Virus record (IMG/VR): IMGVR_UViG_3300025769_000126
Coordinates: 1 to 58,368 of that record
Length of the DNA: 58,368 nt
Strand: one strand, 5' to 3'
From: a virus
The notes under the pieces were generated by a model. The model did not search any database, was not told where the DNA came from, and saw only the letters and a program-made list of their open reading frames with translations. The position numbers were made by a program, and so were the translations under genes. Shown here piece by piece: positions 1 through 58,368 of this stretch. Each line of letters begins with the position of its first letter. The first letter of the stretch is position 1.

Positions 1-3000
1 TTGTTTTTGCGTGTAGTACATCTACCCAAGTAAGTGTTGAGTTTGCTGTGCGGCTTGGTGCAGTCCTAAGTTTTATTCCGCCTGTTGAACCTGTGAATAT
101 ATATGCTGCACCTTTAGAGTGTTTATGCTTAAAACCACCCGTTTGACCATGATAAGCATTAGCCATTAAACCTATAAATACTTCCGCTGCTGTGCTGTGA
201 CTTCTCACAAGTGAAGAACCGTTGCCCTCTATTGCTCGAAAAATCGTATGCCAATTTTCAACATCACTTGTACCCCATCCTATATTGCCGCTATCTTGTT
301 GCAACCATAATGTATCAGTACTACTATTTTGTACTAGTAATGCCGTTGTTGCTGATGTTGTGCCGCCGCCTTTTACGTGTAATCGCCCTAGGTTTGTTCC
401 ACCTGTATTTATTCCAACAGAACCTGTGTCGTAATATATATCTGAACCACTTGTTGTCCAAGGTGAAGAACCACCACCTCCACCACCACCACCACCACCA
501 CTCAACAAATTTGTTGTGGTTGTTCCATCGTAAAATTTCAAGCTTGTGCCATCAAACCACAAATCCCCGCTATTTGGTGCGGTTGGGTCTACACCACTTC
601 TCATTCGTAGAGATGCTTTGGCTGTCGTGGCTGCTGCTAAATCAATAAAAGCTGTTGGTGATGTAGTTCCTATACCTATATTGCCACCAACAAAGACGTC
701 TCCATCTAAAGTACTGTCTCCAGTATTATGAAATTTAGTTGATGGATTTGAAGTACCTAATCCAAATGGAGATGTGATTATGTATGATGGTTGGCTAGAA
801 TAATGAAACCTAACCGAATTACCTCCCGTACTGCCAAAAACCTCCAAGATACCGCCACCGCCACCGCCTTGCGATACTCTCATTATCGTATCATCATCAG
901 TAGCTTTTACTGTAAAGTTGGTGTATGTGGTTAATGCTCCACTATGCGTTATAGCACCATCATCCGTAACCTTCAACAAATCCGTTCCCGCACTGTTCTG
1001 TGCTAAGAAGGTGGTTGTAGCAGATGTTGTGCCGCTGCCTACTATGTGAGTTCTTGCTGTTGGAGATGACACTCCAATACCAACATTGCCATCTTTGGTT
1101 AATTTCAGTCCAACATAGTGTGTACCCAAATTTTTGTATTGTAGAAACACTCCATCGTTTTCATCGTTTTGTCTGTCAAAACCAATAGCATTATAAATTA
1201 ACGTATTGCCTATTGAATAATATCCAAAAAAACCATTTGACCCACTATAAATTGAACCTGAGTTATTAGACTTTGCAGCTATATATCCTTCTTCGTCAAA
1301 TCTCCATCCATTGTTCCCCGACATTGGTAATAGCAATATATCTCCAGCTGCGTCGGTAGATTTTATCTCAATATCTCTCCTTGCAGTCAAAACCAGATCT
1401 GTGCCATCTGCGTATAAAGTAGCAGTATAATTATTACTTGCACTTTTTAGTTTTAATACACCACCATCAAAGATGGTTACTGTGCCATCGTCAGTTACAT
1501 TTAACTTGTCCGTTCCATCGCTATTCTGCACCAATAATGCAGTTGTTCCGCTTGTTGTTCCGCTGCCTTTAACGTGTAGTCTTGCTGTTGGAGATGCTTC
1601 GCTTATGCCTACGTTGCCGCTTGTGTTAATCCGCATTGCTTCGGCATTGTTACTGTACCAAGTTGGAAAAAATAATGCAGCCGCAGTATGTCTAATCTCA
1701 CCTGTTGTAGGAATTATTGATATTTCGTGATAATTAGCCGTATTCAAACTATTGCGAAATGCGAGTCCGTATTCTCCAACTCCACTTGCTTGTATTCTCG
1801 GTTTAGGGTTGTTTCCCAAAAAATAGAATTGCCCATCATCCGTAACCTTCAATAAGTCCGTTCCCGCACTATCTTCTAATAAAAATGTTGTTCCAGTTGT
1901 TGTTCCTTCGCCTTTTACTCCAAGTCTTGCACCTAAAGATGTTACATCGTTGCCTATTGTTACTTGACTGCTTTCATTGTAATTAATAGCACCTACGAAC
2001 GAAGAACCATTAAAATATTGAAGGCTTGTTACGCTACCTTGTTGTTGTAATCTTGTATAACCCCTAGTTTGGGTGGTATCTCTTAAAGTTATATATGCAG
2101 CACCAGCTACATTCATAGTTAATCGTTCGGCAAACAATCCAGAACTTGTTACATATGCAACTTCGGTTCCTTGTACTGCTAATGATAGTCTGTTAAATCC
2201 TATTGCATCTATTTGTGGTCCAACACTTGTATTGTAACCAATATCTACCCCTTCATTAACATTAGCATCTCTTCTAACTCTTATAAAGTTTTCATCCCTC
2301 GTAAAACTTGCCGAATAACTCAAATCAGTACCACCAACATTGGTAAATGGTATCTGCCCATCTGTGCCTAACGAATGGAATGTGTTACCATTAATGTCTG
2401 TTATGGTTCCATTATCTAACACCTTCAACAACTCTGTATCCGCACTATTTGTCAATAAGAATGTTGCTTGAGTTGTTATGCCTCTACCTTTTACGCCAAG
2501 TCTTGCACCCATAGAACCATCGTTTCCAATAGATACTACCTCAGATGCACTACCATAAGCCCAATAGCTAAAACCCGAATGTCTATAATAACTACCTAAT
2601 AAGTAAACGGAATTACCACCACCCATATAGATTGTGTTAGAACCAACACCATAAATGCGAAAATCCGAACCGCTTTGTCCGTTTAATTGTAGTCTTAAAT
2701 CACCTTCAGCATATAGTTCTGTCCCACCATAATGCAGTCCACTCGAATAAGCCAAGTTATCATTCGTAGCATTAACAAAGGGTATCTGCCCATCTATGCC
2801 GAGTGAAACACCAGCTGACCTGCTTGCTATAGAATAGTAACCACCATCTATCAAGCTACCTGAACCACTTGTGTAAGATAATGTTAGGTTATAAAAATTA
2901 GAATCAGTGGGGTCTACCGTTGCAGCTGTACAAGTGTATATTGCAAAGGCATCTGGATCTTGATTATTAGCTATTATTATGTTGCCACCTCCAAAGGCAG

Positions 3001-3322
3001 TTATTACTGTTATTGCGTCGACGTCATACCCACGCGCAACAGTACTAATTCGCAGTGTTGTAACATCAACAAACTGTATCGATGTCTCAACAAGGTCAGT
3101 GATAGCCATAGATCCCTCTGGTTGAGTAGATGATCCCCCAAAGTATGAATTAAAAAACATATACGGAAGCTGACCTATAACCCCCGCAGCGTTTGTATTA
3201 GCTGTAAAAGCAACTATGTCTTCGATAGCAAAGTTTTTTGTAGTTCCGTCTGTATTAGAGCCGACTAACCTATCGCTACCTTGTATAGTGGTATCGTTGA
3301 CGTATTTACTTATTCTAGCCAT
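1..3322 (-). CDS. Long tail fibre / receptor-binding structural protein, C-terminus cut by the window edge
   Basis: The minus strand is open from an ATG at 3322 to position 1 with no stop, about 1107 codons, so the 3' end lies outside. The product is Gly/Thr/Ser/Asn-rich and beta-repetitive. At least five imperfect repeats of the type GTTSxTTxxLxxNSxGTDLLKVTDDG occur near 2500-2400, 1930-1830, 1585-1480, 1050-955 and 385-280, each followed by a GIG(T/V)SSPTARLHV-like turn. A run of ten glycines lies near 500-470. This is the architecture of fibres of marine Bacteroidetes phages and of proteins that end in an intramolecular chaperone, but no chaperone is visible here. It follows the upstream gene by 6 nt, so it is the last gene of the left minus-strand operon. 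Tail-fibre function is inferred from repeats and position. Confidence 0.8.
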   Translation of the reverse strand, partial: MARISKYVNDTTIQGSDRLVGSNTDGTTKNFAIEDIVAFTANTNAAGVIGQLPYMFFNSYFGGSSTQPEGSMAITDLVETSIQFVDVTTLRISTVARGYDVDAITVITAFGGGNIIIANNQDPDAFAIYTCTAATVDPTDSNFYNLTLSYTSGSGSLIDGGYYSIASRSAGVSLGIDGQIPFVNATNDNLAYSSGLHYGGTELYAEGDLRLQLNGQSGSDFRIYGVGSNTIYMGGGNSVYLLGSYYRHSGFSYWAYGSASEVVSIGNDGSMGARLGVKGRGITTQATFLLTNSADTELLKVLDNGTITDINGNTFHSLGTDGQIPFTNVGGTDLSYSASFTRDENFIRVRRDANVNEGVDIGYNTSVGPQIDAIGFNRLSLAVQGTEVAYVTSSGLFAERLTMNVAGAAYITLRDTTQTRGYTRLQQQGSVTSLQYFNGSSFVGAINYNESSQVTIGNDVTSLGARLGVKGEGTTTGTTFLLEDSAGTDLLKVTDDGQFYFLGNNPKPRIQASGVGEYGLAFRNSLNTANYHEISIIPTTGEIRHTAAALFFPTWYSNNAEAMRINTSGNVGISEASPTARLHVKGSGTTSGTTALLVQNSDGTDKLNVTDDGTVTIFDGGVLKLKSASNNYTATLYADGTDLVLTARRDIEIKSTDAAGDILLLPMSGNNGWRFDEEGYIAAKSNNSGSIYSGSNGFFGYYSIGNTLIYNAIGFDRQNDENDGVFLQYKNLGTHYVGLKLTKDGNVGIGVSSPTARTHIVGSGTTSATTTFLAQNSAGTDLLKVTDDGAITHSGALTTYTNFTVKATDDDTIMRVSQGGGGGGILEVFGSTGGNSVRFHYSSQPSYIITSPFGLGTSNPSTKFHNTGDSTLDGDVFVGGNIGIGTTSPTAFIDLAAATTAKASLRMRSGVDPTAPNSGDLWFDGTSLKFYDGTTTTNLLSGGGGGGGGGGSSPWTTSGSDIYYDTGSVGINTGGTNLGRLHVKGGGTTSATTALLVQNSSTDTLWLQQDSGNIGWGTSDVENWHTIFRAIEGNGSSLVRSHSTAAEVFIGLMANAYHGQTGGFKHKHSKGAAYIFTGSTGGIKLRTAPSRTANSTLTWVDVLHAKT

Positions 3323-3328
3323 TTTACA

Positions 3329-4309
3329 TTACTTTTTTGACTTAGATCCAAAGCCGTTCATTTTATATGTAGCTGGAGAGTTATATCTTTTTCCAATTAT
3401 ATTCTCTGTACTAGCTTTACCTTTATTCCTGAACTCAAAATACCCTTTTTCTGTAAATGGTTTACCTGTTGTTGGATCTATTGTTTTTCTATTAAATCTA
3501 GATACCTTTTCTCCATCCCTCTCTTCTTTCATTTTATAATAGTCTCTAGTTGCTCTTCTTATCTCTTGATTCTGCGCTCTACGTAGTATTGTGTTACTGC
3601 GTTTGACATTCTGTCTTTCTGCAGCACCTTGGTTGTATTTGCTCTTAGGTTTATCTATATCCCCTTGTATTGGTTCTTTTGTACTATTACTTTCGATGCT
3701 TTGTGTTGCGTACTTTAAGCCAGCATTAAAAGCATTACCACCAAGAGTGTAAGCATCGCCGCTGAAAGGGTCTTTATAACTAGATGATCTACCAAGTCCC
3801 TCAGCCATTTCCGCTTTTGTTGGTACTTCATAATCCAAACCATCTGCTTCTTCGAAGTCTTCTGAAGTTAGTACGTCTGGTATGAATACATCTGTCTTAT
3901 ACTTTAATGCAGAGCTTTTATATGTTATTGGTGATGACTGTGACAGTGAGTCAAAGCCCATTTTTAATACTGAGTTTTTCTTGTTGCTTTTCATGTTTTT
4001 AGTTTTATTATAGGCTTCGCGTTCCCAAGGCAACGTACCTGCTCCTTCGTTCATACTGCTTCTAGGGTATATTTTACCCTTCCAGTAAACGTTGTTGTCA
4101 TCGTAGTCTAAGTCTCCGCGTTTCATTTGTTCTATATGTACTTTCTCGTGCGCTATGGCTTCTTTCTCTAATGGCGAACCCTTCTTAACACTCTTGTCTA
4201 CATATATAGACCCATCATTATTAGCTTCAGCTATAACGTCGCCATCTAAGTCTTTTCTAATTACAGGTGTTCCACCTTGTTTTAATTTTTTTCTTTTTGA
4301 TTTTGCCAT
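3329..4309 (-). CDS. HExxH metallopeptidase-like protein next to the tail fibre
   Basis: A 326-aa Lys/Ser-rich protein. Residues 54-58 are HEKVH, a zinc-binding HExxH motif, and an acidic Glu-rich stretch (PWEREAYN, about residues 95-101) lies where a third glutamate ligand could sit, as in gluzincins. Before the motif is a short beta-like segment (GDVIAEANNDGSIYVDKSV). The C-terminal 200 residues are polar, basic and low in recognisable structure. It lies 6 nt upstream of the tail-fibre gene and 1 nt after the winged-helix-like gene, so it is probably virion-associated or involved in fibre processing. The zinc site is seen; substrate and protease activity are inferred. Confidence 0.6.
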   Translation of the reverse strand: MAKSKRKKLKQGGTPVIRKDLDGDVIAEANNDGSIYVDKSVKKGSPLEKEAIAHEKVHIEQMKRGDLDYDDNNVYWKGKIYPRSSMNEGAGTLPWEREAYNKTKNMKSNKKNSVLKMGFDSLSQSSPITYKSSALKYKTDVFIPDVLTSEDFEEADGLDYEVPTKAEMAEGLGRSSSYKDPFSGDAYTLGGNAFNAGLKYATQSIESNSTKEPIQGDIDKPKSKYNQGAAERQNVKRSNTILRRAQNQEIRRATRDYYKMKEERDGEKVSRFNRKTIDPTTGKPFTEKGYFEFRNKGKASTENIIGKRYNSPATYKMNGFGSKSKK

Positions 4310-4310
4310 T

Positions 4311-4754
4311 TTATCTAGTATTATCTTTGAGCATAATATCTATGGCTTTATTGAATACCTTGTCCGTGTACGATTTGTTTTCAAAAAACACACTACGTTT
4401 AGAAGTAGGTAAATCTTCTTCAGCCAGCAATATGCGATATATTCTGCTTATTAGTTGTGAGCACTTAAATGATGTCTTAAAAATGCTGTATTTGATTGTA
4501 GTGCGATTGCGATTCCTCCATACCTCTATCCAGCCTTGTTTCCGCATTTTATCCCAGCGGCGTTTGTCCCAAGACAAGAGGTATTCACCATCCATAAATT
4601 CTTTTCTAGTAAACCTACCCATACAGTCTAGTGTTATTAACAACTCTAATTCTGCATCGGTTAGATTATAAGTTTTACAGGCCCACTTTCGAACGAGCCT
4701 GTAATACTTTAATAATCCTATTTCTCTTAAATCAGAGGGTTCTATCCTCTTCAT
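4311..4754 (-). CDS. Winged-helix-like protein (MarR-like pattern), function unknown
   Basis: A 147-aa basic protein. Its middle part (LTDAELELLITLDCMGRF, then a second helix and WDKMRKQGWIEVWRNRNR with a beta-wing-like KYSIF) has the order helix, helix, recognition helix, wing seen in MarR-type winged helices. It sits between groES (2 nt away) and the metallopeptidase-like gene (1 nt away), inside a structural operon. It could be a late-gene regulator or a small virion protein. The fold assignment is from pattern only. Confidence 0.5.
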   Translation of the reverse strand: MKRIEPSDLREIGLLKYYRLVRKWACKTYNLTDAELELLITLDCMGRFTRKEFMDGEYLLSWDKRRWDKMRKQGWIEVWRNRNRTTIKYSIFKTSFKCSQLISRIYRILLAEEDLPTSKRSVFFENKSYTDKVFNKAIDIMLKDNTR

Positions 4755-4756
4755 AG

Positions 4757-5014
4757 CTATTCTACTATAACTACATCGTTAACCCTTATTACTTTGTAGA
4801 CGATGTTATCTTTTGTTATGCTGTGGCCAGCATGCTTGTCATAATATATTATATCACCTTCCTTTAAAACGTCTGGTACAAGGTCCCCATTACTTATTAT
4901 TTCACCCTTTAGATACCTATTTTCGCTGTCGATGCTATCTGAAATATCAAGACCAGCTATTTGCTTTTTTTCTTTGATATTTTTTACTATCATATAATAA
5001 CTAACTGCTCGCAT
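4757..5014 (-). CDS. groES: GroES-like co-chaperonin (Cpn10)
   Basis: An 85-aa protein with the Cpn10 pattern: an N-terminal strand (YYMIVKNI), a mobile-loop-like segment (KQIAGLDISDSI), a central GEIISNGD strand, then GDIIYYDKHAGHSI matching the GD-V--KYAG-E motif of GroES, and a C-terminal strand (YKVIRVNDVVIVE). It is slightly shorter than bacterial GroES (about 95 aa). The loop tripeptide that docks on GroEL (IVL in E. coli) would be LDI here. It overlaps the 3' end of groEL by 14 nt, suggesting translational coupling, and follows groEL instead of preceding it as in bacteria. Confidence 0.85.
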   Translation of the reverse strand: MRAVSYYMIVKNIKEKKQIAGLDISDSIDSENRYLKGEIISNGDLVPDVLKEGDIIYYDKHAGHSITKDNIVYKVIRVNDVVIVE

Positions 5015-6599
5015 TTTCTATTCTTATATTAGATACTACACAATCAGCTGAAATTATAGTAGATACTACACTAACCGCATTCTTTAATGCTGTTTTAGTA
5101 ACTAGCAACGGATCAACTATACCCGCTTTTATCATATCAACATACTCACCTGTTACAACGTTGCAACCTACACCAGTATCACCCTTGTCTTTAAGCTCTA
5201 TACCAGCGTTTTCTAGTATTGTTTTGTATGGTGCTTTTATCGCATTAAAGAATATCTCTAAACCTGGATGGTCTTCAAACGATGCGTCCTGTTGATTATA
5301 TGTCTCTATGAGGCTATCCGCAGCATCTACTAGTGCAACACCGCCTCCAGGTACAATACCTTCCTGTAGTGCAGCTTTAACCGCGTAAATTGCGTCTTCA
5401 ACCCTGTCTTTCTTTTCTTTTAACTCAACCTTAGAGCCAGCTCCTACCTTTATAACACCAACAGAACCAGATAGCATAGCTAACCTTTGCTCTAATTTGC
5501 GCTTTAAAAACCCATTTTTCTCGTTTTTAATCTGTTTTTTTACATCTTCTATCCTACCTGTCAAACTTTCATCTATCGGTAGTGTAGTAAGTACCGTACT
5601 GTTGCTGTCAGTAACTGATAGTTTGGCTTTTCCAAGGCAACTAGGATCAATTAAGTCCAAATCATCCCCAAGCTCTTCATTAATTACGTCAGCACCTGTT
5701 AATATCGCTAAATCCTCTATAGTTTGGTTCCTTGTTGGTCCAAAACCAGGTGGGTCTATTATATTAACCTTTATGTTACCCTTAACTTTGTTCATTAGTA
5801 GGGCTGATTTAACCTGTTGTTCAACCTCTGCCACTATAAGTAGTGACTTTTTGTTCTTTATTACATATTCTAGTATGTTTTGTATCTTCCTAAGATTAGG
5901 TATCTTACTAGATACAATCAAAACAACAGGATTTTCAAGTTCACACTTGTTTTTCTCTGTATTTGTTACTAGGTATGGAGATGTGAGACCAGATTCTATC
6001 TTGACTCCATCAACAACGTCAACGTACGTCTCATCTGTTTGTGACTCTTCCATCAATACCACACCATTCTTACCTACTTTCTTATAAGCTTCTGCGATTA
6101 TCTTACCCAATACAGCGTCGTTGTTACAGCTTATAGAGCTAACATGATCTAATGTTGCTTTCTTTACTTTAACACTAACATCTTCTAAGTATGCTTCAAC
6201 CTGCTTTAAAGCTACGTCGATACCATTCTTAATGTGTCTTATAGAATAATCTTTGTATTGCGGCTTGTTTACTTCTTTCAGTAGTGATTCAGCAAGGACG
6301 ATAGCCGTAGTGGTACCGTCCCCTGCCTCTTTCACGGTATTTTTCGATGCCTCTTTAATTAGTGTTGCACCTATGTTTTCAACCGGATCGTATAAGACTA
6401 CGCTGTCTGCAACGGTTACACCGTCTTTTGTAATCACCGGTTTTCCTAATCCATCTTCATAAATAACACACTTCCCTGAAGCACCTAAGGTTGATTTAAC
6501 TGCCTTCGCTAGTTTCTCAACCCCATTAATAACCTTCGTTTTTGCGTCGATGCCAAAATCTAAATTCTTGACAATCTGACTTGGTAAATTATATTCCAT
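5001..6599 (-). CDS. groEL: Phage-encoded chaperonin GroEL (Cpn60)
   Basis: A 532-aa, full-length class I chaperonin. The ATP-site motifs are present: TKDGVTVAD (Asp59, equivalent to E. coli Asp52), GDGTTTA (93-99), and DRVEDAIYAVKAA followed by GIVPGGG near the C-terminal equatorial domain (Asp398 equivalent). The apical domain keeps SPY and PGFG. The C-terminal Gly-Gly-Met tail of bacterial GroEL is missing; it ends NIRIENASS. It would fold virion proteins together with the adjacent GroES-like protein, and being in the tail-fibre operon suggests fibre or capsid clients. Phage groEL genes are known but uncommon. Strong identification. Confidence 0.95.
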   Translation of the reverse strand: MEYNLPSQIVKNLDFGIDAKTKVINGVEKLAKAVKSTLGASGKCVIYEDGLGKPVITKDGVTVADSVVLYDPVENIGATLIKEASKNTVKEAGDGTTTAIVLAESLLKEVNKPQYKDYSIRHIKNGIDVALKQVEAYLEDVSVKVKKATLDHVSSISCNNDAVLGKIIAEAYKKVGKNGVVLMEESQTDETYVDVVDGVKIESGLTSPYLVTNTEKNKCELENPVVLIVSSKIPNLRKIQNILEYVIKNKKSLLIVAEVEQQVKSALLMNKVKGNIKVNIIDPPGFGPTRNQTIEDLAILTGADVINEELGDDLDLIDPSCLGKAKLSVTDSNSTVLTTLPIDESLTGRIEDVKKQIKNEKNGFLKRKLEQRLAMLSGSVGVIKVGAGSKVELKEKKDRVEDAIYAVKAALQEGIVPGGGVALVDAADSLIETYNQQDASFEDHPGLEIFFNAIKAPYKTILENAGIELKDKGDTGVGCNVVTGEYVDMIKAGIVDPLLVTKTALKNAVSVVSTIISADCVVSNIRIENASS

Positions 6600-6627
6600 T
6601 AAATTAAATTGTTTTGTTAAAGATTAA

Positions 6628-6927
6628 TTACTCACCATCTTCTTCAAAGGTTTTAATCACCTTAGGCCCATCTAAAAAATCAAGCTTCTTAGTATAGTGA
6701 TCGATGCTTCCATCAATTGCTGCTTCTGCTCCTTCGATAGTTTCCCTTCGTGTTACATCAGTCCAGCCTCCATTTTCATGCTTGCATTCAGTCTGATAAA
6801 ACCCATTAGGTAGTTGTGTAATTCTCCAGTTTTTCTTCTGTGATAAAAACTTCCAGAGGTTAATTGTCTCCTCTGGCACTTGTGGACGACCACTCCACGT
6901 ATTGGTCTTGTAATAAATATACGTCAT
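6628..6927 (-). CDS. Conserved-looking hypothetical protein, about 99 aa
   Basis: The start at 6927 (MTYIYYKTNTWSG) is preferred over the farther upstream in-frame start at 6975, which would overlap the previous gene and add a 16-residue extension with no pattern. The protein contains NGFYQTECKHENGGWTDVTRRETIEGAEAAIDGSIDHY, an alpha/beta pattern with conserved aromatic residues. No family was recognised. It lies 28 nt upstream of groEL in the same operon. Confidence 0.6.
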   Translation of the reverse strand: MTYIYYKTNTWSGRPQVPEETINLWKFLSQKKNWRITQLPNGFYQTECKHENGGWTDVTRRETIEGAEAAIDGSIDHYTKKLDFLDGPKVIKTFEEDGE

Positions 6928-6971
6928 TATATATGGTAATTTGGTTTGTAAGGCACTTGGTTTCGCGGACC

Positions 6972-7229
6972 TCACTTACGCGTTATTTTATTTTTTTTCT
7001 TTACTTCACCCCTGGTGTATGTTGCGCGGTTATACGCTCTAGATACTCTCTTCAAAGTACCATCTGATGCATGGTGAATATCAGAATCAGATCTCTGCCC
7101 GAACCTCTGGTTTTCTGCCTTTCTCTTACGTCTTTTAGGCGTCATAGCTGCAGCCTTGTCTCTAGCCCGCTTTCTTTTTAAAGCAGTAGGAGAAAGCCCC
7201 TGAGAGTTCCCTTTTCGCTTGATTCCCAT
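6972..7229 (-). CDS. Small, strongly basic protein, first gene of the left operon
   Basis: 85 aa, about a third Lys/Arg, including AMTPKRRKRKAENQRFG. It has no signal peptide or membrane segment. It resembles small basic proteins common in marine phages, possibly DNA-binding or packaged. Its ATG at 7229 faces the divergent control region, so it is the promoter-proximal gene of the left minus-strand operon. Function unknown. Confidence 0.6.
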   Translation of the reverse strand: MGIKRKGNSQGLSPTALKRKRARDKAAAMTPKRRKRKAENQRFGQRSDSDIHHASDGTLKRVSRAYNRATYTRGEVKKKNKITRK

Positions 7230-7270
7230 GGTGAAATAATCACATGTATATGTTTAAATTTAAAAGGGGG

Positions 7271-7313
7271 TGACAATAGCTAGTTACTTCTATATCTTAA
7301 CAGGCTAATGTCA
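7271..7313 (+). repeat. 43-bp asymmetric inverted repeat, copy 1
   Basis: Arms begin TGACAATAGC and end GGCTAATGTCA, separated by an AT-rich centre. Preceded by GGGGG. The arms pair except for a fixed A/A mismatch at arm position 6 and two further mismatches in this copy. It has the same length as the other four copies, at 8181, 14779, 15561 and 27172. Confidence 0.85.
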
Positions 7314-7577
7314 TACTTTTCTTTGCTTGGATATTTTTTGTATTAGATATAGGGATATTTTTTATAGCAAGCTATACATTTTATTTTTATTTGCCACAGA
7401 GAAACTCTTTTTTTTTTACAAGCCCCCATGTTGTTTATATTAATCACAAATAGTTTTTTGGCTTTTTTATTTAAACATTTTCACACACTTTAATAAGCAT
7501 GATAAAAATCTTATCAATATTTTAGATAGCGGCCCCCGCCCGTAGGGCGTTTGTGTATAGCATTTTACAAGAATTTT

Positions 7578-7610
7578 ACGATGCTCGATCGATAGTATTA
7601 CTGAATTTAA
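7578..7610 (+). promoter_or_regulatory. Leader motif shared with 8349-8381
   Basis: ACGATGCTC-ATCGATA-TATTACTGAATTTAA is nearly identical to the stretch upstream of the paralogous gene at 8403. A shorter AAATACGA...GATAGTA...CCAAATAAA variant follows at 7640-7675, just before the ATG at 7689. Probably a promoter or 5' leader element. Confidence 0.5.
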
Positions 7611-7688
7611 TATAAAGTACGTAGACGATAAAGTCAAATAAAATACGAAGTATATAAGATAGTAAAACCAAATAAAATAATAAATATC

Positions 7689-7925
7689 ATGAACAAAGTA
7701 AACACATTAATCTCAAAAAGATTCGTAATCAGAAAATCTCTAATCGGTAAAAACACTGTAATCAAAGTTGAATTCAAGAATGGTAAAACATTTGAATACA
7801 ACCACGACAAGGCGTGGGAACTCATGAAAGACAACTTAGAAAATCTCGCGTGTTGGGAGAAGTACAAAAGTTATACAAGTAGCACTTCGATACCAAGAGT
7901 ACTACAATCGGCGGAGGTAGTGTAA
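7689..7925 (+). CDS. Small orphan protein, paralogue of the gene at 8403
   Basis: 78 aa, mixed alpha/beta, Lys-rich. It shares RKSLIG, FKNGK, YNHD and an identical tail CWEKYKSYTSSTSIP with the 75-aa product at 8403. The conservation of the C-terminal tail between otherwise diverged copies suggests a functional peptide. First gene of the rightward operon and so a likely early gene. No family recognised; early host-takeover function is only a guess from position. Confidence 0.65.
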   Translation: MNKVNTLISKRFVIRKSLIGKNTVIKVEFKNGKTFEYNHDKAWELMKDNLENLACWEKYKSYTSSTSIPRVLQSAEVV

Positions 7926-7936
7926 CAACTACTTCC

Positions 7937-7964
7937 ACCCCTTCGGGGTCGATCTATTGATCGA
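7937..7964 (+). terminator. Two tandem hairpins after the first early gene
   Basis: ACCCC-TTC-GGGGT (7937-7949) is followed at once by TCGATC-TATT-GATCGA (7949-7964), sharing one T. There is no U-tract, so this may be a processing or stability element rather than an intrinsic terminator. It directly precedes the tRNA-like element. Confidence 0.4.
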
Positions 7965-7972
7965 TCGATCTA

Positions 7973-8020
7973 TCTTGCACTAAAGGTTAGTCAAATGAGA
8001 GTTCGATTCTCTCTGCAAGA
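7973..8020 (+). ncRNA. 48-nt tRNA-like element without an anticodon arm
   Basis: A perfect 7-bp acceptor-like stem TCTTGCA/TGCAAGA (7973-7979 with 8014-8020) closes a small D-arm-like hairpin CTAA-AGG-TTAG (7980-7990). It also closes a perfect T-arm, GAGAG-TTCGATT-CTCTC (7997-8013), whose loop fits the GTTCRANTC rule. There is no room for an anticodon arm and no encoded CCA. It lies between a small gene and the membrane-protein gene at 8024. Alternatives are a decayed tRNA or a tRNA-derived attachment site, but the intact 5' strand of the acceptor argues against a bare att core. Confidence 0.5.
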
Positions 8021-8023
8021 TCT

Positions 8024-8173
8024 ATGAAATATGAACTAAAAAAAGAAAAGAACGAGAAAATAACAGTATTCCACGTGCTGCTGTTCTTAGTGTATGTATG
8101 GCAAACAACAGGTGTTTTGATACTTATTGGGTACTTAATAACTGGTAAACTTAACCCAATATTGTGGTTCTAA
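8024..8173 (+). CDS. Short single-span membrane protein
   Basis: 49 aa. A charged N-terminus (MKYELKKEKNEK) is followed by a long hydrophobic stretch (VFHVLLFLVYVW, then VLILIGYLI) that makes one or two membrane spans. The ATG lies 3 nt after the tRNA-like element. Its stop overlaps the run leading into the second 43-bp repeat. No homologue recognised; small phage membrane proteins of this kind often act in host inhibition or lysis control. Confidence 0.5.
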   Translation: MKYELKKEKNEKITVFHVLLFLVYVWQTTGVLILIGYLITGKLNPILWF

Positions 8174-8180
8174 AAAAGGG

Positions 8181-8223
8181 TGACAATAGCCTGTTACTTC
8201 TTAACCTTAATAGGCTAATGTCA
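8181..8223 (+). repeat. 43-bp asymmetric inverted repeat, copy 2
   Basis: TGACAATAGCCTGTTA ... TAATAGGCTAATGTCA, preceded by AAAAAAGGG. Apart from the fixed A/A mismatch at arm position 6 the arms pair well. Forward orientation relative to the rightward operon, in the leader of the gene at 8403. Confidence 0.88.
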
Positions 8224-8402
8224 CACTTTGCTTAAACTCCGCCCCTTGGGCGAAAATACACCGCCAGGTGTATAGCATAGTGTATAGCACTATGTATAGC
8301 ACTTCGCTTCGCCGTAAAGTCTTTGTTCCGTCGTCTCACAAACTTATTACGATGCTCTATCGATAATATTACTGAATTTAAACTAATAAATATAGTAAAA
8401 CC
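8224..8402 (+). promoter_or_regulatory. Hairpin-rich leader of the second paralogue
   Basis: Contains in order CGCCC-CTT-GGGCG (8240-8252), TACAC-CGCCAG-GTGTA (8257-8272), CATAGTG-TATAG-CACTATG (8276-8294), a triple TATAGCA repeat, and the leader motif ACGATGCTC-ATCGATA-TATTACTGAATTTAA (8349-8381). The first hairpin and the leader motif have counterparts in 7537-7610, so this leader is a diverged duplicate of the divergent control region. Confidence 0.6.
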
Positions 8403-8630
8403 ATGAAAGTATTAAAAGCAAAAAGATTCTTCTTAAGAAAATCTCTAATCGGACAAGACCAAGTAATTGAAGTTACCTTTAAAAACGGAAAAGTAGCAAA
8501 GTATAACCACGATGCAGTGTTTGAGGTAATGAAAAGTAAACTAGAAGAAATGAACTGTTGGGAAAAGTATAAAAGCTACACAAGTAGTACTTCAATACCT
8601 GTTCCAGCAAGAGAGTTACTGCTTGATTAA
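8403..8630 (+). CDS. Small orphan protein, paralogue of the gene at 7689
   Basis: 75 aa. It shares KRF-RKSLIG, V-FKNGK, YNHD, and the identical CWEKYKSYTSSTSIP tail with the product at 7689; the last eight residues differ. It is followed by a strong hairpin with a U-tract, so it can form its own transcription unit with the duplicated leader. Function unknown. Confidence 0.65.
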   Translation: MKVLKAKRFFLRKSLIGQDQVIEVTFKNGKVAKYNHDAVFEVMKSKLEEMNCWEKYKSYTSSTSIPVPARELLLD

Positions 8631-8645
8631 CAGCGAGTTGCAGAC

Positions 8646-8678
8646 AGAGGTGTGGAGTAACACCCTACACCTCTTTTT
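8646..8678 (+). terminator. Rho-independent terminator after the gene at 8403
   Basis: An 8-bp stem AGAGGTGT/ACACCTCT (8646-8653 with 8667-8674) is followed by TTTTT. It lies 16 nt after the stop codon at 8630. Confidence 0.8.
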
Positions 8679-8712
8679 AATACTTAAACAATAGTGCACC
8701 TTTTAACAATAA

Positions 8713-8751
8713 AAATACGGCACTTAATCGATAATAATACCAAATAAATAA
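8713..8751 (+). promoter_or_regulatory. Recurring early leader motif, copy upstream of 8760
   Basis: AATACGG-CACTTAATCGATAATAATACC-AAATAAA, just before the ATG at 8760. Nearly the same as the copy at 11534-11570. Possible phage promoter or translation leader. Confidence 0.45.
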
Positions 8752-8759
8752 CAAAAACC

Positions 8760-8945
8760 ATGAATAAAGTAAAAACACTTGCTAAAGACGACTTCGGAGT
8801 ACCATCTCTACTATTATTAACTAAAAACGGAACAGAAACTAAGTTAGAAAAAGTAGACTATACACGCTTCAAGTTTGAAGGGGAGTATGTATCTTACTCA
8901 GTTTTCTATCGCTTCAACAACAACACTTACATAGAAGTATGCTAA
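8760..8945 (+). CDS. Hypothetical small protein
   Basis: 61 aa, beta-rich, starting MNKVKTLAKDDFGVP. Its N-terminus resembles that of the 7689 product (MNKVNTLI) but the rest does not align. It follows a terminator and a leader motif, so it probably starts a new transcription unit. Function unknown. Confidence 0.55.
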   Translation: MNKVKTLAKDDFGVPSLLLLTKNGTETKLEKVDYTRFKFEGEYVSYSVFYRFNNNTYIEVC

Positions 8946-8947
8946 TC

Positions 8948-9181
8948 ATGAGTGACATAGATAAAAACACATTCCGTTTACATGTATTACTTGCAAGTTG
9001 TAAAGATTACACATATCTCAATAGCTTGAGTAAAACCAAAGACTTTCAAATCTCTACGCTGTGCCGACAAGTGTGCACTGAAAACGCTGAATGGGTGGAT
9101 GAAATACTGAGTTTAGACGCAGAAAAAGTCAATAAAAACGCATTAATAGACAAATTTATAAGAATAGTAAAGCATTTATAG
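8948..9181 (+). CDS. Hypothetical small helical protein
   Basis: 77 aa from the ATG at 8948 (MSDIDKNTFRLHV), 2 nt after the previous stop. An upstream in-frame ATG at 8939 would overlap the previous gene. Predominantly alpha-helical with two cysteines. No family recognised. Confidence 0.55.
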   Translation: MSDIDKNTFRLHVLLASCKDYTYLNSLSKTKDFQISTLCRQVCTENAEWVDEILSLDAEKVNKNALIDKFIRIVKHL

Positions 9182-9194
9182 AACAAAGTAGATA

Positions 9195-9374
9195 ATGAGC
9201 ATAGAAGAATTAAAAGATAAAACAAAAGAATTGTGCTTAGATTACCCGGAGTTTAAAGAAGACTTGATGGACTTATACCATCTTGCACTTGACGAGATCG
9301 GTCAAGGTGGATCAACTTGGCACGAGTGTGAACTAGCACTATCAGATATGGAGTATTTAATAAACACTAAATAA
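9195..9374 (+). CDS. Hypothetical acidic small protein
   Basis: 59 aa, MSIEELKDKTKELC..., ending EYLINTK. Acidic and helical, with DLYHLALDEIGQGGSTWHECE in the middle. It fills the gap between 9181 and 9383, has the same strand and base usage as its neighbours, and begins 13 nt after the previous stop. Function unknown. Confidence 0.55.
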   Translation: MSIEELKDKTKELCLDYPEFKEDLMDLYHLALDEIGQGGSTWHECELALSDMEYLINTK

Positions 9375-9382
9375 TTATAAAA

Positions 9383-9565
9383 ATGAGATATTCAGTAGAA
9401 TTAAGAGAACACACAGAAAGCGGTGACTACACAGAAGAGCACTACGACTTCGAAACAGAGAGACAAGCATTGACATTCGCAAGAATTAACATGAGAGATT
9501 TACACTCTGTACTTGACTATGGAGAAGAAGAATATGACCCTAAAGATATAACACACAGAGCATAA
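9383..9565 (+). CDS. Hypothetical acidic small protein
   Basis: 60 aa; beta strand SVELREHTESGDYTEEHYDFET then a helix. The stop overlaps the start of the next gene (TAATG at 9563-9567), indicating an operon and coupled translation. Function unknown. Confidence 0.55.
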   Translation: MRYSVELREHTESGDYTEEHYDFETERQALTFARINMRDLHSVLDYGEEEYDPKDITHRA

Positions 9566-9759
9566 TGAAAATAGATTTAAGTAAAATAGAAAACCCATAC
9601 GTCAACGGAATAGATTGGAGCGACTACCCACGCTTCTGTGACGCCTACTTGGAATCAGGTGAGATTGATGGTAGAGAATTAACCGACGAAGAAGTAGAAT
9701 TAGTGAATGAAGAACACACTGACTGGGTGTATGAACAGTTAAACAGACAACTATACTAA
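9565..9759 (+). CDS. Conserved phage hypothetical (I/V-D-G-I-D-x-x-DYP-F-CDA-type)
   Basis: 64 aa with the pattern NGIDWSDYPRFCDAYLESGEI...ELTDEEVELVNEE. This is a motif I recognise from many phage genomes, where it is always annotated as unknown. Acidic. The start overlaps the previous stop. Confidence 0.65.
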   Translation: MKIDLSKIENPYVNGIDWSDYPRFCDAYLESGEIDGRELTDEEVELVNEEHTDWVYEQLNRQLY

Positions 9760-9771
9760 AGAAAAAATAAA

Positions 9772-9981
9772 ATGAAATTAGACATAGACATGTATGAAAC
9801 ATCGTATCTACTCACTATGATTGAAGAGGAGATATCTAAAACAGAGAAGCTTCAAATAAACTGGTATGGTGAGGATATAGATTTTGAAACACCAACAATA
9901 CTCCAGCAGAAGATCGCTAGACTTAAATCATTAAAAGAAAGAATACTTAATAAAGCACAAGAAACACTAAGTTATGAGTAG
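9772..9981 (+). CDS. Hypothetical small helical protein
   Basis: 69 aa, two long helices (YETSYLLTMIEEEISKTE and LQQKIARLKSLKERILNKA), coiled-coil-like. It overlaps the following gene by 8 nt. Function unknown. Confidence 0.55.
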   Translation: MKLDIDMYETSYLLTMIEEEISKTEKLQINWYGEDIDFETPTILQQKIARLKSLKERILNKAQETLSYE

Positions 9982-10156
9982 TAAGAAAAAGAACGATAAC
10001 ATTACACCTAAAGGTAAAATCAACAGTAAAGTAGTGCATGTAAGAGCAGGGTCTCTGATTGCTGTAGAAGAAGACTACTATGTGAGAGTAACTAAAGATT
10101 ACGAAGAGAGGGTTTCTAACAGTGAGATACCTTCATGGATAAGGGGAATGTACTAA
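9974..10156 (+). CDS. Hypothetical small basic protein
   Basis: 60 aa, N-terminus MSSKKKNDNITPKGK, then beta-rich VVHVRAGSLIAVEEDYYVRV. Overlaps the previous gene by 8 nt. Function unknown. Confidence 0.5.
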   Translation: MSSKKKNDNITPKGKINSKVVHVRAGSLIAVEEDYYVRVTKDYEERVSNSEIPSWIRGMY

Positions 10157-10165
10157 TAAAAAACT

Positions 10166-10363
10166 ATGAGTAAGAAACAAACATTTCCACAAGTATGGCG
10201 AACCATTAAGTTTAAGAGTGATGTTATAGGTAGAAAGTATAGCGACGAAGTTATGTATTCCTACGACACTACAATTAATTCTGAAAAAGAGCTGAATAAA
10301 TTCTTTGAAGATGCACCACACGAAAGTTGTTATGAGTTAAGAAGATACACTCGTTTCAAATAA
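10166..10363 (+). CDS. Hypothetical small protein
   Basis: 65 aa, MSKKQTFPQVWRTIKFKSD..., mixed alpha/beta. The stop is embedded in the next copy of the leader motif (TAAAATACGAT). Function unknown. Confidence 0.5.
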   Translation: MSKKQTFPQVWRTIKFKSDVIGRKYSDEVMYSYDTTINSEKELNKFFEDAPHESCYELRRYTRFK

Positions 10364-10391
10364 AATACGATAACTATAAGATAATAATAAC
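10363..10391 (+). promoter_or_regulatory. Recurring early leader motif, copy upstream of 10392
   Basis: AAATACGATAACTATAAGATAATAATAAC abuts the ATG at 10392. It matches the AAATACGAT...GATAATAATA pattern seen at 11534, 18328 and elsewhere. Confidence 0.45.
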
Positions 10392-10610
10392 ATGAATATA
10401 CAAATTTGCAAATGCGGCGGTCCTATCCACCCAGTTAGAATTAAACTATCATACAACACTTGTGTCAAGTGTAGTACAACTGAACCATATGGCGCAGTGC
10501 CGATCACTAACCATAAAACAGGTAATAGCTTTCAGTTCATGCCAAAGTCACAAGCAGATAGTATTAACAAAGCTGCAAGGCGCAAAGGTTATGGAACATG
10601 TTTAAGATAA
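10392..10610 (+). CDS. Small zinc-finger-like protein
   Basis: 72 aa. CKCGG near residues 6-10 and CVKC near residues 24-27 form a likely four-cysteine zinc site. The C-terminal half is basic (INKAARRKGYGTCLR). Possible nucleic-acid or host-protein binder. No specific family recognised. Confidence 0.55.
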   Translation: MNIQICKCGGPIHPVRIKLSYNTCVKCSTTEPYGAVPITNHKTGNSFQFMPKSQADSINKAARRKGYGTCLR

Positions 10611-10677
10611 TTAAATAATATACACTATATGAATAAAATTAAAACATCTCAATAGTACACAATAAATAGTAACACTT

Positions 10678-11073
10678 ATGTATAATTATAATAATATACC
10701 ATTTAAGGATCGCCACAAGGTGGAAGATGCTTACGCTAAGTCACTAGAAATAATATATGGCATACAAGAAATAACCACCTCTAGCCAACGTAACAATGGT
10801 ACAAGATCATTTCTTATGCCAACAGGTCAACGTATCGCTTGCTTTGAGTCAGGTTATGTAAGAAAATTATCTCCTACGAGTAGATGGTATCAACTAAACA
10901 GAAAATACCTAAAAGAAACTAGGTATACTTTAATGAACAGCAATGGCGATCTTAGCACTAGAAAAACTATGTGTTGGGAGCGTGAACTAATACTAAACCC
11001 ACTTGCGCGCATGAAGTATATGCTAGAGTTTTACTTGAGAAACTATAAAAAAAATAAAGAAAAAATAAAATGA
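10678..11073 (+). CDS. Hypothetical basic protein
   Basis: 131 aa, Tyr-, Asn- and Lys-rich, with MPTGQRIACFESGYVRKLSP in the middle and a basic C-terminal tail (LRNYKKNKEKIK). Preceded by a 67-nt AT-rich gap holding no other credible gene. Function unknown. Confidence 0.55.
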   Translation: MYNYNNIPFKDRHKVEDAYAKSLEIIYGIQEITTSSQRNNGTRSFLMPTGQRIACFESGYVRKLSPTSRWYQLNRKYLKETRYTLMNSNGDLSTRKTMCWERELILNPLARMKYMLEFYLRNYKKNKEKIK

Positions 11074-11080
11074 AAAATAA

Positions 11081-11281
11081 ATGAATTTTAAATATATAAC
11101 AGTATTAGATTACGAAGACGGCATAGTATATGAGTATAAGCTACAACAACTGCTAAAAGAGTACTCTTTAGACGAAGATAAATTTCAGGCAGAGGATATA
11201 GAAGATATACTATACAAGAGAGGACACTCTAAATGGCATATCGAGTGGATGTGTAATAAAGAGTTTATTGCATGTGACTAG
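11081..11281 (+). CDS. Hypothetical acidic protein
   Basis: 66 aa; YITVLDYEDGIVYEYKLQQLL, then an acidic helical part and a C-terminal HIEWMCNKEFIACD. Seven nt after the previous gene. Function unknown. Confidence 0.55.
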   Translation: MNFKYITVLDYEDGIVYEYKLQQLLKEYSLDEDKFQAEDIEDILYKRGHSKWHIEWMCNKEFIACD

Positions 11282-11318
11282 TATTTCTTCGAAATGTAAG
11301 TATAAATATAAAAGACAA

Positions 11319-11534
11319 ATGAAGAAGAATAAGAAGAAGAGTGAAGACACAGAACTAGACGCAACAATAAGAGACCTGTCTAAGGTTCTAGCTGAAGACC
11401 TAATGGAGAGCTTAAACCATGCTATATCTTGGGCTATAACAGATACAGTGATAAACGAACTACCAGGTGATGAGTGGATTACTGCTATAAATAGATTATT
11501 CGATGCTACTATAAATGAAATAAGTTGCAAATAA
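11319..11534 (+). CDS. Hypothetical helical protein
   Basis: 71 aa from the ATG at 11319 (MKKNKKKSEDTELD). An earlier in-frame start at 11268 would overlap the previous gene and give a Lys/Ser-rich extension, so the internal start is preferred. Mostly helical (TIRDLSKVLAEDLMESLNHA). Function unknown. Confidence 0.5.
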   Translation: MKKNKKKSEDTELDATIRDLSKVLAEDLMESLNHAISWAITDTVINELPGDEWITAINRLFDATINEISCK

Positions 11535-11570
11535 AATACGATCGCTAATCGATAATAATACCAAATAAAA
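11534..11570 (+). promoter_or_regulatory. Recurring early leader motif, copy upstream of 11578
   Basis: AAATACGATCGCTAATCGATAATAATACC-AAATAAA, just upstream of the ATG at 11578. Nearly identical to the copy at 8713-8751. Confidence 0.5.
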
Positions 11571-11577
11571 AACAAAC

Positions 11578-11772
11578 ATGAAAACAGTTAATTTAAAAAC
11601 TTTTGTAGAATTCACACCAATAGAGAAAAACGTGTTAATTATGTCCTTAGAGTGTTTAAAAGAAGTAGTTGATGATGTACTACAGGATACTAATACACCT
11701 ATTGAAGCAGAACCAGTACTACAAGAAAGAATAAAAGCTTTTGAATCTATAAGACAAAAGCTGGGCATATAG
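11578..11772 (+). CDS. Hypothetical small helical protein
   Basis: 64 aa, acidic, with an MSLECLKEVVDDVLQ helix and a C-terminal LQERIKAFESIRQKLG coiled-coil-like helix. Its stop is followed directly by the structured RNA region. Function unknown. Confidence 0.55.
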   Translation: MKTVNLKTFVEFTPIEKNVLIMSLECLKEVVDDVLQDTNTPIEAEPVLQERIKAFESIRQKLGI

Positions 11773-11927
11773 TTAGAGGTTGCAGTGTGCTATACACGTT
11801 CATGGTTTTATTAGTTGCAGCGGCGGCAAGGAAAAAGGGTTAACAGTACTGTGTACAAACCAATAACCCCGAAAAACACGGTGAAAGCCCAGTTGTTAGG
11901 TACACGCAGTCGCCGCTAACCTCTAAC
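11772..11927 (+). ncRNA. Structured RNA with nested stems and a pseudoknot
   Basis: A perfect 10-bp closing stem GTTAGAGGTT/AACCTCTAAC (11772-11781 with 11918-11927). A second 7-bp GC-rich stem AGCGGCG/CGCCGCT (11819-11825 with 11911-11917) stacks directly on the 3' strand of the first. A hairpin GTGT-GCTAT-ACAC lies at 11785-11797. A 6-bp stem GGGTTA/TAACCC (11837-11842 with 11864-11869) has a loop segment GTGTAC (11851-11856) that pairs with GTACAC (11900-11905), forming a pseudoknot. Not a tRNA and no known RNA class recognised. The region has no longer ORF on either strand. Confidence 0.6.
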
Positions 11928-12013
11928 ATATGTTTAGTATAAATTTGTCACCTGAAACACAAGCCTTAGTTTTTCAGTAAAAACTAGTTCTTTTTGGAAC
12001 GAACGGTGGATGC

Positions 12014-12114
12014 CAGCTAGGTCAGGTAAAACATTGTACAAGTAAACGTTTTCACGAGCTTGTAGTGTACATAGGCTACCGACGGGTATAAGAGTTCGAT
12101 TCTCTCACTAGCTG
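12014..12114 (+). ncRNA. 101-nt tRNA-like / tmRNA-domain-like element
   Basis: Acceptor-like stem CAGCTAG/CTAGCTG (12014-12020 with 12108-12114). Next a helix GTC-A-GGTA/TACCGAC (12021-12028 with 12077-12083) replaces the D and anticodon arms. Inside it is a hairpin TACAAG/CTTGTA (12037-12042 with 12059-12064). A canonical T-loop TTCGATT sits on AGAG/CTCT (12091-12105). The layout acceptor, long second helix, T-arm resembles the tRNA-like domain of tmRNA, but no tag frame was found. Two small hairpins precede it (11967-11986 and 11987-12000), so it may be one RNA with the structure at 11772. Confidence 0.5.
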
Positions 12115-12116
12115 CT

Positions 12117-12374
12117 ATGTTAAAACAACTTAATAAAATGAAGAAAAACAAAGAAATAGATCTACCTAAGTGGTACGATGGAGCTAAATATTTTAGCGGG
12201 GATATTGTAACAAACCCTTTTTCTGGCCAAAGTTATGAGTTAACAGCTAACGAGCTTGCTATGTATGACTTAATAATGGGTGCTAACTTAACGCGTAACT
12301 GGAAGATAGTTCAAAAAGGCTGCGACTGGTTTAGGCGAGCAAACCCTGAAGCGTATATGTGTCTCTTAGACTAG
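12117..12374 (+). CDS. Conserved phage hypothetical (PKWYDG...NPFSG type)
   Basis: 85 aa: LPKWYDGAKYFSGDIVTNPF...ELTANELAMYDLIMGA...GCDWFRRANPEAYMCLLD. This pattern is widespread in phages and always of unknown function. The ATG lies 2 nt after the tRNA-like element; an internal ATG at 12138 is possible. Compact alpha/beta protein. Confidence 0.7.
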   Translation: MLKQLNKMKKNKEIDLPKWYDGAKYFSGDIVTNPFSGQSYELTANELAMYDLIMGANLTRNWKIVQKGCDWFRRANPEAYMCLLD

Positions 12375-12410
12375 TATCAATAACGAAGCAGAACAAATAA
12401 AATTAGCGTT

Positions 12411-13016
12411 ATGAATCTACTTACACAAAATAGTAAACTTAAAAAAACAAGTCAAGAGCTAGGCGTACGAGTGTTCAACTTCGGCCTACCAGCATACAAA
12501 TCACAGTCTGGTAAACTAATATGCCCTATGGCGGACTCTTGCGTGAAGTTTTGCTATGCACGTAAAGGTGCGTACATCTGGTCCAATGTAAAACCAGCGT
12601 TTGAGAAGCGTTATGAATTATCAAAAACAGACGACTTCGTTAATAAAATGTACGATGAGATAGTTAAGAAGAAGCCTGACTACGTAAGGGTACACGACAG
12701 CGGTGACTACTATTCCCGTAAGTATCTTAATAAGTGGATCGACATAGCCCTGCTCTTTCCTAAAGTAAAATTCTATAGCTATACTAATATGGTGCAGCTA
12801 ACGAAAGAAGTAGACTTGCCTTCAAACTTTGATATCATATATAGTGATAGCGGTAAACAATCGCATCTTATTGATACTGAAGTAGATAGACATACAAAAA
12901 TATTTGGTTCTGAACAAGAACTGGATCGAGCAGGGTATGTTAACGCGTCTAAAGTTGATTTGTTTGCGACAAAGTGGTTCAGTAAAAATAAAAAAGTAGG
13001 ACTAATATTTCACTAA
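12411..13016 (+). CDS. GP88-family phage protein
   Basis: 201 aa with the signature CPMADSCVKFCYARKGAY...NVKPAFEKRYELS, three closely spaced cysteines near residues 39-48, followed by VRVHDSGDYYSRKYLNKW and YSYTNM. This matches the phage gene-product-88 family, whose biochemical role is unknown; the Cys cluster suggests a metal or Fe-S site. Located 36 nt after the previous gene, followed 1 nt later by the next. Confidence 0.75.
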   Translation: MNLLTQNSKLKKTSQELGVRVFNFGLPAYKSQSGKLICPMADSCVKFCYARKGAYIWSNVKPAFEKRYELSKTDDFVNKMYDEIVKKKPDYVRVHDSGDYYSRKYLNKWIDIALLFPKVKFYSYTNMVQLTKEVDLPSNFDIIYSDSGKQSHLIDTEVDRHTKIFGSEQELDRAGYVNASKVDLFATKWFSKNKKVGLIFH

Positions 13017-13017
13017 A

Positions 13018-13245
13018 ATGACAAGAAAAGACATATTAAATAAGTCTAGAGAATATAGTACCAAAGATAAAGAGGTTTCAGGAATGTTAGAATCTTTAAT
13101 ACAGTTAAAGTTTCACTACATACCACAGCTGCTACAGTATTTTGAACCAATAAAAGAAGGGAATAGGTATTTCCCACATATGGTAAAGCTTAAAGAAAAG
13201 TTTAAAAACTTAGATAACAAACAGAATACGATCACTAACGGATAA
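13018..13245 (+). CDS. Hypothetical helical protein
   Basis: 75 aa, basic, helical (MTRKDILNKSREYSTKDKE, then LESLIQLKFHYIPQLLQYF). It starts 1 nt after the GP88-family gene stop. Function unknown. Confidence 0.55.
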   Translation: MTRKDILNKSREYSTKDKEVSGMLESLIQLKFHYIPQLLQYFEPIKEGNRYFPHMVKLKEKFKNLDNKQNTITNG

Positions 13246-13260
13246 CGATATATAATAATT
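13224..13260 (+). promoter_or_regulatory. Recurring leader motif, copy upstream of dCMP deaminase
   Basis: AATACGATCACTAACGGATA, then ACGATATATAATAATT, ending 4 nt before the ATG at 13265. It overlaps the stop of the previous gene, as other copies do. Confidence 0.45.
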
Positions 13261-13264
13261 AAAC

Positions 13265-13696
13265 ATGGCAAGTACAAGAGAATTAGATTCGGTATATATG
13301 GGCATAGCTCATGAAGTAAGTATACTGAGTAAGTGTAACAGGAAGAAAGTCGGAGCTGTAATAGTAAAAGACAACAATATATTATCGTTTGGCTACAACG
13401 GAACACCGAGTGGCATGTGTAATGACTGTGAAGAAAACAATACTACTAAGTGGTATGTACTTCACGCTGAGTCAAATGCAATATTGAAAATTGCTAAGTC
13501 AACACTGAGCTCAGAAGGTAGCACGTTATACTGTACGCTTTCTCCGTGTGATGAATGTTGCAAACTAATTATGCAATCTGGGATAACTAGAGTTATATAT
13601 GAAGATGTTTACGAAAAATCTACAAAGGGATTAGATCTTATGATTGAGCACGGAATTGAGGTTGCAAGTTTATATAAAAACACAGCATGGAGTTAA
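13265..13696 (+). CDS. Deoxycytidylate (dCMP) deaminase
   Basis: 143 aa of the cytidine/deoxycytidylate deaminase superfamily. The zinc site is H67-A-E69 (catalytic Glu69) with P94-C95-D-E-C98. NGTPSGM and the extra CNDC cluster are typical of phage and eukaryotic dCMP deaminases. It converts dCMP to dUMP, feeding thymidylate synthesis. It has its own leader motif. Together with the TS-family enzyme at 20965 and the RNR at 23638 it forms a dispersed pyrimidine-deoxynucleotide pathway. Confidence 0.9.
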   Translation: MASTRELDSVYMGIAHEVSILSKCNRKKVGAVIVKDNNILSFGYNGTPSGMCNDCEENNTTKWYVLHAESNAILKIAKSTLSSEGSTLYCTLSPCDECCKLIMQSGITRVIYEDVYEKSTKGLDLMIEHGIEVASLYKNTAWS

Positions 13697-13720
13697 TTTT
13701 TAACCACATAGAGCAAACTT

Positions 13721-14218
13721 ATGAACAAATTATTAATAACAACTATAGCAATAAGCTTAGCGATGCCAAAGAGCAACACGAGTAATGTTATACACAAGTC
13801 CTTTCCGACAGACGAGCAAGTAAAAGTAACGATCGAGTCCGCTCCGACAGACGAGCAAGCAAAAGTAACGATCAAGTCGTCATTGGAAGATCTAATCAAC
13901 GCGATCATTTATGTAGAAAGTAGAGGCGATGACTCTGCGATAGGTGATAATGGTTTAGCTGTAGGTTGTTTACAAATACATCCTATATGCATCAGGGAGG
14001 CCAATAGAATCATCGGGTTTGATTCTTTTTGTCTAGATGACAGATATAATAGGCAACAGTCTATAAACGTATTTAAGACCATTAAAAAACGTTATGCAAA
14101 TAAGTCGAATGAAGCTATAGCGCGCAACTGGAATGGCGGACCACTTGGTTATAAAAAGAAATCAACTATTAAATATTGGAATAAAGTCCAAACACGTTTA
14201 CAAAATAAATACGAATAA
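13721..14218 (+). CDS. Secreted lytic transglycosylase (SLT/goose-lysozyme-like)
   Basis: 165 aa. A hydrophobic N-terminus (MNKLLITTIAISLAM) looks like a signal peptide. A linker with two 13-residue repeats (PTDEQ-KVTI) follows. The catalytic domain starts near residue 56: AIIYVESRGDDSAIGDNGLAVGCLQIHP, with Glu66 as the likely catalytic acid, and RNWNGGP near the end. This is the SLT transglycosylase pattern. It would cleave peptidoglycan glycan strands in the periplasm. Unusually it is in the early/middle operon rather than beside the amidase of the lysis cassette. Confidence 0.8.
   Translation: MNKLLITTIAISLAMPKSNTSNVIHKSFPTDEQVKVTIESAPTDEQAKVTIKSSLEDLINAIIYVESRGDDSAIGDNGLAVGCLQIHPICIREANRIIGFDSFCLDDRYNRQQSINVFKTIKKRYANKSNEAIARNWNGGPLGYKKKSTIKYWNKVQTRLQNKYE
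13802..13878 (+). repeat. Tandem 39-bp duplication inside the transglycosylase gene
   Basis: Two copies of a TCCGACAGACGAGCAAG... unit with period 39 bp (unit starts near 13804 and 13843) encode the in-frame 13-residue repeat PTDEQVKVTIES / PTDEQAKVTIKS, which lengthens the linker between signal and catalytic domains. Confidence 0.85.
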
Positions 14219-14235
14219 CTAAAGATAATAAATAC
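14207..14235 (+). promoter_or_regulatory. Recurring leader motif, copy upstream of 14236
   Basis: AAATACGAATAACTAAAGATAATAAATAC abuts the ATG at 14236 and overlaps the previous stop. Confidence 0.4.
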
Positions 14236-14760
14236 ATGAATATATTTTATTTAGACGCAGATCCAGATACGGCTGCTAGGTTACAGTACAACAAACACGT
14301 TGTAAAAATGGTTCTTGAGTCAGCTCAAATGTTATGCTCGGCGCATCATTTTCATGGCAATGGTGACAACGTTCCATACAAAGTAAGCCACATTAACCAT
14401 CCAAGCACTATCTGGACTCGTTCTAATACTAAGCATTACAATTGGTTATACAACCATATGATGGCTTTAGGAGACGAATATACTAATCGTTATAAGAAAA
14501 CACATCTTACAATAATTAAATGCAAAGATGCTCTTAAATGGCCTCCTATGGGTATGACTACGTCAGATTTTAAGCAACCTCCACAGGCAATGCCAGACAA
14601 ATATAAAAGCGAATGTAGTATTAAGGCTTATTGGAAATATTATATAGCGGAAAAACACACAGTGGCTAATAAAGACGAAAAAATTTATGAAGAATATCCT
14701 ATTAACTATTCATTAATAAGATTATTTAAACGAAAATTGAATATGAATTATACAACTTAA
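14236..14760 (+). CDS. Conserved phage hypothetical (NIFYLD-DP...KHVVKM type)
   Basis: 174 aa. The N-terminus NIFYLDADPDTAARLQYNKH followed by VVKMVLESAQMLCSAHH is a signature I recognise from many marine and cyanophage genomes, always of unknown function; it includes several histidines. The rest has conserved Trp/Pro positions (KWPPMGMTT, QPPQAMPDKYK). Function unknown. Confidence 0.7.
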   Translation: MNIFYLDADPDTAARLQYNKHVVKMVLESAQMLCSAHHFHGNGDNVPYKVSHINHPSTIWTRSNTKHYNWLYNHMMALGDEYTNRYKKTHLTIIKCKDALKWPPMGMTTSDFKQPPQAMPDKYKSECSIKAYWKYYIAEKHTVANKDEKIYEEYPINYSLIRLFKRKLNMNYTT

Positions 14761-14778
14761 ATATAAAAGCATAAAACA

Positions 14779-14821
14779 TGACATTAGCCCTATAGGTTCC
14801 TTAAATAATAGGCTATTGTCA
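14779..14821 (-). repeat. 43-bp asymmetric inverted repeat, copy 3 (reversed)
   Basis: Reads TGACATTAGCC ... GGCTATTGTCA on the plus strand, the reverse orientation of copies 1, 2 and 4, and is followed by CCC. Intergenic between the genes ending at 14760 and starting at 14871. Confidence 0.85.
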
Positions 14822-14870
14822 CCCTGAGTAATTCAACACATGTAAAAATAAACAAAGTAAATATTTAAAA

Positions 14871-15266
14871 ATGGAAAAAACACAAACAAAATTAAAGCAA
14901 GAACTACAAGCAAGCCTAGAGTCACTTGAGAGAATTAACAAAATGAATATGCGGCTAAACCAGGATCAAATTAATGCAGCTAAATTAGAAATTGAAGCAG
15001 CTAAAGTTAAGCTAAATGAAATAGATTGTAGACCAGTGTTGGGACGTCAAGATGTTGATGCTATTGATAAAGCAATAAGTGAAGCTTTTGAGGAGTTTGA
15101 CTTCGAAGATCCTCGTGGCTATGATTTTCAATACTCAATAGATTACGATAATACTATATATGTTGATTCTATGGAAACAAATAAAGTTCAAGATGTTATG
15201 TACGAAATATCTAGTGCTATTCTTAAACTATTTAAAATCGAAGAACATGGAGAAAATGAAGAGTAA
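14871..15266 (+). CDS. Hypothetical coiled-coil protein
   Basis: 131 aa. The first 55 residues are a coiled coil (KQELQASLESLERINKM, then INAAKLEIEAAKVKLNEI), followed by an acidic C-terminal half. No family recognised. Confidence 0.55.
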   Translation: MEKTQTKLKQELQASLESLERINKMNMRLNQDQINAAKLEIEAAKVKLNEIDCRPVLGRQDVDAIDKAISEAFEEFDFEDPRGYDFQYSIDYDNTIYVDSMETNKVQDVMYEISSAILKLFKIEEHGENEE

Positions 15267-15270
15267 AATA

Positions 15271-15483
15271 ATGTCTATAATATTTAGTGATTCATCAGTA
15301 GTTAGTGGAGCATCGTTTGATAAGTTCAAAAAGAAACTATCAATACAGTTTAAGTCCAGAGAAGAACCTTACGTCTTTGATAACGTACCATTTTCGATCT
15401 TTAATAAGCTTCGTAATGCTGAATCTAAAGGTGTATTCATAAATGAGGAGATCCTTGGAGTATATAAGAATGAGGCTAAATAA
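15271..15483 (+). CDS. KTSC-domain protein
   Basis: 70 aa from the ATG at 15271; an upstream ATG at 15247 would overlap the previous gene by 20 nt. The pattern SSVVSGASFDKFKKKLSIQF, then YVFDNVPFSIFNKL and AESKGVFINEEI matches the short KTSC domain (aromatic-x-VP motif, A-S-G-F-N---I). KTSC domains occur alone or attached to replication and RNA-modifying proteins in phages; their role is unknown. Confidence 0.65.
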   Translation: MSIIFSDSSVVSGASFDKFKKKLSIQFKSREEPYVFDNVPFSIFNKLRNAESKGVFINEEILGVYKNEAK

Positions 15484-15560
15484 GCTGCAAAGCAAGTAGG
15501 AAATATTTTTTTAAAAAAAAATAAAACAAGATGAAGATTAATGTTGCGGCATTTAAAACA

Positions 15561-15603
15561 TGACAATAGCCTATAAAGATCCTTAAGTAATAGGCTAATG
15601 TCA
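15561..15603 (+). repeat. 43-bp asymmetric inverted repeat, copy 4
   Basis: TGACAATAGCCTATAAAGAT ... TAATAGGCTAATGTCA. It differs from the reverse complement of copy 5 at only about three positions. It ends 27 nt before the start of the HTH regulator at 15631. Confidence 0.88.
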
Positions 15604-15630
15604 TCCCCCCCTAGATATAAAGTAATAACG

Positions 15631-16251
15631 ATGTCACAAGAAAGAAAAATACAATGGTTACATAGTAAACGCGTAATAACCCGCTGTATCCCTTGGAGTG
15701 ACGAACCTAGTGAGGAAACTGATATATACATGTACTATAAACACGGAACACACCAATGTTATACATTGTTTGCTAGTAAGGCAAAGATTACAACATATAG
15801 GTCTCTTAAGTGGCATTTTTTAGCAATATACTTTTTAAACCAAGAGTACTCCGATGATAAATTCTTAGAACATGTCTTTAGATTTATAGCTGACAAAGAA
15901 AATGGTTTTACAACTTTTTTTATAAGCAAAAAAACACTGAACGATATAATAGAAGATGTGTTTGCACAAGGCGGTGAGCCTCCAGTAAATAAGATACGTA
16001 AGGTTATATTTAAACCACCTGCTTGGCATTTTACCTTAAGTGAAAAACTAAGTATTGTGGGTAGGTTAATCGGCAGGGTGAAGTTGGACAAAACTATATT
16101 ATACCAGTGCATGTTAGATATAAACGATGCTGGTCAAAAAATAACAGTTAAAAGGCTATCGTCACTACTCGGTGTTACACCTAGAACAATTTATCGCCAC
16201 ATGTGCGACACTTTAAAACAAGAAAAAACAATATTAAATGAAAAGCTATAA
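15631..16251 (+). CDS. HTH transcription-regulator-like protein
   Basis: 206 aa from the ATG at 15631 (MSQERKIQW). An in-frame start at 15598 lies inside the 43-bp repeat and is less likely. Near the C-terminus ITVKRLSSLLGVTPRTIYRH is a clear helix-turn-helix. The N-terminal 150 residues match no family I know. The gene overlaps the sigma factor by 14 nt, so the two are co-translated. With a 43-bp repeat just upstream it is the best candidate for a protein binding that repeat, possibly autoregulated. Confidence 0.65.
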   Translation: MSQERKIQWLHSKRVITRCIPWSDEPSEETDIYMYYKHGTHQCYTLFASKAKITTYRSLKWHFLAIYFLNQEYSDDKFLEHVFRFIADKENGFTTFFISKKTLNDIIEDVFAQGGEPPVNKIRKVIFKPPAWHFTLSEKLSIVGRLIGRVKLDKTILYQCMLDINDAGQKITVKRLSSLLGVTPRTIYRHMCDTLKQEKTILNEKL

Positions 16252-16990
16252 TGTAGATAATTATATTAGATATAAAAAAGACGTAGATCGATCAATAATC
16301 GATGGTAAATTCTGGGACGAATATTCTAGAGATGAACTAATAACAAAGTTTTTACCGTTAGTAGAAAACTTAGCCAAGAAATTTTCAACATCACAACAAG
16401 CATCTGGTGTACTTAGCATAAATGATCTAATACAAGAAGGATCTGTTGGTCTGGTTGCTGCTGTAGATAGGATTGATTGGGAAAAGTTACTAGCCTCTAA
16501 CGATATTGAGAAAACAATAAAGTCTTTTTTAAGTAAAAGAATTAAAGGAGCAATAAGAAGAGCTGTAGACACACACAGAGGTAACATACGCATACCAGAG
16601 CATAAGCTAAATGAAATACGAAAAGATTTCGGTAAAGATAAGAGAATGGTTGAAATGTTCTTTAATAGTATATTTTTAAGCACCGATGCAAAACCTAACC
16701 AAGACGAAAACTTAGCTTACCAGATAGCTGACGAGTCAGAGCCATACAATGTAGAGCTATTAAACGCATATCTAAAAAGCTTACTTAAAAAACATCTTAA
16801 CGAAAGAGAATATGAAGTTTTAAGATTGAGCTACGGGTTGGACTGTGATAAGCACAGCGCTAAGCAAATAGCAGAAGAACTTAATATAAATGGTTCATCT
16901 GCTTATGTCCGCGTATCACAACTAAAAAAGCAGGCTGTTGATAAACTAATAGACAAAGTAGACCACTCGCAAGTGCTTGACTATCTTTAA
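16238..16990 (+). CDS. Phage sigma-70-family RNA polymerase sigma factor
   Basis: 250 aa. Region 2 is visible (LVENLAKKFS, then LSINDLIQEGSVGLVAAVDRI and FLSKRIKGAIRRAV). Region 4 has the HTH (LNEREYEVLRLSYGLDCDK, then SAKQIAEELNINGSSAYVRV and SQLKKQAVDKL). Region 1.1 is absent and the linker between regions 2 and 4 is short. It would redirect host RNA polymerase to phage promoters, fitting the absence of a phage RNA polymerase here. Overlaps the upstream HTH regulator gene by 14 nt. Confidence 0.88.
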   Translation: MKSYNVDNYIRYKKDVDRSIIDGKFWDEYSRDELITKFLPLVENLAKKFSTSQQASGVLSINDLIQEGSVGLVAAVDRIDWEKLLASNDIEKTIKSFLSKRIKGAIRRAVDTHRGNIRIPEHKLNEIRKDFGKDKRMVEMFFNSIFLSTDAKPNQDENLAYQIADESEPYNVELLNAYLKSLLKKHLNEREYEVLRLSYGLDCDKHSAKQIAEELNINGSSAYVRVSQLKKQAVDKLIDKVDHSQVLDYL

Positions 16991-17050
16991 GTTAAGTATT
17001 AAATTTCAATAAAAACATGTAATTATAATTAAACATACCAAGATACCAAA

Positions 17051-17584
17051 ATGACAATTAATGAAAAATTAACAGAAATTCAAACAAGGTTTAAATCTAA
17101 AAAATCAAGATTTAACTCTTTCGGCAAGTATTATTTCAGGAGTGCCGAAGACATTCTCGAAGCAACAAAACCCTTTTTAAAGGAGTTAGGAGTAACAGTT
17201 ATAATTAACGAAGAATTAATAGTAACAGATCCACCTATTTTTAAAACAACTGCATCTGTGAGCGATGGCAAGAATGCTATACATGCGACAGCTGTGGTTG
17301 GTGTCGATCTAGATCAAAAAGGTATGCAGATGCCACAAAAATTTGGATCAGCCTCTAGTTATGCTAAAAAATACGCGTTAGGTAATCTATTTCTAATAGA
17401 TGACACGCAAGACAGTGATGCTGCTAATACACACGGTAAAGACAAAAAAGAGACGATAACATCAACTAAAGATCCAGCATACGAAAAAGCAAAAAACTAT
17501 ATAAGGGAAGGCGGAACAGTAAGTGCAATAAAGAGTAAATATGCACTTAGCCCAGAGATTGAAAAGTCTCTGTCTACACTATAA
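17051..17584 (+). CDS. ERF-family single-strand annealing protein
   Basis: 177 aa. The ERF signature is in the C-terminal half of the core: MPQKFGSASSYAKKYALGN followed by LFLIDDTQDSDA, preceded by FGKYYFRSAEDILEATKPFL. ERF proteins anneal complementary ssDNA during phage recombination. The next gene, 0 nt away, is a RecE-like exonuclease, giving a complete two-component recombination system. Confidence 0.85.
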   Translation: MTINEKLTEIQTRFKSKKSRFNSFGKYYFRSAEDILEATKPFLKELGVTVIINEELIVTDPPIFKTTASVSDGKNAIHATAVVGVDLDQKGMQMPQKFGSASSYAKKYALGNLFLIDDTQDSDAANTHGKDKKETITSTKDPAYEKAKNYIREGGTVSAIKSKYALSPEIEKSLSTL

Positions 17585-18316
17585 ATGAACAAAAAACAAA
17601 TTATAGACAAACTACGTGAAGATGAGCACTATTATGGACAGTTCGGTAAACAGTACTTAAGTAATAGTGACATCATAACGTTACTAACAAACCCTTTATG
17701 TTTTGGTAATCAAAGCAAACCGTCGCCAGCATTGTTGGTTGGTGGTTATTTTCACACGGCAATACTAGAACCTCACAAATTAAAGAGCTTCAAGATAATA
17801 CAGTCGTCAACTAGGAATACCAAAGTTTACAAAGAGATGTCAGGTGGCGAATTATGCCTGTTACAAAAAGAAGTTGATAATATAGAATTACTTACTGAAA
17901 AAGTATTATCTAATACTATATGTAAAGATCTTATACGTAATGGCGATACAATATACGAAGAACCTGGCATTAAGGAGATAAACGGTTATATGTGGAAAGG
18001 TAAAGCAGATATAATAAACAAAAGCGAGAAACTAATAATAGATCTTAAAACCACAAACGACATTAACTCGTTCAAATCTTCAGCTTGGAAGTACAACTAT
18101 GATAGCCAAGCTTACATTTACAGTCAAATATTTGGTTATGAGTTGATATTTATAGTTATAGATAAAAACACACACCAAATAGGAATATTTGATTGCTCAA
18201 CAGAGTTTATAGAACGCGGAATTGAAAAAGTACAGAAAGCCACAGAGGTTTATGAACTATTCTACGAAACAGAACACTTTGACAGAGATCAATATTTCAT
18301 CAACAAAACTCTCTAG
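17585..18316 (+). CDS. RecE-like PD-(D/E)XK exonuclease
   Basis: 243 aa. Motifs of the RecE/exonuclease VIII family: YLSNSDI, GGYFHTAILEP (His57), KGKADII (Asp142), IIDLKTT (Asp153, Lys155) and a later YDSQAYIYS. It digests dsDNA ends to produce single strands that the adjacent ERF protein can anneal. It starts immediately after the ERF gene stop. Confidence 0.82.
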   Translation: MNKKQIIDKLREDEHYYGQFGKQYLSNSDIITLLTNPLCFGNQSKPSPALLVGGYFHTAILEPHKLKSFKIIQSSTRNTKVYKEMSGGELCLLQKEVDNIELLTEKVLSNTICKDLIRNGDTIYEEPGIKEINGYMWKGKADIINKSEKLIIDLKTTNDINSFKSSAWKYNYDSQAYIYSQIFGYELIFIVIDKNTHQIGIFDCSTEFIERGIEKVQKATEVYELFYETEHFDRDQYFINKTL

Positions 18317-18327
18317 GTTTACAAACT

Positions 18328-18358
18328 AAATACGATTAACCTAGGATAATAATAAAAC
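18328..18358 (+). promoter_or_regulatory. Recurring leader motif, copy upstream of 18369
   Basis: AAATACGATTAACCTAGGAT then AATAATAAAAC, shortly before the ATG at 18369. Same AAATACGAT...GATAATAATA pattern. Confidence 0.45.
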
Positions 18359-18368
18359 AAAAAATAAT

Positions 18369-18545
18369 ATGAGAAAAACCAAAAGAAGAGGAGTAAAAGT
18401 TTGCACAGTAACCGGAATGAAAACCAAATTAGACAACTTTTACCCAAAACAAACGCACGTAAAAGCTGTTGACAATTTAAGGAGAAACACCGGAGCAACT
18501 AAAAACCAATTAATTAGAATGTTTAAACAGTTAAGTACTTATTAA
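18369..18545 (+). CDS. Small basic hypothetical protein
   Basis: 58 aa, starting MRKTKRRGVKVCTVTGMKTK, very basic, with a C-terminal helix (NQLIRMFKQLSTY). It fills the space between exonuclease and SSB-like gene in the same orientation and has its own leader motif. Function unknown. Confidence 0.55.
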   Translation: MRKTKRRGVKVCTVTGMKTKLDNFYPKQTHVKAVDNLRRNTGATKNQLIRMFKQLSTY

Positions 18546-18548
18546 AAA

Positions 18549-18872
18549 ATGGCAAGTATAATAGCAACAAGTATCGATCTTAGTAAGATTACTAAAGACA
18601 AAATTATTAACGGAAAAAAAGGTAAGTATTTACCTATTACTATCACGTTAAACGATGAACTAGATCAGTTTGGCAATCAAGGTCCAGTAGTTATTCAGCA
18701 GACAAAAGAAGAACGCGAAGCTAAAGTAGGCAAAACTTACTTAGGCAATGCGAAGGTTGTTTGGTCTAATGGAGTAAACGTTGAACCAGCCCCTAGAGAC
18801 GGGCAACAACAGAGATCACAACCGATGACTGTTAACACCACAGTTGTTGATGCTAACGATCTTCCATTTTAA
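18549..18872 (+). CDS. Single-stranded DNA-binding protein-like
   Basis: 107 aa. Beta-rich N-terminal domain (KGKYLPITITLNDELDQFGN, VVIQQTKEE, LGNAKVVW), a Gln/Pro/Arg-rich linker, then an acidic tip ending DANDLPF like the DDIPF tail that bacterial SSB uses to recruit partners. It sits 106 nt upstream of the primase-helicase. The OB-fold is inferred from size, strand pattern and tail. Confidence 0.65.
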   Translation: MASIIATSIDLSKITKDKIINGKKGKYLPITITLNDELDQFGNQGPVVIQQTKEEREAKVGKTYLGNAKVVWSNGVNVEPAPRDGQQQRSQPMTVNTTVVDANDLPF

Positions 18873-18873
18873 T

Positions 18874-18966
18874 ATGGAACAATGTGAAATGTGTGGACAA
18901 GATATGTCACAGGAGGAATATGACTTCTGTGACATATGTCCAGATTGTAGAGACGGCCAACACTAA
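18874..18966 (+). CDS. Very small zinc-ribbon-like protein
   Basis: 30 aa with CEMC near the start and CDICPDC near the end, a four-to-five-cysteine zinc site in a tiny acidic peptide. ATG 1 nt after the SSB-like stop and 12 nt before the primase-helicase. Conservation is needed to be sure it is translated, but the Cys spacing argues for it. Confidence 0.45.
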   Translation: MEQCEMCGQDMSQEEYDFCDICPDCRDGQH

Positions 18967-18978
18967 TTAAAAACTAAA

Positions 18979-20712
18979 ATGCAAACAACCGAGATAAATG
19001 GATTCACGATTGACCGGTTCAATCAATATGGCTTAAAAGAAGGGGCAAGTCAAGGTATATGTCCTCTTTGCTCACATAATAGAAAACCAAAAAACCAAAA
19101 AGCAAAATGTTCGTCTTATGATTGGGACAGAGGAATAGGTACTTGTCATAACTGTAACACATCGTTTCAATTACACACATACCAAAGAAAGGGTGCTAGT
19201 GAACGAAAGTATGTTAGACCAGAAACAAAACTAATGATGCAGGGTTTAACTCTGAGGAGTAAAGATACACCAACAACAGATAAAGTTTCGGAATGGTTCG
19301 AGTCTAGAGGAATATCTCAAAAGACATTAAACGAACTACACGTTGGTCAAGGTGCTGAATATATGCCTCAAACTGGTAAAGTAGAAAACACCATACAATT
19401 TAACTATATGATGGGTGATCAACTTATCAATGTTAAATACAGAGATGGTCGTAAAAACTTTAAGTTATACAAGGGTGCTGAAAAAGTATTTTACAATATA
19501 AATAGCATAATAGGTTATGATAGCTGTATTATAACCGAAGGCGAGATGGATGTGTTAGCACTTCATGAAGCTGGTGTTAAGAATGTAATATCGGTACCAA
19601 ACGGTGCAACATTAAATAACAACAATTTAGATTACTTAGACAACTGTATAGATTACTTCGAAGATAAAGAAAGAATACTGTTAGCGGTTGATAAAGACGA
19701 ACCGGGTCAAATGCTACAACAAGAGCTTGTCCGTAGGTTAGGTGCTGAGATCTGTTTCATAGTTGACTTTGATGATTGTAAAGATGCTAATGAGTATTTA
19801 ATTAAATACGGTGCGGAAAGCTTATCAGAATCAATAGCAAAAGCTAGACCATATCCACTAGAAAACGTAACAACGTTCAAAGATATTGAGAACGATATAA
19901 CAGACTTTGTTAAGAATGGCTTTAAGCCAGGTTTTCAAGTTGGTCTATCTAATTTTGATGATATATTTTCAACATACACTAAACAGTTTATAACAGTAAC
20001 GGGTATTCCTAGCTCTGGCAAGTCAGACTTTGTTGATCAAATGGTTGTTGGTTATAACCAAAACTATGGTTGGAAAACAGCGTTTGCCTCACCGGAGAAT
20101 CAACCAACGTATTTGCACGCACATAAACTAATGCGTAAAGTATGGGGTGATATGCCAAATGTGGGTGATATAGGTGGTGCAAAATGGAACGAAGTAGCTG
20201 AACACGTTAACGATCATTTTTTCTTCATAGATATGGATAAATATGATTTAGACTCAGTGTTACGTAAAGGTGCAGAATTAGTTAAGCGTAAAGGTATCAA
20301 ATGCTTAGTAATTGATCCATACAACAAAGTGCGAGATATAAATGCTAAGACTGACGATGTAAATCGTTACACGATGGATTACTTAATGAAGATAGAGATG
20401 TTTGCAAAAAAGTATGACTGCTTAGTTTTTATAGTAGCGCATCCAACTAAGATGTATAAAGGTAGTGATGGTAAAATTGAAGAACCAACTATGTATAACA
20501 TTAAAGGTGGTGGTGAATGGTACGACGCTAGTTATCACGGGTTACTGGTACACAGGGATTATGAAGCTGGTACAACTAAAGTTAAAGTTCTTAAGGTTAA
20601 GTTTCAAAACCTTGGAGAGAACGGTGCTGAGGCTTTGTTTACTTGGGATCCAGCCTCTGGAAGGTTTATACCTGAAATATCTATAAAATCTAATGACTTG
20701 CCGTGGGAATAA
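18979..20712 (+). CDS. Primase-helicase (T7 gp4-like)
   Basis: 577 aa. N-terminal zinc site C28-P-L-C31 and C56-H-N-C59. A TOPRIM domain follows with TEGEMDVLALHEAG (Glu187) and LAVDKDEPGQ. The C-terminal RecA-like helicase has Walker A GIPSSGKS (342-349, Lys348), a Walker B region (IKCLVIDPYNKV) and a FIVAHPTK motif. This is the fused TOPRIM plus DnaB-like arrangement of T7 gp4 and Twinkle. It would prime and unwind phage DNA. No DNA polymerase partner is visible in the window. Confidence 0.9.
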   Translation: MQTTEINGFTIDRFNQYGLKEGASQGICPLCSHNRKPKNQKAKCSSYDWDRGIGTCHNCNTSFQLHTYQRKGASERKYVRPETKLMMQGLTLRSKDTPTTDKVSEWFESRGISQKTLNELHVGQGAEYMPQTGKVENTIQFNYMMGDQLINVKYRDGRKNFKLYKGAEKVFYNINSIIGYDSCIITEGEMDVLALHEAGVKNVISVPNGATLNNNNLDYLDNCIDYFEDKERILLAVDKDEPGQMLQQELVRRLGAEICFIVDFDDCKDANEYLIKYGAESLSESIAKARPYPLENVTTFKDIENDITDFVKNGFKPGFQVGLSNFDDIFSTYTKQFITVTGIPSSGKSDFVDQMVVGYNQNYGWKTAFASPENQPTYLHAHKLMRKVWGDMPNVGDIGGAKWNEVAEHVNDHFFFIDMDKYDLDSVLRKGAELVKRKGIKCLVIDPYNKVRDINAKTDDVNRYTMDYLMKIEMFAKKYDCLVFIVAHPTKMYKGSDGKIEEPTMYNIKGGGEWYDASYHGLLVHRDYEAGTTKVKVLKVKFQNLGENGAEALFTWDPASGRFIPEISIKSNDLPWE

Positions 20713-20735
20713 AAAAAGTACCAGAAGGCTATGCT

Positions 20736-20975
20736 ATGACTGAGTATGAGATGGAAGCAAATAAATGGTGTGTTAACAATAATATTACCATAACAGTAAG
20801 ACAAGTTACTTGGAGGGAAAAGAAATACTATGTTGATATAGAAACAGGTAGGTTCCCTAATAGAAAGCTTATTGCAACGTCTCCAGAGAAATATAATTAC
20901 AAAACTGCACAAAAAAAGGCAGCAGAATACAGAGTTTATTACTATAATAAAAGAGAAATAAAAGATGAGGACTAA
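20736..20975 (+). CDS. Hypothetical basic protein
   Basis: 79 aa from the ATG at 20736 (MTEYEMEANKWCVNN). A GTG start at 20703 overlapping the helicase stop is less likely. Beta-rich middle (ITITVRQVTWREKKYYVDIE) and a basic helical tail. It overlaps the TS-family gene by 11 nt. Function unknown. Confidence 0.55.
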   Translation: MTEYEMEANKWCVNNNITITVRQVTWREKKYYVDIETGRFPNRKLIATSPEKYNYKTAQKKAAEYRVYYYNKREIKDED

Positions 20976-21606
20976 ATTTGAGAATGCTAACGAAGCATAT
21001 GAATACTTTTACGATAAGATATTAGTTGAAGGTATTGAGTTTGATAACACGAGAGCGCTATTTAATGTTGGCTTTTATATTACTAATCCAGGCATGAAGT
21101 CTATAACAAATATAGAACGTAAATGGAAATTACACTACGCTTATGCTGAATGGCAATGGTACTTATCTGGCGATCCTAATATAAGCAAGTTAGGATATAT
21201 ATACGGTAAAGTCCCTAAAATATGGAAACGTATGGCTGACAAGTATGGTGATGTTAATTCTAACTATGGGTACCAATGGCTAAGAGGTGATCAACTTGAA
21301 AAAGTAATTAATCTTTTAAAAGAAAATCCAAAAACAAGACAGGCTGCGATAAGTATATATGATGGCAAAGAAATAGACAAATATGATAACGACACGCCAT
21401 GTACTTATGCGATACAATTTACGATAATAAACAATGAGCTGTGTATGTCTGTCTATATGCGATCTAATGACCTCTGGTATGGTTTCTGCAATGACCAATA
21501 CCAATTTGCATCATTGCAGCAGTTAGTTGCAGACGAACTGTCTATGGACACCGGGTGGTACTACCACCACGCACATAATTTACACTTATATAATGATAAG
21601 ATTTGA
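20965..21606 (+). CDS. Thymidylate-synthase-family enzyme, probable dCMP (hydroxy)methyltransferase
   Basis: 213 aa. TS fold motifs: AEWQWYLSGDPNI (folate-site Glu), IWKRMADKYGDV, NYGYQW, catalytic TPC146TYAIQF, YMR166S167ND169, and a C-terminal H207LY209. The segment from MRSND to HLYND aligns without a gap to E. coli ThyA 165-212. At position 177, where thymidylate synthases have Asn that selects uracil, this protein has Asp (FCND177QYQF). Asp here is the hallmark of T4 dCMP hydroxymethylase and CMP hydroxymethylase. So dCMP is the predicted substrate, with dUMP as the alternative. The C-terminus stops shortly after the HLY motif, making the protein short. Confidence 0.78.
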   Translation: MRTKFENANEAYEYFYDKILVEGIEFDNTRALFNVGFYITNPGMKSITNIERKWKLHYAYAEWQWYLSGDPNISKLGYIYGKVPKIWKRMADKYGDVNSNYGYQWLRGDQLEKVINLLKENPKTRQAAISIYDGKEIDKYDNDTPCTYAIQFTIINNELCMSVYMRSNDLWYGFCNDQYQFASLQQLVADELSMDTGWYYHHAHNLHLYNDKI

Positions 21607-22400
21607 AATATAAAATATACCACATTTTTAATAAAAAGATCGGAGTAACACGTGATCTTTATAAGAGAGTTACGGAGCAACAAGGTTATGCTCCAGGAGA
21701 ATATGAAGTTCTACTCGAGTCAGATGATATAGATTTAGTATCAGACTTAGAGTTAGAACTTCAACAGTCTTATGGCTATAATGTTGATAGTAAACCATAT
21801 AACCAATTGTACAAAAACCAAAAACCAAATAATAATAATAATAATATGAAAATAAACGCAACAGAACAAACATCAACCTTTCCATGTCCAGTTAACAAGT
21901 TAAAAGGTAGGCTTATGGATAATAAAGGTTTGACTTGGGAAACAGACCACGGTGAATTTGAGATTAACAGTGAAACAATACCTTGGATAGTAGCTAACGC
22001 CAAGACATCTATGTATAACCCAAATAGATGTTATATCTACAACAAAGCTTATAACTATGTTTTCTTAACAGAAGATACTTATCCACAAGCCTACAGTCCA
22101 TCAAACCACAGTATAATATTTGAGCGTATAAGAAATTGGGCTCAAGAACGAGGGCTTTATGACTCTGGTGATTTAAAGACACAGTATGTCAAGTTAATAG
22201 AAGAAAGTGGTGAATTAGCTAGAGCTATATTAAAACACGACGATGATGAGTTTGTAGATGCTATAGGTGATATGGTTGTAGTATTAACCAATTTAGCACA
22301 TCTAGGTGGTACAACAATAGAACGTTGTATTGACTCTGCATACAACACTATAGCAAACAGAACTGGTAGCATGATAAACGGAACATTTGTTAAGGATTAA
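21603..22400 (+). CDS. Fusion: GIY-YIG-like N-terminal domain plus MazG-type pyrophosphohydrolase
   Basis: 265 aa from a TTG start at 21603 that overlaps the stop of the TS-family gene (TTGA). Residues 1-60 have a weak GIY-YIG-like pattern (YKIYHI, KKIGVTRDLYKRV). Residues 75-81 are poly-Asn encoded by an AAT run, leading to an internal Met82 (21846). Residues about 180-235 are MazG-like: LIEESGELARAIL...EFVDAIGDMVVVLTNLAHL, with the Glu/Asp pairs that bind Mg. MazG-type enzymes hydrolyse (d)NTPs to monophosphates. The linker region looks like a former 5' leader. Internal initiation at 21846 is possible. Confidence 0.7.
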   Translation: MKYKIYHIFNKKIGVTRDLYKRVTEQQGYAPGEYEVLLESDDIDLVSDLELELQQSYGYNVDSKPYNQLYKNQKPNNNNNNMKINATEQTSTFPCPVNKLKGRLMDNKGLTWETDHGEFEINSETIPWIVANAKTSMYNPNRCYIYNKAYNYVFLTEDTYPQAYSPSNHSIIFERIRNWAQERGLYDSGDLKTQYVKLIEESGELARAILKHDDDEFVDAIGDMVVVLTNLAHLGGTTIERCIDSAYNTIANRTGSMINGTFVKD

Positions 22401-22615
22401 TGGCTATACGAGATCCAAAAAGTACTCACTACGAGTTATATAAAGGTACACAAGCTATCGACGTTATTGAGGCTGCTTTAACTAAAGATGAATTTATAGG
22501 TTTTTTGAAAGGCAACGCTTTGAAATATCAGCTACGTCTTGGTAAAAAAGATAATATGAGTAGAGAGTTTGAGAAAATAGAGTTTTACACTAAAGAAATA
22601 GAAAGATTAACATGA
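22400..22615 (+). CDS. DUF3310 (SaV-like) protein
   Basis: 71 aa with the DUF3310 pattern: HYELYKGTQAIDVIEAALTK, then GFLKGNALKYQLRLGKKDN and a C-terminal YTKEIERL helix. Common in phages, function unknown. Start overlaps the previous stop by 1 nt (TAATG) and its end overlaps the next gene by 4 nt. Confidence 0.8.
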   Translation: MAIRDPKSTHYELYKGTQAIDVIEAALTKDEFIGFLKGNALKYQLRLGKKDNMSREFEKIEFYTKEIERLT

Positions 22616-22869
22616 GAAATTACGTAACAAGAACACGAGATCAAATAGTGCTAGATGTTATTGAGAAAATAGATAACAGAAGCGTTATGGGTAACGACAA
22701 ATATGGCGGAACCATGATGAAAGAGATAGAAAATGGTGAAAAAGATTTAAAAGACTTCATCATCGATGTACAAGAAGAATTAATGGATGCTTTATTATAC
22801 CTTGAATCTGCAAAACATTGTCTAAACGATGCTATACAAGATGCTGCACTACGAATGGTTGCCGAGTAA
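22612..22869 (+). CDS. Phage hypothetical, possible all-alpha (MazG-like) NTP pyrophosphohydrolase
   Basis: 85 aa, all helical: MGNDKYGGTMMKEIENGEKD, then FIIDVQEELMDALLYLE. The KYG...EELxDxxxYLE pattern resembles small MazG/dCTPase-like phage proteins, but the full set of metal ligands is not obvious. It overlaps both neighbours by a few nt, in the cluster with the TS-family and MazG proteins. Confidence 0.55.
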   Translation: MRNYVTRTRDQIVLDVIEKIDNRSVMGNDKYGGTMMKEIENGEKDLKDFIIDVQEELMDALLYLESAKHCLNDAIQDAALRMVAE

Positions 22870-23324
22870 TGAAGAATCGATCAAGAAAAAAAAGAGGCCC
22901 TGTCAGAAGTAACAAAGTTACCTATGACGGGGTGACTTTTGCCTCTGGTTTAGAAAAATATATGTATCGAGCGCTTAAAAAAGCTAAGATAAAATTTGAA
23001 TATGAGCCAAGAACATACCAACTGTTAGAGTCATTTGAGTTTAGTAGTTGCGCTATAGAAAGACAAGCTAATGGTAAGGGTGACTTTAAAGACCGAGGAA
23101 ACAAAAAAATACTTGGCATTAAATACACACCAGATTTTGAAGGCGTTGGTTGGACATGTGAAACAAAAGGTAGAGCAAATGATAGCTTCCCTATTAGATA
23201 CAAGTTATTTAAACATTGGGTTCAGAATAATGATCCTGGTAGGTTGCTTCTAAAGCCACAGTGTCAACGCGAGTGTGACGTAGCAATTGAATTAATACTA
23301 CAATTAAAGAATGAAAAGGAATAA
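22869..23324 (+). CDS. DUF1064-like PD-(D/E)XK endonuclease
   Basis: 151 aa from the ATG at 22869 (TAATG overlap with the previous stop). Pattern: FASGLEKYMYRALKKAKIKFEYEPRTY split over the first half (Glu in GLEKYMY), then KYTPDFEG (catalytic Asp) and WTCETKGRAND (Glu-x-Lys), and FPIRYKLFKHW. This is the phage endonuclease type related to DUF1064 / T7 endonuclease I, which resolves branched DNA before packaging. Confidence 0.75.
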   Translation: MKNRSRKKRGPVRSNKVTYDGVTFASGLEKYMYRALKKAKIKFEYEPRTYQLLESFEFSSCAIERQANGKGDFKDRGNKKILGIKYTPDFEGVGWTCETKGRANDSFPIRYKLFKHWVQNNDPGRLLLKPQCQRECDVAIELILQLKNEKE

Positions 23325-23472
23325 TAAGATCGTAACCGCACAACAAAAAAGACTAGCACGAATAAAATATGGTGAACGTCAAGTTGACAAATGGATAAAA
23401 TGGAGATTGCAGCGATTTGGCTGTGTAAAGTATAAAGATTTAATAAAACAACAAGAAAAAAACGGAATATGA
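23311..23472 (+). CDS. Small basic hypothetical protein
   Basis: 53 aa, MKRNNKIVTAQQKRLARIKY..., helical and very basic. It overlaps the nuclease by 14 nt and the next gene by 4 nt (ATGA), as expected in this tightly packed operon. Possible nucleic-acid binder; function unknown. Confidence 0.5.
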   Translation: MKRNNKIVTAQQKRLARIKYGERQVDKWIKWRLQRFGCVKYKDLIKQQEKNGI

Positions 23473-23651
23473 GAACAGACTGGAGTTTAAGTATCGGGCT
23501 ATATCCTGGTATGTTGTTCGGATTTAGAACATACGAACACGAAAGTGAAACCTTTAATAAGGTAACACATGTATTTTATTTGCCATTTGTAGATTTGGCT
23601 TTAGAAATAATGAGAATAAATAACGAAGAAGAAAACAATGACGAAGGATAA
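23469..23651 (+). CDS. Small hypothetical protein upstream of RNR
   Basis: 60 aa: MRTDWSLSIGLYPGMLFGFRTY..., aromatic-rich then an acidic tail (EIMRINNEEENNDEG). It overlaps the RNR gene by 14 nt. The pattern GLYPGMLFGFRTY is found in small phage proteins of unknown role. Confidence 0.55.
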   Translation: MRTDWSLSIGLYPGMLFGFRTYEHESETFNKVTHVFYLPFVDLALEIMRINNEEENNDEG

Positions 23652-25509
23652 AAAGTTGTTAAGTGATATAACTGTGCACAATAAGTATGCGCGTTATTTA
23701 AAAGATGAAAACCGTAGAGAGACATGGTTAGAGCTAGTTACCAGGAACAAGGATATGCACATAAAAAAATATCCAAACTTAAAAGATAACATTGAGGAAC
23801 TATATGTTAAATACGTAATACCTAAGAAAGTATTACCTTCGATGAGATCGTTACAGTTTGGTGGTAAAGCAATAGAGCTAAATAACTCTAGAATATACAA
23901 TTGTGCATTTATGCCTGTTGATAGTATACACTCTTTTAGTGAAGCTATGTTTTTATTATTAGGTGGAACAGGTGTTGGCTATTCTGTGCAAAATCACAAT
24001 ATAGAAAAACTACCTGAGATACGTAAACCTAACTACAATAGACACAAGAGATACATAGTACAGGATAGCATAATGGGTTGGGCTGACGCTATTAAAACGT
24101 TATTTAAGTCCTACACCGGAAAGCTAACATCGCATATAACATTTGATCTATCTGATATTAGAGAAAAAGGTGCTGCGTTAGTAACAGCTGGAGGTAAAGC
24201 TCCTGGACCTGAGCCACTTAGGTTGTGCTTAGTTCAAATTGAAGCCATACTTAGACAGAAAAAAGATCGACATCAATTAACAGATATAGAGTGCCACGAT
24301 ATAATGTGTCATATAGCTGATGCTGTTTTAGCTGGTGGTATAAGAAGAGCAGCTATGATCTCGTTGTTTGATTTAAACTCAGAAGCAATGCTTAGCGCTA
24401 AGGTTGGAGCTTGGTGGGAAACAAACCCACAGAGAGGTCGAGCTAATAATTCAGTATCATTATTAAGACACAAGATCGATAAAGAGACCTTCTTTAATCT
24501 AATGGAAAGAGTAGAAGCATCTGGATCTGGTGAACCTGGTATATACTTAACCAACGATAAAACCTGGGGTACAAATCCATGTTGCGAAATAGCTTTAAGA
24601 CCATATCAGTTTTGTAATTTGACTGAGATTAACATGTCTACAATTAAAGATCAAGAGGACTTTGATAACTGTAGTTCTGCTGCGGCATTCTTAGGAACGT
24701 TACAAGCTGGTTATACAGACTTTCATTATCTAAGGGATATATGGCAAAGGACTACAGAAAAAGATGCGTTAATCGGCGTATCTATGACGGGTATAGCTGA
24801 TAAAAATGTTTTAGGTTTAAGCTTCAACAAAGCCGCAGAGACTGTTAAGAGCACAAATGCTTTTTATGCTAATAAAATAAATATAAACCAAGCGGCAAGG
24901 GCTACTTGTGTTAAACCAGCTGGAACAACTAGTTTAGTTTTAGGTACTAGTAGTGGGATTCATGCTTGGCATAGTGAATACTATATTAGAAGAATGCGTA
25001 TAGGTAAAAATGAAGCTATATATAAATACTTAAACGCTGTGTTACCAAAAGGGTTTTTAGAAGACGAGTTCTTTAGTCCAACAACAACAGCAGTTTTATC
25101 TATTCCACAAAAAGCACCAGATGGAGCTATAACTAGAAAAGAGTCTGCATTAGATTTGCTTGAAAGAGTTAAACAAATATCTAAAGATTGGGTTCAACCA
25201 GGCACAGTTGATGGTGCTAATACACACAATGTGTCTTGCACTGTTACAGTTAAACCTAGTGAATGGAAAGAAATTAGTAGCTGGATGTGGGAGAACAAAA
25301 AATACTATAATGGTCTATCTGTATTACCAGAAGATGGTGGAACATATAAGCAGACACCGTTTGAAGACTGTTCTAAGGAAACATATGAGAGAATGATGAA
25401 CGATTTATTAAGCGTTAATCTTGACATGTCATTAGTTTCAGAGGATTTTGATGCGACGTCGTTCTCAGAAATACTTGCTTGTGCTGGTGGTGCTTGCGAA
25501 ATCAAATAA
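23638..25509 (+). CDS. nrdJ: Class II (adenosylcobalamin-dependent) ribonucleotide reductase, monomeric type
   Basis: 623 aa. Active-site motif N313-P-C315-C-E317 with a second Cys at 326 gives the N-x-C-x-E and 11-residue Cys spacing of the class II monomeric enzyme (C408/C419 in Lactobacillus). Cys89 (IYNC) is the paired redox cysteine and the C-terminus carries the CAGGAC shuttle pair. Other matches are PSMRSLQFGG, LLGGTGVGYS, AGGIRRAAMI and CVKPAGTTSL. It reduces ribonucleotides to deoxynucleotides using host or environmental B12 and does not need oxygen or an R2 subunit. Last gene of the plus-strand operon. Confidence 0.92.
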   Translation: MTKDKKLLSDITVHNKYARYLKDENRRETWLELVTRNKDMHIKKYPNLKDNIEELYVKYVIPKKVLPSMRSLQFGGKAIELNNSRIYNCAFMPVDSIHSFSEAMFLLLGGTGVGYSVQNHNIEKLPEIRKPNYNRHKRYIVQDSIMGWADAIKTLFKSYTGKLTSHITFDLSDIREKGAALVTAGGKAPGPEPLRLCLVQIEAILRQKKDRHQLTDIECHDIMCHIADAVLAGGIRRAAMISLFDLNSEAMLSAKVGAWWETNPQRGRANNSVSLLRHKIDKETFFNLMERVEASGSGEPGIYLTNDKTWGTNPCCEIALRPYQFCNLTEINMSTIKDQEDFDNCSSAAAFLGTLQAGYTDFHYLRDIWQRTTEKDALIGVSMTGIADKNVLGLSFNKAAETVKSTNAFYANKININQAARATCVKPAGTTSLVLGTSSGIHAWHSEYYIRRMRIGKNEAIYKYLNAVLPKGFLEDEFFSPTTTAVLSIPQKAPDGAITRKESALDLLERVKQISKDWVQPGTVDGANTHNVSCTVTVKPSEWKEISSWMWENKKYYNGLSVLPEDGGTYKQTPFEDCSKETYERMMNDLLSVNLDMSLVSEDFDATSFSEILACAGGACEIK

Positions 25510-25530
25510 CTATTTAATTTAAAACTATAC

Positions 25531-25561
25531 ATGAGCCATAAATACAACTTTTATGGCTCAT
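25531..25561. terminator. Bidirectional hairpin after RNR
   Basis: An 11-bp perfect stem ATGAGCCATAA/TTATGGCTCAT (25531-25541 with 25551-25561) with a 9-nt loop lies 22 nt after the RNR stop. The flanking U-tracts are weak, but the position between convergent operons fits a terminator. Confidence 0.6.
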
Positions 25562-25574
25562 TTAACCAACAAAA

Positions 25575-25852
25575 ATGATCTATTAAATACTACTTTTTTA
25601 GAGATACAGATAACGAAAGCAACCTTTTGGATGGGAAAACTTACCACGCAGCAGGTTATGTTGAAAAACTATATTGCGAAATAGGAAAGCCGAACAGGAG
25701 TGGGAAAGACCTTGCAGTAATTTTTTTTTGAACCATTTGAAGGAACAATAACAAGTGCTTGGAGAGCATTGGATGAAGTTGAACTATTTGAGGTTGCTGA
25801 ATGGGAATACAAACAACTGATTGAAAAGTTTGATATGTTCTTTGATTATTAG
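25575..25852 (+). pseudogene. Frameshifted small ORF at the convergent junction
   Basis: Reading gives KYYFFRDTDNESNLLDGKTY and on to GKDLAVIFF, where the frame stops at a run of nine T (25721-25729). One frame over it continues EPFEGTITSAWRALDEVELF through EKFDMFFDY to a stop at 25850. The first codons are also out of frame with the ATG at 25575. So either a decayed gene with two indels, programmed slippage on T9, or sequencing error in homopolymers. The protein matches no family I know. It lies between the RNR and the minus-strand lysis genes. Confidence 0.5.
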
Positions 25853-25871
25853 CAACTGTTATGCTTTCGTT

Positions 25872-26246
25872 TTAATGCAGCAACCCAAACAACAAAGCAA
25901 TAATAACCCCTCCTAACGCAATCTTACGTGTTCTAAGCAACTTTCTATTTTTCTGTATTGTTTCATCTTTATAGTAAATTAGAGAGTCGTTTAGAATGCT
26001 TGAGATATTCTCCCAGTTCTTTATTTCCATTTTATATGTTAGCATCTTCTTGTCTTGTAAACCAATGACAGCACCTTGTTCGCTCCTAGTGTTAAGTAAA
26101 TCAACAATCATTATGTTGTCTAACCTATATTGGTCAACTGTTGTACACACACTATCTCTCTTGAGCGTATCTTGTGCGCAAGCTATCCCTGATAATAAGC
26201 TGAACGCTGTCGTTACTAAGATAAATATACTTAATCTCTTTTTCAT
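25872..26246 (-). CDS. Secreted/membrane protein, candidate spanin component
   Basis: 124 aa. N-terminal signal peptide (MKKRLSIFILVTTAFSLLSG then IACAQD, possible cleavage after ACA), a helical periplasmic part, then a C-terminal membrane segment (KIALGGVIIALLFGLL). Its 5' end is nested inside the 3' end of the preceding gene (95-nt overlap in another frame), an arrangement typical of overlapping spanin pairs. Last gene of the right minus-strand arm. Confidence 0.6.
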   Translation of the reverse strand: MKKRLSIFILVTTAFSLLSGIACAQDTLKRDSVCTTVDQYRLDNIMIVDLLNTRSEQGAVIGLQDKKMLTYKMEIKNWENISSILNDSLIYYKDETIQKNRKLLRTRKIALGGVIIALLFGLLH

Positions 26247-26463
26247 TCTTTATTCTCCATTTCATAACTACCTCTCGCTCTATTATAGTTAAAGTATCCC
26301 TAACGTTTCTTATAGAGTCTATTCGAGAGTATAAATTGCTTAATGTTTCTTTTTCACCTTTGTCTTTAACGGTTAAAAACAATATATTACCAATACTTAT
26401 AGCTAGTATACAGACTAATACAATTACAAAGGTTCTACGCACTGATCTTTCTGGCAAACTCAC
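26152..26463 (-). CDS. Inner-membrane spanin-like protein
   Basis: 103 aa. One N-terminal membrane helix (FVIVLVCILAISIGNILFL, residues about 12-30) and a charged periplasmic helix (ETLSNLYSRIDSIRNVRDTL and on). The start is uncertain: GTG at 26463 or 26442; both overlap the end of the amidase gene. Topology and position after the amidase fit an i-spanin that fuses the membranes during lysis. Confidence 0.6.
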   Translation of the reverse strand: MSLPERSVRRTFVIVLVCILAISIGNILFLTVKDKGEKETLSNLYSRIDSIRNVRDTLTIIEREVVMKWRIKNEKEIKYIYLSNDSVQLIIRDSLRTRYAQER

Positions 26464-26953
26464 TTATTAAATCAGCATACTTGCAAACATCTTTGAATTT
26501 GTTTGCTTCTAAATTTGTCCCAAAAAAAGGCTCAACTAACAAGCCAGTTGGGATACCACTTGCTACAGCCCAGTAACCTCTTTGATTACTATTACTTAGT
26601 GGCTTAGCACCCCTATTTCTACTGCCATATTCATCGGCAACCATATCACAAAACAATTTAGAAAATCTTTTACCCTCTTCGTTTGTGTGAAAGTATAAGC
26701 ATTCAACACCACTCGCTTGTGGAATAGCTGCATTAAAATGTAACTCTATAGTTAGATCATAGTTAGATAACTTACCGTATGTGGCTTTCATCTTTCTACG
26801 ATAACTGCTGTTGGGTTTATGTACAAAATAATCTAAACCAGTTTTCTTAGCAACCTCGATATTATAATTATATTCAGACTTACCTATATAGCTAGACTTA
26901 GCACCTTTGCTAATCCAATCATGTCCAACAACTAGTGCTATATCTCTTTTCAT
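26435..26953 (-). CDS. N-acetylmuramoyl-L-alanine amidase (Amidase_3), endolysin
   Basis: 172 aa with the zinc ligands of the Amidase_3 family: His11 (ALVVGHD), Glu27 (KSEYNYN), His72 (IELHFNAA) and catalytic Glu141 (GLLVEPFF), plus ASGVECLYF. It cleaves the bond between peptide and glycan in peptidoglycan. No signal peptide, so release depends on a holin or secretion by another route. It overlaps both neighbours and is the core of the lysis cassette. Confidence 0.88.
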   Translation of the reverse strand: MKRDIALVVGHDWISKGAKSSYIGKSEYNYNIEVAKKTGLDYFVHKPNSSYRRKMKATYGKLSNYDLTIELHFNAAIPQASGVECLYFHTNEEGKRFSKLFCDMVADEYGSRNRGAKPLSNSNQRGYWAVASGIPTGLLVEPFFGTNLEANKFKDVCKYADLISEFARKISA

Positions 26954-27126
26954 TTCACTAGTTTAATTGTATCCACAACCATTGAGTCTTTAACACATAT
27001 AAAGCTCGTATCAAACTTAACAACTACAGAATCAGCTATATAATTATCTACTAAAAACGAATTGCTTTTTTTAACACAAGAAACCATTGCTAACAACGTT
27101 AACGATGCTATAATTACTTTTTTCAT
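26950..27126 (-). CDS. Small lipoprotein, candidate outer-membrane spanin
   Basis: 58 aa from the ATG at 27126 (MKKVIIASLTLLAMVSCVKK); a GTG at 27141 is an alternative start. Basic N-terminus, hydrophobic stretch, then a lipobox-like MVSC with Cys17, giving a mature peptide of about 42 residues. Overlaps the amidase start by 4 nt. Likely outer-membrane lipoprotein of the lysis cassette, partner of the i-spanin-like gene at 26152. Confidence 0.6.
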   Translation of the reverse strand: MKKVIIASLTLLAMVSCVKKSNSFLVDNYIADSVVVKFDTSFICVKDSMVVDTIKLVK

Positions 27127-27171
27127 ATTTATTATTATCACTTATTAGCCTATAAATCTAACACTGTTGTA

Positions 27172-27214
27172 TGACATTAGCCTATTACTTACTTATCTTT
27201 ATAGGCTATTGTCA
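27172..27214 (-). repeat. 43-bp asymmetric inverted repeat, copy 5 (reversed)
   Basis: On the minus strand reads TGACAATAGCCTATAAAGAT ... TAATAGGCTAATGTCA, about 40 of 43 positions like copy 4. It lies between the stop of the giant virion gene and the lysis lipoprotein, in the forward sense of the leftward transcript. A half-site (ATAGGCTAAT, minus strand) is repeated at about 27144-27153. Confidence 0.88.
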
Positions 27215-27221
27215 CCCTTTA

Positions 27222-30200
27222 TTACTTTTTAGTTTTTATTTCGTATTTTTTACCATCAAAGATATATGATGTCTTACCTGCGGCTTTAGCTTCTTTTTTA
27301 GCTTTAGCTTTAGCTTTCCTTTTTTCAACTTGCTTTTCTTTTTTTAACCTTTTGTATACAATCTTTATGTAGTCTTGTTCTTCATTTTTAACATTAACAT
27401 CCCAAGTCCTCCAACCAAGACCTAAAGCCATTCTTTGGTATGCATTATTCCTGCTATCTAAAGCTTCTGATACACCTTTTACTTCTACTAAAGCTCTATC
27501 TAGTGGTAGGTTTAAAGCTGCTGAAGCTACACTAGCCCATTTTTGATATACAGGAGATGGATTTAATTTTCCGTCTAAGGTAACATCCCAACCCATTGCG
27601 TTTATAACATCTTTTTCGTACCTATCGGTTTGTATTGCACTATATATTTTTCTAAACTTAGACCCAATAGGTGGAGACACATTCATTAATTCTAAAATAG
27701 TTTGTGTATGATCTGCAGTATAACCTTTCTCTTCTTCTTTGTAATATCTAAGTATACCGTTTTTTAATGTTGACACAACTGCACCAGCTAATCCACTACC
27801 TCTTAATAAAGTATCAATCATGTTGTTTATTATTTTTTCGTACTTTTTATCTAATACTTCTTTTCTTTTTTCGTCATCATCATCTGGGTTAAACTCAGGT
27901 AACATAGCAAATAATGCAGTTTGTAACGATGCAAATATAAGGTTCTGTATAAACCCATAATAGGCTATTTTACTTAGGTTTGTTTTCCAATCACCTCTAC
28001 CAGCAATTAAGTCTTGTCCAGCTTTCTTTATTAACCTAGTATATTGCATCGGAGTATTTTGAAAAGCTAATATTAAACGTCCTAAATGACTAGCTTGTTG
28101 CTTAGATACGAGCATAGGATCTCCAGATTGCTGTGTTTCATCTGATATTGTACTAAAGTCCTCAAACGCCTTAGCTTCTGCTTGAGCATCAGACATCCCT
28201 TGTTTTTTGTATGTCTTAGTTCTATTTATTAAGAATGATGCACCACCTGTTGCTATTGCAAAACTATCAGCTATTTGTGTTGGCTTGAAACCTATCTTGA
28301 GTAAGTACGCTATAACAGCAGAGGCTTTGTCTTTTGCATTTATTGCTTGACTAGCAATTTCAGCTTCTTGAATATCTGACTTTAAACCAGCACGTCTTTC
28401 TTTTAGTTTGTCAGAGTTAAATATTTTAGCCCAAGCTTTCCAATAAGCTGGTTGGTTAGCAAAAGCTGCACCCGCTTTCAATGGATTGTTATCACTCCAG
28501 TTCATGAAGTTAGTAAAAGATAACATCTGAAGCAATGCGGATCTTCTATTGAAGAACATTATAGTACCAACTGAGTTGTTCACCCAGTTCAACCATCTTT
28601 GTTCTATATCTCCAGATCGTCCAGGTCTGTTACTACCAGATTTCATTCTATCTATAGAGTTAACTAAAGCTTTGACATAGTTGGTTCCATATACAGCTTC
28701 TAACTTGTTCAGGTTTGTTTTACTAAATATCTCGTCAGCATTTTCTATAAACTCTGCAAGGTACTCCTTTCTGTTTATGTTGTCACTTATGTCGTTTAAG
28801 TCTTTTAATATACTACCAATATCCCAGTGTTCTTTTGGTTCAACCCATGCTTCCTTTTTAGATAGAGCCTGCAGTCCTTCTGCAAAGCCAACTAAGTCTG
28901 GGTCGTTTTCAACGAGTTTACTTATTTTTTTCTGAGACCTCTTGTATACACCAGGTATAGTTTGTCCTTGTTTATTCCAGAGATATATCCTAATTGCTTG
29001 ATCTATAGTATAATCAGTGTCTGCGATCTTATCACCAAGTCTATTTCTAATATCATACATCTCTAGAAGAGCCTTGTAATCCTTTTTTAGAGCTTGACTA
29101 GCTTGCTCGAGTGCTGCAACACCACGCACATACGGTCTAACGAGGTTCGTTTCGAAAAACTCTTGATCTGCTTCACCTTGTTTACCTTTGCCAGCTAAAG
29201 TATAAGATGTTAAACCTCTAAAGTCTTCTGCACTAGGAGGAATAAAGTATTTGTATTTACCTTTACTAGCGCCTTTCTTTCTAGCTATAACCTGCGAATA
29301 AAAAGCTTTAGCTTTAACACCCTTATTACGCTCTACCATTTTGTTAAGATCAGAGCTCATGCTTTTTTTCCTACTGGCTACAGCTTGTTGTACTTTGCTT
29401 TTTACATCAAACGTCTCTAATACTTCTTTAACAGCAGTTACATTTTTAATAGCATCGTCAACAAAATAAAAGTCATTATATCCTTCAGCAACTTTACTAA
29501 CCATCCAATCAGCTTTAGCCTGAGCAGTGCTGTTAGCTAAACCTGTTATGTTTTTAATAGGTATTTCTAAACCTAAACCTTTCATGAAGGCATGTATAGC
29601 ACGCTCTGAAGCCTCAGGTCTAGCCGTTAATATAAAGATGTTTTTGTTACCAAATTTATCTATAGCTTTTTTAATTCTAGGAATCAATGGACCTGGAGTA
29701 CCTTGAACCACTTTGTTAAATTCGCTAAAATCAAAAGTAGCACCCTCCTCTAGTAATGATTCTCCATTGCTAGCAAACTCAGCTGGCGTTATCTTATAGG
29801 TTTCGTCATCTTGGTTTACTATAACTTTGCTTTCACTAAAAGCTAAAGTATCATCAAAATCATACACACTTATACCTTTTGGGTTTTGGTGGTAAGACAT
29901 GCTTCTAGATTTGGCAATAGCTTTTTGTTGAGCGTTTATTTTTCTAGCCTCTAATAGCTTGTTGGTTTTGTTTGTTAGTTCTTTGTTGTACTGCGTTAGC
30001 GTTTTTGATTCACTGAACTTTTGTAGCTTTATTTCTGGTAACTTGGTTTTAACAGCATTTGAAGTACTGTCCATAGCAGAGACAACACTAGGGTCGGCAT
30101 ACCTAGCCACGTATACGGCATCTTCTAAGTAAGCTTCTTCGTTGAAAAATATATTACCACCAGGCATACTTGATCTATAGAAATCACTTAAAACACGGTC

Positions 30201-33200
30201 GTGTATTTTAGGTATTATAGCTACTTTATAGTTTTTAAATATTTCATCAAGTGTTCTTGTATAGTTGTCATAAGTTATATACCTAGCAACCTCCTGTAGT
30301 ATTTCAACAGCTGGTATCGTATGCTCATATCTATAGTCTTTATCACCTAAATTTTTCGTTTTAAAGAAATAAGATGGAATTGCTGCTGTTCTAACCAATC
30401 CTCTTATGCTAGAGTTAAACCAATTTAAAATCATGGTTAAGTCTTCTTTGCTTAATTCTTTTTTGTCGTATTGCTCTTTAAGCTTATTTGCTATCTTTAA
30501 AAACCCTTTTCTTTGGTTGATAGCATAATCTTGCCTCTCGCTTAAAGTCCATTTAGTATTGTCCCAGTCGCTAAAGTTGTTTGCAGTTTGTCCTGGTGAA
30601 GCTTTTATTTTAAATTTCTTATCATCAAATTCATAAGTTCTAGAGGTTTTATCATATTTAACGTCGTAGCCATTGCTACGTAGAAAACCAAACCAATCGT
30701 CCCTGCTTAAGAAAAGAAAACTCTGAGTAATAGGTTTTAGCTCTCCATTTTTACCATAGTAACCAACAAACTCATCTGCAACTTGGTTTTCAAAGTCAGC
30801 TTTTTCAAACTTAACAGGTACACTGTACACCTTACCCCACCCAGCACTTATTGTTGGCATTAGTGTATCTATAATTTCAGAAAAACCAAAATCTTCTACT
30901 AGCGGTGTAAAAACATTTTTAACAAAAGATGATCTAACTCTGTTAACATTTTCTATGTTCGAGAACTTTGATTTAAACGGATTGCTATCAACAACGACAC
31001 CAACCTTAGTTATCCATGTCTTATATTTGGTCGAGTAGCTTTTCATTATGTCACGCTTACCAGATGCAGCACCAGCAATTTCGCTTTTAGAAAACCCTGA
31101 TACACGCATCTCTTGTCTAATGAAAGTGTTAGCAGCTAAAGATGAATATGTTTTAGCCATACCTTTGAGTAACTGTCCAATGGGACTACGTAATTCTCCT
31201 TTAGGCAACACATTTGGAACCCCCTTTGGTGTAATACCTATAGCAGTTTTTAGGTCTTCTAATGTCTCCTTAGATATACTGCCGATAAACTCAGGTTTAA
31301 GCTTTCTAACATTAGTTTGACTTGTTAAACCTTTACTTCTACCTTTTGGACTGGTTAATTTACCGGTTGGGTCGATGTGTGGTTCATAAAAGTAGTCAAG
31401 TACTCTTTTCGGTAAACCTAGAGCAGTACCTTTTATGTTTTTTGGTACATCTAGTGTTTCTTTACCTATAACTGCTTCTGGTAAAGCTATATTGTATTTA
31501 GGGAGTATTTTAACAAACTTTGCTAAGTTGTCTGCTTTAAAGAAAAACTGTTGTATTGTTCTAGCTTCCACTATAGAACCTAAGTTTGCTGCGGCTTCAT
31601 CTATTTTTTTAGCGGGTATACCTATTATTTGCTCACCTATTTCACCAGCATACTGCTTAGCTATATTTTTAAACGTAGGGCTACCTTCAGGTTCTTTAGT
31701 TATAGTTATATTCTCTGGTGCGCCAGTAAACCCAAGGGGATTTATGGTTGGTCTTTCTTTTACACCAACAGTCTCTTGCACGGGAACATCAACACTATCG
31801 TCAGCTACTTGTCTAGCTTCTTTAACATCTAAACTCTCGGCTCTTCTCTCTGCTTCTATTGCTAGCTTTTTCTTAGCGTCTAGCTTACTAAATCTAGTGT
31901 TAGCAAATATAAACTCACCAAATGTAATTGGTTCACCACCCTCTGTTTTTCTAACAGCAGCTGGATCATAGTTTATCATTCTATCTACTACACCTTCAAG
32001 CATTAGTTCTGCTTCTTCTTTTGATATAGCCCTAGAGTTTACATAATTATATATTGCCCCGCCTGGCAAGGTTGATTCATACGCTTTGTTGAACACGTCT
32101 CTAGATAAGAAGTCTTCCTTTGTTTTTATGCTTTCTGGAACTAGTGAATTTATATCACTAAGAACACTTTTAGATGGCTTAACGCCTCTTGTTGTTTTCT
32201 CTGCATCGGTTTTAAGCTTTTTAAACATCTCACTTTCTTCTACAGACTTTAAGTCTTCTTTGTTAAAAGTGCCATCGTTTATTTTTTTAGCCATATCAGA
32301 AATAAACTTAACTACAGCTGGTTGTGTTGAAATATCTGAAGGTATGTTTGCTTTATTCTTAAATAAACTACCTAGATTATATAAGAATGTTCTACTTACT
32401 TTTTTGTCTTTTTTAATCCTACCAATACGCTCTATAAAACCAACAATTATCTCCTCAGAGTTAAACATTATATCATCAGTCTCGCTAACTGTTTCAACAA
32501 CTTGTGCTGGATCTACAAATCCAAACATTTCTTCAGCTATGTCTGGATGTGTTTCCTCTAAAAAGTTCTTTATTTCTTTTGCTACAACATCTACGTCAAA
32601 CCCGTTGTCAATCCAATCCCATAAAACTAAGTGACTAACTTCGTGTGTTCCTGTGTTAGCTCTTTCGTTCTTGATTTGTGACTCTTTTACTGTTATGTAT
32701 GTATATACACCGTCTATTTTAGATGCTTGGCCATTAAGTGCGCCACCATCTTCAATTACACCCCTCCAAAACTTCTTCTCCGAATCACTAGTTTTTTCAT
32801 CATCTATTTTTTTGTTTGCAAAATCAGTGGCTTCTTTTTCTGTTTCAAAGTTATAACCTTTGCTTTTTTTATCTTTAACACTTTTCAAGACAGCATTAGC
32901 CGCTTTATTGTTTTTATCAACTTCCTCTGCTAGATATATCTCGTAAGCTTCTTTGTTTAACGCACCTTCGTTTGGATCTAAACCTTCGCTAAGTAACTTA
33001 TCTTTTGCTTGCTCTGTTATTTTGTTATATCGTGCCTCATCATTAACTTTAAGTAATTCAAACTTATTACTACTCTGCTTAAATGCTTCTATAGATACTT
33101 GACTTATAGCATACTGTTCTGCTAGTTCATTTATTTTTGTTTTTTTGTACCTATTACTTGCTTTAGAGTTTTGCACCGCTACAGCCTCATTTCGCAGTTC

Positions 33201-35366
33201 ACTTTGTTTAGCAAAGGCTTTTTTGTATGCGTTAAAAGCACTATAACTCATATTTTTTCTAAATATAGCTTCGTGCTCCTCTATTTTTTTATATATATCG
33301 TTGTTGGTCTTTTTTATATCGTCTTTTATCCTTGCAACATCATTATTGTCAAGTTCTGGATTCAGCAATTCTTCTTGTAAACCGAGCAACCTCTTTGATA
33401 GAGCGTCAACCTCTGTTTTACTAGATTCAGGCATCAAGGTTCTAACAGCTGCACCCATCGCTACGCTACCACCACCTAAAAAACCGCCGAAGAACCCACC
33501 AGAAAATGTGGCATGGTCAACACCTTCCCATATGTTGTCGTTTCCAGATATAATATTTTGAGTTAACTGTGTTAGTCCTTCCGTTATAGCTTCACTAGAA
33601 GTACCAATAGCGAACTCTTTTGCTATCTTTGTTGCATAAAACCTGTTCGCAGCATTACCTGTTAACAGATCACCCATTGCTTCTTTCTGCATAGTCTTGG
33701 TTGCATTCTTAAAAAACCTTGCACCAAGTATATATGTTGGTGCAGTACCAAGTAAGCCCTCAGCTGCACCATAGCCTGTAGCTACTAGAAATTTATCTAA
33801 ATCAGACCTGCGCTTATCATTAAACTCTAAGTTCTCACCATACTTCATTACGTCGTCGTATTGGTCTAAGAACTCTTCATAGTTCATTTCGTTAAGTTGT
33901 TGACCAGCAGACATTACACCCATTGACGTACCAGACATAGCAGCAGCGGCTCTAGTACTTAAACCAGCTACAGAACCAGCTCCACCAGTGGCAGCCATTA
34001 CAGCAAATATAGGTAGTTGTCTAAATGTTTCCTCTGCTATAAACCTACCTAAATTTTCTGGACTAGAGAAAGCATCATCAAAAGCTACATCGGGTCTATA
34101 CTCTTCCCTTGCTACCTCAACTCGTTTCTTTCTCTCTAAAGCGTACTCACTTATGTCACCACCCATAACCTTAGCATAAGGGTCAAACATTTCATATCCA
34201 GCTTCAAAATACTGTGCAGCACCAACGAACAAGTCTCCAAAAACATTAGCAGAAGTAAAAGCACCTTTCCTGAGTAGGCTATAGTCTTTTTTTAGTAAAA
34301 ACGCTATATCCTCAAACTCTTTTAACTTATCGTATTCAATGCTTAAGTCCTCATAATCGCTGTTTATTGCTTTTCGACCTTCTTTAAACTCTTCTACTCG
34401 TTGATTGTGTCTCTCTAGTTCAATTGGATCTACAACTTCTCCAGCTTTTTGTCTTGCTAGTATATTTGCGTGGTTTTTCTCTATGTTATTACCTTCTAAT
34501 TCTAAGATTGACCACTGCTTTTCTATCTTCTTTATATCTTCTGATACACCAGTTTCTAAGCTACCAAGCAACTCTTCCGCTGCTTGCTTCTCGCCACGCT
34601 CTAAGCCAGCAACAAATTTATCACCTATGGATAACTTTAAATCTAGCATATCCTTAGCTTTTAGTCTCTTAGCTAGTAAGTCTTCAACTATTTCTTTCGG
34701 TGGCTCTATACTACTCCAAGGTTGAACACCTTCTGGTAGTTTTAATCCTTTTTGTTTTATTTCTGCTAGCTCTTGTCTTATCTTATTCTTTTCGTCAGCA
34801 TACGGATAGACTTTTTTATAATCTGTTCCGACTACACGACCTGTATTATCTTTTACAGCTACAGGTGTTTCAACAACAGAAAACAAAGCATTTTTGTCGG
34901 CATACTTATTGTATATCTCTAATTCGCCTTTCTTATAATCTGGGTTTTTAAAAGGGTCGAACAACTCAGAAAATGCGATATAGCTCTCGCTACCATCATC
35001 CCATCTTACTGGTATATTGCGCTCATTAGGTTTAAAGGTTTCTTTTTTATCAACATATCCAGCTTGTGCACCTTTGGATTTATCTAGCATATCTTTACCA
35101 CGTGTACTAATATACTCGTCTGGTAATCCAGTTTCTGCTTTAGATCCTTTTTCATAGACGCTTAGGTAGTCTTCTGGACTGTAAACCGGAGCTCTACCAT
35201 CTCTATAGTCAACATCTGGCGTAAAGCTTTGTTCAGGTTCATATAAAGACACCCCTGAGTAGTCTTGTAGTTCTTTTGCCGTTGGGTTTTGAGTAAAAAA
35301 ATAATTACGCTCTTCTGGCGTAAACCCGCTTATGTCGTATATATCACCTTCTTCTGTTTCGAACAT
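27222..35366 (-). CDS. Giant 2714-aa internal virion / ejection protein with protease-like and HAD phosphatase-like domains
   Basis: The largest gene here. N-terminal third: charged helices, then hydrophobic Gly/Ala segments near residues 455-500 and 650-680 that could insert in membranes. Residues 908-912 are HEVSH, a zincin HExxH site (GTHEVSHLVLWDW). Residues 1836-1840 are DFDDT, with LTARP near 1914 and VDDA near 1970: the three HAD-superfamily motifs in order. The C-terminus is very Lys/Ala-rich. Position after the tail and adaptor genes matches ejected internal proteins of podoviruses (T7 gp16 is about half this size). The domain motifs are seen; the roles, protein processing or RNA/DNA-end dephosphorylation, are inferred. 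Confidence 0.75.
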   Translation of the reverse strand: MFETEEGDIYDISGFTPEERNYFFTQNPTAKELQDYSGVSLYEPEQSFTPDVDYRDGRAPVYSPEDYLSVYEKGSKAETGLPDEYISTRGKDMLDKSKGAQAGYVDKKETFKPNERNIPVRWDDGSESYIAFSELFDPFKNPDYKKGELEIYNKYADKNALFSVVETPVAVKDNTGRVVGTDYKKVYPYADEKNKIRQELAEIKQKGLKLPEGVQPWSSIEPPKEIVEDLLAKRLKAKDMLDLKLSIGDKFVAGLERGEKQAAEELLGSLETGVSEDIKKIEKQWSILELEGNNIEKNHANILARQKAGEVVDPIELERHNQRVEEFKEGRKAINSDYEDLSIEYDKLKEFEDIAFLLKKDYSLLRKGAFTSANVFGDLFVGAAQYFEAGYEMFDPYAKVMGGDISEYALERKKRVEVAREEYRPDVAFDDAFSSPENLGRFIAEETFRQLPIFAVMAATGGAGSVAGLSTRAAAAMSGTSMGVMSAGQQLNEMNYEEFLDQYDDVMKYGENLEFNDKRRSDLDKFLVATGYGAAEGLLGTAPTYILGARFFKNATKTMQKEAMGDLLTGNAANRFYATKIAKEFAIGTSSEAITEGLTQLTQNIISGNDNIWEGVDHATFSGGFFGGFLGGGSVAMGAAVRTLMPESSKTEVDALSKRLLGLQEELLNPELDNNDVARIKDDIKKTNNDIYKKIEEHEAIFRKNMSYSAFNAYKKAFAKQSELRNEAVAVQNSKASNRYKKTKINELAEQYAISQVSIEAFKQSSNKFELLKVNDEARYNKITEQAKDKLLSEGLDPNEGALNKEAYEIYLAEEVDKNNKAANAVLKSVKDKKSKGYNFETEKEATDFANKKIDDEKTSDSEKKFWRGVIEDGGALNGQASKIDGVYTYITVKESQIKNERANTGTHEVSHLVLWDWIDNGFDVDVVAKEIKNFLEETHPDIAEEMFGFVDPAQVVETVSETDDIMFNSEEIIVGFIERIGRIKKDKKVSRTFLYNLGSLFKNKANIPSDISTQPAVVKFISDMAKKINDGTFNKEDLKSVEESEMFKKLKTDAEKTTRGVKPSKSVLSDINSLVPESIKTKEDFLSRDVFNKAYESTLPGGAIYNYVNSRAISKEEAELMLEGVVDRMINYDPAAVRKTEGGEPITFGEFIFANTRFSKLDAKKKLAIEAERRAESLDVKEARQVADDSVDVPVQETVGVKERPTINPLGFTGAPENITITKEPEGSPTFKNIAKQYAGEIGEQIIGIPAKKIDEAAANLGSIVEARTIQQFFFKADNLAKFVKILPKYNIALPEAVIGKETLDVPKNIKGTALGLPKRVLDYFYEPHIDPTGKLTSPKGRSKGLTSQTNVRKLKPEFIGSISKETLEDLKTAIGITPKGVPNVLPKGELRSPIGQLLKGMAKTYSSLAANTFIRQEMRVSGFSKSEIAGAASGKRDIMKSYSTKYKTWITKVGVVVDSNPFKSKFSNIENVNRVRSSFVKNVFTPLVEDFGFSEIIDTLMPTISAGWGKVYSVPVKFEKADFENQVADEFVGYYGKNGELKPITQSFLFLSRDDWFGFLRSNGYDVKYDKTSRTYEFDDKKFKIKASPGQTANNFSDWDNTKWTLSERQDYAINQRKGFLKIANKLKEQYDKKELSKEDLTMILNWFNSSIRGLVRTAAIPSYFFKTKNLGDKDYRYEHTIPAVEILQEVARYITYDNYTRTLDEIFKNYKVAIIPKIHDRVLSDFYRSSMPGGNIFFNEEAYLEDAVYVARYADPSVVSAMDSTSNAVKTKLPEIKLQKFSESKTLTQYNKELTNKTNKLLEARKINAQQKAIAKSRSMSYHQNPKGISVYDFDDTLAFSESKVIVNQDDETYKITPAEFASNGESLLEEGATFDFSEFNKVVQGTPGPLIPRIKKAIDKFGNKNIFILTARPEASERAIHAFMKGLGLEIPIKNITGLANSTAQAKADWMVSKVAEGYNDFYFVDDAIKNVTAVKEVLETFDVKSKVQQAVASRKKSMSSDLNKMVERNKGVKAKAFYSQVIARKKGASKGKYKYFIPPSAEDFRGLTSYTLAGKGKQGEADQEFFETNLVRPYVRGVAALEQASQALKKDYKALLEMYDIRNRLGDKIADTDYTIDQAIRIYLWNKQGQTIPGVYKRSQKKISKLVENDPDLVGFAEGLQALSKKEAWVEPKEHWDIGSILKDLNDISDNINRKEYLAEFIENADEIFSKTNLNKLEAVYGTNYVKALVNSIDRMKSGSNRPGRSGDIEQRWLNWVNNSVGTIMFFNRRSALLQMLSFTNFMNWSDNNPLKAGAAFANQPAYWKAWAKIFNSDKLKERRAGLKSDIQEAEIASQAINAKDKASAVIAYLLKIGFKPTQIADSFAIATGGASFLINRTKTYKKQGMSDAQAEAKAFEDFSTISDETQQSGDPMLVSKQQASHLGRLILAFQNTPMQYTRLIKKAGQDLIAGRGDWKTNLSKIAYYGFIQNLIFASLQTALFAMLPEFNPDDDDEKRKEVLDKKYEKIINNMIDTLLRGSGLAGAVVSTLKNGILRYYKEEEKGYTADHTQTILELMNVSPPIGSKFRKIYSAIQTDRYEKDVINAMGWDVTLDGKLNPSPVYQKWASVASAALNLPLDRALVEVKGVSEALDSRNNAYQRMALGLGWRTWDVNVKNEEQDYIKIVYKRLKKEKQVEKRKAKAKAKKEAKAAGKTSYIFDGKKYEIKTKK

Positions 35367-35388
35367 TTGTTATTTTAACTCGTTTTTA

Positions 35389-36681
35389 TTATTTACCCTG
35401 CATGTTTCTTACGAATTCTTCGGAAACACCATGCTTTTTAGCCTCTGCTTTTATCTCAGCTTCGGTCATAGTTTTCTTGCCACTAGTATTACTACTTGTT
35501 GTTTTGTTGTATTGTGTCTGTGGAGTATATGTTGGCTCATATTTAGACACGCCTGGGCGATAGCCAGGTGTTACAGACCCAGGCTCAGATAGAATATTGC
35601 CATTCATATCTTTTATAATTGTTTCGTCATTCAAGTCATATGGAATCCAAGCAGTCACTCTTTGATTATATTTTTTGCTAAAGTAAGTTTCCGGTGTTTT
35701 ATATTTACCCTTTTGAGAACGGTAGCCGCCACTATAACCTCTACTACCTCTCTTTGATTGTTTCTCTTTAGCTTTAAAGCCCTGTTTAGACATATCAGAT
35801 ATAACACCCATATATTGATCTACTACAAGGTTTTTTAGTCCTTCAAAACTCAATTCGTTATTGTAATAAGCTTTAACATTCTCAGCAACATATGGGTCAT
35901 CTATTAGCTTCTTATTACCAATCAACCCATCGTGTATTAGTGACATTAGGGTGTTTTTACCACCTTGGTCTATACCTATACTGATAGCATTTTTAGAGCT
36001 GTTGTAAACAGGGTCACCTGGTTGCATATCGATACCTCTAGTATATGCTCTTTCAGACATTTTAACAATAGCTTCAGCTGCTTTATAAGACTTTAATTCG
36101 TATCCTGGAGCATCGTCATAAAGTATAGTACCATCATCTCCTGAGAAATTTATTCTACCCTGGTCATCTATTGATAAGTCTAACTCTTCGTTGTACATAG
36201 ACCGCAACAAGTTAACATTAGCTTGGTTTTCACCATATAATGATGTTGCATTTGACTCTATATCTTCTATAATCTTCCCTTTGTTTTCTCCGTATTTTTT
36301 AAACTGTGCATCAAGATTTACAAACGAATTTTTAATATTATTCATCTCTTGTTGCATAAGTAAATACTCATCACTACCTACTTCATAATCGTCTAAATCC
36401 CTAGCTATCTGAACATAGTTTTGCTTTTGCTTTATTAAGAAGTCTTGTATTTGACCTCTGTATCTATCTGGTATCGCTGTTAGGTCTGTTCCTTCAGGGA
36501 GCTTATTTAAGTATGTTTGTAATCTTCTTTCGTAGTCGTTTTTTACTGCACCGATTGGGTTTACTGTAGCATTAATACCAGCTTCTGCAGCAGCCATCAA
36601 ACCTTTATTAAATGCCGCACCGACATCTACAAATCTCTCATATGGATTAGCTGCTCTTCTCTTTGTTTGTTTATTAGCCAT
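35389..36681 (-). CDS. Internal virion protein-like
   Basis: 430 aa. Helical N-terminus (GAAFNKGLMAAAEAGINATV), a long coiled-coil-like middle (LMQQEMNNIKNSFVNLDAQF), then a Tyr/Ser/Thr-rich low-complexity tail. Its start codon overlaps the stop of the 224-aa gene by 1 nt. Between that gene and the giant protein, in the place of T7-type internal core proteins. Function inferred from context. Confidence 0.55.
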   Translation of the reverse strand: MANKQTKRRAANPYERFVDVGAAFNKGLMAAAEAGINATVNPIGAVKNDYERRLQTYLNKLPEGTDLTAIPDRYRGQIQDFLIKQKQNYVQIARDLDDYEVGSDEYLLMQQEMNNIKNSFVNLDAQFKKYGENKGKIIEDIESNATSLYGENQANVNLLRSMYNEELDLSIDDQGRINFSGDDGTILYDDAPGYELKSYKAAEAIVKMSERAYTRGIDMQPGDPVYNSSKNAISIGIDQGGKNTLMSLIHDGLIGNKKLIDDPYVAENVKAYYNNELSFEGLKNLVVDQYMGVISDMSKQGFKAKEKQSKRGSRGYSGGYRSQKGKYKTPETYFSKKYNQRVTAWIPYDLNDETIIKDMNGNILSEPGSVTPGYRPGVSKYEPTYTPQTQYNKTTSSNTSGKKTMTEAEIKAEAKKHGVSEEFVRNMQGK

Positions 36682-37355
36682 TATCCTAAGTTTAAAAAAT
36701 CCTCTCTGTTACCCATAAAACCAGTAATAGCTCCACCTGCTATCTGTCCAAGTCCACCCATTATAGCTTCTGTAGCTTGTTGTCTAGCCAGTCTAGCGCT
36801 TGCTAATCTATCTTGTGACATGCCTAACAATAAGTCTCCTTTTTGTTGCTCCATTCTTCTTGAAAGTAACTCTCCTTGCATTTCTTGTTGCTGTATTTGA
36901 GATGCCATACCTCTTTCTGCCATTAGGTTTGATCTCTCTTGCTTTCCTATATCAACAGACGCCGTTTGTGCATTAAGTGCTTGCTGGTTTGCCATAGCTT
37001 GAGCTAACGCAGCAATACCACTACCACCAGCTGCACCTTTAAGTTGGTCCAGTGTGTTAGCCATACCTTGGCTCTGTTGCTGTGCAGTAAAATCAGCAGC
37101 CTGTGTATTAACTGTTAAGTCTTCATACACGTTTTCCATACCAGTAAAAGGATTTGAAGTATCTCTTTGCTCTAATTGAGACATATACTGGTCAAATTGC
37201 CGTCTTGCCACTCTCTCTTCCTCCTTTCTTCGCTTACTGCCAACAATAGCTCCACCAATCTGAGCTAAACCACCAACTCCAGATATTATCCCCATTGTTA
37301 TTGGGTCAAACTTCAGTGGTGAGGCATTTTTATTTAAAGGTTTTTTGTCTTTCAT
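36681..37355 (-). CDS. Internal virion protein (gp14-like), Gln/Ala-rich coiled coil
   Basis: 224 aa. A Gly-rich hydrophobic N-terminal segment (MGIISGVGGLAQIGGAIVG), long Gln/Ala/Met coiled coils (QALNAQTASVDIGKQERSNL and SRRMEQQKGDLLLGMSQDRL), and a second Gly-rich hydrophobic helix near the C-terminus (IMGGLGQIAGGAITGFMG). This pattern is typical of podovirus ejection proteins that form a channel in the envelope. Context supports this. Confidence 0.65.
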   Translation of the reverse strand: MKDKKPLNKNASPLKFDPITMGIISGVGGLAQIGGAIVGSKRRKEEERVARRQFDQYMSQLEQRDTSNPFTGMENVYEDLTVNTQAADFTAQQQSQGMANTLDQLKGAAGGSGIAALAQAMANQQALNAQTASVDIGKQERSNLMAERGMASQIQQQEMQGELLSRRMEQQKGDLLLGMSQDRLASARLARQQATEAIMGGLGQIAGGAITGFMGNREDFLNLG

Positions 37356-37381
37356 TTTACTTCAATTAATATAGTTACATG

Positions 37382-37753
37382 TTATTTACTGCTTTCAAAC
37401 ATCTCTGTTCCAACAGTATAAAGCTCTACTTTTTCAGTAGAATTATTTATTACTTCAACTTCAGCATAGTAACCGAGTAAACTTGTCATGTTAGCTCTGT
37501 TATCTTTACTAAAGAATATATAGTCGTTTACAGCTGGTAGTATTGTTGTAGTTTCTAGACTACATGTTATCTGTTTATTTGGATAATCTATAGCAATTAT
37601 AGGGCCAAGCTCTACAAACTCGCTAGCGTTACTAACTGTTGATCCATTAGCTAGCGTATAGTCTTGTATATCAGCATAATAAGCTACATCTGTTGTACCA
37701 GGTTGTATTGCCTGATTTAGTGTGTGTGATAGTGTGAATGTTATATCTGGCAT
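37382..37753 (-). CDS. Small structural protein
   Basis: 123 aa, beta-rich (FTLSHTLNQAIQPGTTDVAY, VNDYIFFSKDNRANMTSLLG YYAEVEV). The pattern VNDYIFFSKDNRANMTSLLG is one I associate with virion modules of marine phages. Eleven nt after the 822-aa gene. Likely minor virion or tail protein. Confidence 0.6.
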   Translation of the reverse strand: MPDITFTLSHTLNQAIQPGTTDVAYYADIQDYTLANGSTVSNASEFVELGPIIAIDYPNKQITCSLETTTILPAVNDYIFFSKDNRANMTSLLGYYAEVEVINNSTEKVELYTVGTEMFESSK

Positions 37754-37763
37754 ATTTTATTTG

Positions 37764-40232
37764 TTAATACGATGCTAGTGGTGTACTTTGTGGTTCAGGT
37801 ACGGCATCTTGTTCTGCAATATCAATTACTTTGTACTGGTCGCTTAATCTATGTATGATTTGTGCATTAAAAAAGTAATCCTCAGTTATAACAGCTGGGT
37901 TTAAGTTAACACCAAAATCAAATGTTACATACATAGTAGCTATAGCAAGATTCCTGTTTAAGTCACTACCATTCGTTAGCGTAACTGTTGGTTGTATTAC
38001 TTCTATAGTGTCGGCTTCAAAACTATTATCCGGATCTACTTCTACGGCTAGTGTGTAGTCTGATGTATTAAAGTCTACAGGCAAAGCATCTTCGGCGGTT
38101 AAGAAAGCACCAGATATTGCGAATTGTACATGAGTCGTACTTGTTGTTATATTTTCTTTAGCAAAAGTTACACCGTCGGTAGACGTGGTCATTGCTATTG
38201 AGTAGGAAGGATCATTTACATAAGAAACAGAGCGTAATATATCATTTATATATTTTTTAAGCCCTTGCGTTATACCAAAAGACAACGTTAGTGTATTGTT
38301 AGACGCTGGAGCTGCGGTGTAAGTAAATGTATTGAGGTCGTGTTGGAAGTCCATATCGCTGTCTCCCCATTCTCTAATAGTTAACCCTGTACCTGTTATA
38401 TAAAGTTTTTCCCTATCTAAAGGCGGTGATGCTATTGATGTGGTATTTTGTTGTCCATCTGCTCCACCTTCAACTTGAAAATCAGAATATATGTGTATAG
38501 TTTGACTAACGTAATCCATAGTGCCTGTAATATCACTCCAAAAGTAAATCTTAAAGTATTGACTTGCACCTGATACAGCAAAAGAGTCGTTAAAACTCTC
38601 CGCACTAAAGCCAGCCATATTAGTTAAGGCTTTTCTTTGTTTGTCTGTTATAACTATATCAACAGTTGGTTCAATAGCATCGGCAGCAGTATGACTAGCT
38701 TGGCCGACTGGAGACATTTTAGCGTGGTTAAAACCGCTAGGGTAAGCTCTAATATCTGCTATTACAGTTGGTTCATTTATTAACCCATTATTGAGTGTCG
38801 ATGTATAGTTTTGATTTATTAGAGTATACGACTCAGTATCATTTGGTAGGTAAAAATCAGTAACTGTATCTGTTATAACGATGTTATACGAATATGTGTT
38901 TAATGTTTGATTAGCTTCTTCTCCATCTAAACCACTTGGAGCTGTACTACCAAGTGAGTCTCCGTTATGATCAAAATACTCAATTGTATCAGTTGTTGTT
39001 CTAGTAGTATCGTATGTTGCATCTAAGTCAACCTGTGTTCTACTTGATATAGTAAATGTTATTTCATCTGGATCAGGAGTGGTATTAATATCTGGTGCGT
39101 TTAAATCTATTGTTGTAGTGTTTTGTGGTATTATAGTAAACCTATAAGCTCTTTTGTTACCACCACCTGGATCAGTATCTTCTGGTATTATAATATCTTT
39201 ATAAAACACACCAGAGCTGTTTATTTCGTATGGATCAGTTGCTGGATCATATGTACCATCACTCTGTATTTCAGATGGATATGTTGTAGTAGAGGTACTC
39301 GGTTCAAATGCTTCAGCTGTTGTTTCACGCGTGTTATCAAAAACGTATATACCATCTGTAGTATCTATTGTAAACGTACTACCAGACAGAGAGCCTCTCT
39401 CCATTTTAATTCTAAATTCAGAACCTTCATCTCCATATATTTCTAACCTTCTGTTTGTTCGCCCAAGATTAGTTGGAGTTGTGTCCATTTCGTAGTTGTA
39501 TATCTTACTACTAATACTAGGTAGATCTTCACCAGCACCTGTAAATGTTATTAAATCGTCACTTCTACTTACCTTAGGTAGTGTTATTGTTATTACATAA
39601 ATAACCTGTGTTAGTCTTAGTTCGCTGTCATAAGTATTTGTTCGTGCAATATGTGTGTAATCCAAACTAGCTGTAGTATCAGACACGTTTGTTATCGCAA
39701 TAGTTGGATCTTCATCTATAAAATCACCAGCAGTGGCGTCTATAGTCATAGTCATTAATTCAACTTCACTACCTGGAGTACCAAGCACAGAAAAGTCTGT
39801 TGTAGATACGCTCGACAAGTAATCAACAACACTTGATGGTGTAAACGTTGTTTTAACTGGACTACCAGGAACAGCAAAAGTTCCTTGCACTAACACTGGA
39901 ACTAAATGCTTGGCGACAGCTGAGCCAACAGGCTCTATATCTATAGTGGTGTCTTCTGCAAAAGCATAAGCATCTACGAAGTCTACGGTGATTAACACTG
40001 TATTATTATCGCTGTACGCGCCGTCGTTTAGCGGACCACCAGTTACTTCGGAGTTTGAAAAAGTCAAGCTCTGTATTATAAGTGGATCAAGGGTATTCGA
40101 TTCCTCAAAGTCACTAGCAGCAACAACGAACCCTTCGTTGGGTGTTATTGTTAGCACCATGCTAGCCACATTTGTTGAACCAGCAGGTATTATTACTTCT
40201 TGTGCTTCAAAACTGCAATTTATTAATGCCAT
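37764..40232 (-). CDS. Large beta-rich virion protein
   Basis: 822 aa, rich in Thr, Asp and Ser, made of successive beta-sandwich-like segments such as TITPNEGFVVAASDFE and TLSFGITQGLKKYINDILRS. No enzyme motif. Located between the tail-tube B-like protein and the small structural protein. Likely tail or head decoration; adhesion is possible because of the Ig-like strand pattern. It starts 3 nt after the previous gene. Confidence 0.6.
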   Translation of the reverse strand: MALINCSFEAQEVIIPAGSTNVASMVLTITPNEGFVVAASDFEESNTLDPLIIQSLTFSNSEVTGGPLNDGAYSDNNTVLITVDFVDAYAFAEDTTIDIEPVGSAVAKHLVPVLVQGTFAVPGSPVKTTFTPSSVVDYLSSVSTTDFSVLGTPGSEVELMTMTIDATAGDFIDEDPTIAITNVSDTTASLDYTHIARTNTYDSELRLTQVIYVITITLPKVSRSDDLITFTGAGEDLPSISSKIYNYEMDTTPTNLGRTNRRLEIYGDEGSEFRIKMERGSLSGSTFTIDTTDGIYVFDNTRETTAEAFEPSTSTTTYPSEIQSDGTYDPATDPYEINSSGVFYKDIIIPEDTDPGGGNKRAYRFTIIPQNTTTIDLNAPDINTTPDPDEITFTISSRTQVDLDATYDTTRTTTDTIEYFDHNGDSLGSTAPSGLDGEEANQTLNTYSYNIVITDTVTDFYLPNDTESYTLINQNYTSTLNNGLINEPTVIADIRAYPSGFNHAKMSPVGQASHTAADAIEPTVDIVITDKQRKALTNMAGFSAESFNDSFAVSGASQYFKIYFWSDITGTMDYVSQTIHIYSDFQVEGGADGQQNTTSIASPPLDREKLYITGTGLTIREWGDSDMDFQHDLNTFTYTAAPASNNTLTLSFGITQGLKKYINDILRSVSYVNDPSYSIAMTTSTDGVTFAKENITTSTTHVQFAISGAFLTAEDALPVDFNTSDYTLAVEVDPDNSFEADTIEVIQPTVTLTNGSDLNRNLAIATMYVTFDFGVNLNPAVITEDYFFNAQIIHRLSDQYKVIDIAEQDAVPEPQSTPLASY

Positions 40233-40235
40233 TAT

Positions 40236-43200
40236 TTATTCTACTCTTAGTTTTATTTCTGTTCCACCAACACCAGAAGCAGCTGTAACTAAACCTAAGC
40301 CTTGTACAGAGTATTCTCTTGTATCTAGGTTTGTTGGTGTTGTTTCAGTGCCTAGTATGTTGTAAAACCACTTACCTTCTTTGTTTTTAAATGTCTTAAC
40401 TTGACCACTCTGTAGGTCTGACTCTATTGAATCAACCCACCAACCACTTTTTGCTGCCCTGTTTTCGAACTTATTATCTGTATCTGGGTTATCAACAAAA
40501 ACTCTAGCTTGCGATCCTTCATAGTTTAATGTCTTGAAAGATTTTATAGAACCAGGTGCTTCGTTGAATATAAACTTAACAGATGAGTTATATTGAACAC
40601 CATAAAAATTATTCCTTGTTTCATTATCGTGTGACCAAAGATCTCCACCACTGAACGTATAATATTTGTTATTCAACGACAACCCTTCTTCTTGTATAAA
40701 ACTCTTTCTAGATGTCCAACTATTTGTATCTTCTCTAAAAGCAACCGTGTCGTTATACTGAGCGGCGTTCTCTAACTTCTTAACAGTTAAATTATATTCA
40801 TTCTTGTTTTCGTCGTAACTACCTATAACTTGCTCAGCCTCAGATAGTTTGTCCCTGAAGTAATCCTCAAGTCCATACCTAGATATTGGTTCTAACCCAT
40901 TACCTGACAATCTAAGAATAACACCCCTGTTTTTATCCGAAAAATATGCTCTATTACCATACCTAGAATATGATTCTGGATTTTTGCTTATACCATAATC
41001 GCCGGCATACGGCCTTACTGCTCCAAGCACCTTGCTACTTGATACCACGTTAATACTACCATCGGCATTAAACAGTGCATCTTTGTCAGAGAAAATCTTC
41101 ACGACGTTATCTTCTAGGTATACATCTAAATCTCCAAGCCTAAATTGCATTAACTGAATAGAACCATAAGCTGGGTTTATTGATTTTGTTATCTTTTCAG
41201 CTTGTATAAACTGGTTTAATCTATTAACACCAGACGTAGCATTATATATACCGGAGTATATTATATCAGACTTTTTTCTAACCTCCTTATATTGCTCCTC
41301 TGTAACCGAGGAAGCTTTAACTCCTTTACCTATTATTGGTGCATTGAAATCATCTCTAATTCTATCTGATTCAACGCCATTACCAAAGCTATAACAATTA
41401 CTGTAGTCTATATCATTTATAAGACCATGCTCGTTATCAACACCAGCAACGCAGCTATATGTTCTACCAGTTTCGTAGTATATATCTAATTCTGCAACCT
41501 CTTTAGGTTCTGTCTCAAAAACTGCTGGATTTTCTGTAAATTCACCACTTTCTTCATCGTAAAATGTCTCTACTATTTCAATATTAGTTTTGCTTGGCTC
41601 TGTTGTTCTTAGTTGACCACTACTATAGTTGAAACTATTGCTTTCTGGAGCCCATACTATTTTTTTATCTAACTTTAACGTAAACTTTATAACCCTTTGC
41701 TGTGGTAGTTCACCTTCTTTTTTAGCCCTAGAACTATCAGTGAACGCCACCATATATGATTTTGCCCAATTGGTGATAGTATAAGTGTTGTTTTCTTTAT
41801 CAGGGTCATCAGCAAACCTAAACCTAGTACCAATTCGCGTTAGTTTTGAAACTAAGGTGTTATATTCGAAGAAATACTCGTCGCCAGCGTTGGTGGCAAA
41901 TTTGTCATATTCTTCTATTATATTTTCTGTACCAGTAACGTCTTTACCAAAACCATGAAACGCAATCTCTACATAGTTGTTTTTTTCTTTTGCTCCCCAG
42001 CCATACGTGTTGTGTGGTCTTTCGTTTCCATTTTGAGTGAATAAACTGTGTACAAACCTTAGTGGTCCAGTTGTACTAAGTGTTTTATGGTACAATAAGC
42101 CACACCAGAACCACCCAAACCCAAGCGGTTCTCCAGTGTAACCCCTAAAAGGGGCCAACCAAATATCTCTAGATGGTTGTATGTTGTCGCCAAAGCTAAA
42201 CGTTGGTGTTGAAGCTGTTGTTTTTAAGCTTGTTGACGAGGTGCTACTAGCCATTATGGATTCTTCTAAAACTGCATCTCTCTGCAGCTTTGTAAAAAAC
42301 CTTCCGTAGTATTCTGGTTTTATCTTTGTCTTTTTTTGGAATATTTCTATAGACAAAGTAGGGGTAGTATCTTCTTCGGAAATAGTTCCCATAAAAGACA
42401 CGTCTTCTGAGTCTAAAGATCTTTCCATATTTAACCTGTATAGATCTACACCGGAGTACTGTACGTATGCTACGCTTAGTATTTCGTATTTTTTAGTCTT
42501 ATTTTTGGTGTTAAACAACGAAAGACTTAAGTTGTCTAGCTGGTGCACTGGCTTGCCACTAGATACTTCTGTACCACTTCCGCCAAACATGCTTTTCCAA
42601 TCGTCAGCTTTTATGTCTATGTAGTTATTACCAGACACTGGATAACCTTCACTTGAACCAAATATACTAGTAGTAGTTCTACCTAATAGTTCGGCGCTTA
42701 AAACACCTTGAGATACGTATTCTTCTTTTATAAATTCTGGAGCTTCATTATCAACAGCAAGAACCTTATATCTTGCTTGTTCTTTTACAAAAGCATCAGA
42801 ATCATGTTCTTTTTTTAATATTAAGTATGTGTCGTCCTGTATTTTGTTTCTATCAGATGATGAAAAAGAAACCCAAACATTACCGTCTTCAGCGTTGTAA
42901 TGTCTATCTATGGCTAAGTTGTAATACGGTTGAGATGTTTCTTTTATAAAATATTTATAACCAACAGCCCAATCAGGTGGATACGACTGTAGTCTTACTG
43001 ATATTGTATTGCTGTTCTCAGCATAACCTTTGTTTAGTTTTACAGAACCACTTGGGTGTGTTAGCACCGGTGTTTCTCTTCCGTGCTTATCAACATATAC
43101 AACACCTATTTGATATGTTCTTTGAGACTTAATTGATTTAACGGGTTGATTAGATGTAACTTTCTCACTCTTAACGACGACAGAGAACTCTGGTGTAACA

Positions 43201-44666
43201 ACACCTCCGTTATACTCTAAGTTATAGTTTTCTAAATAGTTACCAAACAGCAATCGATTACCAGCTGTAGATAGCGCTTTAGCTCTTCTTGGTACGTTAT
43301 CATAAGGTCTAAGTAACTGATTAGACGGAATTAACTTGTATATAGTTTCAGATACTAACTCTAATCGTCCTTCGTAAAAACCAGTTGGAGAAGGTACTGT
43401 ATTATCTGTAAACTCGCTATCAGTTGACTTCACAGTTTGAACTACATATATATTATTAGATACTGAATCCTTGTATAAGATGTCTATTTCTTCGACACCA
43501 TAAGGAACATCATAAGCCCAATTTAATATCTCTAATTTTCTAAGTTGATTAACCATACCAAGGTTATACCCCTTAGAGTGATTATAATCAAATGCGTCAC
43601 CTATAAAAGCAACCTCACTGTACGGTGCTATAGTTGAATATTGACCATCTGTGTACTTATATCTATAAGAAAACCTAACAAACTTATCTTCAAACAAAGC
43701 CGGTGTTTGTATTAACTCTATTTTCCAGTTTTGTACGTTCTGTTCTATGTTTTCATTTATAGAATCAATATTAATCTTGAATACGTTAGGATTAGTAGCG
43801 TACACATTTAAAACAGAAACTATAACAGACACGTCAGCATTTACATTACCATCATTATCTATTAACCTTATCTTTAGTTTATCACCAATTCTAAAATCAG
43901 GGGCAGTACCACTAACAAGTATCTGACTATCAACTGGATCTGGTAAAACACCAGTGCTAGAGTCAGAGGCATCATCACCGTCTTGGTTGGTGTATGCTCC
44001 AGTAGGCACTAAATTCCATGTTCCATCAGCATCTAAGAATGTAAAAGAATAACCAATAAGTGTACCAGATACTGCACCATCTCTAGTTGTGTTAGACATA
44101 TTCAGTACTGGCGGTAGCTTTGGTGCCGGTTTTATAACTGTACAATGTTTCTCTTCAAAGTTACCACCGTCAACCTGTGTATGTGTCCAATTACCGTCAG
44201 TGTATGCTTTCCAGTCTGTTATGTTTATTATCTTTGGCTCTGTTTTGTCGTCTGTCCAAATAAGGAAATCATCTAATATTTCCACTCCCGTTATTAAGTT
44301 ATCCCTAGAGAAATTAAGAACTCTCAAGGTGTCAACTAAAACTGGTGTTACTGTTTCTTGTTTTTGATTATATTCTACTATAGAGCTTTTAGAATCGCTC
44401 TCTACGAACCAATATATGCACTCTGTGTCATCTTTTCTTATAGCACCAATACATATAGCATTTAAGCCTAAGCGATAAAAGTCGCTCAAAGCTGGAGAGT
44501 AGGGTATCTCGTTACCCAGTATATTTTGTAATGTCCCAACATCTGCACCTTCTGATGTTGATACCTGCACATTTAAAGCATCTCTGTATTGACCATTTGG
44601 AACTAGTCTTTCATCGAGATCTTTGTTCATAGCCCCGCTACTGAATGTCCTTTTTAGTTCTGGCAT
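40236..44666 (-). CDS. Tail tube / stabilisation protein (T7 gp12-like or P22 gp10-like)
   Basis: 1476 aa. The N-terminal motif FSSGAMNKDLDERLVPNGQY then RDALNVQVSTSEGADVGTLQ NILGN is characteristic of the large tail nozzle/stabilisation proteins of podoviruses, which bind dozens of peptides per ring. The body is a series of beta-propeller-like segments with conserved Gly/Asn turns. It lies 2 nt after the adaptor-like gene. Strong context and N-terminal signature, remaining domains not assigned. Confidence 0.75.
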   Translation of the reverse strand: MPELKRTFSSGAMNKDLDERLVPNGQYRDALNVQVSTSEGADVGTLQNILGNEIPYSPALSDFYRLGLNAICIGAIRKDDTECIYWFVESDSKSSIVEYNQKQETVTPVLVDTLRVLNFSRDNLITGVEILDDFLIWTDDKTEPKIINITDWKAYTDGNWTHTQVDGGNFEEKHCTVIKPAPKLPPVLNMSNTTRDGAVSGTLIGYSFTFLDADGTWNLVPTGAYTNQDGDDASDSSTGVLPDPVDSQILVSGTAPDFRIGDKLKIRLIDNDGNVNADVSVIVSVLNVYATNPNVFKINIDSINENIEQNVQNWKIELIQTPALFEDKFVRFSYRYKYTDGQYSTIAPYSEVAFIGDAFDYNHSKGYNLGMVNQLRKLEILNWAYDVPYGVEEIDILYKDSVSNNIYVVQTVKSTDSEFTDNTVPSPTGFYEGRLELVSETIYKLIPSNQLLRPYDNVPRRAKALSTAGNRLLFGNYLENYNLEYNGGVVTPEFSVVVKSEKVTSNQPVKSIKSQRTYQIGVVYVDKHGRETPVLTHPSGSVKLNKGYAENSNTISVRLQSYPPDWAVGYKYFIKETSQPYYNLAIDRHYNAEDGNVWVSFSSSDRNKIQDDTYLILKKEHDSDAFVKEQARYKVLAVDNEAPEFIKEEYVSQGVLSAELLGRTTTSIFGSSEGYPVSGNNYIDIKADDWKSMFGGSGTEVSSGKPVHQLDNLSLSLFNTKNKTKKYEILSVAYVQYSGVDLYRLNMERSLDSEDVSFMGTISEEDTTPTLSIEIFQKKTKIKPEYYGRFFTKLQRDAVLEESIMASSTSSTSLKTTASTPTFSFGDNIQPSRDIWLAPFRGYTGEPLGFGWFWCGLLYHKTLSTTGPLRFVHSLFTQNGNERPHNTYGWGAKEKNNYVEIAFHGFGKDVTGTENIIEEYDKFATNAGDEYFFEYNTLVSKLTRIGTRFRFADDPDKENNTYTITNWAKSYMVAFTDSSRAKKEGELPQQRVIKFTLKLDKKIVWAPESNSFNYSSGQLRTTEPSKTNIEIVETFYDEESGEFTENPAVFETEPKEVAELDIYYETGRTYSCVAGVDNEHGLINDIDYSNCYSFGNGVESDRIRDDFNAPIIGKGVKASSVTEEQYKEVRKKSDIIYSGIYNATSGVNRLNQFIQAEKITKSINPAYGSIQLMQFRLGDLDVYLEDNVVKIFSDKDALFNADGSINVVSSSKVLGAVRPYAGDYGISKNPESYSRYGNRAYFSDKNRGVILRLSGNGLEPISRYGLEDYFRDKLSEAEQVIGSYDENKNEYNLTVKKLENAAQYNDTVAFREDTNSWTSRKSFIQEEGLSLNNKYYTFSGGDLWSHDNETRNNFYGVQYNSSVKFIFNEAPGSIKSFKTLNYEGSQARVFVDNPDTDNKFENRAAKSGWWVDSIESDLQSGQVKTFKNKEGKWFYNILGTETTPTNLDTREYSVQGLGLVTAASGVGGTEIKLRVE

Positions 44667-44668
44667 AC

Positions 44669-45757
44669 TTAATGTTTGATTACTTTTGATTTATTCTTCA
44701 TTACAAGGTTTATCTCTTCTATCTTTAGGTTAGATAACCTTAGCTTCGCTTGCCTGGTTGCAGCTCTTTTCTCTTTCTTAAATCTATTTATAACATATTC
44801 AGGAGTACCCATTTTAGTAGCTAATATTGCGTGTGCTATATGTTTATACACAGCTTCTTCTGCAAACTTATGTACGCGCATTTCTTCTTCTGTACCCAAG
44901 CTGTCGCTAATATATTTCATTGTAACAACTTTACCAACCAAACCAGAGCTAAAAAAAACAAAACCTCTAGCGTTATCTATATAGAAAACACCGTTAGATT
45001 GAGTGTGTTCTGGGGTAGCACCATACCTAGCACCCTCTGATAGACTCATGTCTGCGTCTATTTCGGTAGAAGTGTTTAAAGTCCCGTTATCTGATGTTGC
45101 ACTTTTAAAATCAATCCAAGTCTCAGAATCACTAGATTTAAGCAGGGTATCATCATTGTCATACAAGTAATCGTAATCACCATCCTGCATTATAGCTGTT
45201 GGGTTACTTGTTTTTCTAGCTGGATATATTATTCTCTCAATACCAGAGCTGTCTTTCCACGATAACTGTACATAACTTACATAGTCATGTGGAAGTTTCA
45301 TTTTTAATGTTGGTGGTATGTCTATTTCTTGTGATTTTTTAGATCTTAGAGTATCGTAGCTTAACTCTGCTATAGCTCTTTGTGCGTGAAAATTTATATC
45401 TGGTATCTTTACTTTGCTTATTATTTTACCTTCACCAACATACGCAACTCTAAAATTGTTTACGATATCATCTATTGATATGTATTGGTAGCTACCTAAT
45501 TGTTCATTTGTTAGTATTTGCTTAACAATTATTACAGCGCCTTCGCTTGGTGCAGATAAAAATGTTACAGTGCCAGTACCTCCATCATACGTGTACAACG
45601 AGCTAACTTGCTCACTACCATCTATATAAACTTCTAGTTCAGCCTTTGCTGATGGTGTTGGGTTAAGCGTTAATATAAAACCAACTGTTACACCGTCGCC
45701 GGTAAACTTTTGACTATTATCATAATATTGTCTTTGTGTACCTTTAAATAGTGCCAT
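44669..45757 (-). CDS. Tail tubular / adaptor protein with T7 fibre-like N-terminal module
   Basis: 362 aa. Residues about 15-85 (FTGDGVTVGFILTLNPTPSA, LEVYIDG, YTYDGGTGTVTFLSAPSEG) are a beta module like the N-terminal domain by which T7-type fibres attach to the tail. The remainder is helical/beta with a basic C-terminal tail (RFKKEKRAATRQAKLRLSNL). It sits between the 242-aa structural protein and the large tail protein, as gp11-like adaptors do. Confidence 0.65.
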   Translation of the reverse strand: MALFKGTQRQYYDNSQKFTGDGVTVGFILTLNPTPSAKAELEVYIDGSEQVSSLYTYDGGTGTVTFLSAPSEGAVIIVKQILTNEQLGSYQYISIDDIVNNFRVAYVGEGKIISKVKIPDINFHAQRAIAELSYDTLRSKKSQEIDIPPTLKMKLPHDYVSYVQLSWKDSSGIERIIYPARKTSNPTAIMQDGDYDYLYDNDDTLLKSSDSETWIDFKSATSDNGTLNTSTEIDADMSLSEGARYGATPEHTQSNGVFYIDNARGFVFFSSGLVGKVVTMKYISDSLGTEEEMRVHKFAEEAVYKHIAHAILATKMGTPEYVINRFKKEKRAATRQAKLRLSNLKIEEINLVMKNKSKVIKH

Positions 45758-45760
45758 CTC

Positions 45761-46489
45761 TTATTGTTTTTCTTGTTGATTGTTCTTAGCGTCTTCTGCT
45801 GCGGCTATTTGATATAGTTGTGGATCTTTTATTGTTATGCCAGAAAGCATTAATATTTTTATAACTAAGTCAGTTTCTTCTGACTCGTGTAATTGGAAGT
45901 CTACTGATGTAGTTGGATTGTATAGGGCTTCGTCGTTAATCATGCTATAACCCCAATAAACGTCTGCGGGCTTTGCTATGAAGTTGCACGTTACATTATC
46001 TTCTATTGTTGTTGGATAAACCTGTATTGCTGTCTCCGATGTTTTAATGTATACAGGTCTCTTTGTTGTTGGCTCTGTCAGTGGTGAGTTCAAGTATTGT
46101 CGTAACTCATTCTTATTTAGATGCTCTGCCTCTACTATTTGCGTTACATTGTTAACAGATGCTTGGCAATAAACAGCTCCTAATCTATATATATCGTTAG
46201 CGCCAGCGTTGGTTAAATCACCAACACCGCCAGTGGTCATTGCTACTGTTTGATTAAACTTATCAAATATTTCTATCTTTTCCTCAAGTATATCAACAGT
46301 ATCAGCGTGAATAGTATCATTACCTTGTAGTCTTAAAAATTGGTTGAGATCATAAAAATATTGTTCAAAAATATCTAACTGTGCTTGATTAGCAAGCGTA
46401 TTAAATTCTTGTGGAGTTATATAGCCTCTTTGCTCTTTATTAGCTATAGCTAAAACTCTTAGATAAACTGTATTTACATTTACTGCCAT
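45761..46489 (-). CDS. Head-tail adaptor-like structural protein
   Basis: 242 aa. N-terminus MAVNVNTVYLRVLAIANKEQ RGYITPQEFNTLANQAQLDI is typical of a conserved virion protein in marine Bacteroidetes phages. Alpha-rich start then beta segments with KPADVYWGYSM and a Gln-rich tail. Three nt before the adaptor/fibre-module gene. The adaptor role is inferred from its place between capsid and tail genes. Confidence 0.6.
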   Translation of the reverse strand: MAVNVNTVYLRVLAIANKEQRGYITPQEFNTLANQAQLDIFEQYFYDLNQFLRLQGNDTIHADTVDILEEKIEIFDKFNQTVAMTTGGVGDLTNAGANDIYRLGAVYCQASVNNVTQIVEAEHLNKNELRQYLNSPLTEPTTKRPVYIKTSETAIQVYPTTIEDNVTCNFIAKPADVYWGYSMINDEALYNPTTSVDFQLHESEETDLVIKILMLSGITIKDPQLYQIAAAEDAKNNQQEKQ

Positions 46490-46496
46490 AATTTTT

Positions 46497-46730
46497 TTAT
46501 TTCTTTACGCAGCTACCGTCACTGAATTGTTTAGTGCCAGGTTTTCTTTTATATCCTTTCCAACATTTTAATGCTGAAGGGCTAGGTGTCATTTTAAATG
46601 GAGACTTCATTTTAGCAGCCGAGTCTTTTAAAGCTTTGTCTGTTGGGTAATCTTTATCACCAGGTTTTGCCGGTGCTTCACCCCTTTTTCTTTTAGCGTG
46701 CATATTTGCCCACAATCCTTTTTTTCCCAT
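46497..46730 (-). CDS. Small basic conserved phage protein (GLWANMHAKRKRGEAPAKPG type)
   Basis: 77 aa, Lys/Pro-rich. The opening GLWANMHAKRKRGEAPAKPG is a signature common to virion modules of many marine phages, of unknown function. C-terminal CWKGYKRKPGTKQFSDGSCVKK has two cysteines. Seven nt upstream of the 242-aa structural gene. Confidence 0.7.
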   Translation of the reverse strand: MGKKGLWANMHAKRKRGEAPAKPGDKDYPTDKALKDSAAKMKSPFKMTPSPSALKCWKGYKRKPGTKQFSDGSCVKK

Positions 46731-46741
46731 ATTTTATTTAT

Positions 46742-47173
46742 TTAACAGTTCCATCTACGTCTAGCAGCTCGACCTCTTTCACTAGTCCAACCTTTTGATC
46801 TAGCGCAAAACGATTTTCTTCTTTTAGCATCTTTACTACCGGGTTTAAGCTTTGATGGCTTAGTTGTTACTGCTGTTTTCAGCTTACTACCAGGATTATT
46901 TCTTTTATATTCATCTACTCCTTTCTGAGTCATACCACCACCAGCGGCAGCACCTGTTCCGGTAGGATTAGCTTTGTTAAAGTTTTTACCTCTACCTATA
47001 GTTCTTCTTGGATCGGCTTTTTTTAACGGTGAACATTTGGCTTTTAACGGTGAACATTTGGCGCACATACCACAGTTACAGCTGTCTCCACAATTACATT
47101 TACCTACGCATCCGCAAGAATTTGTAAATGGGTTATTTGATTGCTTATATCCAGTTGATCCTTGAAATTTCAT
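46742..47173 (-). CDS. Cysteine-rich basic virion-module protein
   Basis: 143 aa. The N-terminal part has a dense Cys cluster (CGCVGKCNCGDSCNCGMCAKC) with a tandem KCSPLKA repeat. The C-terminus (DAKRRKSFCARSKGWTSERG, then ARRRWNC) matches the RRKSFCAR...RRWNC tail found in marine phage proteins. Metal binding is likely. Located between the capsid and adaptor genes; role unknown. Confidence 0.65.
   Translation of the reverse strand: MKFQGSTGYKQSNNPFTNSCGCVGKCNCGDSCNCGMCAKCSPLKAKCSPLKKADPRRTIGRGKNFNKANPTGTGAAAGGGMTQKGVDEYKRNNPGSKLKTAVTTKPSKLKPGSKDAKRRKSFCARSKGWTSERGRAARRRWNC
47021..47062 (-). repeat. Exact 21-bp tandem duplication in the Cys-rich gene
   Basis: Two identical adjacent copies of a 21-bp unit (TTTTAACGGTGAACATTTGG + C on the plus strand, 47021-47041 and 47042-47062) encode the repeated KCSPLKA heptapeptide. 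Confidence 0.95.
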
Positions 47174-47211
47174 ATGTCTTTATATTCTGTTGTATTATTC
47201 TTTATATAGTT

Positions 47212-47237
47212 TGTGGCCACCTATACAGATGACCACA
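47212..47237 (-). terminator. Hairpin between the 284-aa and Cys-rich genes
   Basis: On the minus strand UGUGGUCA pairs with UGGCCACA (8 bp including one U-G). No U-tract, so attenuation or processing is as likely as termination. Confidence 0.4.
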
Positions 47238-47254
47238 TCCCTATAAGTGACTAA

Positions 47255-48109
47255 TTATTTTAATCGTTTTTCTACGTTTTTAAATACCTCTACACCTTCA
47301 TCTGTTTTAAACCAAGCAGCTAGCGCTGAATATGGGTTTTCATCAAATGGAATTGTAAACAGCTTTCTTCCGGTTGAGCTCCAAGAAAAACTTCTTTGAT
47401 CTTGTGCTAACTTTATGAATCCTTGCTCAACAGCTCTAATTCCAATATTACGTAGTTGAACATTATCGTCTTTAGCTAACGATATAAAGGTTTCGGGGTT
47501 TCTTCTAGCGTATATTAAAGCATCTCTCTTTAGTTCTTTAGATGTCATACTAGATACTTTATTACCAAATTCTACACGTAGTATTGCTTCTAGCATATCA
47601 ACATCAAGTTCTCTAGCTAGGTTTAACGCATCAATCTCTAACTCTATGTCTTCCAAATCGAAACCAGCGTTTTCAACTGCATCGAATTCATAGTATAGTT
47701 TATCTTTTAATGGATGATATAAAGAGAGTAGTTTTTGTAAGTTCTGTTTTACTGCAGGAACTGTTAGCGAACCATTTCTAAAAATAATATGATCTAGTGT
47801 TACTGGTCCTTCTTGTTCGTCTACAAACGGACTTGGTTGGTTAGTTGCATACCTCAGTTCTCTTTGGTGACCTTTATCTGGGTCAAACCAAAGCAAACTT
47901 CTTTTTGTAGAATGCTTACCAGGTATTGTGGTTATGATTGGTCTTTTACTACCTAAAGTATAATAGGTTCTATCCTTTATTTCCCACTCTGGTTTTTTAT
48001 TTTCTCCTGCTATAATCGTAGGAGCATCTTCTTTCTGCATGATAGCAGGTTCTTTTTTGCTTGATTGTGCTGTCGTTTTTGGCTTAGCACTTGTTTTCTT
48101 TGTTGTCAT
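47255..48109 (-). CDS. Virion-module protein, unknown
   Basis: 284 aa. A Lys/Thr/Ser-rich N-terminus (MTTKKTSAKPKTTAQSSKKE), then a conserved-looking core (RTYYTLGSKRPIITTIPGKH) and a helical C-terminal half (LARELDVDMLEAILRVEFGN and DALIYARRNPETFISLAKDD). It is the first gene downstream of the major capsid protein, behind a strong hairpin. Likely capsid-associated. Confidence 0.55.
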   Translation of the reverse strand: MTTKKTSAKPKTTAQSSKKEPAIMQKEDAPTIIAGENKKPEWEIKDRTYYTLGSKRPIITTIPGKHSTKRSLLWFDPDKGHQRELRYATNQPSPFVDEQEGPVTLDHIIFRNGSLTVPAVKQNLQKLLSLYHPLKDKLYYEFDAVENAGFDLEDIELEIDALNLARELDVDMLEAILRVEFGNKVSSMTSKELKRDALIYARRNPETFISLAKDDNVQLRNIGIRAVEQGFIKLAQDQRSFSWSSTGRKLFTIPFDENPYSALAAWFKTDEGVEVFKNVEKRLK

Positions 48110-48137
48110 GATATAATAAAATTAAAAAGTTTAAAAT

Positions 48138-48170
48138 AGGGTGGTAGGGCTCCGAAGAGCCCTAAACCCT
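48138..48170 (-). terminator. UUCG-capped two-tier hairpin after the capsid gene
   Basis: On the minus strand AGGGCTC-TTCG-GAGCCCT (48163-48146) is a 7-bp GC-rich stem with a UUCG tetraloop, enclosed by an outer AGGGT/ACCCT stem (to 48138 and 48170). It lies 21 nt after the capsid stop. Likely a partial terminator or mRNA stabiliser that raises capsid expression over downstream genes. Confidence 0.7.
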
Positions 48171-48191
48171 TAGTAGTGTTAAGCTTAGTTA

Positions 48192-49631
48192 TTAACTAGC
48201 TGTATCCTTTAGTAATACAAAGTTGTTAGCTCCTTGAACGCATAAACATCTTTCAGAAAGCATGTTAACATTCATTTCATCAACATCAGAAGTGTAGTTA
48301 CCTCCAACTGAGCCAGTAATCCAAGACTTCATTCTTCTATCGTCAGCTTCAGAAGCTCTGTATCTAACGTGTAAGAAAGGTCTAGAAATATTCTTACCTA
48401 GTGTTTGATCGTAAACAGTAGAAGTTCCAGCTGGAACAATAACACCATCAAGATCATCTGTAAGTCCTCTAGTAGCAGCATCGTTAAGGTATTTCCAGTC
48501 GGTTTTGTAGAAGTCATAAGAACCTCTTCTGAAACCCGAAAAACCTAAGTTAAGAGCCATATCTTCAGAGTTGTTAAACACACCATATGAAGTGCCACCA
48601 GTTCCATAAGAATTAGCTCTTGCTAGCATGTTGTCAATAGCCAAAGAAGTATCGCGATCTAAGAACATCATGTTCTCTTCAATAGCTCCTTGTTTGTCTA
48701 ATTCTGCTAATATAACATCAAATTCAGCTAAACCAGTAAGACCAGTTGCATTGTCAAAGTCGTGATCATTGAACACTAACCCTCTACTTTCGATGGCAGC
48801 AAAAAGACCTTCAGTACCTCTAACTGTATCAGAGTTAGCATCTGTGATAGCTGTAGTTGCTGTAACTTTTTCAGATTCTACCATTGACATTTCAAGATAG
48901 TCTTCAAAACGCAATCTAGCTTCATGCTCAGACTTTAAGTACCATAGGTAGCCAGAAGCACCGTTTTCACTAGTAACTTCAACCCAACCAATTTGAGAGG
49001 CGTCAGAACCAGATACGCTATACTTGTCCTTTAGTATGATAGGACTGTTTGAGAATTTCTGAAATCCAGCGTCTACTGAACCAGTCATTCCTGCAGTACC
49101 TTTACCAAACTCAGAACCGTATACAAATACTTTAAGATCTGGGTTTGTAACAGCTGCAGCAAAAGATGCTGGCCACGTGTCTGAATCAAGCGGGTAAGCT
49201 TCGATTGAGTCAGTAGTAACGGATTTAACAAAAGCTCGAACAGTAACAAATCCATTAGCAACAATGATAGTTTGGTTAGCTCTAATAGCGTGACCAGTAA
49301 TATTAATTGTGTTATCAGCTAATGTAGCAGTAAAAGGAGTTGCAGATACTGTAGCAATTTTTGCGTTGTCATAAGCAATGTGAAGACGACCTTGTTCGCT
49401 CCATACTACTTCATCAGAAGCCATTGGCATTTCAGCACCAACCATACGTAAGAAAGAAGAGATAGATCTATTTCCATATCTTTCCACTTCTTTTTCATAT
49501 ACTTCTGGTAAGAACTGTTTTGTAAAATTAAAATCGTTGCTACCTATAGCAAGGTAGTTTCCATTGAATAACGATTTAGTCGGTGCAGGAGTTAAACCTG
49601 CGGGGAATGCTCCCCCTGTTGCAAAACTCAT
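48192..49631 (-). CDS. Major capsid protein
   Basis: 479 aa. Located after the scaffold gene, starting MSFATGGAFPAGLTPAPTKS. Contains FNFTKQFLPEVYEKEVERYG near the start, an E-loop/P-domain pattern, and a Tyr/Arg-rich section (VLLDRDTS-like FLDRDTSLAIDNMLARANSY, RRGSYDFYKTDWKYLNDA). Ends in a conserved-looking ERCLCVQGANNFVLLKD. Size, base composition, position and following strong hairpin all fit the HK97-type capsid protein of marine Bacteroidetes phages. Confidence 0.8.
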   Translation of the reverse strand: MSFATGGAFPAGLTPAPTKSLFNGNYLAIGSNDFNFTKQFLPEVYEKEVERYGNRSISSFLRMVGAEMPMASDEVVWSEQGRLHIAYDNAKIATVSATPFTATLADNTINITGHAIRANQTIIVANGFVTVRAFVKSVTTDSIEAYPLDSDTWPASFAAAVTNPDLKVFVYGSEFGKGTAGMTGSVDAGFQKFSNSPIILKDKYSVSGSDASQIGWVEVTSENGASGYLWYLKSEHEARLRFEDYLEMSMVESEKVTATTAITDANSDTVRGTEGLFAAIESRGLVFNDHDFDNATGLTGLAEFDVILAELDKQGAIEENMMFLDRDTSLAIDNMLARANSYGTGGTSYGVFNNSEDMALNLGFSGFRRGSYDFYKTDWKYLNDAATRGLTDDLDGVIVPAGTSTVYDQTLGKNISRPFLHVRYRASEADDRRMKSWITGSVGGNYTSDVDEMNVNMLSERCLCVQGANNFVLLKDTAS

Positions 49632-49652
49632 AGTTTTTTAATTTTTAAATTT

Positions 49653-50852
<1,200 letters not shown>

Positions 50853-50883
50853 AATAAAATATTATAAAATTAAATAATTGTTG

Positions 50884-53310
50884 TTATCTTGGATCAAAGG
50901 CATTTAACCCAAATCCACCACCCATTATATCATTACCTGATGACTCGAAGTTTTTAGGCGGGGTTTCTTTTTTTCTTTGATCTATTAATTCAGACTGTTG
51001 TGTGGCCTGTATTTTTGTTCTTTCGTCTTTTCTGTCTTCCTTTTGGCTCTCTCGTTCTTTAAGAATTTCAGTTTCCATTTGTTTTAACTGCATGTTAAGT
51101 TGAAACTCATAGCTCATCAACTCTTTCTTTAACGCGGCCTCTTGTTGCATTTTTTGCATTTCAAGTTGAGCAGAACCTTTTTCAACCATCATCTTACTTT
51201 GAGACAATACTTGTTGTTTTTGAATTTCTGCTTGTGCTGCAACCTGCTGTGCTTGAGCATTAGCTTGTGATTGCATTTGAATATTTTGCTGACTTATCAG
51301 TTGATCTTGTTTGGCTTTTTTCTTTCTGCGTATCTTAAGTAGCTGATTAGCTAGTTTTACATTTTTTATCTCTCTAATGTCTATAGCGTCTTCAAGCTCT
51401 ATTCCATTTTTAGACAATGCTACCTGAATGTTATTCTCAAGCGTCTGTTTTTCCTCTTCATCTGGAGCTAACTCTATAAAGATACCAAAATCATATAAAT
51501 GTAAATCTGCCATCTCTGATAGTGTTGCCACATTATGACCACCTATCTTTTGAATAAAAGCGTCTCTAGTTGGCGAATATTCTATTACATCTGATATTCT
51601 AAGCGATATACACTCTGCTAATTCCGCAGTTAAAAACAAACCACTTTGTAATATGTGTCTAGTAGCTGTATTCGAGTTTGCCGCCGCCATTTTTTGTACA
51701 CCAACTAATGCGTTCTTGTCTGGAGTACTTCCATCACGCGCCTCGTTCAATCCCGTGACATCTCTGATCATTTGGAGGTAGTAGTTGTATGTTTGTATCA
51801 AAGCGCCGAGCTTTGCTCCTCCTGAGCCACTCTGTATCTCCTGTATAGGTACTTTACCTGGGTTCATATCCCCATCGGCAGTCATAGACCTACCTATTAT
51901 GCTACCTGTTTGGAAGAACATATTTAAAGCCTCTTGAGGATTATAGTTCGTTCCGTTACCTAAATCAACTTCAGCTAAACCATCTGCGTCTAAATATATA
52001 CCATCAGGTATCATTCTAGACAAAACCTGTTGCAGTTTTAAATGCGTAAGTTGTATCATATCAGCAAAAGTGGTAGTTCTACTAACTAAGGACTCAATCT
52101 TACCTTTGTACATCCTAGGAGCAACAATAGAATAATTCATCTTAACCTTAGTGTAGTCACTTTTTGGTCTCATCATATTCTTAGCAAGCTCCCACTTCAA
52201 TAAGTGTTTGGTGCCTAATACAAGCGCACCTTCATATAAAACTTCTATTTGTCTAGACATTTTACCAAACCTCTCGCCAAGTAATTCTTCTGGTGGATTG
52301 AATTGGTCGTCTTTTATTATTATTTTATTTGCACCAGTTGCTGTCTCTTTAACCTTATAGACCTCGTTTGCAAACGTCTTAAAATTAAAGTATAATATCT
52401 GTATCTGATTGTTGTCTGTTTCGCTTGATTCGTATATGCTTCTACTATAATACCCCGTAGATTGATGACCTTGTTCACTAATCTCTTTTAAGTCCTCCAT
52501 GCTGAGATGTGGGAACTCTTTTACAAGTTCGTTTATAGAAACAGTTTTAATCTCACCAACGTAGTATACATCATCGAAATATGGTGACTCTGTATATGAA
52601 TAAACGATATTAGCTGGATCTACGTACTCTACTTTTATACCTTCAGATTTTGTAAAGGTGTTTTTTACCGCACCTATGCCAAGTACTGTTAGATCGTAGT
52701 TAACTCTTTTCTTTGTTAGCTCGTATCTATTTCCTTCTAATATAACGTTAATTGCTTGCTCTTCAGCTAGTTCTACACCTTGCTTGTAGTTTAACTGCAT
52801 ATGTAATTGCAATTCCTCTTCGCTATCTGGTAGTTTATCTGGTGGTGTCGATGCAATTGATACACCAAAAGCCTCTTCTGCAAACTGGTTTAAATCCCTT
52901 GTCTGCATATCAGCTAGTATATCATTCATATACTTCGTTCTCTTAGACACACCAAATGGATCTTGAGAGTAAGCCTTTATATCAAAGGTTCTTTCAGAGA
53001 TACCATTAACAACTATGTCTACAAATTTAGGTATAATAGGTATAGGCTTCCAATCAAGGTTTAAATAACTTAAGTCACCGTTTATAGATAACTCGTCCTT
53101 ATATTTTTGTATTGATTGTTCTCCTCTAGCATACAAGCGAAGCTTGTGAAAGTTGTTTTGATTACTAGTAAACCTGCTTAGGCCTGATCCCCTGTTGAAC
53201 CACTCGTGTTCTATAGCTTTACCAACCTTAAGACCATACTCTACAGAGTTTTTTTCTAAATCACTAACAACTTGACTAGGAAAATAATGCGATGTAACTG
53301 ACTCAGCCAT
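50884..53310 (-). CDS. Portal protein
   Basis: 808 aa. N-terminal two thirds show the portal pattern: LYARGEQSIQKYK, LNLDWKPIPIIPKFVDIVVN GISERTFDIKAYS, and YVDPANIVYSYT. The C-terminal part from about residue 640 is a long Gln-rich coiled coil (MQSQANAQAQQVAAQAEIQK, EMQKMQQEAALKKELMSYEF) followed by a short Gly-rich tail, like the barrel/crown of podovirus portals. It lies 1 nt after the large terminase gene. Confidence 0.82.
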   Translation of the reverse strand: MAESVTSHYFPSQVVSDLEKNSVEYGLKVGKAIEHEWFNRGSGLSRFTSNQNNFHKLRLYARGEQSIQKYKDELSINGDLSYLNLDWKPIPIIPKFVDIVVNGISERTFDIKAYSQDPFGVSKRTKYMNDILADMQTRDLNQFAEEAFGVSIASTPPDKLPDSEEELQLHMQLNYKQGVELAEEQAINVILEGNRYELTKKRVNYDLTVLGIGAVKNTFTKSEGIKVEYVDPANIVYSYTESPYFDDVYYVGEIKTVSINELVKEFPHLSMEDLKEISEQGHQSTGYYSRSIYESSETDNNQIQILYFNFKTFANEVYKVKETATGANKIIIKDDQFNPPEELLGERFGKMSRQIEVLYEGALVLGTKHLLKWELAKNMMRPKSDYTKVKMNYSIVAPRMYKGKIESLVSRTTTFADMIQLTHLKLQQVLSRMIPDGIYLDADGLAEVDLGNGTNYNPQEALNMFFQTGSIIGRSMTADGDMNPGKVPIQEIQSGSGGAKLGALIQTYNYYLQMIRDVTGLNEARDGSTPDKNALVGVQKMAAANSNTATRHILQSGLFLTAELAECISLRISDVIEYSPTRDAFIQKIGGHNVATLSEMADLHLYDFGIFIELAPDEEEKQTLENNIQVALSKNGIELEDAIDIREIKNVKLANQLLKIRRKKKAKQDQLISQQNIQMQSQANAQAQQVAAQAEIQKQQVLSQSKMMVEKGSAQLEMQKMQQEAALKKELMSYEFQLNMQLKQMETEILKERESQKEDRKDERTKIQATQQSELIDQRKKETPPKNFESSGNDIMGGGFGLNAFDPR

Positions 53311-53311
53311 A

Positions 53312-55513
53312 TTATTTTTCTATTATTCTTGAATTATAACCATTATTTTTATATTTGGCTATGCTTAAGCTTATTTTTTCTTTTTTTATATTTTGTTTTG
53401 GTGAATATAGGTGTCTATTACACGCCATTATAGCTAGACCAGAGCTTATAGTGGCATCGTATTTGGTTCTATTGGTTATGTCGAATTTAGCCCAATCATT
53501 TAGAGTGTTATTGAAAGGCATAGTACCAAAGCTATCTCCTTTCTGGCCAACATGACTGTTGATATACATCTCTATAGCGGCTGCGTGTGCTTGCTTTATG
53601 TCTTCACTGGAATTTGGAATACCACCAATCTCTCTTTCTGTTACAGATAACTTGTTCCATATTTTATCTGGTCTGTTCATAGAAAACCCTCTGTAACCTC
53701 TTCGCCTTAAATAATATAATAGTCTTGGTTTGTTATTTTCAGCTAGAATAGGCATCCCGTAAAATACCAGTGCCATCAAAACATCCTCGAAAAATATCTC
53801 TGCTGTTTGTGGTCTAGCTATATATTCAAGAAAAAACTCACTTGGTGGAGCATCTTCCATGCTAAATTTTGTTAACCCATGCAAAGAACCTTTAGAGCCT
53901 TTACCACTTACTGTACCAGATATATCGTAAGAATCACAACCAAAAGCACCTAAGTGCTCATTACCAGGGTATTTAATACCGTTCTTTTTTACAACCTTAT
54001 TTTGTAGGTGTTTAGGTGGAACCCAGTTAATCTTAAACCTACCTTTTAGGTTTGGTGTAAAAACGACTGATGTATCTTTAATACCGTTAGCCCACTGGAA
54101 GTCACCCGTAGTAACTGATACCGCTTCTTCGTTAAAATCTATTTGTTCGTATATCTTTGTTAAGTTAAATATACTATTCTTGGTTTCATCTCTAAATGCG
54201 TGCTCCTCTGTTCTAGGGAACTGCCTATAGAATTCGTTTAAGGCATCTTGATCAGACTTTAAGCCGTCAACTTCATTCTGCCAGTGGTCTATTACGCCAA
54301 CGTTTATTCTATCTCCATGTGGGTCGCATACGACATCCCCAGGTGTTTCGAATACAGGTAATCCATAAGAATCAATGAATCCCTCGTAGTTCCATTCCAT
54401 AGGTATGAACAAAGAATAGAGACCCGAATTTGTCTGTCCGTTTTTGTTTCGTTTTGTAACATCTGAGTTGTAATAAAGTTTCTTAAATTCCTTGCCACCC
54501 TTGTCTAAGGCATTGCTAGTTGAGCCCATTAAGCACTTGCCAATAATCCTACTACCAAGTCTTAGGGTTGTTTTAGTTACCCTCCAGTTGTTTAATATGT
54601 TATTTGGCCTTTCCCACTTACCACTCTCATCGTGCACAAGTAGTCTTAGTTTTTCACCATCATAACTGTTATCACCAGTATTCTTCCAATCTATTGTAGT
54701 ATCTAACCCGGCTAGCTCCTCTAACTTATCAGAGCTTGTTATATTTTTTCTTGTAAGTTTAGACGCTGGAACCCTATATGCTAGCTCCGTTTTTGGTCTA
54801 TCCATACCGTCTTGTATTGGTTTAAAGAAGAACGGGTAGTTAACCGATATTGGCACTACCTTGTCTGTAAACATCTTTTTAGCATCTGGACCTGATTTAG
54901 ATAATATACCAAATCTTGCATCCGAGCTAATTGTGGCTTGATTAACTACTTCACCTGACGCCATAAAGGAAAAACCAGAACGTCTGTTCTTTAGATAGCA
55001 CATACCGTAGCATCTCTTATCAGCCTTACAAGCCTCCCAAAATATAAAGAACAATCTATTTGCTTCCCTAAAGTCTGGCTTACCAACGTCAATCTTAGAC
55101 CACTGTAGGTACATATAATGTGTACCTGTTATATATGTAGGCTTGCCTTTATTATAAAACCAAAAGCCTTCCTCTCTCTTTCTGAACTCTTCTTCTATGT
55201 AGTCAATATATTGACCTTTAAAGTCATTAGGTAGTTCTTTCCAGTCAAATATTGTTTTTACCCTATTTAACTCTTTTGGATATTCAGCTGCCTCCCATTT
55301 GTTACCTTTAAACTTGTGTACTTTGGTTGCTGGTGGTAGTGCTATCTTTAAGTTCTGTATCTCGTAAACTTCACCAATTTTACCATTTCTACTTAAAACA
55401 ATAACATCGTGCTCTTCGTTGTACCCATATTTCCAACGCTTACCTCTATTGAGTCTTTTAATAGCGTTTACGGGTATGGTGTCTACTACTTTGTATAAGG
55501 TTTGCTCATACAT
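53312..55513 (-). CDS. Terminase large subunit
   Basis: 733 aa. ATPase: Walker A-like KNRRSGFS (175-182) and Walker B LLVHDE (Asp295-Glu296) with a following GSTSN coupling motif. Nuclease: FGCDSYDISGT near residue 550 supplies the first acidic metal ligand. The long N-terminal extension (FWFYNKGKPTYITGTHYMYL) is typical of terminases of Bacteroidetes phages. It pumps DNA into the prohead through the portal. Its start overlaps the preceding gene by 1 nt. Confidence 0.87.
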   Translation of the reverse strand: MYEQTLYKVVDTIPVNAIKRLNRGKRWKYGYNEEHDVIVLSRNGKIGEVYEIQNLKIALPPATKVHKFKGNKWEAAEYPKELNRVKTIFDWKELPNDFKGQYIDYIEEEFRKREEGFWFYNKGKPTYITGTHYMYLQWSKIDVGKPDFREANRLFFIFWEACKADKRCYGMCYLKNRRSGFSFMASGEVVNQATISSDARFGILSKSGPDAKKMFTDKVVPISVNYPFFFKPIQDGMDRPKTELAYRVPASKLTRKNITSSDKLEELAGLDTTIDWKNTGDNSYDGEKLRLLVHDESGKWERPNNILNNWRVTKTTLRLGSRIIGKCLMGSTSNALDKGGKEFKKLYYNSDVTKRNKNGQTNSGLYSLFIPMEWNYEGFIDSYGLPVFETPGDVVCDPHGDRINVGVIDHWQNEVDGLKSDQDALNEFYRQFPRTEEHAFRDETKNSIFNLTKIYEQIDFNEEAVSVTTGDFQWANGIKDTSVVFTPNLKGRFKINWVPPKHLQNKVVKKNGIKYPGNEHLGAFGCDSYDISGTVSGKGSKGSLHGLTKFSMEDAPPSEFFLEYIARPQTAEIFFEDVLMALVFYGMPILAENNKPRLLYYLRRRGYRGFSMNRPDKIWNKLSVTEREIGGIPNSSEDIKQAHAAAIEMYINSHVGQKGDSFGTMPFNNTLNDWAKFDITNRTKYDATISSGLAIMACNRHLYSPKQNIKKEKISLSIAKYKNNGYNSRIIEK

Positions 55514-55785
55514 TACTTGCTCCTCCTTTCAGCAAAACCTCCAAAAGCACTATCGTCTTTTGTTGGCCTGTTTTCTAGAATAGCTTTTTCTTCATCGATG
55601 CGTGTTAATATTTCAAAAGCGTCAAATATAGCTAATTTTTTTGTTGCAGCAGCGTTCTTTAATCTATCTGCTGAGACATCGTCTTCAGTGTTTGTTATAA
55701 TCTTCTCCTCTGCAACCTTTATTAGCTCCTCAACAGCTTTATACCCAGCCTGGATTATACTCTGCTTCTTCTTCTTCGTGTTCAT
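55513..55785 (-). CDS. Candidate small terminase subunit
   Basis: 90 aa, basic then helical (IIQAGYKAVEELIKVAEEKI, LKNAAATKKLAIFDAFEILT). Directly upstream of the large terminase, with a 1-nt overlap, and of the size and helical content of TerS oligomerisation domains. No DNA-binding HTH is evident, so the assignment rests mainly on context. Confidence 0.5.
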   Translation of the reverse strand: MNTKKKKQSIIQAGYKAVEELIKVAEEKIITNTEDDVSADRLKNAAATKKLAIFDAFEILTRIDEEKAILENRPTKDDSAFGGFAERRSK

Positions 55786-56335
55786 ATTTAATTGTAATAG
55801 CTTTTGTTTGTACTCTATAAAGGCGCTCTCCGTCTATAATGAACTCAAACTCGCTACGTGGAGCAAAACCAACCCTATCACCAACATTTATTCCCTTACA
55901 TCTCAACACGTTGTTAGAGTATTTAATTATGCCGACTAACGGTTTCTCTTTTTCTAAAGAAAATATATCGTCGTTAGATATAGGTTTTACAAAACAATAA
56001 TCATCAAGTGATTTCCACTCATTGTCATGTTTATATATGTATAACTGGTCTTCATTTACAAAGTAAGTTTCTTCATCGAAAAACCCTTTACTGTTCCGCT
56101 CTATACCTCTAACATCATGCCATCTTCTAAATACATTGTGATGAATTATTACTTCATCACCAACCTGTATCTCTGTTTCTATATTTTTAGGTAGCCCAAT
56201 GACTACGGCGTTATTACTTACGTTTTTATGGGTAAATATTTCAGTGTTTAGTATTAACTCAGAATCACCAATTTTTTTAGTGTTTTCATACCTGGTTTTT
56301 ATCGGTTTTACTACAAAGCTATCCCAACCGTTCAT
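55739..56335 (-). CDS. Tandem GroES-like (Cpn10-fold) protein
   Basis: 198 aa. Two Cpn10-like halves: WDSFVVKPIKTRYEN ... NNAVVIGLPKNIETEIQVGD EVIIHHNVFRRWHD, and YCFVKPISNDDIFSLEKEKP ... VGIIKYSNNVLRCKGINVGD RVGFAPRSEFEFIIDGERLYRV. Each has the VKPI strand, a loop, the GDxV strand and a (D/G)xxLY-RV end strand, as in GroES. Some residues of the mobile loop are not recognisable. It overlaps the terminase small-subunit candidate by 47 nt. A virion assembly chaperone is plausible, separate from the groES at 4757. Confidence 0.65.
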   Translation of the reverse strand: MNGWDSFVVKPIKTRYENTKKIGDSELILNTEIFTHKNVSNNAVVIGLPKNIETEIQVGDEVIIHHNVFRRWHDVRGIERNSKGFFDEETYFVNEDQLYIYKHDNEWKSLDDYCFVKPISNDDIFSLEKEKPLVGIIKYSNNVLRCKGINVGDRVGFAPRSEFEFIIDGERLYRVQTKAITIKYEHEEEEAEYNPGWV

Positions 56336-56559
56336 TAGTATTCTAAATTATATTCAACTGCAATAGCCATGTTTTTATTAAAATCCTTCCACGGCAAAAC
56401 CTCGTTGTTTTTAGAGATATAAATTCTGTATTTATTCTCCTCTTCCACTATAGCTGTTATTACATGTCCTCCGTAGACCTCTTGGCCTACTGAATAATGC
56501 ATTGCTTCGTTCTTATAATCTTTACCTATACTAATCTTTCTTATTAGCTCCATCTTCAA
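56335..56559 (-). CDS. Hypothetical protein
   Basis: 74 aa, beta-rich (KISIGKDYKNEAMHYSVGQE, VYGGHVITAIVEEENKYRIY). The pattern V-G--V-GGH-I--I resembles small phage proteins near the terminase. It overlaps the previous and following genes by 1-29 nt. Function unknown. Confidence 0.55.
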   Translation of the reverse strand: MKMELIRKISIGKDYKNEAMHYSVGQEVYGGHVITAIVEEENKYRIYISKNNEVLPWKDFNKNMAIAVEYNLEY

Positions 56560-56779
56560 CAGGTGTGATAGTTCCGTCTTGAAGATTAACGTTTACGTTT
56601 CCGTACTCTTCTTCAAGTCCTTTTTGAAACTCATCTAAATCTTTCCTTAGCTTAGGCATTATAGCCACTAAGTCGAATTTCCTGTACTCTACTTGGCCAA
56701 GTTCTAATTGTGCCTTGTTAATTCGATTAACTAATGCTTGTAGCTTTGTTAATTGTTCGTCTTTAATTTTTAAATCCAT
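56531..56779 (-). CDS. Hypothetical coiled-coil protein
   Basis: 82 aa, helical (LTKLQALVNRINKAQLELGQ, KLRKDLDEFQKGLEEEYG) with a polar tail. A type commonly found near terminases in Bacteroidetes phages. Overlaps the following gene by 29 nt. Function unknown. Confidence 0.55.
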   Translation of the reverse strand: MDLKIKDEQLTKLQALVNRINKAQLELGQVEYRKFDLVAIMPKLRKDLDEFQKGLEEEYGNVNVNLQDGTITPVEDGANKKD

Positions 56780-56847
56780 AATTATATTAAATTTGTTTTC
56801 TTATGTATTATCACTCTGTTTTTATTTTTTTTACAGTAGGTGTTATC

Positions 56848-57423
56848 TTATATTTTTAGCACAGCAAACGAAACCTTAGAGAAGTTGTCGTTATAGGCTT
56901 TTACCCAATGGCAATTAAACAACTTATCCTCAACTCTCCACTTTGTCTCATAATCTCTTAACTCTTTGTTATGCTTTGAGTCATCCCACACTTTGCTAAC
57001 CTCATTGTGTAACTTCTTTATCAAGTAGTCTTCGTAGTGATTGTTAAGGAAATAGCCATAGTGTACGCCAAAGAAATTATCAAAGGCATCATTGGTGTAT
57101 TCGATTGTTCCATCATATCTAATAATAAGCAGCCCAAACTCTTTGGCTGCGTAATTTTTCAAGAACAACTCCTTAGTGCTCTGCATATTAACTGCTTTGC
57201 AATTCTCTAACTCATTACGTAATTTGTCGATCCGCTTGCTTTGCTCATCTAGTTTTTCGTTAGTATCCACTACCATAGACTTATATGCCTCCTGCATGGC
57301 GGACAGCGCATTACCCTCAATAACCTCAGTCTCGGCATTCTGTTTTTTTCTACCAAACAGCCAACCACCAATACCAGCGCTAGCAGCAGATAATATTGAT
57401 ATTATATAATCACTCACATCCAT
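56848..57423 (-). CDS. Membrane-anchored coiled coil with a PAS-like C-terminal domain
   Basis: 191 aa. Residues 1-24 form a membrane segment (IISILSAASAGIGGWLFG), followed by GRKKQNAETEVIEGNALSAM and a coiled coil to about residue 75. Residues about 95-191 look like a PAS domain: LLIIRYDGTIEYTNDAFDNF FG, a charged helix, and ending strands (LFNCHWVKAYND, KVSFAVLKI). The N-terminal part resembles Bacteroidetes phage holin/spanin-region proteins; the PAS-like end is unusual in phages. Upstream of the 70-aa and 116-aa membrane proteins. Confidence 0.55.
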   Translation of the reverse strand: MDVSDYIISILSAASAGIGGWLFGRKKQNAETEVIEGNALSAMQEAYKSMVVDTNEKLDEQSKRIDKLRNELENCKAVNMQSTKELFLKNYAAKEFGLLIIRYDGTIEYTNDAFDNFFGVHYGYFLNNHYEDYLIKKLHNEVSKVWDDSKHNKELRDYETKWRVEDKLFNCHWVKAYNDNFSKVSFAVLKI

Positions 57424-57429
57424 AAACTA

Positions 57430-57642
57430 CTAGCTTTTATCGAAGTAATTATATAACGCCAAAACTATAGCACCCCACGCAACGGAAGCACCTAAACCAA
57501 TAACTAGTCCTTCAACATCGCCTTCAAACCTATTGTGCAGCAAGTGTGCTACCCACAGAACTATGCTACCAATCCCAAGTCCAGTTACTAATAACCTTGT
57601 CCATCCGTACTTTCTAAACATTCTTTGTAAAAATAATTTCAT
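57430..57642 (-). CDS. Small membrane protein, possible holin
   Basis: 70 aa with two hydrophobic helices (LLVTGLGIGSIVLWVAHLL and LVIGLGASVAWGAIVLALY) joined by a charged loop, a basic N-terminus and short C-terminus. That is a class II holin topology. It sits among other membrane proteins in the upstream end of the right arm rather than beside the amidase, so the holin call is tentative. Confidence 0.5.
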   Translation of the reverse strand: MKLFLQRMFRKYGWTRLLVTGLGIGSIVLWVAHLLHNRFEGDVEGLVIGLGASVAWGAIVLALYNYFDKS

Positions 57643-57649
57643 GATATAG

Positions 57650-58000
57650 TTAACGCTTGTTTTCTACTGCTTTCTCTACGTGGTACTTGTCAATTTTGTT
57701 GAGGATCCAAACTAATAGTTTGCCAAGCGGTAGTAATTTGCCTTCTTTCTTTAACACACCAAGCACATAACTTGTTGTCTCATTACTATTGCCAAATTTA
57801 TGACCATCTTTCGCTCGCATAGTGTTATTAAACAAGTCTTGACAAATCGTGTTGCCAAGTTCATCGATTGCGATTGCGATTTGCCAAAAATAGACTGACG
57901 CCGAACGCATCATTCTCCACACAATTGAATAAACAAAACCTATCGTTCCAAATATCAGGAACAACAAGATTGCCAATAAGAGCAAAAGGAAATTAATCAT
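57650..58000 (-). CDS. Membrane protein of the late operon
   Basis: 116 aa with a strongly hydrophobic N-terminal segment (INFLLLLLAILLFLIFGTIG FVYSIVW) then polar residues and a helix, KLLPLGKLLVWILNKIDKY. A conserved pattern ASVYFWQIAIAIDELGNTIC follows the first segment, known from Bacteroidetes phage late genes. Overlaps the 106-aa gene by 4 nt. Function unknown. Confidence 0.6.
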   Translation of the reverse strand: MINFLLLLLAILLFLIFGTIGFVYSIVWRMMRSASVYFWQIAIAIDELGNTICQDLFNNTMRAKDGHKFGNSNETTSYVLGVLKKEGKLLPLGKLLVWILNKIDKYHVEKAVENKR

Positions 58001-58317
58001 TCTTCGATTACTTCAGCTACTTCAGCCCATTTATCCGTTTCGTAGTTCTTATCCGTTTTTCTGAACCACAAATGCAATTGATTGATGCTCGCAACGACAT
58101 CGTCGTAAAGTTCTTTTGCTTCTTGCGTTGGAAGTTCATCGCGACTGAAACTTGACGACCATTGCTTATTTGCATCGCCTTCAAATTTACCAATCACAAT
58201 CACCTTGTCTTTAGCGAATGATACTTCGTAAACTTTTGAAATTGCTTTTCCGATTAATGGTGGTGATACTGACGTGTCAATCGTTACGTCCACCTCTGTT
58301 GTTAGTTCTGTGTACAT
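57997..58317 (-). CDS. Hypothetical protein, first gene of the right operon
   Basis: 106 aa, beta-rich (VDVTIDTSVSPPLIGKAISK, KDKVIVIGKFEG) with a helical charged C-terminus. Preceded only by a short AT-rich stretch to the window end, including an A-rich leader. Presumably the first gene of the minus-strand structural operon. Function unknown. Confidence 0.55.
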   Translation of the reverse strand: MYTELTTEVDVTIDTSVSPPLIGKAISKVYEVSFAKDKVIVIGKFEGDANKQWSSSFSRDELPTQEAKELYDDVVASINQLHLWFRKTDKNYETDKWAEVAEVIEE

Positions 58318-58368
58318 TTTTTTTAGTTTAAAATTTTGAATGATTGACCCACAATTATTTGTGCGTAG
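58318..58368 (-). promoter_or_regulatory. A-rich leader at the right end of the window
   Basis: 51 nt upstream of the gene at 57997-58317. On the minus strand it holds a short inverted repeat CACAA-ATAA-TTGTG and an A-rich run before the ATG, typical of the leaders in this genome. Also the side that would join to position 1 if the molecule is circular. Confidence 0.35.

Follow-up and report, generated by a model that had tools for sequence, protein, structure and literature searches.

Judged from its sequence and its placement, the 43-bp inverted repeat that occurs five times in the window (the whole 58,368-base virus record analyzed here) is a real control site, and many related uncultured marine phages have it at the same small set of positions. 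The element is probably an autoregulatory DNA operator of a helix-turn-helix (HTH) regulator encoded by the phage, which would also act at the late promoter. The initial annotation had proposed an operator, a hairpin RNA or a recombination site. The first is well supported by the homologous sites, the near absence of the element from cells and its link with the HTH gene, while the hairpin RNA and the recombination site were not favored by the present results.

Copies in the window and in related phages

The terminase of the window shares 62% identity with that of the uncultured podovirus MW202828 and 46% with that of the Flavobacterium elemo phages. GroEL, a sigma factor, an ERF annealing protein, an exonuclease, a primase/helicase and a ribonucleotide reductase are also encoded. 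A scan of the window permitting up to three mismatches returned the five copies at the positions initially reported and no others. Chance or low complexity as their origin was ruled out, since 100 dinucleotide-preserving shuffles of the window contained 0 copies. The copies and the early genes that mark two of the sites are as follows.

7271..7313, forward strand: copy 1 (site S1), in the divergent region, with the leftward late genes on one side (first ATG at 7229) and the rightward early gene at 7689 on the other
8181..8223, forward strand: copy 2 (site S2), separating the paralogous early genes at 7689 and 8403
14779..14821, reverse strand: copy 3, separating genes 14236-14760 and 14871-15266
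15561..15603, forward strand: copy 4 (site S3), at the start of the HTH-sigma operon
27172..27214, reverse strand: copy 5, 7 bp past the stop of a 2714-aa late gene and ahead of the amidase-side genes
7689..7925, forward strand: early gene, paralog of 8403, marking S1 and S2 in relatives
8403..8630, forward strand: early gene, paralog of 7689

Most of the initial description was borne out, including the A/A mismatch at arm position 6 (all five window copies) and the agreement of copies 4 and 5 at 40 of 43 positions. The constant length of 43 bp holds for the five window copies and not across relatives, where it ranges from 41 to 45 bp. The arms were as described except in copy 1, the left arm of which is TGACAATAGCT (GCT, not GCC). 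The GGG reported on the left adjoins four of the five copies and is not kept in relatives. All copies were said to be intergenic, which is correct apart from the overlap of copy 4 with the longest-ORF start at 15598; the HTH gene itself probably starts at 15631. A second, independent asymmetry that had escaped the initial annotation was observed in the center, where TTACT is present on one side of the element. With respect to the arms, it faces one way in copies 1 and 2 and the other way in copies 4 and 5, and the center of copy 3 is TTATT.

IMG/VR was searched with a pattern that left position 6 of each arm free to be A or T and accepted any spacer of 15-40. At least 120 stretches matched, holding 125 matches. 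Among the matches listed, 124 were true elements, 41-44 bp in length and all in the A/A (equivalently T/T) configuration; the 125th was an unrelated 57-bp match. All listed loci with the element carry homologs of window genes. When the same pattern was applied to 84,980 bacterial and archaeal species, 38 stretches matched, most of them perfect palindromes or unrelated sequence of other length, and on this species-wide scan a host regulator site was ruled out. Only three were true elements, and two of the three contigs carry homologs of the window early genes and are clearly phage, so that the binder of the element is probably phage-encoded.

It can be observed that the element recurs at homologous sites in the related phages. 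S1 is located in the divergent region ahead of the leftward late genes, S2 is flanked by the paralogous early genes corresponding to 7689 and 8403, and S3 is located at the start of the HTH gene, which precedes the sigma gene. In another lineage, site S4 has the capsid gene on one side and the next gene on the other, the order being capsid stop, GC-rich terminator, element, about 30 bp, and next start codon. A PWM scan of 11 genomes (ten near-complete relatives and the window) identified 2-5 elements per genome with scores of 22.9-36.2, compared with a maximum of 12.9 in 22 shuffled genomes. These elements are all intergenic rather than placed at random in genes, and S3 is present in 11 of 11. 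Copies 1, 2 and 4 therefore have counterparts at homologous places. Copies 3 and 5 are confined to the window and its near-identical relatives and, on this distribution, are extras of the window's own lineage. As would be expected of an autoregulated operator, the element is absent where the regulator is absent, both being missing from MW202828 and from elemo (50 of 60 kb scanned); the three cellular matches are strays.

The placement also bears on two other identities. Ordinary intrinsic terminators, an outcome named in the initial annotation, are extremely improbable: the elements are hairpin-forming and intergenic and some are followed by CACTTTT, but copies 1-4 were not called in the terminator scan (copy 5 lay outside the region scanned), copy 1 is upstream of divergent genes, and at the capsid site the element has a true GC-rich terminator next to it. 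A site for recombination, packaging or replication, recognized by a resolvase, a ParB-like protein or an initiator, is very unlikely. The directional mismatch in the inverted arms, the occurrence of copies in both orientations and the replication module adjoining S3 would suit such a function. However, the site positions are stable in the 11 genomes with no inversion between copies seen, one site is in the capsid region, and the genes scanned, a set covering part of the small genes, include a Holliday-junction resolvase and the ERF/exonuclease only, with no integrase or transposase.

Half-sites and the difference at position 6

The anatomy of the element was counted over 183 unique elements, with related sequences counted separately and not corrected for phylogeny. 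Each consists of two inverted copies of the half-site TGACAWTAGC, about 32 bp apart from center to center, or roughly three helical turns. Bases 2-4 (GAC) and 9 (G) of the half-site are invariant in all 183. At arm positions 7, 8 and 10, one-sided changes that break the pairing dominate, with 154 unpaired cells versus 4 compensatory. Since the changes are one-sided and so few are compensatory, a conserved hairpin stem is not supported. The pattern is as would be anticipated for independent protein contacts.

The two half-sites are identical in 0 of the 183 elements. The difference is concentrated at position 6, where the letters differ in 175 of 183, typically A on one half-site and T on the other; about 80 same-letter elements would be expected if the letters were dealt independently within three site classes. 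The eight exceptions all carry another arm mismatch or wobble. S4 is found in both A/A and T/T forms, between which neither the flanks nor the interior orientation differ, indicating that what is kept at position 6 is a difference, not a direction. At S1 and S2 the interior TTACT points toward the early genes, and at S3 it faces away from the HTH gene; at S4, one lineage has it inverted.

Avoidance of a stable hairpin was considered as the cause of the mismatch and was weakened as an explanation, because the difference at position 6 persists in 109 of the 117 elements that have a further arm mismatch or wobble; alone, it does not fit well. Tuned affinity and an asymmetric complex are candidate causes. 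When read along one strand, both arms are AAT (or both ATT), which is a direct-repeat feature superimposed on an inverted repeat and hence unreadable for a twofold-symmetric dimer. It is conceivable, if doubtful, that this antisymmetry is a functional polar signal, either because the complex is intrinsically asymmetric (a polar oligomer, for example, or the regulator together with the sigma factor) or because the site is read as both DNA and RNA via an embedded start codon. It should be noted that an antisymmetric position 6 is not the feature that a simple symmetric dimer would require, a point that counts against the operator.

The HTH regulator and the promoters

The genes and promoter motifs relevant to the proposed regulation are listed below.

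15631..16251, forward strand: HTH regulator of 206 aa, the proposed binder (HTH alignment, Pfam HTH_11, AlphaFold2)
16238..16990, forward strand: phage sigma factor with regions 2 and 4; its gene shares 14 bp with the HTH gene
7236..7244, reverse strand: -10-like motif of the leftward late promoter (TGTGATTAT), 26 bp from copy 1
17018..17026, forward strand: the same -10-like motif (TGTAATTAT), upstream of the ERF gene, no element beside it

The confident AlphaFold2 model of the HTH protein (pLDDT 91) places a helix-turn-helix at the C-terminus, and Pfam HTH_11 gave a weak match in 29 of 29 aligned members. No curated regulator family scored above cut-off and no significant fold match was obtained in the PDB; the fold search returned one nameless viral model, A0A516MIB4. 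With neither a family match above cut-off nor a match to a solved fold, the mode of binding is not predicted.

Copy 4 had been described as standing just upstream of the HTH and sigma pair, and this position proved to be S3, where the HTH-sigma operon begins. A relative of the HTH regulator is present in at least 454 IMG/VR stretches. In a sample of 80 of the 454 loci, retrieved by HTH-protein alignment alone, the element lies within 60 bp of the HTH start in 78, while the other two have no recognizable element there. An autoregulated operator is expected at the gene of its own regulator, and these 78 loci, obtained without bias toward the element, are the strongest evidence for the link between element and HTH protein. 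Three further HTH homologs with the element at the start were found in a MAG. In 74 of the 80 loci the ATG of the HTH gene occupies one fixed position, six bases before the end of the element, so that in most relatives the arm ...AATGTCA supplies the codons ATG TCA with its last 6 bases. In the lineage of the window, the start is shifted 27 bp downstream, to 15631. The HTH gene is present in every record with the primase (replication module) that was checked, and the checked element-bearing records that lack the HTH gene also lack the primase; the latter are probably fragments. Co-variation between recognition helix and half-site is uninformative, both cores being nearly invariant. The link may be positional, the HTH gene always standing beside this site, and another phage protein could be the binder.

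The embedded ATG raises an alternative at the RNA level, in which an mRNA hairpin hides the HTH start codon and serves as the target of a phage protein or of RNase cleavage. This is unlikely, even though the ATG falls within the right arm, the hairpins would be stable as RNA (-11 to -17 kcal/mol), the five copies fold better than shuffles (z of -2.6 to -6.0), and many copies sit directly past stop codons. The points on the other side are the scarcity of compensatory changes at arm pairs 7, 8 and 10 and the behavior of the capsid site, where the element follows an intrinsic terminator and one lineage has it inverted while its neighbors keep their order; moreover, the transcript carries the opposite strand of copy 3. 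No match to the element was found in Rfam. A role at the RNA level is possible at S3.

Regarding the promoters, a -10-like motif, T[GA]TAAT (consensus TGTAAKTATA), is present on the late-gene side of S1 in 23 of 32 cases, compared with a control mean of 6 and maximum of 12, mostly at a distance of 22-31 bp from S1. In most genomes it also precedes the ERF gene, immediately past the sigma gene, in a location without the element. We infer that the motif is the promoter of the phage sigma factor and the element an added control site at S1. The support for the promoter motif is statistical, and at the ERF promoter the motif occurs with no element beside it. The host-type -7 box TAnnTTTG was not enriched near the elements.

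Alternatively, the element itself may be a composite promoter that the phage sigma factor recognizes, alone or together with the HTH protein. The elements do lie at the starts of transcription units, once right after a terminator, and the sigma gene adjoins and overlaps the HTH gene. This arrangement is nevertheless quite improbable, given the separate -10-like motif at S1 and before the ERF gene, the latter with no element, and given that the interior orientation can invert at one site. At S3, furthermore, a promoter within the element would yield an almost leaderless mRNA.

Proposed circuit and comparison with known systems

In the operator model, the element would act as double-stranded DNA with two inverted half-sites and an accessory TTACT inside one half. 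Its likeliest ligand would be the HTH protein, the gene of which starts at copy 4. By occupying copy 4, the protein would block its own gene and the overlapping sigma gene. Copy 1 lies immediately ahead of the proposed -35 region of the leftward late promoter and copy 2 is upstream of an early gene, a placement through which the same protein would tie the early/late switch to its own abundance. Copies 3 and 5 would extend the regulon in the lineage of the window, as the capsid-region site does in another. The conservation of the element, its fixed sites, its association with the HTH gene, its half-site structure and the lack of hairpin covariation are read directly from the sequences. Binding by the HTH protein, autorepression, and the sign of the effect at S1, S2, S4 and copies 3 and 5 are steps that we infer from them.

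The circuit connects the HTH regulator and the sigma factor with a late promoter motif and a few operators. It provides a first view of regulation in a large group of uncultured marine Bacteroidota phages and is open to testing with purified protein and synthetic DNA, for which the phage need not be cultivated. The strict lack of identical half-sites is likewise a testable puzzle concerning how asymmetric operators are read. The initial annotation could name no counterpart among known phage elements. Consistent with this, neither the element nor the HTH protein was found among 50,697 public phage records, the neighboring early gene was not found in known phage isolates, and the literature searched contained nothing on point for the element or the regulator. 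Both the operator and the regulator family appear to be undescribed in the collections and literature searched.

Several known systems share individual features with the element. In attC and REP hairpin elements, an imperfect inverted repeat carries a fixed mismatch that sets the strand. The present element is also an imperfect inverted repeat with a fixed mismatch, but it is fixed at homologous loci, its arm pairing shows no covariation, and no matching recombinase was present among the genes scanned. FlhD4C2, a chromosomal activator, recognizes two inverted boxes of 16-17 bp with a spacer of 10-11 bp, about 43-48 bp in all. The two inverted halves and the overall length are similar here, whereas the sequence and the protein are unrelated. 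The stoperators of Mycobacteriophage L5 are intergenic directional sites of about 13 bp, many per genome, bound by one phage repressor, and their orientation follows transcription. The element likewise provides several intergenic, directional sites, but as 2-5 large dyads (41-45 bp) per genome, the interior orientation of which varies with respect to the genes and can flip, unlike short asymmetric sites of the L5 type.

Operators of phage regulators are a known kind of site. Lambda OR and lac O1 consist of inverted half-sites, often imperfectly symmetric, near promoters and the regulator's own gene, and the element resembles them in having inverted half-sites near promoters and at the gene of the regulator. 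It differs from both in its length of 43 bp, in the spacing of about three turns between half-sites and in the ATG embedded in it in most relatives. What distinguishes it is the antisymmetry of the half-sites, its halves being different in 183 of 183 elements and, above all, at one position.

Candidate promoter motifs

Another recurrent motif, approximately CAAAnnAAATACGAT-N(8)-GATAATAATA and distinct from the 43-bp inverted repeat, was observed on the + strand of the window, with early genes mostly located 20-60 bp downstream of it. The motif is likewise carried by several relatives of the window, and it resembles an early promoter or leader signal. As a candidate promoter of the phage sigma factor, a TGTAATTATA-type motif is proposed.

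7577, 7644, 8348, 8716, 10366, 11537, 13227, 14210 and 18331, + strand: CAAAnnAAATACGAT-N(8)-GATAATAATA motif
17018-17026: TGTAATTATA-type motif, ahead of the ERF gene
7236-7244: TGTAATTATA-type motif, at the late promoter

Other features of the window and its relatives

A stretch around CCTGATCCTGAAATAAGATCGGAAGAGTAGACTCCGTCC, 3' of S2 (the element site between early genes 7689 and 8403), is conserved in several phages (loci L013, L033, L063 and L076) and possibly encodes a small RNA; 12 of its bases resemble a sequencing adapter, which may be coincidence. Within the gene at 13721-14218, a 39-bp direct repeat occurs in tandem (13797-13874, 90% identical). Searches of Pfam and PHROG with the large late protein returned zero matches.

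27222-35366, - strand: late protein, 2714 aa

Related records

Three complete and one partial homologs of the phage HTH regulator were present in an Aliivibrio metagenome-assembled genome (L169/G064), apparently on phage contigs binned into it. In the related record G003 (63,566 b), the S1 element, which lies between the leftward late genes and early gene 7689 in the window, is identical together with its neighbours at 3493-3534 and 62191-62232, 58.7 kb apart and near both contig ends, suggesting terminal redundancy or assembly overlap.
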